Assembly: GCF_001467895.1 (NCBI RefSeq) | Contig: NZ_LNYO01000011.1 | Coordinates: 1-38,866, forward strand | Reading direction: 5' to 3' | Length of the DNA: 38,866 nt | Source: Legionella nautarum | GTDB taxonomy: Bacteria > Pseudomonadota > Gammaproteobacteria > Legionellales > Legionellaceae | Shown: one piece after another, positions 1 through 38,866 of the stretch | How positions within the stretch are numbered: position 1 is the first letter of the stretch | How the letters are laid out: each line of letters starts with the position of its first letter | The notes under the pieces: generated by a model | The model's input: only the letters and a program-made list of their open reading frames with translations | Told to the model about the DNA's origin: nothing | The model's database searches: none | Program-made: the position numbers and the translations under genes

Positions 1-214
1 CCAATTACGGGGGCACATGCTTAGCCACATAGTACTCTAACTCTCAGTCTATAATTTTCAAAATTTCTAAATCCATAAGCACGTCGTTGAATGAGTTTCA
101 TCTACGATGGAACCCTTCCGTAATACCGTTATTTTTAGTAAACCGCCACATTCTAACCACTTACTCTCGCCATTGGTATAATGTTTTACCTAGAGCCCTT
201 TTCTGCCAAATGGG
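1..214 (-). mobile_element. Decayed 3' end of an ISL3-family insertion sequence (transposase C-terminus)
   Basis: Reading the minus strand, two frames together give the C-terminus typical of ISL3-family (IS204/IS1001/IS1096/IS1165) transposases. Upstream is LGKTLYQWRE, an in-frame TAA (complement of 161-163), then VRMWRFTKNNGITEGFH. The frame then shifts at about 101-104, and MKLIQRRAYGFRNFENY... continues to a stop at 21-23. A further in-frame stop lies at 215-217. One missing base and at least one nonsense codon mean it cannot be functional. The bases left of the stop should run toward the element's terminal inverted repeat, which would lie just outside the window. Recognition is from memory of the family, not a search. 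Confidence 0.75.
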
Positions 215-223
215 TTAATGTAT

Positions 224-242
224 TGTGCCTCTCTGCGGCACA
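224..242 (-). terminator. Possible weak terminator hairpin after the 258-836 gene
   Basis: TGTGCC (224-229) and GGCACA (237-242) form a 6-bp perfect stem with a 7-nt loop, 16 nt past the stop of the minus-strand gene. There is no T-run after the stem, so intrinsic termination would be weak. It may equally be part of the insertion-sequence remnant. Confidence 0.25.
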
Positions 243-257
243 TCCTGGGATATAAAG

Positions 258-836
258 TTATTCAACCTCATCGCCATTCTCCACCCAATAGTCGGGAGGA
301 CCTCCGCTAGGGGTTGGTCTTGTTGATAATGGGCTCAGTCTATAAGCTGATCCTTTTCCGTTGTTGCTTGATTTTTGCCCCTCTCTTTTTCGATTTTCAT
401 AGATGGTTTTGTTTAAAGTATCAATTAAAATTTTATTTTTAAATATAAAAAACAAATCATTATCATGAGTTGGATTGTCAGCCTCAAATTTGCATGCAAT
501 AAATAAATGGGCATCATTTTTATCACTAAATTGAGCAATTTCTTTTCTTTCTAAAGCACCCAGAGGTTTGATCATGACTTGAAAAATAAATGAGGCTGTA
601 TTATTTAAATCACCATTACCTTCTGCATATTTTGCATGGGTAACAAAAATATTCTCATTATTTAATTCAAGCAGTAGTTCATCCTGGTCATCATATACTC
701 TATAAATAATTTTTTTTTCTTCTTCATCTATAGACGATTTTTTGGTCATAAACAGTCGTGCATCATTTAATTTATTAAAGGATGCGAGTAGTTTTTCTTC
801 CCCTCTTTCATAATGTTCAGTAATTTTATAGTTCAT
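258..836 (-). CDS. Hypothetical protein with an internally duplicated unit
   Basis: A 192-residue soluble protein with no signal peptide or membrane segment; I do not recognise its family. The sequence shows two copies of a unit of about 40 residues. The first starts at F20 (FNKLNDARLFMTKK) and the second at F103 (FSDKNDAHLFIACK). Each runs through a short acidic stretch into a beta-rich segment (IIYRVYDDQDELLLELN and LFFIFKNKILIDTLN). The tail from about residue 148 is basic then proline/glycine-rich, probably disordered. The ATG start has AAGGGA about 7 nt upstream. It is divergent from the 1128 monooxygenase and convergent with the insertion-sequence remnant. Low-complexity tails of this kind occur in many Legionella hypothetical and effector proteins, but nothing here proves secretion. 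Confidence 0.7.
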   Translation of the reverse strand: MNYKITEHYERGEEKLLASFNKLNDARLFMTKKSSIDEEEKKIIYRVYDDQDELLLELNNENIFVTHAKYAEGNGDLNNTASFIFQVMIKPLGALERKEIAQFSDKNDAHLFIACKFEADNPTHDNDLFFIFKNKILIDTLNKTIYENRKREGQKSSNNGKGSAYRLSPLSTRPTPSGGPPDYWVENGDEVE

Positions 837-1127
837 ACGAAAATCCCTTATAACGACTCATTGATCATTATAGCCCTATTGATTCATCGAGAGAGCAAAC
901 TGATTGCTGAGATATTATTATTCCATGAAGCCGCTTCTTTGTTAAAAAACATAACAAAATCCAGCAATTACCTGCTTGACATAAGGGAGGCGCCTAAGGT
1001 AACTTTCGCTGCTTTACAGCCCAGAATGGAAGCTGGCTTGAGAATAGGAAATTTTAGCTGAAGGCCGCTATTCACAGCAGTATAGATGGATCGTCTTATT
1101 GACAAGTTTTAGATTTCAGGAGGGATC
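837..1127. other. Intergenic gap with no convincing gene; probable promoter region for the divergent genes
   Basis: This 291-bp gap separates the divergent hypothetical gene and the monooxygenase. A plus-strand ORF of 82 codons (813-1061) crosses it. It begins inside the opposite gene, has no ribosome binding site and resembles no family I know, so I treat it as chance or a remnant. A TTGACA at 976-981 is followed after 18 bp by TAACTT (1000-1005), a possible but poor promoter for the gene at 1128. AGGAGG immediately precedes that gene's start. Confidence 0.4.
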
Positions 1128-3794
1128 ATGTCTGCTAATTCCGGTAAGAAGAATTATGATGACAATATACAGCTTGATGTAGCGATAGTTGGTGCGGGGT
1201 TCTCCGGGCTTTATCTTCTGCATTCGCTACGTTCAAAGGGTTTTTCAGTAAAAATTTTTGAAGCGGAAGATGAAATTGGCGGTACCTGGTATCGCAATCG
1301 CTATCCTGGAGCTCAGTGTGATATCGCCAGCACTGACTATTCATATAGTTTCGATCCTGAGCTCGAAGCGGAGTGGAAATGGACTAAAAAATTCGCCACC
1401 CAGGTTGAAATCCTGGAATACCTAAACTACGTTGCGGACAAGTACGAACTAAGAAAGGATATTAATCTTGCAGCACGTGTAAAAACTGCTAAATGGAAGG
1501 AAGACTCAAACCGTTGGCATCTAACATTTGACGAAACTAAGGAAGTGAAATCTCGCTTTCTCGTTATGGCTAGCGGTTGTCTATCCATACCCAAAGAAGT
1601 GGATATACCAGGTGCAAAAAATTTCTGCAAAGAAAGTTACCATACAAATAACTGGCCACGAGAAGCGCCGTCCTTTAAGGGAAAGCGAGTCGCTGTAATT
1701 GGGACAGGCTCATCAGGAATTCAGATTATCCCAGTTATTGCAGAACAAGCTGCCGAGCTTACGGTCTTTCAAAGAACACCATGCTTTTCACTTCCTGCTA
1801 ATAATCGTGTGATCTCAACTGAAGAAATGGAACATTTTGAGACTCAACGCAAGGAATACCGCGAAGCCGCCAGAAAGTCGCCTATCGGGGTGGCCGTAGA
1901 AACAAATCCCACCAGTGTTTTGCAAGTTTGCGAAGAAGAACGCAATAGGCTCTACGAGCATTTGTGGGAGAATTCTGGTATTGCTGAAGCTGCTTCTGTC
2001 TTTAATGATTTAGGTACTAATCGAGCTGCAAACGAAACTTTAGCTGAATTTATACGTAATAAGATCCGAGCAACTGTAGCCGATCCGCAGGTGGCTGAAA
2101 TGCTATGTCCAAAAGATTACGCTGTTTTCACTAAACGCTTATGCTTCGATACAAATTACTACCAGAGCTACAACCTTCCGCATGTACGGTTAGTTGATCT
2201 GAAACAAAATCCGATTTTGTGTATAACCGCAAAGGGTATCGATACTGCCTTGGAATCATTCGACTTTGACATGATAGTTTTTGCACTTGGATTTGATGCA
2301 ATGACGGGTGCCTTATTGGCTGTCGATATCCAGGGACGAGATGCTATCTCACTTTCTGATAAATGGTTGATGGGACCCACTTCCTACCTGGGTTTGATGA
2401 CCTCTGGTTTTCCGAATCTTTTCATGGTAACGGGACCAGGAAGTCCCTCGGTTACGACTAACATGGTTATGTCAATCGAACAACATGTCGAGTGGATTTC
2501 CGATTGCATCCAACACATGTCAAAGGAAGGGCTTGAAGTGATTGAACCCACTGTGAGCGCAGAAAAAGGGTGGACTGAGCATGTAAAAGATTGGGGGGCG
2601 CTTACTCTTTTTCCTGAGGCTGAGTCCTGGTATACAGGCGCAAACATCGAAGGTAAGACACGCGTTTTTATGCCATTTATAGGTGGATTAGGTACTTATC
2701 GCGCAATCTCCGAAGAGGTTGTAGCTCGTGATTACTTGGGGTTTTCTTTTCAAGGCCCAGGTATTCAACGCTGCAAGGATGGTATCATTCGACCCTTGAA
2801 ACCTGACGTTGCAGCAATGCTTCCGCCGCCCGGAGATTCTGAAGCGCCAGGCCCTGAAACCTTGCCTCTTGACGATATCCGAGCCTTATACGCTACCTTT
2901 TCTGTCAAACGACCAGCTCTTTTGAATGTAGATGAAATTATTGATGGTATGCTGCCTTGTCCAGATGGCAATTTGGGCTATCGTTTGTATCGTCCACTCG
3001 GCAAAGGCCCACATCCATTGCTAGTCTATTTCCATGGCGGGGGATGGGTACTCGGTGATCTTGATTCTGATGATCCCTTTTGTCGGGACCTATGTGCTAG
3101 AACTAATTCAATCGTTATTTCTGTAGATTATCGACTTGCCCCCGAATTTCCCTTTCCAACCGCCCTGAATGATGCTTTTTTCGCAGTACAATGGGCAGCG
3201 AAGAATGCGGAAAATTTAGATGCTATACCAGGTCAGCTGGCGGTGGCTGGGTGGAGTGCAGGGGCAAATATTGCGACTGTCATTTGTCATCTTGCGCGTG
3301 ATAAGGATGGACCAGATATTTGTGGCCAGCTATTGGTAAATCCCATGGTTGATTCTGATTTTTCAAGACTTTCCTATCAAAGCAAAGGTAAAGGTTACTT
3401 GCTTACCACCTCATTAATTCAATGGTTTTGGAATAATTATGCTGACCCTAAAGATTGGAATAACCCAAAAGCTTCTCCCATTCGAGCAAAGGATCTATCG
3501 AATTTACCTCCTGCATTTATCGCAACCAGTGAATTTGATCCCCTTCATGACGAGGGAGAGGCCTATGCCAAGGAACTACAAAGTGCTGGAATAAAGATAA
3601 TTTATCGTTCTTATCCTGGTCAAATCCACGGCTCATTGGTTGCAGCAGACACTGTTCGTTCGAGCGCTGGAGCGCGAGCCGAAATGGCAGCAGCTTTATT
3701 AGAGTTTTTTAGTTGCGCAGATAGATCTAGAGATAAAAAACAAGAAACTGGATTGTCTCCAGAGGTAAATAATTTAGAGGTTCAGTTACTTTAG
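1128..3794 (+). CDS. Baeyer-Villiger-type flavin monooxygenase fused to an HSL-family alpha/beta hydrolase
   Basis: An 888-residue two-domain enzyme. Residues 1-560 form a class B flavoprotein monooxygenase. The FAD-binding GAGFSG is near residue 22, GGTWY...YPGAQCD near 51, and the NADPH-side GTGSSG begins at G192. The Baeyer-Villiger fingerprint FxGxxxHxxxW is read as F166-CKESY-H172-TNN-W176, so its Gly is Lys here. Residues about 620-870 are a hormone-sensitive-lipase-type hydrolase: oxyanion HGGGW (H636), nucleophile GWSAG (S710), acid D804 and base H834. The natural reading is oxidation of a ketone to an ester followed by hydrolysis to alcohol plus acid. Monooxygenase and esterase are usually separate neighbouring genes, so the fusion is notable. 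The ATG has a strong AGGAGG. The exporter follows 28 bp downstream. Its substrate, and any link to the downstream synthetase operon, are unknown. Confidence 0.88.
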   Translation: MSANSGKKNYDDNIQLDVAIVGAGFSGLYLLHSLRSKGFSVKIFEAEDEIGGTWYRNRYPGAQCDIASTDYSYSFDPELEAEWKWTKKFATQVEILEYLNYVADKYELRKDINLAARVKTAKWKEDSNRWHLTFDETKEVKSRFLVMASGCLSIPKEVDIPGAKNFCKESYHTNNWPREAPSFKGKRVAVIGTGSSGIQIIPVIAEQAAELTVFQRTPCFSLPANNRVISTEEMEHFETQRKEYREAARKSPIGVAVETNPTSVLQVCEEERNRLYEHLWENSGIAEAASVFNDLGTNRAANETLAEFIRNKIRATVADPQVAEMLCPKDYAVFTKRLCFDTNYYQSYNLPHVRLVDLKQNPILCITAKGIDTALESFDFDMIVFALGFDAMTGALLAVDIQGRDAISLSDKWLMGPTSYLGLMTSGFPNLFMVTGPGSPSVTTNMVMSIEQHVEWISDCIQHMSKEGLEVIEPTVSAEKGWTEHVKDWGALTLFPEAESWYTGANIEGKTRVFMPFIGGLGTYRAISEEVVARDYLGFSFQGPGIQRCKDGIIRPLKPDVAAMLPPPGDSEAPGPETLPLDDIRALYATFSVKRPALLNVDEIIDGMLPCPDGNLGYRLYRPLGKGPHPLLVYFHGGGWVLGDLDSDDPFCRDLCARTNSIVISVDYRLAPEFPFPTALNDAFFAVQWAAKNAENLDAIPGQLAVAGWSAGANIATVICHLARDKDGPDICGQLLVNPMVDSDFSRLSYQSKGKGYLLTTSLIQWFWNNYADPKDWNNPKASPIRAKDLSNLPPAFIATSEFDPLHDEGEAYAKELQSAGIKIIYRSYPGQIHGSLVAADTVRSSAGARAEMAAALLEFFSCADRSRDKKQETGLSPEVNNLEVQLL

Positions 3795-3822
3795 CATTAG
3801 TGTTAACAAGAGAGGATAAGAC

Positions 3823-5100
3823 ATGTCTACAGCAGCTATTAAAACAAGTAAGATTTCCTTACTTGCATTATTTCTCACAATCTTCGTGGATGCAGCAGGG
3901 ATGGCGTTGGTGTATCCGGTGCTCACACCACTTTTTGTTCACAACACAACCTATTTATTCGATCCTACTGTTTCTGAACATTTTCGCAATTTTCTTTACG
4001 GATTTGTTTTGGCAATCTATCCAATTATGATGTTCATTGGTTCGCCTCTTTTAGGAGTTCTTTCCGATAAATATGGACGTAGATTAATTTTGATAATCTG
4101 TATGACCGGTAACTTAATCGGACTATTGATAATGGGCTTAGGAGTTATGATTAATAGCGTGACAGTTATTATCCTTTCCAGAATTATCTCTGGTGTGACA
4201 GCAGCTAGTTTACCTGTTGCACAGGCAGCGATTATTGATTTAAGTACTGAACAAACTAAGGCTAGGAACATCAGCCTGATCACCGCGGCTAACTCTTTTG
4301 GTTTTATAGTTGGCCCGATTATTACTGGCATTTTATCTTATCCATTTTTCGGTTTGGCTCCGAGCCTTTCTGCGCCTTTCTTTTTTGCGGCTTTATTACC
4401 TACAGCAACGCTATATTTTCTTATAGCTCATTTCAAAGAAACTTACCCTGGGAATAAAGCCTTAAAGTTAAATATGGGCATTGCTTTCCAAAGTATTTAT
4501 CTTGCTTTTAGAAACAAAGCAACGGTTACTCCCTTATGGATTCTGACTGGGTTTCTAGTGGGCTATTATATTTTCTTTAATTACATGTCGATGTTTGCTT
4601 TGCTCAAATTTGGTTATGATCAGTTCATGGTATCGGTTTTGCTCGGTTCCTTTGCAGTGACTTTTGCGACTTCATTTTTGTTTATCATTCCCAAGCTAAC
4701 CTCATGTTTCTCTTTGAATAAATGTCTTTTAATTAGCATTGCACCGCAATTTGTTTGCACTCTGCTACTCGTTTTGTTTACTTATGTCACTATGCTTTGG
4801 ACTGTTGCTATACTGATAGGAATATTTGTTCCCTGCAGTTATGTAGTCTTGCTCAGCATCCTTTCTAATAAGACTGAAGGAGAATTCCAAGGTAGGATTA
4901 TGGGGGTGTCGTCTTCTGTTAACTCCTTTGCCTGGGGTTTTGCTCCATTATTAACGGCAATAGTGCAGCCCTATTCAATATTACTACCTCTTGTTGTTGC
5001 AACCATTATACTTCTGGCGACGCTATTTTTATCAATAAACTACCTTCGAAACATTTTCTCAAGCAGTCTTGTAGCAACTGTGCCTGATGTTGCCAGCTAA
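3823..5100 (+). CDS. Major facilitator superfamily drug/metabolite exporter
   Basis: A 425-residue, strongly hydrophobic protein consistent with 12 transmembrane helices. The signature loop between helices 2 and 3 is clear: GSPLLGVLSDKYGRR, with the Asp and double Arg of the MFS motif A. This points to a proton-coupled antiporter of the TetA/DHA1 drug-efflux type. The ATG at 3823 follows GAGAGGA and lies 28 bp after the monooxygenase stop, so the two are probably co-transcribed. It could export the product of the hydrolase-monooxygenase or of the synthetase operon beginning about 840 bp downstream; the sequence does not decide. A slightly longer ORF starting at 3800 in another frame is a shadow. 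Confidence 0.85.
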   Translation: MSTAAIKTSKISLLALFLTIFVDAAGMALVYPVLTPLFVHNTTYLFDPTVSEHFRNFLYGFVLAIYPIMMFIGSPLLGVLSDKYGRRLILIICMTGNLIGLLIMGLGVMINSVTVIILSRIISGVTAASLPVAQAAIIDLSTEQTKARNISLITAANSFGFIVGPIITGILSYPFFGLAPSLSAPFFFAALLPTATLYFLIAHFKETYPGNKALKLNMGIAFQSIYLAFRNKATVTPLWILTGFLVGYYIFFNYMSMFALLKFGYDQFMVSVLLGSFAVTFATSFLFIIPKLTSCFSLNKCLLISIAPQFVCTLLLVLFTYVTMLWTVAILIGIFVPCSYVVLLSILSNKTEGEFQGRIMGVSSSVNSFAWGFAPLLTAIVQPYSILLPLVVATIILLATLFLSINYLRNIFSSSLVATVPDVAS

Positions 5101-5120
5101 AAGTCTCCCTCGGTGGAAAA

Positions 5121-5147
5121 CCTTCCCGCAAACATGCTGCGGGAGGG
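5121..5147 (-). terminator. Rho-independent terminator between convergent genes
   Basis: CCTTCCCGCA (5121-5130) pairs with TGCGGGAGGG (5138-5147): a 10-bp GC-rich stem with one G-T wobble and a 7-nt loop. Read on the minus strand it lies 11 nt after the stop of the 5159-5545 gene and is followed directly by TTTT. It can also slow transcription arriving from the exporter, but the plus side has no T-run. Confidence 0.75.
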
Positions 5148-5158
5148 AAGAGTGAATC

Positions 5159-5545
5159 TTACCTTGCAGTGCAGGTAGATTGGCCAATAGTTTTCATGTT
5201 TAGATAAGTCCAATGGTTCGACATCGAGCCATTTGCCTTAATGTCCATAACCAAGATTCCGGTTTCTTTTGCATCTTTAGGGTTGGTAAAAACCAGAGAA
5301 ACTGTTTTTTTGGTTTTATCATAAATGCCCGTACCGATATAAGACCCACCGTCATTAAATGAACTATTGATAGAATAGGTTTCCCCTGTTTTTTTTATGG
5401 TCATTTCTCCTTTGAAGACTGTGTCCGGATGTTGTTTGTCCCTACCAACGCACTCATAATTTCCTTCTAGATTAATTGGAGCGGCAGAAAGCGCTTGTCC
5501 TGAAATGCTTGATAAAAATAAGAGTGCAAATAAATGTTTTTTCAT
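5159..5545 (-). CDS. Small exported (periplasmic) protein of unknown function
   Basis: A 128-residue protein with a clear Sec signal peptide: Met-Lys-Lys-His, a hydrophobic stretch LFALLFLSS and a likely cleavage after SGQALSA (about residue 21). The mature part is about 107 residues, rich in predicted beta strands and alternating Gly/Lys/Thr. It has exactly two cysteines, C32 near the start (NYECVG) and C125 near the end (STCTAR), likely a disulfide closing a small beta barrel or sandwich. It resembles small exported hypothetical proteins seen in Legionella, but I cannot assign a family or function. The ATG has AAGGA about 7 nt upstream. It is divergent from the synthetase operon and ends at the hairpin at 5121-5147. 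Confidence 0.75.
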   Translation of the reverse strand: MKKHLFALLFLSSISGQALSAAPINLEGNYECVGRDKQHPDTVFKGEMTIKKTGETYSINSSFNDGGSYIGTGIYDKTKKTVSLVFTNPKDAKETGILVMDIKANGSMSNHWTYLNMKTIGQSTCTAR

Positions 5546-5693
5546 TGATGGATCCTTAAATTAGAACAGACTTATTCTAAAGCGAGCGCATTTTAGCAAA
5601 AAAAGGAACACGACTAAAAGATAATAATTGATGTGTTGAAAATAAAAAGATCAACACCGTATCAAATTAAACACTTAGCTTAAAAATTCAATA

Positions 5694-5722
5694 TTGACAA
5701 GGAGTTAATTTGAATATTTAAT
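5694..5722 (+). promoter_or_regulatory. Predicted sigma70-type promoter of the NRPS/PKS operon
   Basis: A perfect -35 hexamer TTGACA (5694-5699) is followed after exactly 17 bp by TTTAAT (5717-5722), five of six matches to the -10 consensus. Transcription would start near 5729, leaving a leader of about 208 nt before the ATG at 5937. The next genes have no comparable promoter in their short gaps, so this may drive the whole 28-kb unit. Confidence 0.6.
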
Positions 5723-5800
5723 AGGATGCTAGCCCAGTTTAGAAACAAAGTAGCTTTTCTTTGAATGGATAGAGTAATTTTATAAAGTTATTCAATAGTT

Positions 5801-5870
5801 CTGATATCACTTCTACAGAGTTTTTCATCTTAGTTTGTATGAGGTAGGGAAAGTGCAAAATAGATATCAG
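5801..5870 (+). repeat. Split 8-bp inverted repeat in the operon leader
   Basis: CTGATATC (5801-5808) and GATATCAG (5863-5870) are perfect reverse complements separated by 54 nt. The second arm is followed by GTATTTTTCT. In RNA this could close a large leader loop; in DNA it could be two half-sites for a regulator. An 8-bp match at this spacing in AT-rich DNA may also be chance. Confidence 0.3.
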
Positions 5871-5936
5871 GTATTTTTCTAATCAAAAGGTTGTAAATCT
5901 TGTTTCAATCCAGGTGTAATCTTTATTGGGATTGAT

Positions 5937-8900
5937 ATGTATAATAATAAGAAAACGACTATTGTCGAGGTGCTAGGGCAACTAGCTTCTGATAAGCCTG
6001 AACAACTTCTATACACTTTTTTAACTAATCAGCGTGATATACAACTCACATATAGAGAATTCGATACAAAGGCCAAACAGATAGCTGCACTGATTAGCAA
6101 TTATACCGCTGCTGGTGAGCCTGCGATTCTCTTGTATCCTGCGGGGCTTGACTTTATAACTGCTTTATTTGGCTGTTTTTATGCTGGTATCATCGCTGTA
6201 CCCATTTACACTCATAACTTTCAGCTTCAAAAACTCTTGCCTCGTCTCGAATCCATAATGCTGGATACCAATGCAAAAATCATTTTAACTACCGATGAAA
6301 TTGTGCGCGATAAACATCGTTTTATTGAAATGGCACAGTGGCTAAAAGATACAAAATTCATAGCAACTGACTTGCAAGATTATAGTTTGAATTCCTTGCC
6401 AATAACGAGCGAACTATCGCCAGAATCTATCGCATTCCTGCAATATTCTTCTGGGTCAACAGGTATCCCTAAAGGCGTGATGGTAACGCATCAAAACCTT
6501 ATAGCCAATTTGCGGGTTATTAGGGATGCTTTTGGCCTTGAACCCAATCAAAATGTAGTATCCTGGCTTCCTCACTATCATGACATGGGTCTCATTGGAA
6601 ACATCTTGGGAGCGCTGTTTAGCCAAACCCCCCTTTATTTATTTTCGCCAGCGGATTTTATTCGCAAACCCTTGCGATGGTTGGAATTAATTAGCCGTAC
6701 ACAAGCAACAGTCAGCGGAGGACCCAATTTTGCTTATGAATTATGTAGTCAATCTTTTCGCCCTGAACTTTGCAAAGGTTTAGATTTAAGCGCTTGGGAA
6801 GTTGCTTACAATGGTGCTGAAATGGTTCGTGAAAGTACACTCAGCCGTTTTGAGGCTATTTTCGCACCCTATGGGTTTCAAGGAAGGTCTTTCCATCCTT
6901 GCTATGGCTTGGCAGAGTCCACATTGATGGTTTCAAGTTCTGGAAAATCTCACTGCACGCGAGAACTTATTCTGGATAGAAAGAGTTTATTAAAGGGCCA
7001 GCTCAAAAAAGAATCGGCAGTATCTCCTTCAACGGTTATTTCCCTAAGTTCAGGGCAAATTCAAGCTACCCAACAGGTAGAAATTGTCGATCCAAAGACA
7101 AGAACTCGCTGTTTGCCTGATCAAATTGGAGAAATTTGGGTAAGCGGCCCTTCAGTCTGTAAAGGTTATTGGAACCGGCCCGAAGAAACCAACTATTATT
7201 TCAAGGCAAGCTTGTCTGAAGATTCAGGTCAGCAATTTCTGCGCACGGGTGATATGGGGTTTTTAGATCAAGGATGGTTATACATAACCGGAAGAATAAA
7301 AGATCTAATTATCATAAGGGGTCAAAATCATTCACCGGAAGACATCGAAAATACGGTTATTAACAGTCATCCCTCAGTATCACAAAGTCGAGTGGTAGCC
7401 TTTAGTCATGATTTTGATGGAGAAGAAGGATTGGTGGTCCTCGTTACTCAACCCAAGCATTTTAGTGAACAAAAAATCGCGATAGAACAGGCTATTCGTA
7501 AGGAAATTTCAACAAAGCATGATTTAGTGGTTAAGGAATTAATCTTTATTAAAAGGGCAAGCATTCCTTTGACTTCTAGTGGCAAGGTGCGTCGAGGTGA
7601 ATCGAAGAATCGTTATATTGAAGACAGGCTTAACCGTTTAGAGTCAGCTGCTGAGGTGTTGATTACTGAAAAAGGGCAAACAAATAGTGAATCAAACCTT
7701 GCCAGCACAAAACCCAGTCCAGAACAATTAATTAAACTCAATACGGATGCCCGCTTTGCAATTATCGTAAACTACTTACAAAAAGTCTTGGCGCGTGAGT
7801 TGGAAGTTAGTTTGGAGGCAATCAACCTTATTGCCCCCTTAAACCTGATTGCAGTTGATAGTCTTTCCAAAGTAAGAATCCAACATGAAATTCAGGAACT
7901 CACTGGTGTGCAAATTGGTCCGGAACGACTTTTAAGTGAGGCAACTTTAGTTGAGTTAGCCAGAGAAATTGCAGTAGCAATGAAAGATAAGCAATCTAAT
8001 GGCCAACCTTTATTAGAATTAGAACCAAAAGAATTTCCCCTGTCTAAGGGGCAACAATCTTTATACTTTATACAAAGACTTAGTCCAAATAATTTTGCCT
8101 ATAACATTTCACGTGCGGTTAGGGTAGTTAGTCCATTGGATCTCTCCGCATTGGAAAACGCTTTTAAAAATTTACTTAATAGACATGTTGCCTTGCGTAC
8201 ACGTATTTTCGAGCAGAATGGATCTTGTTTTCAAGCTGTTGCGGAGCCTTTCACGGCTGATTTTAAGCTTGTTGATGCCAGAAATTGGTCTGATTCCGAC
8301 TTATCAACTTGTATATCTAGTTTTTCTAGGCAGACTTTTGATTTAAACTCAGGATCGATGGCACGCCTATGCGTGCTACAACGAGAGCAGGATTATCTCC
8401 TTCTTTTTTCTGTGCATCACATTGTAGCTGACCTGGTTTCTCTCACCGTGGTGGTTGCAGAATTAGCTGAATACTATCATGCTGAAATTACAGGTGAAAA
8501 AGCCAAACTGCCAGCTCTCCTGGTTTCACCCCAAGAGTATATTCATTATGAAGAAGAATTCCTCCGGTCAGATAAGGCGCAGAAAATGCGCCAGTACTGG
8601 CTTGACGAGTTAAGTGATTCAGCCCTGTCGCTGGATTTACCTGCCGATCACCAACGTCCACCTGTAAAAAGTTACGAAGGGAAAACTTATCATTTTAGTT
8701 TGCCAGTAGAGTTAAGTAAAAAAATAGAAGAACTTGCGGTTAGGGAAGGAGTTACTATCTATGTAGTAATATTGTCGGCTTACTTTGTGTTACTGCATCG
8801 TTATACTGAAAAATCCACAATCACAGTGGGAACGCCAATGGCAAACCGTTCTGATGCGAGATTTGCAAATATGGTGTATTATTTAGTCAATCCTGTGGCA

Positions 8901-11900
8901 ATCAAAGGAGACTTTTCACACAGTTTGACTTTTGAAGATTTAATTAGTCAAATCAAGGACAAAACACTGGCGGCTATTCTTAATCAGCAATACCCCTTAG
9001 CTAAACTTATAGATGAGCTCCAAATCAAGCGTGACGCCAGTTCCACACCTTTATTCCAGGCTATGTTCAGTTATTTAAATCCCATGCCTGGGACTGATTT
9101 ATCAGCCTTTGCTTTAGGCCAATCGGGTTCTTGTCTAAATTTTCATGGATTGATACTTGAACCTTATTCTATACCCACCTATGGTGCTCAGTTTGATCTT
9201 AATGTTGCAATTTCGCACAACAATAATCAACTTGCTTCAACCTGGGAATATAGTACAGATTTATTTAATCAATGCACTATTCATAGAATGGCGCAGCATT
9301 TTCAAATTATCTTACAGGAAATGGTTAATGATTTTAGCCAACCTCTTAATGCGTTCATACTGCCCAGCTTTGAAGAAAGAGAGCAGATGGAGCTCTGGAA
9401 CGCTACGCAAACCAACTATGATTTAGAACTACCGCTACATCAGTTGTTTGAGTTGCAAGTTGAGAAAACCCCCGATGCTATCGCAATTCTGGATGAAAGG
9501 GATTCACTTAGCTATCGTGAATTTAACACCCGAGTCAATCAAGTAGCACACTACCTAATTAATCTGGGAGTAAGACCAGGCAGCATTGTTGCAATATACA
9601 TGGAACGCTCGCTGGAAATGGTGGTCGCTTTATACGCTGTTCTTAAAGCAGGGGGTGCGTATTTGCCCCTTGATTCCAGTTATCCGAAAAACCATCTCAA
9701 TTGGGTTCTAAACGATGCGGCTCCCACACTTGTTCTAACCGGTTCAGCTACGCCTTCCCTGGAAGTTGCATGTCCAGTTTTAAGTTTGGCTTCTGGTGGC
9801 GAAGACTTTAAAAGCCTACCTAAGGAAAATCCCTCCCTGGATATCAAGCCTTATGATAAGGCTTATATTATTTATACCTCAGGTTCTACGGGAAAACCAA
9901 AAGGGGTAATGATCCCTCATCAAGGTATTCGTAATCGTATACTATGGATGCAGGATGAATATCAATTAGATTCAAGTGATCGTGTGTTACAAAAAACTCC
10001 TTATACCTTTGATGTTTCGGTTTGGGAGTTTTTTTGGCCGCTTGCAACAGGAGCATCTTTATACATGAGTAATCCGGGCGGACACAAAGACCCCTATTAT
10101 TTAGCTGCTACGATACAACAAAAACAAATTACCACAGTGCATTTCGTACCCTCGATGCTTAAACCTTTTCTGGATAATGACAAGGTAAGTCAGTGCAAGA
10201 GTCTGAGACGTATTTTCTGTAGTGGTGAAGCTCTAAATCCAGAATTGGCAAGATTATGTATTTCAAGGCTCGATGCTAGTCTCTATAATTTATACGGTCC
10301 GACAGAGGCTTCGGTTGATGTCTCCCATTGGACTTGTCCACGAGATCAACCGATTAATCGTGTACTCATTGGGAAGCCCATTGCCAATACCCAGCTGTAT
10401 ATTCTTGATAATCATTGTTTACCTGTACCGATCGGAGTTCCTGGTGAATTATATATAGGTGGGGTTGGACTGGCCTTAGGCTATTTAAATCGATCTGATC
10501 TAACTACCGAATGTTTTATTCAAAATCCTTTTTCGCAGGATGCTGAGGCAAGGCTATATAAAACGGGTGATCTTTGTCGTTTTGAAATCAGCGGTGACAT
10601 TGAGTATTTAGGGCGAATTGATAATCAGGTCAAAATTCGTGGATTTCGCATTGAACTGGAAGAGATAGAGTCAGCTGTTTGCAGCCATCCACTGGTCAAT
10701 GAAGCTGTCGCATTAGCGGTTCATGATGCCTCAGGTTCAGCACGTCTTGCTTTGTACTTTGTAGTGAAGGGTTCTGCTAATCCGCCGCTATCAGAGTTAA
10801 GGAATTATCTAAGTGATCGCTTACCTGAACATATGATTCCAGCATTCTTTAAACAACTTGATGAACTACCCTTGTTGCCCAATGGAAAGGTAGACCGAAA
10901 AGCACTACGAGATTTGGGTATTTCTTTACCCGCAGTTAAGAGCCGAAATTATATTGCCCCTGTTACCCCCATGGAAATCCTTCTGTGTAAAATTTATGAA
11001 GAAATCTTACAGGTTGATCGCATTAGTATTAGCGATAATTTTTTTGATCTGGGAGGTGATTCGCTGTTAGTTTTGCGTGCAGTTGCAAAATTGCGTGAAT
11101 TGGAAGTAGAGGTCACTATACAGCAGTTATATTCCAATGCTACAGTCGCTGAAGTTGCTGCCTTGATTGAAAAAAATGATAAAGCTGATGATAAACGCTC
11201 AACAGCAGAGCAATTTTCTCTAATAAATCCAATAGATTTGGCAAAGCTTCCAGCTTCGCTTGAAGATGCCTATCCCTTAAGCAAAATGCAGGAAGGGCTG
11301 GTTTTCCATAGTGAATTTAGTCCTGATTACGAAATCTATGTTATGGGTTTGCACCTAAGGCTTCCTTTGAGTCTCGAGTCTGTCCATGAGGCCTTAGCTA
11401 TGCTGGTAAAACGGCATCCTTTATTACGCACCTCCTTTGATCTCATCCATTACAGTGAACCGCTGCAACTTGTTCATTTTGACTCTACCATTCCAACTAC
11501 TATTTTTGATATTCAATCTCTTTCTTTAGAAGATCAGAATTTAGAAATAGAACGTTTTATGCGTGAAGAAAAATGGCGTAAATTTGATTGGACAAAGGCT
11601 CCTTTTTTACGCTTGGCTCTTCATAAACGCAGTGCGGACCAAAGCCAATTCACCTTTAGCCATCCTTTATTTGATGGTTGGTCTATGGGGTTATTAATTA
11701 CTGAATTTTTTACGATCTATGGTGCCTTATTAAAAGATAAAAAGCCGCCTTTAAAGCCTGCTCCGCAAGTAAAATATCGTGATTTTCTTAGCTTAGAACG
11801 GCAAACCATGAGATCAGAAGCTTCTTTGCATTACTGGCAAAGAAAACTTGCAGGGATTTCGCGCTCAGAATTGCCGCGCTGGCCTGCGCACCGTAAAGAA

Positions 11901-14483
11901 GGGCCTGGAAGACATATACGCGTAGTTGTAAAAGTACCCAGTGCAACTCTTAAAGGGTTACAGAAGCTCGCAACAGTGGCCGAGGTGCCCTTCAAAACAG
12001 TTTTACTTGCGGCTCATATGCGAGTTGTTGGGTTTTTAACCGGGTCCACGGAGGTTACTACAGGTTTATTAACCAACGGCCGTCCTGAGATGTTAGATGC
12101 CGACTCTGTTATTGGCATGTTTTTAAATACAACGCCATTTCATATCAATCTGGATTCCAAAAATTGGATAGAACTTGCACGAAATACCTTTCAAGCAGAA
12201 TCTGAGCTGTTGCCACACAGACGTTTTCCCTTAGCAGAACTAGTGAGAATAGTTGGTGATGGAAAACAACTTTTTGAGACGGCTTTCAATTATATTCATT
12301 TTCATATTTATAAAGCGCTGGAGAAGGTTCCTGATTTATCAGTTCTTAGTTGGAAAAGTCCTTCTGATCAAACTTATTTTCCACTTACTGCCTATTTCCA
12401 TTTAGATATTTCTCAGGAAAGCTCAGAACTTTTGTTCTTTTTGGATGTGGATACAGGGGTATTAGCCCAGCAACAAATTGATTCCTTGCCTCATTATTAT
12501 TTGAATACCCTAAAGGCAATGGCCTCTGATCATAATGCTGAATACAAAGCTATTCAATTGTTACCTTGCGAAGAACAGAAGTTAATCATTGAGGATTTGA
12601 ACAAAACAACTGATTTAACAGCGAAAAGCACTTTATTGGTTCACCAGGCTTTTTCTTTCCAGGCCAGACTTCAAGACGAAAAAATTGCAGTGCTATGTCA
12701 TAAAGGACAATTATCCTATAAAGAATTAGAACAGCGCTCTAATTGCTTAGCCCATTATTTGCATGGGCTCGGGGTTGGTTCGAATCGCCTGGTTGCTGTC
12801 TGTTTACAGCGATCCACCAATCTAATTGTGGCCTTATTGGCTGTCTTAAAAGCAGGGGGAGCCTATGTTCCCCTTGATCCTTTATACCCCAAAGAACGTT
12901 TGGCCTACATGCTTGATGATGCTCAAACAACAGTTATCCTCACAGAAACCTTTTCTTGTGACAACCTGCCAGAGGGAGCTTTTCGCAAGATTTTTCTAGA
13001 TACTGAGTGGCCAGCGATTAGCCGTTTCCCAGATTTGCCAGCAGATTTTGTACAGGATAAGGAAGATTTAGCCTATGTAATCTATACCTCGGGTTCTACT
13101 GGTTTACCCAAAGGAGTAGAAATTCCTCATCGTGCCCTCTCCAACTTCTTAAGTTCGATAAATTCTTTGCTAGCTTGGCAACCTTCAGAAAAACTGCTAG
13201 CGCTAACTACTATTTCCTTTGATATTGCCGGTCTGGAAATCTTTTTGCCCTTAATCACTGGTGCTCAGGTTTATCTTGCTTCAAAAGAAATAAGTGTTGA
13301 TGGGGAAGGATTGGCTCAGTTAATAACTAAAGAAAAAATTACCAGCATTCAAGCAACTCCAGCAACCTGGCGAATGTTGATAGATACAGGTTGGACGGGG
13401 CATGCGGGCCTGCGTGCACTTTGTGGAGGAGAACGTATGCCTCAGGAACTTGCTCGTGATTTATTGGACAGAGGCTGTGATCTTTGGAATTTATATGGTC
13501 CTACAGAAACTACGATTTGGTCTACTTTATGGCATGTTGAATCAATGGAAGATTTAATTCCAATAGGTAAACCCCTGGGTAACACCAACATTTATGTTTT
13601 AGATGAGTTTCAACGTCCTGTTCCCCTGGGAGTTCCAGGTGAACTCTACATTAGTGGACTCGGTGTTGCCCGCGGGTATCGAAACTTACCAGAATTAACC
13701 GCAGAACGATTTAGCACTGATCCTTTTAGTGGACAAAACTACAGAATGTACCGTACCGGGGATCTGGTACGCTTTCGACCGGATGGTGTTTTAGAGTATT
13801 TAAGTCGAGTGGATCAGCAGGTTAAGGTTCGCGGGTTTCGAATTGAGCTTGGAGAAATAGAAACCCATTTAAATAGTCTGGAAGGCATTGATAAGGCGAT
13901 TACCAGAATTATGGATGATGGTTTTGGTGAAAATCATATCGTAGCTTACTGTTTACAAAATGGCAAAATTGCCTATACAACAAGTCAATTACGCCAGTTG
14001 TTGCTGGAAAAATTACCCAGTTATATGGTTCCCTCTAATTTTGTATTTTTAGAGCAGTTTCCTTTAACGCTTAATGGAAAAATTGATTTCAAAGCTTTAC
14101 CCAAGCCTGAGATCTCTAGGCAACCATTACAAGACGCTTACACTGCTCCCAGATCTGAGCTGGAACAAAAGATAGCAGAAATTTACGCCGAATTATTGCG
14201 TGTAGAACGAGTTGGCATTGATGATAATTTTTTTGACATGGGTGGGCATTCCCTTCTATTGGTAAGGATCCACGGCCAATTGCAAGCTCTTTTTGAACGC
14301 AAAATACCTATCGTTAAATTATTTGAATTACCAACAGTGAGAAAGGTGGCAACCTTATTTGCGAGTCAAGATGAACAATTGGTGGTTGCCGAAGCAGGGG
14401 AGCGTGCTAACAAACGTAAAGACTGGTTGGTAAAACAGCAAAAACGACGCTATTCAGGCATACCTAAGCTCGAAAAAACCTGA
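5937..14483 (+). CDS. Lipo-initiating NRPS: FAAL-ACP-C-A(Ser)-PCP-C-A(Gly)-PCP
   Basis: A 2848-residue megasynthase. Residues 1-560 are a fatty acyl-AMP ligase (QYSSGSTGIPKG near 168) that loads a fatty acid onto the ACP (VDSL, S642). C1 is about 698-1130; its active site is HHIVADL (H827, H828, D832), with Leu for the usual Gly. A1 (about 1165-1655) gives the pocket code DVWHFSLVDK, the canonical serine code. PCP1 carries S1709. C2 (about 1775-2210) has SHPLFDGW, keeping catalytic H1909 and D1913 but with Ser for the first His. A2 (about 2234-2720) reads DILQLGLIWK, a glycine code. PCP2 carries S2772. There is no epimerase and no terminal release domain, so the acyl-Ser-Gly thioester should pass to the next protein, 60 bp downstream. 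The codes were aligned by eye to GrsA. It is the first gene of the operon. Confidence 0.93.
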   Translation: MYNNKKTTIVEVLGQLASDKPEQLLYTFLTNQRDIQLTYREFDTKAKQIAALISNYTAAGEPAILLYPAGLDFITALFGCFYAGIIAVPIYTHNFQLQKLLPRLESIMLDTNAKIILTTDEIVRDKHRFIEMAQWLKDTKFIATDLQDYSLNSLPITSELSPESIAFLQYSSGSTGIPKGVMVTHQNLIANLRVIRDAFGLEPNQNVVSWLPHYHDMGLIGNILGALFSQTPLYLFSPADFIRKPLRWLELISRTQATVSGGPNFAYELCSQSFRPELCKGLDLSAWEVAYNGAEMVRESTLSRFEAIFAPYGFQGRSFHPCYGLAESTLMVSSSGKSHCTRELILDRKSLLKGQLKKESAVSPSTVISLSSGQIQATQQVEIVDPKTRTRCLPDQIGEIWVSGPSVCKGYWNRPEETNYYFKASLSEDSGQQFLRTGDMGFLDQGWLYITGRIKDLIIIRGQNHSPEDIENTVINSHPSVSQSRVVAFSHDFDGEEGLVVLVTQPKHFSEQKIAIEQAIRKEISTKHDLVVKELIFIKRASIPLTSSGKVRRGESKNRYIEDRLNRLESAAEVLITEKGQTNSESNLASTKPSPEQLIKLNTDARFAIIVNYLQKVLARELEVSLEAINLIAPLNLIAVDSLSKVRIQHEIQELTGVQIGPERLLSEATLVELAREIAVAMKDKQSNGQPLLELEPKEFPLSKGQQSLYFIQRLSPNNFAYNISRAVRVVSPLDLSALENAFKNLLNRHVALRTRIFEQNGSCFQAVAEPFTADFKLVDARNWSDSDLSTCISSFSRQTFDLNSGSMARLCVLQREQDYLLLFSVHHIVADLVSLTVVVAELAEYYHAEITGEKAKLPALLVSPQEYIHYEEEFLRSDKAQKMRQYWLDELSDSALSLDLPADHQRPPVKSYEGKTYHFSLPVELSKKIEELAVREGVTIYVVILSAYFVLLHRYTEKSTITVGTPMANRSDARFANMVYYLVNPVAIKGDFSHSLTFEDLISQIKDKTLAAILNQQYPLAKLIDELQIKRDASSTPLFQAMFSYLNPMPGTDLSAFALGQSGSCLNFHGLILEPYSIPTYGAQFDLNVAISHNNNQLASTWEYSTDLFNQCTIHRMAQHFQIILQEMVNDFSQPLNAFILPSFEEREQMELWNATQTNYDLELPLHQLFELQVEKTPDAIAILDERDSLSYREFNTRVNQVAHYLINLGVRPGSIVAIYMERSLEMVVALYAVLKAGGAYLPLDSSYPKNHLNWVLNDAAPTLVLTGSATPSLEVACPVLSLASGGEDFKSLPKENPSLDIKPYDKAYIIYTSGSTGKPKGVMIPHQGIRNRILWMQDEYQLDSSDRVLQKTPYTFDVSVWEFFWPLATGASLYMSNPGGHKDPYYLAATIQQKQITTVHFVPSMLKPFLDNDKVSQCKSLRRIFCSGEALNPELARLCISRLDASLYNLYGPTEASVDVSHWTCPRDQPINRVLIGKPIANTQLYILDNHCLPVPIGVPGELYIGGVGLALGYLNRSDLTTECFIQNPFSQDAEARLYKTGDLCRFEISGDIEYLGRIDNQVKIRGFRIELEEIESAVCSHPLVNEAVALAVHDASGSARLALYFVVKGSANPPLSELRNYLSDRLPEHMIPAFFKQLDELPLLPNGKVDRKALRDLGISLPAVKSRNYIAPVTPMEILLCKIYEEILQVDRISISDNFFDLGGDSLLVLRAVAKLRELEVEVTIQQLYSNATVAEVAALIEKNDKADDKRSTAEQFSLINPIDLAKLPASLEDAYPLSKMQEGLVFHSEFSPDYEIYVMGLHLRLPLSLESVHEALAMLVKRHPLLRTSFDLIHYSEPLQLVHFDSTIPTTIFDIQSLSLEDQNLEIERFMREEKWRKFDWTKAPFLRLALHKRSADQSQFTFSHPLFDGWSMGLLITEFFTIYGALLKDKKPPLKPAPQVKYRDFLSLERQTMRSEASLHYWQRKLAGISRSELPRWPAHRKEGPGRHIRVVVKVPSATLKGLQKLATVAEVPFKTVLLAAHMRVVGFLTGSTEVTTGLLTNGRPEMLDADSVIGMFLNTTPFHINLDSKNWIELARNTFQAESELLPHRRFPLAELVRIVGDGKQLFETAFNYIHFHIYKALEKVPDLSVLSWKSPSDQTYFPLTAYFHLDISQESSELLFFLDVDTGVLAQQQIDSLPHYYLNTLKAMASDHNAEYKAIQLLPCEEQKLIIEDLNKTTDLTAKSTLLVHQAFSFQARLQDEKIAVLCHKGQLSYKELEQRSNCLAHYLHGLGVGSNRLVAVCLQRSTNLIVALLAVLKAGGAYVPLDPLYPKERLAYMLDDAQTTVILTETFSCDNLPEGAFRKIFLDTEWPAISRFPDLPADFVQDKEDLAYVIYTSGSTGLPKGVEIPHRALSNFLSSINSLLAWQPSEKLLALTTISFDIAGLEIFLPLITGAQVYLASKEISVDGEGLAQLITKEKITSIQATPATWRMLIDTGWTGHAGLRALCGGERMPQELARDLLDRGCDLWNLYGPTETTIWSTLWHVESMEDLIPIGKPLGNTNIYVLDEFQRPVPLGVPGELYISGLGVARGYRNLPELTAERFSTDPFSGQNYRMYRTGDLVRFRPDGVLEYLSRVDQQVKVRGFRIELGEIETHLNSLEGIDKAITRIMDDGFGENHIVAYCLQNGKIAYTTSQLRQLLLEKLPSYMVPSNFVFLEQFPLTLNGKIDFKALPKPEISRQPLQDAYTAPRSELEQKIAEIYAELLRVERVGIDDNFFDMGGHSLLLVRIHGQLQALFERKIPIVKLFELPTVRKVATLFASQDEQLVVAEAGERANKRKDWLVKQQKRRYSGIPKLEKT

Positions 14484-14543
14484 TTTTCTGCGGGGTAAGA
14501 GCAAAACTGAAATTAATGTAATAAAAGGACTAGGTGTGAACTA

Positions 14544-17500
14544 ATGAATAATATTGATAACCATTTGCTCGAATTCGGCATTGCAGTAATAGGGTTGGCA
14601 GGCCGATTTCCAGGAGCAAACACAATTGACCAATTTTGGGAAAATTTGAAAAATGGAGTTGAATCCATTCAGTTTTTTTCAGACGCAGAACTGAAGGAAG
14701 CTGGAGTACCTGAGCTCTTACGAAGAGACTCCAATTATGTTGCAGCGAAGGGTATCTTGGATGATATTGCTGGATTTGATGCCTCTTTTTTTAATATTCC
14801 CCCACGAGAAGCAGAGCTTATTGATCCACAGCAAAGAATTTTTTTAGAGTGTGCCTGGGAAGCCTTAGAGCATGCTGGCTACGATCCCTATAATTTTGCT
14901 GGCCGCATTGGTACTTTTGCCAGTGCATCTAAAAATACTTATTTATTATTTAATTTAATGACCTGCCCGGAACTCCATGATCCTTTAGTTGCCTCTCAGG
15001 TTCTTATTGCTAATGATAAAGATTATGTAAGCACTAGAACTTCCTATAAATTAAATTTACGCGGGCCAAGTATTACAGTGCAGTCGGCTTGTTCAAGTTC
15101 TTTAGTGGCTTTACATCTTGCCTGCCAAAGTCTGATGTCTGGTGAATGTGAGATGGCCTTAGCCGGCGGCGTTGCTATCGATGTCCCTCATAAAGCAGGA
15201 TATTTATATCAATCTGGCGGTATTTTTTCTCCCGATGGCCATTGTCGGGTTTTTGATAGCAACGCGCGCGGAACAGTGTTTGGTCAGGGTGCTGGCGTAG
15301 TCATCCTAAAACCCTTTGCCAAAGCCATTGAAGATCGAGATTGCATTCATGCTGTAATTCGCAGTTCAGCGGTTAATAACGACGGTGCAAATAAAACCGG
15401 ATTTACGGCACCGAGTGTTGAAGGTCAGAGAGATGTCATTATGGATGCAATTGAACTTGCAAATATTGATCCCTCTACCATTGCTTTTGTGGAAGCTCAT
15501 GGAACCGGAACTGTATTAGGCGACCCCATTGAATTTGAAGCCTTAAAACTGGCATTTAGTAACTATACAAAGCAGACAGGTTTTTGTGCTATAGGTTCTG
15601 CTAAATCAAATATTGGCCATCTAAATGCTGCTTCGGGGATTGCGGGGTTCATTAAAAGTGTTTTAACGCTAAAAAATGCTGAAATCCCTCCGAGTTTGCA
15701 TTTTGAGCGTCCTAATCCCCATATCGATTTTAATGATAGTCCCTTTTTTGTAAGTCAGGGTGCAAAATTTAATCCAGCTCATCCTCGGCGTGGTAGCTTG
15801 AGTTCATTTGGTATCGGTGGAACAAATGCCCATGTCGTCTTAGAACAAGGACAAAAGTTCCAAAAAAACAGCAAAGAGAAGGGCTGGCAAATACTTCCCA
15901 TCTCAGGACGTTCTCTGAAAGTACTCTCTAAGATGCACCAACGCTTAGGTTCTTACCTAAAAGCGCATTTACCTGAGCTGGCTGATGTTTCCTATACTCT
16001 GCAAGTAGGTCGACATGCTTTCGCCTATCGCAGTTTTCTGGTTTGCCATGATACAGCAGAGGCCGCAGATATACTTTTAAGCCATGAATTATCCAGCATT
16101 AAAAAAGCGGTCGTTACGGCGCCTAAACCCTTAATTTATTTTATCTTCCCTGCACAGGGTGATTTGCAAACTGGAATGACAGCGGAGCTTTATCAGACTG
16201 AAAAAGCATATCGACAAGCCTTTAATGACTGTTCTCAATTGCTGAGTCCTTTAATCCAAATTGATTTATCCCATCTATTATTTAGTGAAGAAAAACAGGT
16301 TCTTAGTCCAGAACTTATTTCAGAAAAAATTTATTATGCTCTGCTCTTTAGTATTGAATATTCTCTTGCACGTTTATGGATGGCGTGGGGGGTTGAGCCA
16401 CAGGCTTTATTTGGAGATGGGATAGGGGCTTTTGTTGCTGCCTGTTTGTCTGGTGTTATTACATTATCAGAGGCTCTGGCGCTCATCACAGGTTCAATCA
16501 CTTTAACAGAACTTAAATGCCAGGAACCTGAAATTCCCTTATTTTCTCATCTCACGGGAGAGAAACTACAAAATGAGGAGCTAAAACAAAACAGCTACTG
16601 GTCATTAGATGCCAATCCTGTCTCTTTGCAGACTAGACTTTCCAAGCTTGCAAAACATTCTGACCAAATATTTCTGGAAGTTGGCGTTGGCGACACTATT
16701 ATTCAAAAAATTAATCAAATTCAAAATAATATGGTCAGGCAGCTGGGAGTGGCCTCTCTTTCTTATCTTAATAAAGTCAGTGAGCGCCAGGCGATGTTAA
16801 CCACTCTAGGTTCACTTTGGTTAAGGGGGGGCGAACCAAACTGGGAGGCTTTGCATGAATTTGCAGAGCGCACACCCTTGCCAACCTATCCCTTTGAACA
16901 TAAGCGCTATTGGATAGAAAGGCAGGAACCCAAAGTCTCTAATAAGGCGCAGCATTTATCCTCTGCAGGCATCGCAGCCGGCGCATCAGATAAGGATACA
17001 GAACTTAAATTGCTAGCAATTTTTAGCAAGCTATTAAAAATTGAAGCGATTGGAATCCATGATAACTTTTTTGATCTTGGTGGAGATTCCTTGTTGGGAG
17101 TGGAGTTAATTGCCTTGGTTAAGGAAGCCTTTAATCTAAATCTTCCATTAAATGCTCTATTTGAAGCGCCAACAGTTGAAGCGATTACAAGTTTAATCAC
17201 CCGAGCCCAAACTCATGGTGTTGAAAAAGCCTTGGAAAACGCCAGGAATAATTCTGCCGCAGACTTGGTGCTAGATACTGCTTTGCAACCGCCAACCCAG
17301 TTTAAATACGATGCCGATCCCTCGGCTATCTTAATAACTGGAGCGGCTGGATTTTTAGGCTCTTTTATCGTTCATGAACTTTTACAAAAAACGCGCGCCA
17401 AACTTTATTGTTTAGTCAGAGCTTCTTCATTGGAAGAAGGATTTTCTCGTCTTGAAAAGGCACTTGCACACTATGGATTGTCTGGATTTGAACAAAAAGA

Positions 17501-18413
17501 TCGCATTCAAATCGTTTTAGGTGATTTATCCTTGGCGAATTTCGGACTTTCCGAACAGCAATACCTCGAATTAGCTGAAGCGATTTATTCCATTTACCAC
17601 TGTGGAGCTCGTTTAAGCTTTATAGATCCCTATCGCAATTTGCGCAAAATTAATGTGCAAGGTACTCGACATGTCATTGAGTTCGCATGTCAACAAAGAA
17701 CCAAACATATTCATCATGTGTCTTCAATCGCTGTCTATGATTCTGAAAATTACGTAGGTCTAGCCCATGCCGATGAAAGTTTATCCCTGGATAACAGCTA
17801 TGGATTTCACACGGGTTATGATGAAAGTAAATGGGTATCGGAACGTATTGTTGCCGAGGCTGAAAAGCGTGGAGTACCAGTTACTGTTTATCGGCCAGGA
17901 AATATTTCCGGCGATAGTCGTACAGGGGTTTGTTCATCAAGTGATTTTGTAGGCATCATGTTGCGAGGTTGTATTGAGTTGGGTTTCGCACCGGACAATG
18001 ATGCTTTTGTTGATGTTGTCCCTATTGATTATGTTTCCAGGGCCTTAGTGCATTTATCGTTAAAGCAGTCTGCGATAGGTGAGAAATATAATTTAGTTAA
18101 TTCTAAGCCCGTGCGTTGGAGCGAAATGGTCAGCATGATTCAAGATATTGGCTATTTTCTTCAAACCGAACCTTTTGACAAGTGGCGTGAACGTTTAGCT
18201 AGAGAGCGTCTGGAAAAAAGAAACAACCCAATGATTCCTCTTTTACCTATGTTTCAAGACAGGCCCTTATTTTCAAATCGTTGTTATAGCGGCAAAAAGG
18301 TGACAGAGAGTTTGTCTGGAAGCGATATTCGTTGTCATCCGATGGATACTAAATTATTTAGTGTTTACTTAGATTATTTAGTAGGCCAAGAACTGTTATC
18401 CCATTCTAACTAG
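14544..18413 (+). CDS. PKS module with degenerate AT: KS-AT(inactive)-ACP-thioester reductase
   Basis: A 1289-residue protein. The KS (about 12-435) is complete: QSACSSSL with C183, HGTGT with H319 and NIGH with H359. An AT-like stretch (about 530-795) retains a FPAQG start, but the nucleophile elbow GHSxG is GDGIG, with Gly626 in place of Ser. The sequence then jumps within about 40 residues to the C-terminal part, so the subdomain with the second catalytic His is gone. The ACP (LGGDSLL, S849) is intact. The C-terminal thioester reductase has an NADPH loop GAAGFLG starting at G933 and a YxxxK pair (Y1092, K1096). Predicted role: extend the acyl-Ser-Gly thioester with a malonyl unit loaded in trans, then release reductively as aldehyde or alcohol. 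The gap to the next gene is 11 bp. The malonyl donor could be the AT of the 24637 protein or housekeeping FabD. Confidence 0.92.
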   Translation: MNNIDNHLLEFGIAVIGLAGRFPGANTIDQFWENLKNGVESIQFFSDAELKEAGVPELLRRDSNYVAAKGILDDIAGFDASFFNIPPREAELIDPQQRIFLECAWEALEHAGYDPYNFAGRIGTFASASKNTYLLFNLMTCPELHDPLVASQVLIANDKDYVSTRTSYKLNLRGPSITVQSACSSSLVALHLACQSLMSGECEMALAGGVAIDVPHKAGYLYQSGGIFSPDGHCRVFDSNARGTVFGQGAGVVILKPFAKAIEDRDCIHAVIRSSAVNNDGANKTGFTAPSVEGQRDVIMDAIELANIDPSTIAFVEAHGTGTVLGDPIEFEALKLAFSNYTKQTGFCAIGSAKSNIGHLNAASGIAGFIKSVLTLKNAEIPPSLHFERPNPHIDFNDSPFFVSQGAKFNPAHPRRGSLSSFGIGGTNAHVVLEQGQKFQKNSKEKGWQILPISGRSLKVLSKMHQRLGSYLKAHLPELADVSYTLQVGRHAFAYRSFLVCHDTAEAADILLSHELSSIKKAVVTAPKPLIYFIFPAQGDLQTGMTAELYQTEKAYRQAFNDCSQLLSPLIQIDLSHLLFSEEKQVLSPELISEKIYYALLFSIEYSLARLWMAWGVEPQALFGDGIGAFVAACLSGVITLSEALALITGSITLTELKCQEPEIPLFSHLTGEKLQNEELKQNSYWSLDANPVSLQTRLSKLAKHSDQIFLEVGVGDTIIQKINQIQNNMVRQLGVASLSYLNKVSERQAMLTTLGSLWLRGGEPNWEALHEFAERTPLPTYPFEHKRYWIERQEPKVSNKAQHLSSAGIAAGASDKDTELKLLAIFSKLLKIEAIGIHDNFFDLGGDSLLGVELIALVKEAFNLNLPLNALFEAPTVEAITSLITRAQTHGVEKALENARNNSAADLVLDTALQPPTQFKYDADPSAILITGAAGFLGSFIVHELLQKTRAKLYCLVRASSLEEGFSRLEKALAHYGLSGFEQKDRIQIVLGDLSLANFGLSEQQYLELAEAIYSIYHCGARLSFIDPYRNLRKINVQGTRHVIEFACQQRTKHIHHVSSIAVYDSENYVGLAHADESLSLDNSYGFHTGYDESKWVSERIVAEAEKRGVPVTVYRPGNISGDSRTGVCSSSDFVGIMLRGCIELGFAPDNDAFVDVVPIDYVSRALVHLSLKQSAIGEKYNLVNSKPVRWSEMVSMIQDIGYFLQTEPFDKWRERLARERLEKRNNPMIPLLPMFQDRPLFSNRCYSGKKVTESLSGSDIRCHPMDTKLFSVYLDYLVGQELLSHSN

Positions 18414-18424
18414 AGAGGAAAAAA

Positions 18425-19027
18425 ATGAGTCATGGAATTATTCATAGTATTAAATTCTCCACCAAATTAACTGAGGTATTGACGCAAGAATTTGGTTCTC
18501 GGGTTGAAGAGTTAGCAGAAGCAATCTTTCCTCAGTCAGAACGGGAGCAATGGCTGAATTGCAAGCCAGAAGAGCTAATAAACACCTACATAAAAAACAT
18601 GCAATTCACTGTTAATTTATTGACACAATTATCACAGGCTCATGGAGAAAAAGTTGCTGAAATAACAAGCCAATTAATGGCTCAAGAAGAACAGACACGT
18701 TGGTGCAATGCGGCAAAAGAGATTAACGATCATTCTATAGAAAATTTTATTCGCATTGTCTGGGAACCTTTAGCAGCCTTGGGATTTAAATTCAGCGTTG
18801 AAAAACGTGACGGGGGAATGCAATTACACTGCACAAGTTGCCCTATCCACGATTTATCAAAAATGATAGGTGGCGCAAAGTGGCTGGCTATTTTGGAGTG
18901 CAATAAAGATTTACACAATGTTAAAGGATTTAATCCTAATATTGGATTTAAAAGAACAAAAACACTGATGAATGGCGATAGTCATTGCGATCATTTTTAT
19001 TACTCGCTTACAGAGCAAGGTGAATAA
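18425..19027 (+). CDS. L-2-amino-thiazoline-4-carboxylate hydrolase-like Cys-rich protein
   Basis: A 200-residue soluble protein. The C-terminal half carries spaced conserved-looking cysteines and acids: C136 and C139 (CTSCP), C159 with D162, N170-P171, and C188 in a GDSHCDHFYY motif. This resembles the ATC-hydrolase family (and the related DUF6125 type), whose name-giving member opens a thiazoline ring to give cysteine. The N-terminal half (about 1-100) is helical and rich in Glu/Gln. The assignment is from motif memory and tentative; a redox, hydrolytic or carrier role is equally possible. The ATG follows GAGAGGA. The gene sits 11 bp after the reductase-ending PKS and 2 bp before the M20 peptidase, so it is translated with the operon and probably modifies the intermediate or product. 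Confidence 0.6.
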   Translation: MSHGIIHSIKFSTKLTEVLTQEFGSRVEELAEAIFPQSEREQWLNCKPEELINTYIKNMQFTVNLLTQLSQAHGEKVAEITSQLMAQEEQTRWCNAAKEINDHSIENFIRIVWEPLAALGFKFSVEKRDGGMQLHCTSCPIHDLSKMIGGAKWLAILECNKDLHNVKGFNPNIGFKRTKTLMNGDSHCDHFYYSLTEQGE

Positions 19028-19029
19028 GA

Positions 19030-20517
19030 ATGGCATTTTGGTATCTATTAATTGGATTAGTTGCAGCAGGGCTTGGGTTAATAATCAGTCGGGCTTTGTT
19101 CTGCAAACCAGCGAAAGCTCTGATTTTTGAATCGGTTAATTTAAAAATTGAAGAGGATTCGGCAATTGAACATCTTTGTCGAGTTATTCAATTTGAAACT
19201 ATTTCAGAGCAACCCCTGGTTAACGCTAATCCTGAGGCCTTTAAAGCCCTGCATACTTACCTGTTTTCCACGTATCCAGATCTATTTAAACAAGTAGAGC
19301 TTAAATCCTTTGGGGAATTTGCTCTCTTACTTAAATGGCAAGGAGAAGACTCGTCAATGGAACCCATGCTATTAATTGCGCATCAGGATGTGGTTCCAGT
19401 ACCTATTAGCGAATCTGATCAATGGTCATTTCCACCTTTTTCAGGCCAGGTAGACGATGGATATATCTACGGCCGAGGTGCGCTGGATATGAAATCGAGC
19501 TTAGTCGCCATTCTGGAAGCACTAAACCATTTGATGCAAGATGGTTTTAAACCGCAACGATCTATCTATATTTATCTGGGAGATGATGAAGAAGTTGGTG
19601 GACCTACAGCTAAAAAAGCAGCGGAATGGTTAGAGGCAGAAAAGGTTAGCTTGAGTTATATCATTGATGAAGGTGGCGCCATTCTCGAAAAACTGATTCC
19701 TAAATTTGAACTCCCTTTATGTCTAATTGGTATAGGCCAAAAAGGGCAACTTAATATTGAATTATCAGTTAAGGGTGATAGCGGCCATTCGGCCAAACCA
19801 CCCAAGCATACTCCAATTGATATTTTGGGAGGAGCTATCGCGAAAATAAAAGAGCAGGAAATGCCAATTCAAAAGGATTCTCTGGTTTTTCCCTTATTTC
19901 AAAAAATGGCACCCTACTTACCCTTTACACAAAAATTAATTATAGCCAATTTATGGCTATTCAAACCTTTACTTGCAGCTAAACTAACAGCAAATCCGCT
20001 AATGAATGCCATGATGCGTACTACTGCTGCGCCAACTATTTTTCAAGCGGGAATAAAGCAGAATATACTGCCTGAGATTGCAACAGCGATTATCAACTAT
20101 CGTTTATACCCGGGAACAACAAGTGATGAAGTTCTCAAACATCTGCAAATGGTATTGCAGAATTTGCCTGTGAAAATCAAAGTTCTTGATAATTTTAATG
20201 GGCCAGTTCTTGCTGATCCAAAGGCCTATGGTTTTGACATAATTTGTAAAACGGCCTGCCAAATCTCAAAAGCTCCTTTATTATCAGCACCTGTTCTTAC
20301 TATAGGAGGTACTGATGGACGACATTTTAAAGCCTTGACGGATAATGCCTATCAGTTCCTTTTTATTCGCGGCACGATGGAAGATTTTAAAGGCTATCAT
20401 GGAATTAATGAGCGTATTTCAGTCAGTAATTATCTGAATAGTATTCGATTCTATATTCAATTGATTAAAAACTCACAAAATCATCAGGAATTTAAAGAAT
20501 GCCCCCGACCTTATTAA
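19030..20517 (+). CDS. Membrane-anchored M20 peptidase, PM20D1-like N-acyl-amino-acid hydrolase
   Basis: A 495-residue protein. Residues 3-25 form a hydrophobic N-terminal helix that probably anchors or exports the enzyme. The M20 di-metal site is complete: AHQD (H118, D120), GRGALDMK (D153), GDDEEVGG (catalytic E187 and metal-binding E188), DEGG (D213) and YHGINER (H457). The lid-domain motif SGHSAKPPKHT is also present. Length, N-terminal anchor and motif wording resemble the PM20D1/Gly-X carboxypeptidase branch, whose animal member hydrolyses and condenses N-fatty-acyl amino acids. In an operon starting with a fatty-acyl-AMP ligase and a serine module, the obvious substrate is an N-acyl-Ser bond. 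It may deacylate the product during or after export, or act as a shunt hydrolase. It overlaps the thioesterase gene by 19 bp. Confidence 0.88.
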   Translation: MAFWYLLIGLVAAGLGLIISRALFCKPAKALIFESVNLKIEEDSAIEHLCRVIQFETISEQPLVNANPEAFKALHTYLFSTYPDLFKQVELKSFGEFALLLKWQGEDSSMEPMLLIAHQDVVPVPISESDQWSFPPFSGQVDDGYIYGRGALDMKSSLVAILEALNHLMQDGFKPQRSIYIYLGDDEEVGGPTAKKAAEWLEAEKVSLSYIIDEGGAILEKLIPKFELPLCLIGIGQKGQLNIELSVKGDSGHSAKPPKHTPIDILGGAIAKIKEQEMPIQKDSLVFPLFQKMAPYLPFTQKLIIANLWLFKPLLAAKLTANPLMNAMMRTTAAPTIFQAGIKQNILPEIATAIINYRLYPGTTSDEVLKHLQMVLQNLPVKIKVLDNFNGPVLADPKAYGFDIICKTACQISKAPLLSAPVLTIGGTDGRHFKALTDNAYQFLFIRGTMEDFKGYHGINERISVSNYLNSIRFYIQLIKNSQNHQEFKECPRPY

Positions 20518-21287
20518 CCAATTTTACTGAGCAATTTGGTGTAAACGCTCAGACAGACAATTCGGTAATTTTTGTAATGGTTCATGGGGCTGACGGCAGT
20601 ATTGCTTCTTTTTATGAATTGTCGAGATTGCTTAAAATCCCAATTGTGGGCGTGAGTTATGTCGCTTCTGTAGCAGGATCTTGCCAGTCAATTGAGGAAT
20701 TTGCCTTTGCTTATTTGAACCATTTATCGCAGCAATATCCACAGACAACCTTTATTCCTGCTGGACATTCTTTTGGTGGTTTAGTGGCCTATGAAATGGC
20801 AGCGATGCTTGCCCTCCGAAACAAAAAAGAAGTACCTGCATTCTTGCTTGATCCAAATTTACCTTTGGCTATGCAAAATTATCAGGCTGAACGTTTGCTT
20901 GAACTTCGTGTATTGGCGAGCTCCATTTTTCCACAATCCTTGATTGAACATCACCAGGTTTATCAATCCGAGGAAAGTACTTTGCTGAAATTGCTATATC
21001 GATGTTTAAAGCCCCATCGTCTCGAAGAAATTTTGGAGACCAGAAAACACTGTCTTCGTGCCTTAAGTCGCTATGCCTTAAAGGATCATCCCGCGGTTGT
21101 TGGGCACATGATTCATGCGAGTGAAAGGCTTTCTTATGATTTCACTGATCAGGATACGAAGGTTATAACGACGGGGAAACATGTAGGTGGTAACCATTTC
21201 ACTATGCTGAATGTTCCTCATGTTGAGGATATCGCCTCCCATATAAATTTAAAGTTAGGACATTATTATGAGTGCAGAAGTTTATGA
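20499..21287 (+). CDS. Alpha/beta-hydrolase thioesterase (stand-alone, type II-like)
   Basis: A 262-residue protein of the FAS/NRPS thioesterase family. The nucleophile is GHSFGG (S91), the acid D118 (LLDPN) and the base H233 (GGNHFTML). The oxyanion side is MVHGADGS near residue 30. In such operons free-standing thioesterases clear mis-primed carrier domains or hydrolyse the final thioester. Both large PKS proteins here already end in reductases, so an editing role is more likely than release, but it might also release from the stand-alone carrier encoded next. Its start overlaps the M20 gene by 19 bp and its end overlaps the A-PCP gene by 20 bp, indicating translational coupling of three genes. 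Confidence 0.88.
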   Translation: MPPTLLTNFTEQFGVNAQTDNSVIFVMVHGADGSIASFYELSRLLKIPIVGVSYVASVAGSCQSIEEFAFAYLNHLSQQYPQTTFIPAGHSFGGLVAYEMAAMLALRNKKEVPAFLLDPNLPLAMQNYQAERLLELRVLASSIFPQSLIEHHQVYQSEESTLLKLLYRCLKPHRLEEILETRKHCLRALSRYALKDHPAVVGHMIHASERLSYDFTDQDTKVITTGKHVGGNHFTMLNVPHVEDIASHINLKLGHYYECRSL

Positions 21288-23094
21288 AGGTAAGTTACCC
21301 CATCAATTATTTGAAGAACAGGTTCTCAAAACTGGAGCAAATCGAGCAGTTTTCAGTGAAAACAGTTCCTTAAGTTATGAGGCCTTAAATAAAAAGGCAA
21401 ATCAGTTGGCACGCTTTTTAAGCGAGAAATTAAAAATTGTAAAAGGGGATAGCGTTGGAGTTTGTTGTTCCCATGATCCTGAACGTGTATTAGCGTTGAT
21501 GGCGATTGCTAAAGCTGGGGCGATTTATGTTCCTATCGATCCCTTTTATCCGGCGGATCTAATCAATTATATGACTGATAAAATTGATGCAAAAGTGATT
21601 TTAATGAACCGAGATGAACTTTTAATCAAAGAAGAAGAATTAAAAGCTAACCTAGTAAATTTGAATTCAATTGATCTCACAAAATATGCTGACTCTAATC
21701 TTTCTTTAAGCATAAAACCCCGCGATCCAATGTATATTATCTTTACATCTGGTTCTACAGGACGACCCAAAGCAGTAGCAGTATCTCATGAGGCAGCCCA
21801 CAATCATTTTGCCTGGATAATGGATTATACCTCATTTTCAGACAAAGACATTTGGATGCAGACTATCAATCCTTCCTTTGATCCCTCAATGCATGAGTTA
21901 ATGGCCCCTCTTATGGTGGGCGGCTCTATAGGTTTAATTGGCGGCACTAAAAAATTGGACAGCCGTGAAATTATAGATGCTATTATCCGCCATCAAGCCA
22001 CGCATATAACCACTGTACCAACTATGCTAACTCTTTTGGTTAATACGCCCAATTTTTCTTCCTGCGAATCATTAAAAGAGGTTTGTGTTGGCGGGGAGGT
22101 TTTTAGGCCAGCACTTGCGGAAAAAGCCCTAGCTCAATTGCCTAAGACTACTTTTCATAATGTTTATGGTCCGACGGAAGCAACGATTATGGCCAGTGGC
22201 TGGAAAATTGAAACACCGCAAAATAGAGAGGCCTTACCTATTGGCCCGGCCATTTATAATATGAGATTTTATATAAAAACGGATGATGGAGAAATCCGGC
22301 CGCTTAGCCCGCATCTGGAGGGTGAATTATGTATAAGCGGCGTTTCTTTGGCCAATGGTTATGTGAATGATGAAGAGCAAACCAAAGAAAAATTTGTATC
22401 CAATCCCCTCGAGCCTAATCCTAAGTCTATTTATTCACTTTTATATTTTTCTGGTGATCGTTGCCGGGTGGATGCTGAAGAAAATATCTATTGCCTGGGT
22501 CGTCTTGATGATCAGGTTAAGATCAATGGACAGCGAGTTGAATTAGCCGAAATAGAATATCAATTTTCAACACTCCCCCAAATCCATGATGTTGGCGCAT
22601 TGCTCATTGAAGGGGATTTATTTATCGCTTTAGTGCCCACAAAGACACCCACGCAGGAAGAGAATTGGTTGTCTGAGGTTCGCAAGGAGATGGAAAAAAA
22701 ATTGCCCCAGCATATGTTGCCAAAGCGCATGAGAATCTTAGACACCATTCCAAGACAAGCGGTCAGTGCCAAAGCAGATAGAAAAAAACTCATGGAAATT
22801 CTGGCATTAGAAACCAAGCCCGTCCCTAGCAAAAAATCCTTTGTACATAAGGAAAGAGTTTCAGTGGAAGAACTGGTGACTAAAATGGTTTCCGAGGTTA
22901 GATCGGACTGTATGTATGCTGAGCGCGATGCCAGCTTCGCTGACCTTGGTTTTGATTCAGTCGATTTACAGATGTTGACCCTGTCTTTGTCAAAACGCTT
23001 CGACCTTGAAATTCGTACAGAAGAATTATATGAATATTACACCATTGAAAAGTTGACAAAATATATTGAAAACCAGGTCGCCTGTATTGCCTGA
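21268..23094 (+). CDS. Stand-alone adenylation-carrier didomain (A-PCP)
   Basis: A 608-residue protein. Residues 1-510 are an amino-acid adenylation domain with core motif FTSGSTGRPK near 158, NVYGPTEAT, the FSGDRCR equivalent of the TGD motif, and an A10 lysine in SAKADRKK. The C-terminal carrier domain (about 525-605) has the phosphopantetheine Ser in GFDSVD (S564). There is no condensation domain. My by-eye pocket code is DPHTVVVIMK, which matches no substrate I remember; D235 is kept, so an alpha-amino acid is likely. Free A-PCP didomains usually present an aminoacyl thioester to a tailoring enzyme or hand it to another line. The flavin amine oxidase starts 11 bp downstream and is the likely partner, while the second PKS line lacks a loading module and could take its starter from here. 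Confidence 0.88.
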   Translation: MSAEVYEGKLPHQLFEEQVLKTGANRAVFSENSSLSYEALNKKANQLARFLSEKLKIVKGDSVGVCCSHDPERVLALMAIAKAGAIYVPIDPFYPADLINYMTDKIDAKVILMNRDELLIKEEELKANLVNLNSIDLTKYADSNLSLSIKPRDPMYIIFTSGSTGRPKAVAVSHEAAHNHFAWIMDYTSFSDKDIWMQTINPSFDPSMHELMAPLMVGGSIGLIGGTKKLDSREIIDAIIRHQATHITTVPTMLTLLVNTPNFSSCESLKEVCVGGEVFRPALAEKALAQLPKTTFHNVYGPTEATIMASGWKIETPQNREALPIGPAIYNMRFYIKTDDGEIRPLSPHLEGELCISGVSLANGYVNDEEQTKEKFVSNPLEPNPKSIYSLLYFSGDRCRVDAEENIYCLGRLDDQVKINGQRVELAEIEYQFSTLPQIHDVGALLIEGDLFIALVPTKTPTQEENWLSEVRKEMEKKLPQHMLPKRMRILDTIPRQAVSAKADRKKLMEILALETKPVPSKKSFVHKERVSVEELVTKMVSEVRSDCMYAERDASFADLGFDSVDLQMLTLSLSKRFDLEIRTEELYEYYTIEKLTKYIENQVACIA

Positions 23095-23105
23095 GTGGAG
23101 AGAAA

Positions 23106-24599
23106 ATGATTAAAAAAATTGATATTGCGGTTATCGGTGGCGGAGTATCCGGTCTATATAGTGCTTATCGTCTTAAAAAATTATTGCCAGAAAAAACCAT
23201 AGCGGTCTTTGAGTTACTGCCCTTTTTAGGAGGGCGAATTCAGACAGGATCCTTTACTGAGGGTTTATTTCAACCAGCTTATGGTGCGTTGAGAATAGAG
23301 CCTGAGTATCAAAAACAAATGCATCGTTTTATTCAGGACTTACAGATTCCGGTAAAACAGATTGAACAAGGTGAGGCCAGCACACCCTCGGTTCCTAATC
23401 TTGATGCCCTTACTGCTGAAGAAAGAAACCTTATTTTAGAAAATCCCGAAAGGGGAGCAGATATTTTACTGCTTGAATTGGGAATACAAAAAATACTGGG
23501 CGAGCAATGGAATCTGAAAACTGATGATCTGACTAATCCAGGTCGCGATGCCGAGCTTGAAATATTGCGACAAACAGCCTGCTATAAAAAGAAACCGCTA
23601 TATCAGCAAGGGGCCTGGAATGTATTTGCTGATGTTCTTTCGTATGAAGCAATCGAATTTTTCCGTGAAAAGGGTGCTTATTACAATATGAAAAATGATA
23701 ATCAATCGTCCATCGATTGGATCATTTTTCTTTTAACCTTCCGACTCTTGAAGCAACCGTCATACATACCCGTAGGAGGTATGATTCAACTAATTAATCA
23801 TATTGAAAAAGAACTTTGCAAATTAGAGGTGGGAATCCATCTCAATCGCCAATTGCAAGCAATAAACGAACGGGATAAGAAAACCCTTTGTTTAAAATTG
23901 GAAGACAGGCAAACAGGAACAATTGAAGAATTATTATGTGAGCATGTGATTTTGGCACTCCCTCAGTATCCTTTGAAACAATTAACTTCTTACCTGCCTT
24001 CCACAATCAATATTCTGCTTGACAGTGTTTCGCCAATTCCCATTATCTGGGCGACTGCAACTATGAAAAATCCACCTTGGGAGCTTGATGCACCACCAAC
24101 GGGGGGGGAAGGAGCGCCGATCAGAACTGCTCATCTGGAATGGAAACAAAACAAGGGAGAGGCTTACGGTTTGGCCATGCTTTATTGCGACGGTCCTTGG
24201 CATCAATATTGGCGTCCTTACGTGGAAGATAAGGTCGATGATTTTGAAGGTTATCAGTATCTTCCCCAAATCAACCAAAATGCATCATTGAAATATGAAA
24301 TTGAAAAAGCGATAAAGCAACATTTTAATCTGCCTTCGATGCCTGAGGTGGAAGAGTGGGGAATACGCGATTGGGGTCGCCCCCCTTTTGGGGCCGCGGT
24401 GCATTTTTGGAAACCGAATGCCCAATCCACTCTAATCATGCAAACCCTAAAGGCATTTGCTTTACAGGAAAATGGTCAATATAAAAACGTACATATTTGT
24501 GGAGAAGCCTACTCGCAATACCAAGGCTTTTTTGAAGGGGCAATTCAATCTGCAGATTTTGCAATTTCAGCGATTGTGCAATCCTTTCTTGCTAAATAA
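23106..24599 (+). CDS. FAD-dependent amine oxidase
   Basis: A 497-residue flavoprotein. The N-terminal dinucleotide motif is IAVIGGGVSGLYSAYRL (glycines 11-16), followed by the GGRIQTG element near residue 43. The C-terminal flavin-contacting segment HICGEAYSQYQGFFEGAIQSA lies near 465-485. This is the amine oxidase/L-amino-acid oxidase fold, which oxidises C-N bonds to imines. Members act on free amino acids (VioA, StaO) or on amide-containing polyketides (LkcE of lankacidin, which forms an iminium used for ring closure). Its place between the A-PCP didomain and the second PKS line suggests oxidation of a carrier-bound aminoacyl group or of a late intermediate carrying a free amine. The ATG has GTGGAGAG upstream. 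There is no signal peptide. Confidence 0.88.
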   Translation: MIKKIDIAVIGGGVSGLYSAYRLKKLLPEKTIAVFELLPFLGGRIQTGSFTEGLFQPAYGALRIEPEYQKQMHRFIQDLQIPVKQIEQGEASTPSVPNLDALTAEERNLILENPERGADILLLELGIQKILGEQWNLKTDDLTNPGRDAELEILRQTACYKKKPLYQQGAWNVFADVLSYEAIEFFREKGAYYNMKNDNQSSIDWIIFLLTFRLLKQPSYIPVGGMIQLINHIEKELCKLEVGIHLNRQLQAINERDKKTLCLKLEDRQTGTIEELLCEHVILALPQYPLKQLTSYLPSTINILLDSVSPIPIIWATATMKNPPWELDAPPTGGEGAPIRTAHLEWKQNKGEAYGLAMLYCDGPWHQYWRPYVEDKVDDFEGYQYLPQINQNASLKYEIEKAIKQHFNLPSMPEVEEWGIRDWGRPPFGAAVHFWKPNAQSTLIMQTLKAFALQENGQYKNVHICGEAYSQYQGFFEGAIQSADFAISAIVQSFLAK

Positions 24600-24636
24600 G
24601 TTAAGTCTAGTTTGCAATTTTTAAGAGGTAACTAAA

Positions 24637-27600
24637 TTGAAGCAGCATTCACCTATTTCAATTATTGGCATGGCCTGTGAGTTTGCAGGCCAGGCTGATT
24701 CATTGGCTAATTTCTATAAGGTAATCCTAGAAGGAGTGGATGCAACTTCAGATATCTCTGAAGGACGTTGGAATGTTGATTTAGACAGTCTTCCGCAATC
24801 GATTAGGCATGGTGGTTTTTTAAAAAGAAATCCTTGGAGTTTTGATGCGCAGTTTTTTGCAATTTCTCCTAAAGAGGCTGCACATATGGATCCGCAACAT
24901 CGAATTTTGCTGGAACAAACGTATCATGCTCTTGAAGATACAAACCTTGATCTGGATACCATTAAGGGCAGCAATTGTGGTGTATTCATTGGTTTAGGAA
25001 CCCAGGATTACTCACGCATCATGCACAATTCGGGGCAGTTTAGTGGTTTACATAGTAAAGGCTCGCTTGGCAGCATGGCTGCGGGGCGAATTGCCTATCA
25101 TTTTGATTTAATTGGCCCCAATTTTGTAGTAGATACCGCTTGCTCTTCTTCATTAGTCGCTCTGGATCAAGCGGTTAAAGCTTTACAGGATCATCGCTGT
25201 GATTTAGCTATCGTCGGTGGGGTAACTCTTATTTTGACGACTGACTACAATACAGATTTAGCCAGTGCAAATTTATTGGCTAAGGATGGACGCTGCAAAC
25301 CTTTCAGCAAAGGGGCAGATGGCTTTGCACGCGGTGAAGGGGTAGGGGTCATTATTTTACAAAGACGTCAGGAAGCGCTCAGGGATAAACGGAGAATTTA
25401 TGCCAATATTTTAGGCTCAGCTATCAATTCTGATGGAAAAACTAATGGTATTACCGCACCCTCTAAAGAATCGCAAAAACGTGTTATTCAAGACGCATTA
25501 AAAGACGCTCAAATATCTGCTCAAGAAGTAAACTTTATTGAAACGCACGGAACAGGCACTGATCTAGGAGATAAAATTGAATTTGCAGCCCTAATTGAAA
25601 TTTATCAAGGCAGGGAAGAGCCCTTGTATATTGGTTCTGTAAAAGGAAATATTGCTCATTGTGAAGCCGCAGCAGGAATTGCCGGAGTAATTAAAACCAG
25701 TCTATGTATTTATCATGATCTTATTCCCCCTCACACTGCGGCAAATTTTTTAAATCCGGACTTAAGGGTTGCTTCGTTGAAGGCGCAATTTCCGGCACAG
25801 GTACTTCCCAAGAGAAATATTGTTGGCACTGTTAGTTCCTTTGGAATGAGTGGCGCAAATGCAGAGGTAGTTTTAGCGGATGAACCGACAAAGAATGCAG
25901 CCGCTTCAGCGGATTGTCCACAGGTCTATCCCTATCTCCTATTGTCGGCAAAATCCGCGGAGTCTTTGCATAAATTGGGTTCTGAATATCGCCTTCTTCT
26001 GGAACATTGTGAGGAGGAGGCATTTAACAAATGTTTATCTCAAGCCAATTTGCGAAATAATTGTTCAGGTTACCGGAAGCTAGTTTATGGTCAAGACAAG
26101 ACGGCTTTGTTAAAGCAATTAGATAAAATTGATTTAACAGCGCTTAAAAAAAGAATGGTCAAGGGAAAAACAAAGTTTGCCTTTATGTTTACCGGTCAGG
26201 GTGCTGTATTCAAAGAGATGACACGAGTCCTTTACGATAGAATTCCACTTTATCGCAATATTCTTAACGATTACGCGGCCAAAATGGATGACGTCATCCA
26301 TTTACCGCACAAAATCATAAGCTATATTTTTAATGATGAATTTTCACTAAGCCTGGATGATCCACAAACGGCACAATTGAGTTTATTTCTAATCGAATTT
26401 TCTCTTGCGCGTTTGTTAAATCTACTTGGCATAACGCCTGATTTTGTAGTGGGTCACAGCCTTGGAGAATATGCAGCTGCCTGTAGTGCAGGAATTTTGT
26501 CTTTTGAACAGGCAGTGCAAATGGTCAATCTCAGAAGTCAAGCAATTAAAGAAGAACCGGGGCTTCAAGATGGATTAATGTTACAAATTTACGCAACTAA
26601 TGAGCTAGTCCAAAAGTTATTAGCGGAGCTCAGATTAAAAAATCCACTGTTAGCCTTGTGGATTTCAGTCAATAATGCACCAGAAATACAAGTTGTATCA
26701 GGTAACAAGGAATCGGTTTTACAATTGACGGATCTTTTGAAACAAAAAGGGATTCCTTATCTCAAATTAAATACAAGCCATGCTTTTCATACTCCCTGTC
26801 TTGAATTGGCAGCTACCAATTTCAAAGATCGTGCGCTAGCTTCGGCTATGAGTTTTACTTTAAAAAATTCTATAACCTCTTTTATCTCTACCGCGGAACC
26901 TCACCGAGATGATAACCAAAATCAAGCGTTCGCATCCATTGATTATTGGGCAGCCCAAATTGTGAAACCAGTGCGTTTTGTAGATGCAATCGAAAGCTGT
27001 TATGAATTAGGAGTTAGGTCCTTCATTGAAATTGGTCCGGATAGTATATTGACTAATCTTGCACGTCAGTGCCTTAAAAATAAAGAGTCCAGCGCTGAAC
27101 TGGAATTTATAGCAATGAATAGCAAAAATAAAAACAATCTCGATTCATTGTTTAGTGTCCTGAATTATTTCTATAGTACTCATCGTTTGGATGGTTCAAA
27201 GCTCGGGCTTTTGGATGATAAACAGAGAGTTTTTTCTTCCTTTTTTTTGCCTGTTTACCCTTTTGCAAGGGTGGAATTATTACCTGATTATTTAAAAAAT
27301 TCGCGGGTGCCGGCAGTAATTGAAAAAAATAACTCTAAAAAAATAAGATTGGAGCCAACTCATTTGGAGTTCCAAATCAACCTCGATCTATCCCAAATTG
27401 AGCACGCTTATATTGCCCAACATGTTATCCATGAAATGTGTATTTTGCCAGGTTCTTATTATATTGCTACCAGTATTCAGTTGCTGGAAACATTTAAAGA
27501 AAGCTATTTGGCTAACCAGCCGCAGACTATTATCGAACTGGATAATTTGCTCATTATGCATCCAGTGATTATCTCACAGAGCGGACAAGAAAGTCTGAAA

Positions 27601-30600
27601 GTAACTATCCATCAGCAAAAGCCAAATCAATACAAATTTAGCTACTTTTGTCTAGCTGAAATAGACCAATTAGTCTGCGAAATGACTCTCCTTTTAAAAT
27701 CGTATGAAGAGCCAAATTGTGTAGAAATAAATCAAGGCACCAAAATACAAGACACATCTGAGTTTTATAGCAATTATGCTGTCTGCGGGGTCAATTATGG
27801 GCCCTTATTTAAAAAGCAAAAATCCTATTATAATCTTGACAGTCAAAACATTATCAGCGAGTTAGAAGCTGCCGAGGGTTATTTCACCAGTCATGCAGCC
27901 TTTATAGATAATTGCTTTCAAACAATGGCCTTAGGCTTAAATCAGCTTGGGAGTGCTTTTGCGCCTACGGCTGTTAATCAGTTTAAATTTTATAAAGAAG
28001 AAAAATGGGGGGTAGGTTTAGGCTGTCATGCCCAAATAATAGAGCAAAAAGAAGGGCATTTGGAAGCCAATCTAAAAGTTTATAATGCCCAAAATAAAGT
28101 AGTCATGGAAATCAATGGAATTGTCTGCAAATCTATTCAATTAGATGCCTTGTCTGCGAATGTCATCCACAAAGTAGCACTGGAAAAAATAGCTGTTTCG
28201 GCACCTGATAACTCTTTAAAAGACTTTGCATTTCTTGCGAATTTTAAAACAGAGTGGGTTAAGCCTGAATCAATATTAGCTTGGTCTGATTTGCAGGCTA
28301 AGACAACAATCGATGTCCGGCATTTAATAATTGGTTTCGATGGGCTTGCCTGGGACAAAAATGAACTCTTTTCCCTATTTCAGTGTTTGTTCAATTTTTT
28401 AAGGCTCCAGGCTGAAAAGATTTCAGGAAATTTAAAGGTCATTTCATTCCTTTCTTTAAACGATAAGGCCAAAGATTATAAAAAACTCTTAGCCCCGCTT
28501 TTAAAGGCGATGACACTGGCCTTTCCAACGGAATTTCCTAATCTAAGCTTCCGCCATTTCAGCTATACTAAATTGACAAAAGATAATATCGCCTTTCTTT
28601 TTGCTGAAGATAAGGAATTGCCAACTGATCATGAATTTCTAATTCCCTTTTGGGAAGTTTATGGAAATGAACTCTATCGTTATAAAACAATTCCACAAAA
28701 GCCCAATCAGGCTGAGCCGCTTCCCAAAGAAGGGTATTACTTAATTACAGGAGGCTTAGGTGGTATAGGAAAAACCTTAGTTAGGCATATGGTGTCCAAT
28801 TTAGGTTGTAGAAATTTAATTCTAACCTATCGTAAACTTGAACCTGAGGCCGAACAATTTATTACCGAACTCAATGATCAATACGACGCAAATATTCGTT
28901 GCCATCATGTTGATTTAAGATCTGAAAGCCAGCTTGTTAAATTATTTGCAACTCTACCGCGCCCTCTCTATGGAATCTTTCACTTAGCGGGGATTATTCA
29001 GGATCAAAGCCTTGCTAAAACTAGTCCACATTCCATTGAAAATGTTTTGGCAGCCAAATTGTTCTCAGCTTGGACCTTGCATGAATTGTCGCAGGAAATC
29101 ACCGAACTTAAGGCTTTTGTTTTATTTTCTTCACTGGCCACATTGATTTCTTCACCAGGGCAATTTAATTACGCACTGGCAAATCTGGGATTACAAGAAT
29201 TAGCCGCTCATCGTAAGAATAGTCATTTACCAGTTAGCCTAATTGATTGGGGACCATGGGCAAATATCGGTATGATGGCCAATTCAGACTCTTTATCAGC
29301 ATCGAGTATAGTTTTAAGCAAATTTGTACCCTTATCACCGACAATTTGTCATGAGGCACTTTTTTCATGCTTAAATCAGACCAATGATTCTCATTTTGCC
29401 GTCTTTAAAATGAATAAAAGAGAGCCAATTGTTCGAACAAGTGTAGAATCGGAAACAAAAATTTCGCTCAATCCCCATTCATCAAAAAAAGAAGCAGCCC
29501 AATTTATCAAAGCGCTGTTGCTAAGACTTATTGCTCAGGAAACAAACCATGCCAGTGCATCCATAGATGAGCACCTAATTCTTAGCGAACTTGGTTTGGA
29601 TTCTATCAATACAATAAGAATTCGTGCGGAGTTGCAAACAGAATTAAATCTTGCTATTCCCTTATCTATTTTACTGGAAGAAACCACCCTCGAACGCCTT
29701 GTAGACCAGGTGCTGGTATTGTGGTTGGCGAATCAGAATAATCAGAACCAGCACTCAGAATCGAATGAGGAAGCCTCGGTAAACAGGGGTGATGCTAATT
29801 TCTTTTCGCTTTCTTATAATCAGTTTTCAATTTGGTATGAACAGCACGCCATAGAAAACAACCAGGCTTATCATTGTTCAATTGGCTGGAAAATACGCGG
29901 CGGCGATCTTAATCTTAAGCAGGTTTATGCAAATTGGGAAGTATTGATTAGCAGGCATGAAATGCTCCGAGCTTTATTTTCAAGCAGAGAGGGAAATTTA
30001 GGTTATGAGTTACTTTCTGTTTCACAAGCTTTGGAACAGCAAATGGTTGTCGTTGAAACTATCGAGGCGGATCGTGACCCACAGCAATACTTACAAAATT
30101 ATTTGTTGCGTAAAATCGATTTTAATCGTGAATTACCAACAAAAGTCCTTATCCTTTCTCACCAAAATGATGTGTATCTAATGCTCTCTTCCCATCATAT
30201 TGTTATGGATGCAGCAGCAATGTTTTATCTGGGGAAAAAATTATTAACCTCCTTATGTGAAGCCGATTACGTCTTGGATAAGGACTTTTCGTCCCAACCC
30301 TACCATGAATTTACAAAACAACAATTTCTGCAATCTGCAGAATTTGATTTAAAAACACTGTCTTTTTTGCGGAAGGAAGTATTGAATGAAGAAGGGGAGT
30401 TGCGCGTATTTGAATTACCGAAAAAATCAAATACTGGGATCTTAAATTTGGCAAAAGGAGCAACAAAGACCATCTTATTTTCAGAAATGGAAATGCAAAT
30501 CATTCAGTCATTGCCGGCAAGCATCCGAGTACATTTATGCCTAAGCGCATGGGCATTATTACTAGCGAAATACAGTGGTGAAGAAAACCTGTTAATTGGT

Positions 30601-33600
30601 GTCGCTTTTAATGGCAGGACTCAAAAGAAATGGACGGAGGTTGTAGGCCATTTTGTAAATGTCTTACCCTTATGTATTAAGGTGAATCAACATCAGGCTT
30701 CTAATCAGTTCATAAACGAGATAAAAAGTCGTTTGATCGAATTACTAGAATTTCAGGATTTCCCCCTTGTAAAATTAATGAAGGATCCAGAAGTTAAACA
30801 AGCACTCCAGGGTCGACCCTTATTACAAACTTATTTTAATTATTTTGATGCCTCAGATCTTGATATTAGCGTTAATAATCAGTTAGTAACTATTGATGCT
30901 TTAGTTTATCCCCAACAAGAGGCCCAATTTGAAATGAGTCTATGGGTGACGCGAACAAGCAGAGGTTTTGACTTTGAGGTTAAATATCAGAGAGAACTAT
31001 TTTCAGAGACTATGCTTGAAAAACTGGTAGGATATTATAAAACGGTTCTAATCGCTCTAAGTCAGGCGCTGTTGCAAAGTAATACTCAGTTGAAATTAGC
31101 TGAGATCCAATTTTTGTCAGAGACAGAGTTGGCAAAACGTCTTCCGCCAGAGTCAACAAATCGACCTAGTCAGTTGGTATACAACTATTTTGCAGAACAG
31201 GCAGCGAGTTTGCCACAGTCTGTAGCCATTGAAATGCGCGAGCAAAATATAAGTTATCAAAGTTTGCAAGGCTGGGTCGATGAGCTTGCATTAGCACTGA
31301 CTGAATTTCCGCAATCCAAGGATGAAACCGTGGCTATTATAGCGCCTGAACGTGCTAATATTGAGTTCATCGTGACGGTTCTAGCCTTATGGAAACAGGG
31401 GTTTGCCTTTGTTCCCTTAAATAGCCATCATCCCTTTGAACGCATTAAATATGTTCTGGATACAGTGGGGTGTAGGAAACTCATTTTGGTTGATGTCTTA
31501 AGTCCAAACCTTGAGAATTATATCTGCACTAACAATAAATTATTGCTTGAAGTTAGAATCGAGTTTCCTCAGTTGCAAATTCAAGTATTAAACGAATCAA
31601 TCCCAGAAGAAAATGATAGATTTGAAAACAGAAGCCAAGCGAATCCCAGTGATCTTGCCTATATTCTGTTTACCTCTGGATCTACTGGGTTACCAAAAGG
31701 TGTGCTAATTGAACAAGAGGGTCTTATTGACCGTTTATTGTGGATGAAAAATTATTTTAATTTTTCTGCAGCAGATAAATTTTTACAATCAACGCTTCTT
31801 ACCTTTGATGTTTCTCTACCTGAATACTGTTTACCTTTGATATGTGGCGCCACTATAGTGCTTTTTCACCCAGAAGAGAGCCAGAATGCGCATGCTGCTC
31901 TTTGTACTTATCATCAGGTGACGATGATGAGTACCGTGCCATCTTTGTTCAGTATTTTGCTCTCGGATTTGGCTGGTTGCCCTACGTTAAAACATCTAAT
32001 TATGATTGGAGAGGTTCTTCCGCGCGCGATAGTCAACAAGTGGCTAGCCTCTAACCAAACTTGTACCTTATATAATTTATATGGCCCAACAGAGGTTACA
32101 GTTTATGCGAGTGCTCATGCTTGTCGTGAGCCAATTAACTCGGCTTTGGTTCCAATAGGTGAAGCAGCTGACAATGTTATTCCCTTGGTTTTAGACCAAT
32201 ATGGTAATCCAGTTTTAGATGAGGTGATCGGTGAGCTCTATTTAGCTGGCAGTGGGGTTGCACGAGGTTATATTGGTGGACAACTGAAGTCCGATCCCTT
32301 TATCAATAATCCATGGCAATCATTACATTATACGCGGATGTATAAAACCGGTGATTTTGTTCGTTGGCTTGAAGGAGGAAGGCTTGAGTATATTGGCCGT
32401 AAAGATAATCGCATTAAATTAAACGGTCTTTTAGTTGAATTGGGTGAGATTGAAGAACGGGTGCTAAAAGCCTTTCCAGATCTGGAAAATGCTTGTGCAA
32501 TTATTACTGAGTTTAAAATCAAAGAAACTTTAATAAAACACATTGTATTATGCATCATGCCAGAATGTACAGATAGCTCTATTATCATGGAGCATCTTAA
32601 ACAACACTTACCCCAATATATGCTTCCTTGGAAAATTATTTCCTATGCCGAATTTCCACGGAATTCTAGTGCAAAGGTTGATAGAAAATTATTAACAAAC
32701 TTAGTAAAGGAACTTTACGAAGAAGAGTCAGTCCAAGCGAAGCTAAGACCTAAATCGAGTCATCAGCCTGTTACTTTCATGGAAAAGGAAATTTGCAAAA
32801 TATGGGAAACTTTATTACAAAAATCTAACCTGGGTATCGATGAAAATTTCTTCGAATTAGGCGGAGATTCCTTGTTACTGACACAAATGATCCTGCTCGT
32901 GGAAAAACAGCTAGGTATTAAAACAAATTTCGCTAAATTTCTCGCCAACCCATCAATTAATTCCCTACTTCATGGCCTAAGCATGGAGTCTCCTATTTGG
33001 GAAAATGAATTTAAACTTCTAAAAGCGATTTCACCTTATCAAGAAGTAAAGAAAACAAAGGCTGTTTTATTAACAGGTGGAACGGGACATTTGGGTATTC
33101 ATCTTTTACGTTCTTTACTTAATCAAACAGATAAGCAAATTTATTTAATTATTAGAGCCGAATCCAAGACAAAGGCGATTGAAAGATTAACAGAGCGTTA
33201 TTTTAGCGTTTTTGGGGATTCTCTTGCCCTAAATCGCCTTTGCATTTATAGCGGTGATTTAGCGTTATTAAATTTTGGTTTGGAAGAAGCAGATTTTCAA
33301 AAACTTTGCCAGGAAATTTCCTTAATAATTCATGCTGCTGCTGAGGTGAATCATGTAGTTGATTATGTCCGTTTAAAAAAATCCAATGTCCTAGTTTCTA
33401 AGAATATGCTTGATTTGGCAAGATCTGCCCATTGCACACATTTTTTTCATATTTCTACTCAATTCTCTGAGCTTAGCATCTTGCCTGAGTCTTATATGAA
33501 TGAAACGTCTATAAACGAATTTAGTTCAGGATATGAACAATCCAAGTTTATTGCTGAATCATTAATGTCTGCTGCAAAAAATCTTAAGTATCCAGTGACA

Positions 33601-34113
33601 ACCCTACGTTTGCCGCTAATTATTGACGACAGTGATCCACTTTTATTGCGACAAAATCACTTTGTAGCCTTTGTAATGAAATGTTTGCGGCTCGGAGCAT
33701 ACCCTGATATTGGCTTATCCTTTGCGCTGTTGGCAACGGCAGATCTGGCTGATTTTGTCGCTGAACTGTCCAACAAAAGTTATTTAGAACCAGAAGTTTA
33801 TAATTGTCATACAAGGAGAATTTCACTCCAGGAACTCTTTGATTTTTTCATAACAGAAACAGAATATAAGGTGAATAAATTAGAGCCTTCCTTATGGAAA
33901 GCCCGAGTTTTAGAATCAACCTATGAGACGGATCCTTTTTATAAACTTCTACCACTTTATACCTCATCTTTACTCATTTCAGAGAATGTTAATGAACAAT
34001 TAATCGAGCATAAAGGGTTTTTAAAAGCGATAGAAACCACTAAGTTAGCCGTGACTGATAATGCGCATATTAAAAAGATTGGGTCGATGTTGGCGAATTA
34101 CTCCAGACTATAA
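24637..34113 (+). CDS. Hybrid PKS-NRPS: KS-AT-DH-KR-ACP-C-A-PCP-thioester reductase
   Basis: A 3158-residue protein starting at TTG, supported by AAGAGGT 8 nt upstream. KS: C169, H304, H341, all intact. AT (about 512-830): GHSLG (S608) and HAFH (715-718), the malonyl-specific signature. DH (about 905-1175): first motif HVIHEMCILP (H929) with Glu for the usual Gly; D1091-x3-Q1095 present. KR (about 1365-1545): GGLGGIG from G1372, S1499, Y1512; the IQD at the LDD position keeps the B-type Asp. ACP: S1656. C (about 1725-2150): HHIVMDA (H1854, D1858), Ala for Gly. A (about 2190-2690): pocket DVPSIILVYK by eye, no substrate I recognise. PCP: S2745. The reductase starts at GGTGHLG (G2814) with Y2966/K2970. 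Predicted product: an enoyl unit amidated to one amino acid, released as aldehyde or alcohol. There is no ER and no loading domain. It is the last gene of the operon. Confidence 0.93.
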   Translation: MKQHSPISIIGMACEFAGQADSLANFYKVILEGVDATSDISEGRWNVDLDSLPQSIRHGGFLKRNPWSFDAQFFAISPKEAAHMDPQHRILLEQTYHALEDTNLDLDTIKGSNCGVFIGLGTQDYSRIMHNSGQFSGLHSKGSLGSMAAGRIAYHFDLIGPNFVVDTACSSSLVALDQAVKALQDHRCDLAIVGGVTLILTTDYNTDLASANLLAKDGRCKPFSKGADGFARGEGVGVIILQRRQEALRDKRRIYANILGSAINSDGKTNGITAPSKESQKRVIQDALKDAQISAQEVNFIETHGTGTDLGDKIEFAALIEIYQGREEPLYIGSVKGNIAHCEAAAGIAGVIKTSLCIYHDLIPPHTAANFLNPDLRVASLKAQFPAQVLPKRNIVGTVSSFGMSGANAEVVLADEPTKNAAASADCPQVYPYLLLSAKSAESLHKLGSEYRLLLEHCEEEAFNKCLSQANLRNNCSGYRKLVYGQDKTALLKQLDKIDLTALKKRMVKGKTKFAFMFTGQGAVFKEMTRVLYDRIPLYRNILNDYAAKMDDVIHLPHKIISYIFNDEFSLSLDDPQTAQLSLFLIEFSLARLLNLLGITPDFVVGHSLGEYAAACSAGILSFEQAVQMVNLRSQAIKEEPGLQDGLMLQIYATNELVQKLLAELRLKNPLLALWISVNNAPEIQVVSGNKESVLQLTDLLKQKGIPYLKLNTSHAFHTPCLELAATNFKDRALASAMSFTLKNSITSFISTAEPHRDDNQNQAFASIDYWAAQIVKPVRFVDAIESCYELGVRSFIEIGPDSILTNLARQCLKNKESSAELEFIAMNSKNKNNLDSLFSVLNYFYSTHRLDGSKLGLLDDKQRVFSSFFLPVYPFARVELLPDYLKNSRVPAVIEKNNSKKIRLEPTHLEFQINLDLSQIEHAYIAQHVIHEMCILPGSYYIATSIQLLETFKESYLANQPQTIIELDNLLIMHPVIISQSGQESLKVTIHQQKPNQYKFSYFCLAEIDQLVCEMTLLLKSYEEPNCVEINQGTKIQDTSEFYSNYAVCGVNYGPLFKKQKSYYNLDSQNIISELEAAEGYFTSHAAFIDNCFQTMALGLNQLGSAFAPTAVNQFKFYKEEKWGVGLGCHAQIIEQKEGHLEANLKVYNAQNKVVMEINGIVCKSIQLDALSANVIHKVALEKIAVSAPDNSLKDFAFLANFKTEWVKPESILAWSDLQAKTTIDVRHLIIGFDGLAWDKNELFSLFQCLFNFLRLQAEKISGNLKVISFLSLNDKAKDYKKLLAPLLKAMTLAFPTEFPNLSFRHFSYTKLTKDNIAFLFAEDKELPTDHEFLIPFWEVYGNELYRYKTIPQKPNQAEPLPKEGYYLITGGLGGIGKTLVRHMVSNLGCRNLILTYRKLEPEAEQFITELNDQYDANIRCHHVDLRSESQLVKLFATLPRPLYGIFHLAGIIQDQSLAKTSPHSIENVLAAKLFSAWTLHELSQEITELKAFVLFSSLATLISSPGQFNYALANLGLQELAAHRKNSHLPVSLIDWGPWANIGMMANSDSLSASSIVLSKFVPLSPTICHEALFSCLNQTNDSHFAVFKMNKREPIVRTSVESETKISLNPHSSKKEAAQFIKALLLRLIAQETNHASASIDEHLILSELGLDSINTIRIRAELQTELNLAIPLSILLEETTLERLVDQVLVLWLANQNNQNQHSESNEEASVNRGDANFFSLSYNQFSIWYEQHAIENNQAYHCSIGWKIRGGDLNLKQVYANWEVLISRHEMLRALFSSREGNLGYELLSVSQALEQQMVVVETIEADRDPQQYLQNYLLRKIDFNRELPTKVLILSHQNDVYLMLSSHHIVMDAAAMFYLGKKLLTSLCEADYVLDKDFSSQPYHEFTKQQFLQSAEFDLKTLSFLRKEVLNEEGELRVFELPKKSNTGILNLAKGATKTILFSEMEMQIIQSLPASIRVHLCLSAWALLLAKYSGEENLLIGVAFNGRTQKKWTEVVGHFVNVLPLCIKVNQHQASNQFINEIKSRLIELLEFQDFPLVKLMKDPEVKQALQGRPLLQTYFNYFDASDLDISVNNQLVTIDALVYPQQEAQFEMSLWVTRTSRGFDFEVKYQRELFSETMLEKLVGYYKTVLIALSQALLQSNTQLKLAEIQFLSETELAKRLPPESTNRPSQLVYNYFAEQAASLPQSVAIEMREQNISYQSLQGWVDELALALTEFPQSKDETVAIIAPERANIEFIVTVLALWKQGFAFVPLNSHHPFERIKYVLDTVGCRKLILVDVLSPNLENYICTNNKLLLEVRIEFPQLQIQVLNESIPEENDRFENRSQANPSDLAYILFTSGSTGLPKGVLIEQEGLIDRLLWMKNYFNFSAADKFLQSTLLTFDVSLPEYCLPLICGATIVLFHPEESQNAHAALCTYHQVTMMSTVPSLFSILLSDLAGCPTLKHLIMIGEVLPRAIVNKWLASNQTCTLYNLYGPTEVTVYASAHACREPINSALVPIGEAADNVIPLVLDQYGNPVLDEVIGELYLAGSGVARGYIGGQLKSDPFINNPWQSLHYTRMYKTGDFVRWLEGGRLEYIGRKDNRIKLNGLLVELGEIEERVLKAFPDLENACAIITEFKIKETLIKHIVLCIMPECTDSSIIMEHLKQHLPQYMLPWKIISYAEFPRNSSAKVDRKLLTNLVKELYEEESVQAKLRPKSSHQPVTFMEKEICKIWETLLQKSNLGIDENFFELGGDSLLLTQMILLVEKQLGIKTNFAKFLANPSINSLLHGLSMESPIWENEFKLLKAISPYQEVKKTKAVLLTGGTGHLGIHLLRSLLNQTDKQIYLIIRAESKTKAIERLTERYFSVFGDSLALNRLCIYSGDLALLNFGLEEADFQKLCQEISLIIHAAAEVNHVVDYVRLKKSNVLVSKNMLDLARSAHCTHFFHISTQFSELSILPESYMNETSINEFSSGYEQSKFIAESLMSAAKNLKYPVTTLRLPLIIDDSDPLLLRQNHFVAFVMKCLRLGAYPDIGLSFALLATADLADFVAELSNKSYLEPEVYNCHTRRISLQELFDFFITETEYKVNKLEPSLWKARVLESTYETDPFYKLLPLYTSSLLISENVNEQLIEHKGFLKAIETTKLAVTDNAHIKKIGSMLANYSRL

Positions 34114-34139
34114 ACAATAAGGTCTAAGGACTCTGAGCC

Positions 34140-35378
34140 CTATATCTTTTTAAACACCAAACTGCCATTAGTCCCACCAAAGCCCAATGAATTGCTCAAC
34201 ACATAATCAATTCGTCTCGTCTGTGGCTGATGGGGTACAAAGTCGAGATCACAACCCTCATCTGGATTGTCAAGATTGATAGTAGGTGGGGCAATTTGAT
34301 CGCGTATTGCCAAGATTGAAAAAATGGCCTCCACAGCACCGGCGGCTCCAATTAAGTGTCCTGTCATGGATTTGGTTGAGCTGATTGCTAAGTTATAAGC
34401 ATGTGGGCCAAAGACACGTTTGACTGCAATGGTTTCGTTCAAATCATTTAAATAGGTTGAGGTGCCATGGGCATTGATATAATCAATGAATTTCGAATCA
34501 ATTTGCGCATCGTTGATAGCGTTAAGCATGGAGCGGGTGGCACCATCGGCATCTTCATCAGGCGCTGTAATATGGTAGGCATCCCCCGACATACCAAAAC
34601 CGACTAATTCCGCATAGATCCTTGCGCCGCGAGCTTTAGCATGCTCATAGGATTCAAGAACAAGAATGCCAGCGCCTTCGCCCATCACAAAACCATCCCT
34701 CTCTTTATCCCAAGGGCGAGAAGCCCGTTCAGGCTCGTCATTGCGTTTAGACAAGGCCCTTACTGCTGAGAATCCTGCCAGACAAAGTGGCGTGCAAGTC
34801 ATTTCAGTACCCCCGCAAATCATTATATCAGCATCGCCATAGGCGATCGTGCGTGCGCCTAAGCCAATATTATGCGTACCTGTTGTACAGGCGGTAACCA
34901 TAGAAATATTAGGGCCCTTTAACTGGTGCTTAATCGAAATTTGACCTGCAACCATGTTAATGATGCTAGCCGGTATAAAAAAAGGGGATACCTTACGCGG
35001 CCCGCCATGTTGTAATTTTTCAAAATTATTGGTAATGGTTGCAATTCCACCAATTCCCGACCCCACTGCAACGCCGGCACGAACTGCTAAGGCTTCATCG
35101 ATCACTAACCCTGAATCAAGCATGGCCTCTTCTGTGGCAGCCAAGCCATATTGGGTAAACATATCCATTTTTCTGCTGTCTTTGGCGGGTATAATATTAT
35201 CGATATTGAAATTCTTCACCTTAGCCCAGATGCGGGTTGAGTAATCGCTAACATCATATTCGGTGATCGCTTGAACGCCACTTTTGCCAGCCAATATATT
35301 TTTCCAGTTTTCTTCTACGGTTAGCCCAAGTGGTGAAACCATGCCCATACCTGTAATTACAACGCGTCGTTTACTCAA
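34140..35378 (-). CDS. fabF: Beta-ketoacyl-ACP synthase II (FabF type)
   Basis: A 412-residue single-domain condensing enzyme, close to the usual 413. The Cys-His-His triad is complete: TACTTG with C164, HGTST and [11 protein letters not shown]. The GSGIGG element and the [12 protein letters not shown]-terminus are FabF-typical. It elongates acyl-ACP with malonyl-ACP in fatty acid synthesis. The start is TTG, giving [10 protein letters not shown] and supported by GGAG 7 nt upstream. It converges on the synthetase operon with only 26 bp between stops and has no acpP or fabG neighbours, so it may be an extra copy. It could supply the fatty acyl starter, act with the PKS, or serve as a resistant target copy; the sequence does not decide. 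Confidence 0.9.
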
Positions 35379-35518
35379 TTATTACTCCAGCTGTTTTATA
35401 GAAAATTTATGAAATTGGGTGACTCTAATTTATCATATAATCAGCATCATTGGTGAAGTGCATCTGCCTGAACTATCCCGTTAGGAGAGCGCCGTATATT
35501 CAACCCCTGCTCCACGAA

Positions 35519-35553
35519 CTATCATTTTTTAAATTTAAAGGAAAAAATGATAG
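35519..35553. repeat. Perfect 12-bp inverted repeat upstream of fabF
   Basis: CTATCATTTTTT (35519-35530) and AAAAAATGATAG (35542-35553) are exact reverse complements around an 11-nt AT-rich loop. It lies about 140 bp upstream of the fabF start. It could be a regulator site or an AT-rich bidirectional terminator, since read either way the stem ends next to T-rich sequence. Confidence 0.5.
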
Positions 35554-35615
35554 GTTTAAAGATACTAAAAACACGATCAATAAGCAAAAAAGTTCCACGA
35601 AAAAATAAGTCAGAA

Positions 35616-35632
35616 GAATTCGCAGCGAATTC
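35616..35632 (-). terminator. Short terminator hairpin after the ankyrin-segment gene
   Basis: GAATTCG (35616-35622) and CGAATTC (35626-35632) form a 7-bp stem with a 3-nt loop, 3 nt beyond the stop of the minus-strand gene. On the minus strand a T-rich run (TTATTTTTT) follows about 7 nt later. The spacing makes it a modest candidate. Confidence 0.4.
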
Positions 35633-35635
35633 CTT

Positions 35636-37414
35636 TTACATTTTATGATCCCTGTTTGCACTCATGTCTGATTGTGGTTTTTTATCCTTAGCTTCGTCCA
35701 CAGATGTAGCAGGATTTTGAAAAAAGAAAGAATCTTCTTGTGCGCCAAGTGGTTTAGATGATGATTTCTCTTTTTCCACCGTGTCTGCTTGTTGCTTAAA
35801 TAATGCAGAAAATTCTTTGACATAAGCCGTATGTCCCTCTAGGGTTGCGAGTTCAAGCGCTGTTTGTCCTTGTTTATTGGGTATGGCAATATTAATGTCA
35901 GGCGCATGTTGATGGATAATTTTTAACAAGTCGACATCACCTTTTTGAGCGGATGCATGCAAAAGGGCTTCATAGAAAATACTTTGTAAGTGATTATAAA
36001 AATTATACTTAGTTTGTAAATACTCACCAACAACAACCAAGGCAGCTTGCATTTCAGTCCAATTGGTCTTCAAAATTTCTTCGCGCCTGGTTTCATTGTC
36101 CAGGCGCATGTTATTGTTTAAAAAGTAATTACTGAGATCGTGTTTTAATTGGGACGATGCATCGGGCAAACTTGCCAAACTGATTTCATATAAAGCACGC
36201 ATAGCAGGTTCAAAGGTATATTTATTATCAGATTGCAGGAATGGAAGCTTATTGTGAGATAATGCTTTTTCAAAGGTATTATCACCAGATATTCCGACTA
36301 TAGAATCTGCAATATGATATAATTTGTTGTAATCGCCATCTTCTAAATAAAATCCGGATAAAATTCGTACTGTCTTTTTAGCGGTCGGAGAAGACCCGAA
36401 ATGTATAGTGCGTATCGCACCGTTAACATTAACTTCCAGATTAATTTCCATATTATCAAAACCATAATTTTGAAAACCATTTGCAATTAACATAGATTCA
36501 AGCTTTGGCACTAAAACTTCTTTGTCTTCTATCATTCTTGTCGCGGAGAAGGAGTACTTATCTAATTCTTCAATATCGTGCGCATAACGTAACCGGGGAT
36601 CAAAAAGAGGACTTATATTAATATGAAAGAGCATATCCTTATCTGAATTTTTCTCATGCTCAATGCAGTATAAAATAAATTTCATAATACTCGGTTCATC
36701 TTGCAGATAAGCAGGTATTATTTGAGTCCCATTCATAAAATCAGTCAGCTCTCTTTTTTCGATTAACTCGCCGCTTTCTTTTTTAAGTAAGGTTCGTACA
36801 TAGTCTTGATTAGTAAATGATAATAATGTTTCTTCTTTCGAAATCGATAAGGGGGATTCCAGTTTAATACCATAGTCAAATATGCTTTCTGGGGATTTCG
36901 GAAGCCCCATCCATCTATCGGTTATATTCCTTTCAATTCCAGGTTTATCGCGTTTATCAAAATCTAGTGGTATGGGGCTAAAGGCAGCAGGGGTACGTAA
37001 GCCCGAATGTTCTGCAATATTGACAATAGGAATTCCAGGATAACAATACCTTAAAAGCGTTTCTTTCTGATATTTAGTCGTTGCACTAGACACTTGAATA
37101 ATAGTTAATGCATTTTCTAAATCATTTTGTAATTCGACATTGCTTGTTACAAATTCAGAAAATTGTTGATTTAACTCTTCTAAACGTGGAAATGTTTTTG
37201 GCATGGTAAAAATGAATGGTTTTAAATCCATATTTAAATTATTTAAACGCTCTTTTACAATTTCTTCCAGATTGGCAAGACATAGAATTAAAGGAACAAT
37301 CTTAATTCCAGATTCCAATGCTAAAGGATGGATTTTTTTAGTTATATCAAGCCAATGTTGGAAATCACCAATCCCATCATAATGAATGTAATTAACTAAA
37401 ATAATAGTTGTCAC
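35636..37414 (-). CDS. Large protein with a possible GT-B-like core and C-terminal ankyrin-type segment; candidate effector
   Basis: A 592-residue soluble protein starting at GTG. The N-terminus (VNYIHYDGIGDFQHWLDI) and the middle (IHFGSSPTAKK near 341, then ADSIVGISGDNTFEKALS near 375) have the look of a GT-B glycosyltransferase: a Gly-rich first strand and a donor-site loop with Gly-Asp-Asn/Asp-x-Phe, as in EarP-like enzymes. Residues about 475-545 form an ankyrin-type helical pair (EALLHASAQKGDVDLLKII, then GQTALELATLEGHTAYVKEF). The tail from about 545 is polar and charged, rich in Ser, Glu and Lys, ending NRDHKM. An ankyrin segment plus a polar C-terminus is common among Dot/Icm effectors of Legionella, so it is a candidate. 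The glycosyltransferase link is inference from short motifs. It is probably unrelated to the synthetase operon. Confidence 0.75.
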   Translation of the reverse strand: MTTIILVNYIHYDGIGDFQHWLDITKKIHPLALESGIKIVPLILCLANLEEIVKERLNNLNMDLKPFIFTMPKTFPRLEELNQQFSEFVTSNVELQNDLENALTIIQVSSATTKYQKETLLRYCYPGIPIVNIAEHSGLRTPAAFSPIPLDFDKRDKPGIERNITDRWMGLPKSPESIFDYGIKLESPLSISKEETLLSFTNQDYVRTLLKKESGELIEKRELTDFMNGTQIIPAYLQDEPSIMKFILYCIEHEKNSDKDMLFHINISPLFDPRLRYAHDIEELDKYSFSATRMIEDKEVLVPKLESMLIANGFQNYGFDNMEINLEVNVNGAIRTIHFGSSPTAKKTVRILSGFYLEDGDYNKLYHIADSIVGISGDNTFEKALSHNKLPFLQSDNKYTFEPAMRALYEISLASLPDASSQLKHDLSNYFLNNNMRLDNETRREEILKTNWTEMQAALVVVGEYLQTKYNFYNHLQSIFYEALLHASAQKGDVDLLKIIHQHAPDINIAIPNKQGQTALELATLEGHTAYVKEFSALFKQQADTVEKEKSSSKPLGAQEDSFFFQNPATSVDEAKDKKPQSDMSANRDHKM

Positions 37415-37438
37415 AAAACAGGTCCGACGTACCCACCA

Positions 37439-37604
37439 GCCATATTGAAAAATGCACCTATTTTAATCTTAGATGAAGCTACCAGTTCACTAGACTCTAT
37501 TACAGAAGAGCTTATCACAGGAGTTTGAAGTCCTCACGACCGAAAACGCCACGATTCTAGTAAAAAGTCATCAAATGCTATCTAGCCAATATTTTTCTCA
37601 ATAA
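37439..37604 (+). pseudogene. Remnant of an ABC-transporter ATPase domain (Walker B to H-loop)
   Basis: On the plus strand, from 37439, the translation reads AILKNAP then ILILDEATSSLDS and ITEELI. This is the Walker B, D-loop and following helix of an ABC exporter nucleotide-binding domain. At about 37517 one extra A shifts the frame, after which CAG at 37518 continues QEFEVLTTENATILVKSHQ to a stop at 37602-37604, matching the helix and H-loop strand (usually ATILVIAHR). No Walker A or signature motif is found upstream. It overlaps the end of the nucleotidyltransferase gene antisense by about 23 bp and lies just upstream of the ankyrin-segment gene. It is a dead fragment left by deletion or rearrangement. 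Confidence 0.75.
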
Positions 37605-38385
37605 AACTGATAGATGATTTGAAATAGTTTGATACTTCATTTTTATTTTCGAAGAAGCGAGGCAAAACTTTATTTATAAATTCATGTAAATCAGGTGGCT
37701 GTTTCTTTAATTTAAATAGAAATACCTCTGTACGTTTTGAAGCAGGGTCGTAGGTATCATTAATAGCACATAATATATTTATGATCGCATCCAGTCCTCT
37801 AAATAATTGAAACTGATATGCCAATATGCCAATGTCTCTTTGTGAATAATCCACAAGCTCTTCGTAACTCTCTCTGAGTATGGGTAAATATGAATGGATA
37901 ATTTCTTTTTTTAGCCCATGGGGCATAGGGCTTATCTTTGATTGACATGACGCTATAAAATGATTTTTATCATATAAAATTTTACATGTTTCAAGAAGCC
38001 CAAGAAAAGTGTAGGGCCTGAAGGGAAACTCATCAAAGGTAATCTGATTTTTGATGATAAGGTTTTCAATTACTCGATTGACCCATTCCGTTGTGTTGTA
38101 ACCAATGTCGATGGCCTGATCACCAATCATCAAACAATCATTGACAGGTGTCCAGGACACATCCCAGTCACCCATGTTTTTTCCTAGGGAAACAATTTTC
38201 GTGTCGGGGAACTTGCTGTAAGTGATTTCCCGTAAATTGTCTTGGGGAATAACATTATTCACGAGAACTAAAAGATCAATGTCTGATTTATTGTCTTGGA
38301 GCATTTGAGCATACGATCCATAGCAAAGAACCCCCTGTGGAGTAATTTCTTTTGCAAGATGTGTTACAAATTCATTGATGTCCAC
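37582..38385 (-). CDS. Nucleotidyltransferase-fold protein (MNT/aminoglycoside-adenylyltransferase type)
   Basis: About 267 residues. The N-terminal domain has the polymerase-beta-like nucleotidyltransferase signature: GSYAQ (G23-S24) followed by the metal-binding pair SDIDLLV (D35, D37), and a likely third carboxylate in QAIDIGY (D93). The C-terminal part (about 130-267) is helical, as in aminoglycoside adenylyltransferases and HEPN/MNT-type proteins. The likely reaction is transfer of a nucleotide to a small molecule or protein; the substrate is unknown. I choose GTG at 38385 because GGAG lies 8 nt upstream. A TTG two codons earlier (38391) would leave only 2 nt from GGAG. The 3' end overlaps the ABC remnant in antisense. 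It could be an antitoxin-type MNT, but no HEPN partner is adjacent. Confidence 0.8.
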   Translation of the reverse strand: MDINEFVTHLAKEITPQGVLCYGSYAQMLQDNKSDIDLLVLVNNVIPQDNLREITYSKFPDTKIVSLGKNMGDWDVSWTPVNDCLMIGDQAIDIGYNTTEWVNRVIENLIIKNQITFDEFPFRPYTFLGLLETCKILYDKNHFIASCQSKISPMPHGLKKEIIHSYLPILRESYEELVDYSQRDIGILAYQFQLFRGLDAIINILCAINDTYDPASKRTEVFLFKLKKQPPDLHEFINKVLPRFFENKNEVSNYFKSSISFIEKNIG

Positions 38386-38584
38386 TAACAATGCTCCAAA
38401 TGTCTACTATTATCAAGTCGTCAAAAACGAGGGTTGTTATTGCCGAAATCAGCAAGACTCAAATATCGTCTGAAATACCCCTGTTTGTAGGACCAAAGTG
38501 GTTAAATAATCAGGAGTTAAATATCTTCCCATTACACTAGGCCTTAAGCGAAAGCGAATTTACTTGAAAGGCGATCATCATCTG
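38386..38584. other. Intergenic gap, nothing recognised
   Basis: About 200 bp of AT-rich sequence upstream of the nucleotidyltransferase gene. I see no ORF with family resemblance, no strong hairpin and no clear promoter hexamers. Confidence 0.4.
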
Positions 38585-38800
38585 TTACATAAAGCGACAG
38601 GTAGATGGAGACTCATTCGTATCTTCGTTTTCAATTATTTCTTCTGGAGAAGGTATCACTAAAGTTAAATCAGGGACTTCGTCTATTGTTTGAATACCTT
38701 CATTTTCGGGATCAGGTTGTAAAAGGTAATAATTTTCCTTTCCCATCCTCGGATTTTTTTGTTCTAATTCTACAGCTTTGTGGTTGGGTAATCCCCCCAT
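38585..38800 (-). CDS. Possible small acidic hypothetical protein
   Basis: A 71-codon ORF encoding a short, acidic, proline-containing peptide (for example PSPEEIIENEDTNESPS) with no membrane segment or known motif. The ATG at 38800 lacks a clear ribosome binding site. Its composition is more protein-like than the overlapping plus-strand ORF (38605-38838), but it may be the remainder of a larger decayed gene or not coding at all. Confidence 0.35.
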   Translation of the reverse strand: MGGLPNHKAVELEQKNPRMGKENYYLLQPDPENEGIQTIDEVPDLTLVIPSPEEIIENEDTNESPSTCRFM

Positions 38801-38866
38801 TTTTAACCGAAGTTAAAAGTAGAGGATTAGGCCACTAGAGCCAGTTTTTGCCTTGGAGTAATCCCT

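What the first reader, a model, noticed from the sequence alone, without database searches (positions are those of the whole stretch)
5937..34113. A lipo-initiated NRPS/PKS operon with two separate reductive terminations
Seen: eight co-directional, tightly spaced or overlapping genes containing two lines, each ending in a thioester reductase with intact NADPH loop and YxxxK. Line 1 is FAAL-ACP-C-A-PCP-C-A-PCP then KS-AT(dead)-ACP-reductase. Line 2 is KS-AT-DH-KR-ACP-C-A-PCP-reductase. Known: such reductases release aldehydes or alcohols, which can condense with amines to imines, as in koranimine and nostocyclopeptide. Inference: the operon may make two reductively released pieces that are joined, or one reductase is bypassed so the chain passes from line 1 to line 2. 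I know of no described pathway with exactly this architecture.
Basis: partly seen in the sequence, partly recalled or inferred. Interest (0 to 1): 0.88.

Follow-up and report, generated by a model that had tools for sequence, protein, structure and literature searches.

The report
Twin reductive lipopeptide assembly-line cluster
A block of bacterial genes, kept in four related bacteria, encodes two assembly lines that each end in a reducing release step and probably makes an unknown small molecule from two reactive pieces; what it makes and does is not yet known.

Summary
Eight packed genes (5937-34113) encode two NRPS/PKS lines, each ending in a thioester reductase with intact cofactor loop and catalytic residues. 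The genus is Legionella. The cluster was found in 4 of 143 family genomes (two genera); both lines are present in all four, and both reductases keep their catalytic residues in 4 of 4, so a dead reductase is unlikely.

Added: (1) The cluster is larger: monooxygenase-esterase fusion, MFS pump, small secreted-type protein, perhaps a second FabF. (2) Line 1 is predicted to make fatty acyl-dehydroalanine-glycine: codes read Ser and Gly, and the second C domain carries the published dehydrating-C fingerprint in 4 of 4, as in corallorazine. Unlike corallorazine, a KS-(dead AT)-ACP precedes the reductase, predicting a beta-keto aldehyde. (3) Line 2 is probably primed by the stand-alone A-PCP. (4) Window and G014 keep both ATs (line 1's dead, line 2's intact); G005 and G051 lack both.

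Best model: two reductively released pieces, possibly joined by amine-carbonyl chemistry. Joining, product and role are inferred. New variant of a known kind; no described match found in the papers searched, MIBiG not searchable here.

The parts
1128..3794 (+). Flavin monooxygenase (Baeyer-Villiger type) fused to an alpha/beta-hydrolase esterase
   Evidence: FMO-like 49.4 bits and Abhydrolase_3 237.7 bits, both over cut-off; nearest NCBIfam models PtlE and LipP1, both below cut-off; in 2 of 22 genus genomes, both with the cluster, and beside it in G051; not in G014
3823..5100 (+). MFS exporter
   Evidence: tetracycline-pump-like models, all below cut-off; MFS relatives of 54-77% at the other three clusters
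5159..5545 (-). Small protein with an apparent signal peptide, upstream of NRPS1
   Evidence: relatives at the same place in G014 (64%) and G005 (46%); no family over cut-off
5937..14483 (+). NRPS1: FAAL-ACP-C1-A1(Ser)-PCP-C2(dehydrating)-A2(Gly)-PCP
   Evidence: codes; orthologs
11229..12491 (+). C2, dehydrating-type condensation domain; fingerprint KTVLLAAH at 11994-12017
   Evidence: McyA 6.8e-94, AmbE 9.2e-52; fingerprint 4 of 4
14544..18413 (+). PKSR: KS, dead AT, ACP, reductase R1
16128..16748 (+). Dead, shortened AT of PKSR
   Evidence: GDGIG for GHSxG; GEGVG in G014; absent in G005 and G051
17328..18395 (+). Thioester reductase R1
   Evidence: TIGR01746 334 bits, over cut-off; MxaA 1.8e-76
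18425..19027 (+). ATC-hydrolase-family protein, role unknown
   Evidence: PF14196 69.8 bits against 28.1
19030..20517 (+). M20 peptidase with N-terminal hydrophobic segment; possible deacylase
   Evidence: PF01546 8.5e-29; PRK08262-type models, below cut-off
20499..21287 (+). Stand-alone thioesterase
   Evidence: PF00975 4.7e-15
21268..23094 (+). Stand-alone A-PCP, probable loader of line 2; code DPHTCGVIM
   Evidence: code the same in 4 of 4
23106..24599 (+). FAD amine oxidase of the L-amino-acid-oxidase kind
   Evidence: PF01593 8.3e-18; nearest solved 8zf8, 8zb2, 8jhe
24637..34113 (+). PKS-NRPS: KS-AT-DH-KR-ACP-C-A4-PCP-reductase R2
26182..27138 (+). Intact AT (GHSLGEY, HAFH) of the PKS-NRPS
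   Evidence: kept in G014, absent in G005 and G051
33064..33993 (+). Thioester reductase R2 (divergent)
   Evidence: PF07993 2.9e-46; TIGR01746 192.8 bits, below cut-off; MxaA 4.5e-25
34140..35378 (-). Second FabF-type ketosynthase, perhaps part of the cluster
   Evidence: TIGR03150 over cut-off

Best explanation
An intact, conserved Legionellaceae cluster with two cooperating assembly lines, both released by reduction. Line 1 (NRPS1 + PKSR): FAAL loads a fatty acid on the ACP; C1 acylates Ser on PCP1; C2 dehydrates it to dehydroalanine (Dha) and joins it to Gly; the PKSR ketosynthase adds one malonyl unit, which must be loaded in trans because the line's own AT is dead; R1 releases a fatty acyl-Dha-Gly beta-keto aldehyde (or the alcohol after a second hydride). 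Line 2: the stand-alone A-PCP primes the KS of the large protein; one malonyl extension with KR and DH gives a gamma-amino-alpha,beta-unsaturated unit; C-A-PCP adds a second residue; R2 releases an amino aldehyde with a free amine. The 1,3-dicarbonyl of piece 1 and the amine of piece 2 would condense to an enaminone or imine, giving one product. The M20 enzyme, the oxidase, the ATC-hydrolase-like protein and, in 3 of 4, the monooxygenase-esterase would tailor it; MFS or MATE pumps would export it. Shown by sequence: genes, domains, motifs, conservation, AT state. Inferred from domain rules: substrates, Dha, malonyl unit, reduction. Speculative: priming by the A-PCP, joining, tailoring, role.
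For: Domains and order. Cluster in 4 of 143 family genomes by the oxidase profile and the same four by line 2. PKSR over its length in 3 of 22 genus genomes and in G051. Adenylation codes: A3 and A4 identical in 4 of 4, A1 and A2 varying at one position each (read by eye). Dehydrating-C fingerprint in C2 of 4 of 4 and nowhere else in the NRPS/PKS proteins of the four clusters (motif from PMC11342130, section read). Reductase loops and catalytic residues 4 of 4. Low dN/dS window-G014: R1 0.050, R2 0.120, the two KSs 0.035 and 0.043 (dS about 2, so rough).
Against: No product, expression or enzyme data. A3 and A4 substrates not predicted. R2 is below the TIGR01746 cut-off. The oxidase keeps an Arg that in L-amino-acid oxidases holds a free carboxylate (recalled; alignment), so it may act on a free amino acid, and its place in the scheme is open. 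The DH motif HxxxGxxxxP has E or N for G in 3 of 4. C1 and the line-2 C have HHxxxD followed by L or A instead of G. G014 lacks the monooxygenase-esterase. The joining step rests on general chemistry alone.
Confidence: 0.55

Rival explanations
1. Two separate products: each line releases its own reduced molecule, and they are never joined.
For: Each line has its own reductase and its own loader; no dedicated joining enzyme was recognised.
Against: The lines co-occur in 4 of 4 genomes and share one operon with one accessory set in window, G014 and G005.
Confidence: 0.25
2. One chain: the intermediate passes from PKSR to the KS of the PKS-NRPS, and R1 is bypassed or only clears stalled chains.
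For: Gene order in the operon; KS-containing proteins at both places.
Against: R1 is intact and conserved in 4 of 4, sits at the end of PKSR, and a dedicated A-PCP lies before the PKS-NRPS (next to it in G051).
Confidence: 0.1
3. R1 acts as a cyclase: the gamma-amide nitrogen attacks the beta-keto thioester and a tetramate-like ring leaves, without reduction, as for some fungal R* domains (recalled).
For: The expected R1 substrate is a beta-keto thioester with a gamma-amide.
Against: Cofactor loop and Ser-Tyr-Lys intact in 4 of 4; nearest solved relative is the reductase MxaA.
Confidence: 0.08
4. The A-PCP, oxidase and thioesterase prepare a modified amino acid as a separate building block, and line 2 is primed by something else.
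For: The three genes are neighbours in window, G014 and G005; the oxidase looks like a free amino acid oxidase.
Against: No other loader for line 2 was found in the window; the oxidase is not beside the A-PCP in G051.
Confidence: 0.2

Closest known systems
Corallorazine (crz) cluster of Corallococcus coralloides (PMC11342130: abstract, introduction, cluster, C-domain and distribution sections and passages seen)
   Same: Acyl start, Ser module, dehydrating C domain, Gly module, reductive release: acyl-Dha-Gly core
   Different: Here FAAL and ACP are fused to the NRPS, there is no N-methyltransferase, a KS-(dead AT)-ACP lies between the Gly module and the reductase, and a second line with its own reductase is present; no P450/FMN-reductase pair seen
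Dehydrating C domains of McyA and AmbE (PDB 8jbr, 7r9x)
   Same: Closest solved relatives of C2
   Different: First His of HHxxxDG is Ser (window, G014) or Cys (G005, G051)
MxaA (myxalamid) terminal reductase (PDB 4u7w)
   Same: Closest solved relative of both R1 and R2
   Different: R2 only distantly (4.5e-25); myxalamid has one terminal reductase (recalled)
Koranimine and nostocyclopeptide (recalled; PMC7551626 seen in a listing only)
   Same: A terminal reductase gives an aldehyde that meets an amine
   Different: One line and one reductase, free N-terminus; line 1 here is N-acylated
Glidobactin/syringolin-type amino acid plus malonyl units (recalled)
   Same: Line 2 would make the same kind of gamma-amino-alpha,beta-unsaturated unit
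   Different: Release by a reductase; stand-alone A-PCP loader
Legionella NRPS/PKS clusters surveyed in PMC5126622 (passages seen)
   Same: Same genus; cluster C there is a monomodular NRPS with a terminal reductase
   Different: No FAAL-started two-line cluster in the passages seen; L. drozanskii is not mentioned; its supplements were not readable here

Membership tests
Corallorazine (crz) clusters | Ser module, dehydrating C, Gly module | tested here: met
   codes (read as Ser and Gly from memory), fingerprint
Corallorazine (crz) clusters | T-reductase directly after the Gly A domain; N-methyltransferase | tested here: not met
   the Gly PCP ends NRPS1; KS-AT-ACP precedes R1; no methyltransferase domain
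Corallorazine (crz) clusters | Acyl-CoA dehydrogenases crz4/5, P450 and FMN reductase crz7/8 | tested here: not met
   none among the window ORFs scanned; the ORFs at 258-836 and 37582-38391 were not scanned
Dehydrating (CmodAA) C domains | [K/R]SVLLAAH, Arg pair at C6, DG of HHxxxDG | tested here: met
   4 of 4 each (Arg pair of G051 read from its second contig piece); absent from C1 and line-2 C
Dehydrating (CmodAA) C domains | Dehydration of bound Ser | not testable with these tools
   sequence only
Thioester reductase (TIGR01746) | R1 over the curated cut-off, loop and catalytic residues | tested here: met
   334 against 213.35 bits; residues 4 of 4
Thioester reductase (TIGR01746) | R2 over the curated cut-off | tested here: not met
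   192.8 against 213.35 bits; yet PF07993 158.2 against 20.1 and residues 4 of 4
Trans-AT PKS | KS modules without a working AT of their own | tested here: inconclusive
   window and G014: line-1 AT dead, line-2 AT intact; G005 and G051 lack both; the PKSR KS groups with nine other Legionella KSs of which seven have an AT match, one a short one and one none
Koranimine/nostocyclopeptide-type cyclic imines | Free N-terminal amine in the chain that carries the aldehyde | tested here: not met
   for line 1: it starts with FAAL-ACP; line 2 could have one, not testable
Acyl-leader prodrug systems of colibactin/xenocoumacin type (features recalled) | D-Asn module with epimerase and an S12-type peptidase | tested here: not met
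   peptidase is M20; no condensation-like stretch left for an epimerase; A1 reads Ser

The most novel reading that the evidence does not exclude
A convergent biosynthesis in which two lines each release a reduced piece with complementary reactivity (a lipo-dehydroalanyl-glycyl beta-keto aldehyde and an amine-bearing vinylogous dipeptide aldehyde) that join into one electrophile-rich product, with the adjacent second FabF possibly a self-protective copy of its target, in a cluster caught in passage between cis and trans acyltransferase loading.
Probability: 0.3. Interest if true: 0.8.

Novelty: new variant of a known kind. Interest (0 to 1): 0.6.

Why it matters
All enzyme types are known. What I did not find together in print is two reductive releases in one conserved operon, a PKS unit placed inside a corallorazine-like lipo-Dha-Gly line, and orthologs of the same two modules with an intact, a dead or no AT. 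The four clusters form a natural series for asking how a modular PKS moves between cis and trans acyl loading, and they are a candidate for making one molecule from two released aldehydes. They also point to an undescribed metabolite of Legionellaceae.

Tried and rejected
Bypass or death of one reductase: not favoured, residues conserved in 4 of 4. Line 2 primed by line 1: not favoured, a dedicated A-PCP precedes it. Close kinship of the A-PCP with linear gramicidin synthase LgrA: rejected, its high score summed two domains. FabF as a firm cluster gene: weakened. The window and G014 copies are near the housekeeping FabF (window copy 79% to those of G000, G005 and G014), the G005 and G051 copies form another branch (59% to the window copy) (only 2 of 9 inner branches of the tree are well supported). 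G012, without a cluster match, keeps a FabF 91% like that of G014 among genes that flank the G014 cluster. So FabF may be self-protection, acyl supply, a leftover or a mere neighbour. Folding the ATC-hydrolase-like protein from one sequence gave mean pLDDT 48.6: not used, no fold search made. The KS tree cannot decide between repeated AT loss and loss plus regain. dN/dS windows without a finite dS were dropped (window-G014: dead AT, line-2 KS-AT linker, line-2 C, NRPS1 C2, ATC-hydrolase-like protein, A-PCP; more for window-G005). PDB codes 8zb2 and 8zf8 were found in no held paper. No relative of the oxidase in viral contigs. The search for the ATC-hydrolase name with NRPS clusters listed no paper that held that name (25 of 5,498 listed). 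The FAAL review PMC11837247 holds none of reductase, aldehyde or peptidase.

Full report
What is there. Pfam and NCBIfam give NRPS1 as FAAL-ACP-C-A-PCP-C-A-PCP, PKSR as KS-AT-ACP-reductase, then an ATC-hydrolase-family protein, an M20 peptidase with an N-terminal hydrophobic segment, a thioesterase, a stand-alone A-PCP, an FAD amine-oxidase-type enzyme and a PKS-NRPS of 3158 residues ending in a second reductase. The FAAL call rests on NCBIfam models below their cut-off plus the DIP2-like domain over its Pfam cut-off. The window is almost the whole of contig C11 (39309 bases) of a 3.65 Mb genome.

Which organism. A named-genome scan with the oxidase profile hit Legionella drozanskii LLAP-1 (68%) and a gammaproteobacterial MAG (63%). 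The first contig has the same length as contig C4 of G005, a same-genus genome, so the window is from Legionella; its species is not known. I therefore propose no bench work.

How widespread. The oxidase profile finds 4 of 143 family genomes at E<=1e-60: window, G014, G005, G051, and 1 of 369 genomes sampled from the class, the own one (at most four candidates per genome scored). PKSR matches over its length in 3 of 22 genus genomes (19 of 22 have some KS or reductase match) and in G051. The later 1919 residues of the PKS-NRPS give four near-full-length matches, in the same genomes; 19 of 143 pass E<=1e-100, the other 15 with partial matches at 31% identity or less (at most three candidates per genome scored). 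Gene order from NRPS1 to the PKS-NRPS is the same in window and G005; G014 has an SDR and an MFS gene inserted; G051 has the genes on two contigs, with a MATE exporter inserted and the oxidase beside NRPS1, divergently. Both lines are present in 4 of 4.

Cluster borders. The monooxygenase-esterase fusion is in 2 of 22 genus genomes, both with the cluster, and beside it in G051, but not in G014. An MFS gene accompanies all four. A small secreted-type protein lies upstream of NRPS1 in three. In G012, homologs of genes on both sides of the G014 cluster lie close together, with a FabF among them and no cluster gene; that FabF is 91% identical to the one at the end of the G014 cluster. Two FabF copies at E<=1e-150 occur in 4 of 22 genus genomes: G000, G005, G014 and G012. 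In the tree the window and G014 copies are near the housekeeping FabF and the G005 and G051 copies form another branch (few forks well supported). Self-protection, acyl supply and mere neighbourhood all remain possible.

Line 1 chemistry. The specificity residues, read by eye with anchors on GrsA numbering (recalled), are DVWHFSL(V/I)D and DILQLG(L/M/V)IW in the four orthologs; I read them as Ser and Gly from memory. C2 is nearest to the dehydrating-type C domains of McyA (6.8e-94) and AmbE (9.2e-52) among solved structures. The corallorazine paper (PMC11342130; parts seen) describes for these domains a fingerprint [K/R]SVLLAAH, an Arg pair and a strict DG, and reports that the first His may be missing, in two cases replaced by Cys. 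C2 has KTVLLAAH (window) or KSVLLAAH (three others), the Arg pair and DG in 4 of 4, and Ser (window, G014) or Cys (G005, G051) for the first His; the fingerprint occurs nowhere else in the NRPS/PKS proteins of the four clusters. An acyl-Dha-Gly core, as in corallorazine, is thus well supported as a prediction. In corallorazine the T-reductase follows the Gly module directly; here a KS with its Cys-His-His (seen), a dead AT and an ACP come between, so the released piece should carry one more acetate unit: a beta-keto aldehyde.

Line 2 chemistry. The A-PCP has an ACP-like carrier and the code DPHTCGVIM; A4 has DVPSIILVY; both are identical in 4 of 4 and I could not assign a substrate. The first Asp is kept in both, so alpha-amino acids are expected (recalled rule). 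KR has its glycine loop and YxxxN; DH has the His, the Pro and DxxxQ, but the Gly of HxxxGxxxxP is E or N in 3 of 4. The expected unit is gamma-amino-alpha,beta-unsaturated. That the A-PCP primes the KS is inferred from its place and from the lack of another loader.

Reductases. R1 passes TIGR01746 (334 bits) and is nearest to MxaA (1.8e-76); R2 does not pass (192.8 bits) and matches MxaA at 4.5e-25. Loop and Ser/Thr-Tyr-Lys are kept in 4 of 4 for both. dN/dS window-G014 is 0.050 for R1 and 0.120 for R2 with dS near 2, so only the direction is safe.

Acyltransferases. In window and G014 the line-1 AT lacks the catalytic Ser (GDGIG, GEGVG) and is shortened; in G005 and G051 it is gone, with the neighbouring linkers kept. 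The line-2 AT is intact in window and G014 and gone in G005 and G051. G000, G005 and G014 each have FabD and one further stand-alone AT; no FabD match was found in the G051 MAG, which is 94% complete. The PKSR KS tree runs G051, then G005, then window with G014 (support 96/91 and 100/99), inside a group with nine other Legionella KSs, seven with an AT match, one with a short one and one with none. Either the ATs were lost more than once, or lost and regained. Line 1 needs loading in trans in all four; who supplies it (the line-2 AT, FabD or the other AT) is open.

Other enzymes. The oxidase is of the L-amino-acid-oxidase kind; the Arg of its YGALR aligns with Arg in the three nearest solved proteins, which in such oxidases holds the carboxylate (recalled). 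The M20 protein resembles the PRK08262 group, below cut-off; removal of the fatty acyl group is a guess. One phosphopantetheinyl-transferase match was found in the own genome, in keeping with the single PPTase that PMC5126622 reports for the Legionella it analysed (passages seen).

How it most likely works. Line 1 gives a lipidated beta-keto aldehyde, line 2 an amino aldehyde; a 1,3-dicarbonyl and a primary amine readily form an enaminone (general chemistry). This single-product reading is my best guess; two separate products are the main rival.

Novelty. No paper with two thioester reductases in one pathway came up (three papers listed, none on the subject), nor a Legionella paper holding both 'nonribosomal peptide' and 'thioester reductase' (none); further searches. 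These searches match words, not meaning; most subscription papers, MIBiG and antiSMASH could not be searched, so an unseen match is possible.

Noticed in passing
G012 contig C28, about 67.5-76.4 kb (L071, L072): Genes homologous to both flanks of the G014 cluster lie together without the cluster; a FabF 91% like that of G014 is among them.
   Followed up: partly
L013 and L020 (G013 and G009 PKS loci): The AT after the KS gives only partial matches in these other Legionella PKSs; AT decay may be common in the genus.
   Followed up: no
G000:C22:21195-22022, G005:C20:330635-331465, G014:C1:1396439-1397248: A stand-alone acyltransferase besides FabD in each of the three genomes; a possible trans-acting AT.
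   Followed up: no
window 35636-37414 (-): Ankyrin-repeat protein with a very weak match to a Dot/Icm effector model (20.8 bits against a cut-off of 1000).
   Followed up: no
window 37582-38391 (-): Protein with a nucleotidyltransferase-like start (GSYA...SDIDLLV; motif recalled, no search made).
   Followed up: no
L034/L035 and L054/L055 (G051 contigs C32 and C21): The MAG cluster is split over two contigs inside NRPS1, and its oxidase lies divergently beside NRPS1 instead of before the PKS-NRPS.
   Followed up: partly
window 27385-28149: Dehydratase motif HxxxGxxxxP has Glu or Asn in place of Gly in 3 of 4 orthologs; G051 keeps Gly.
   Followed up: partly
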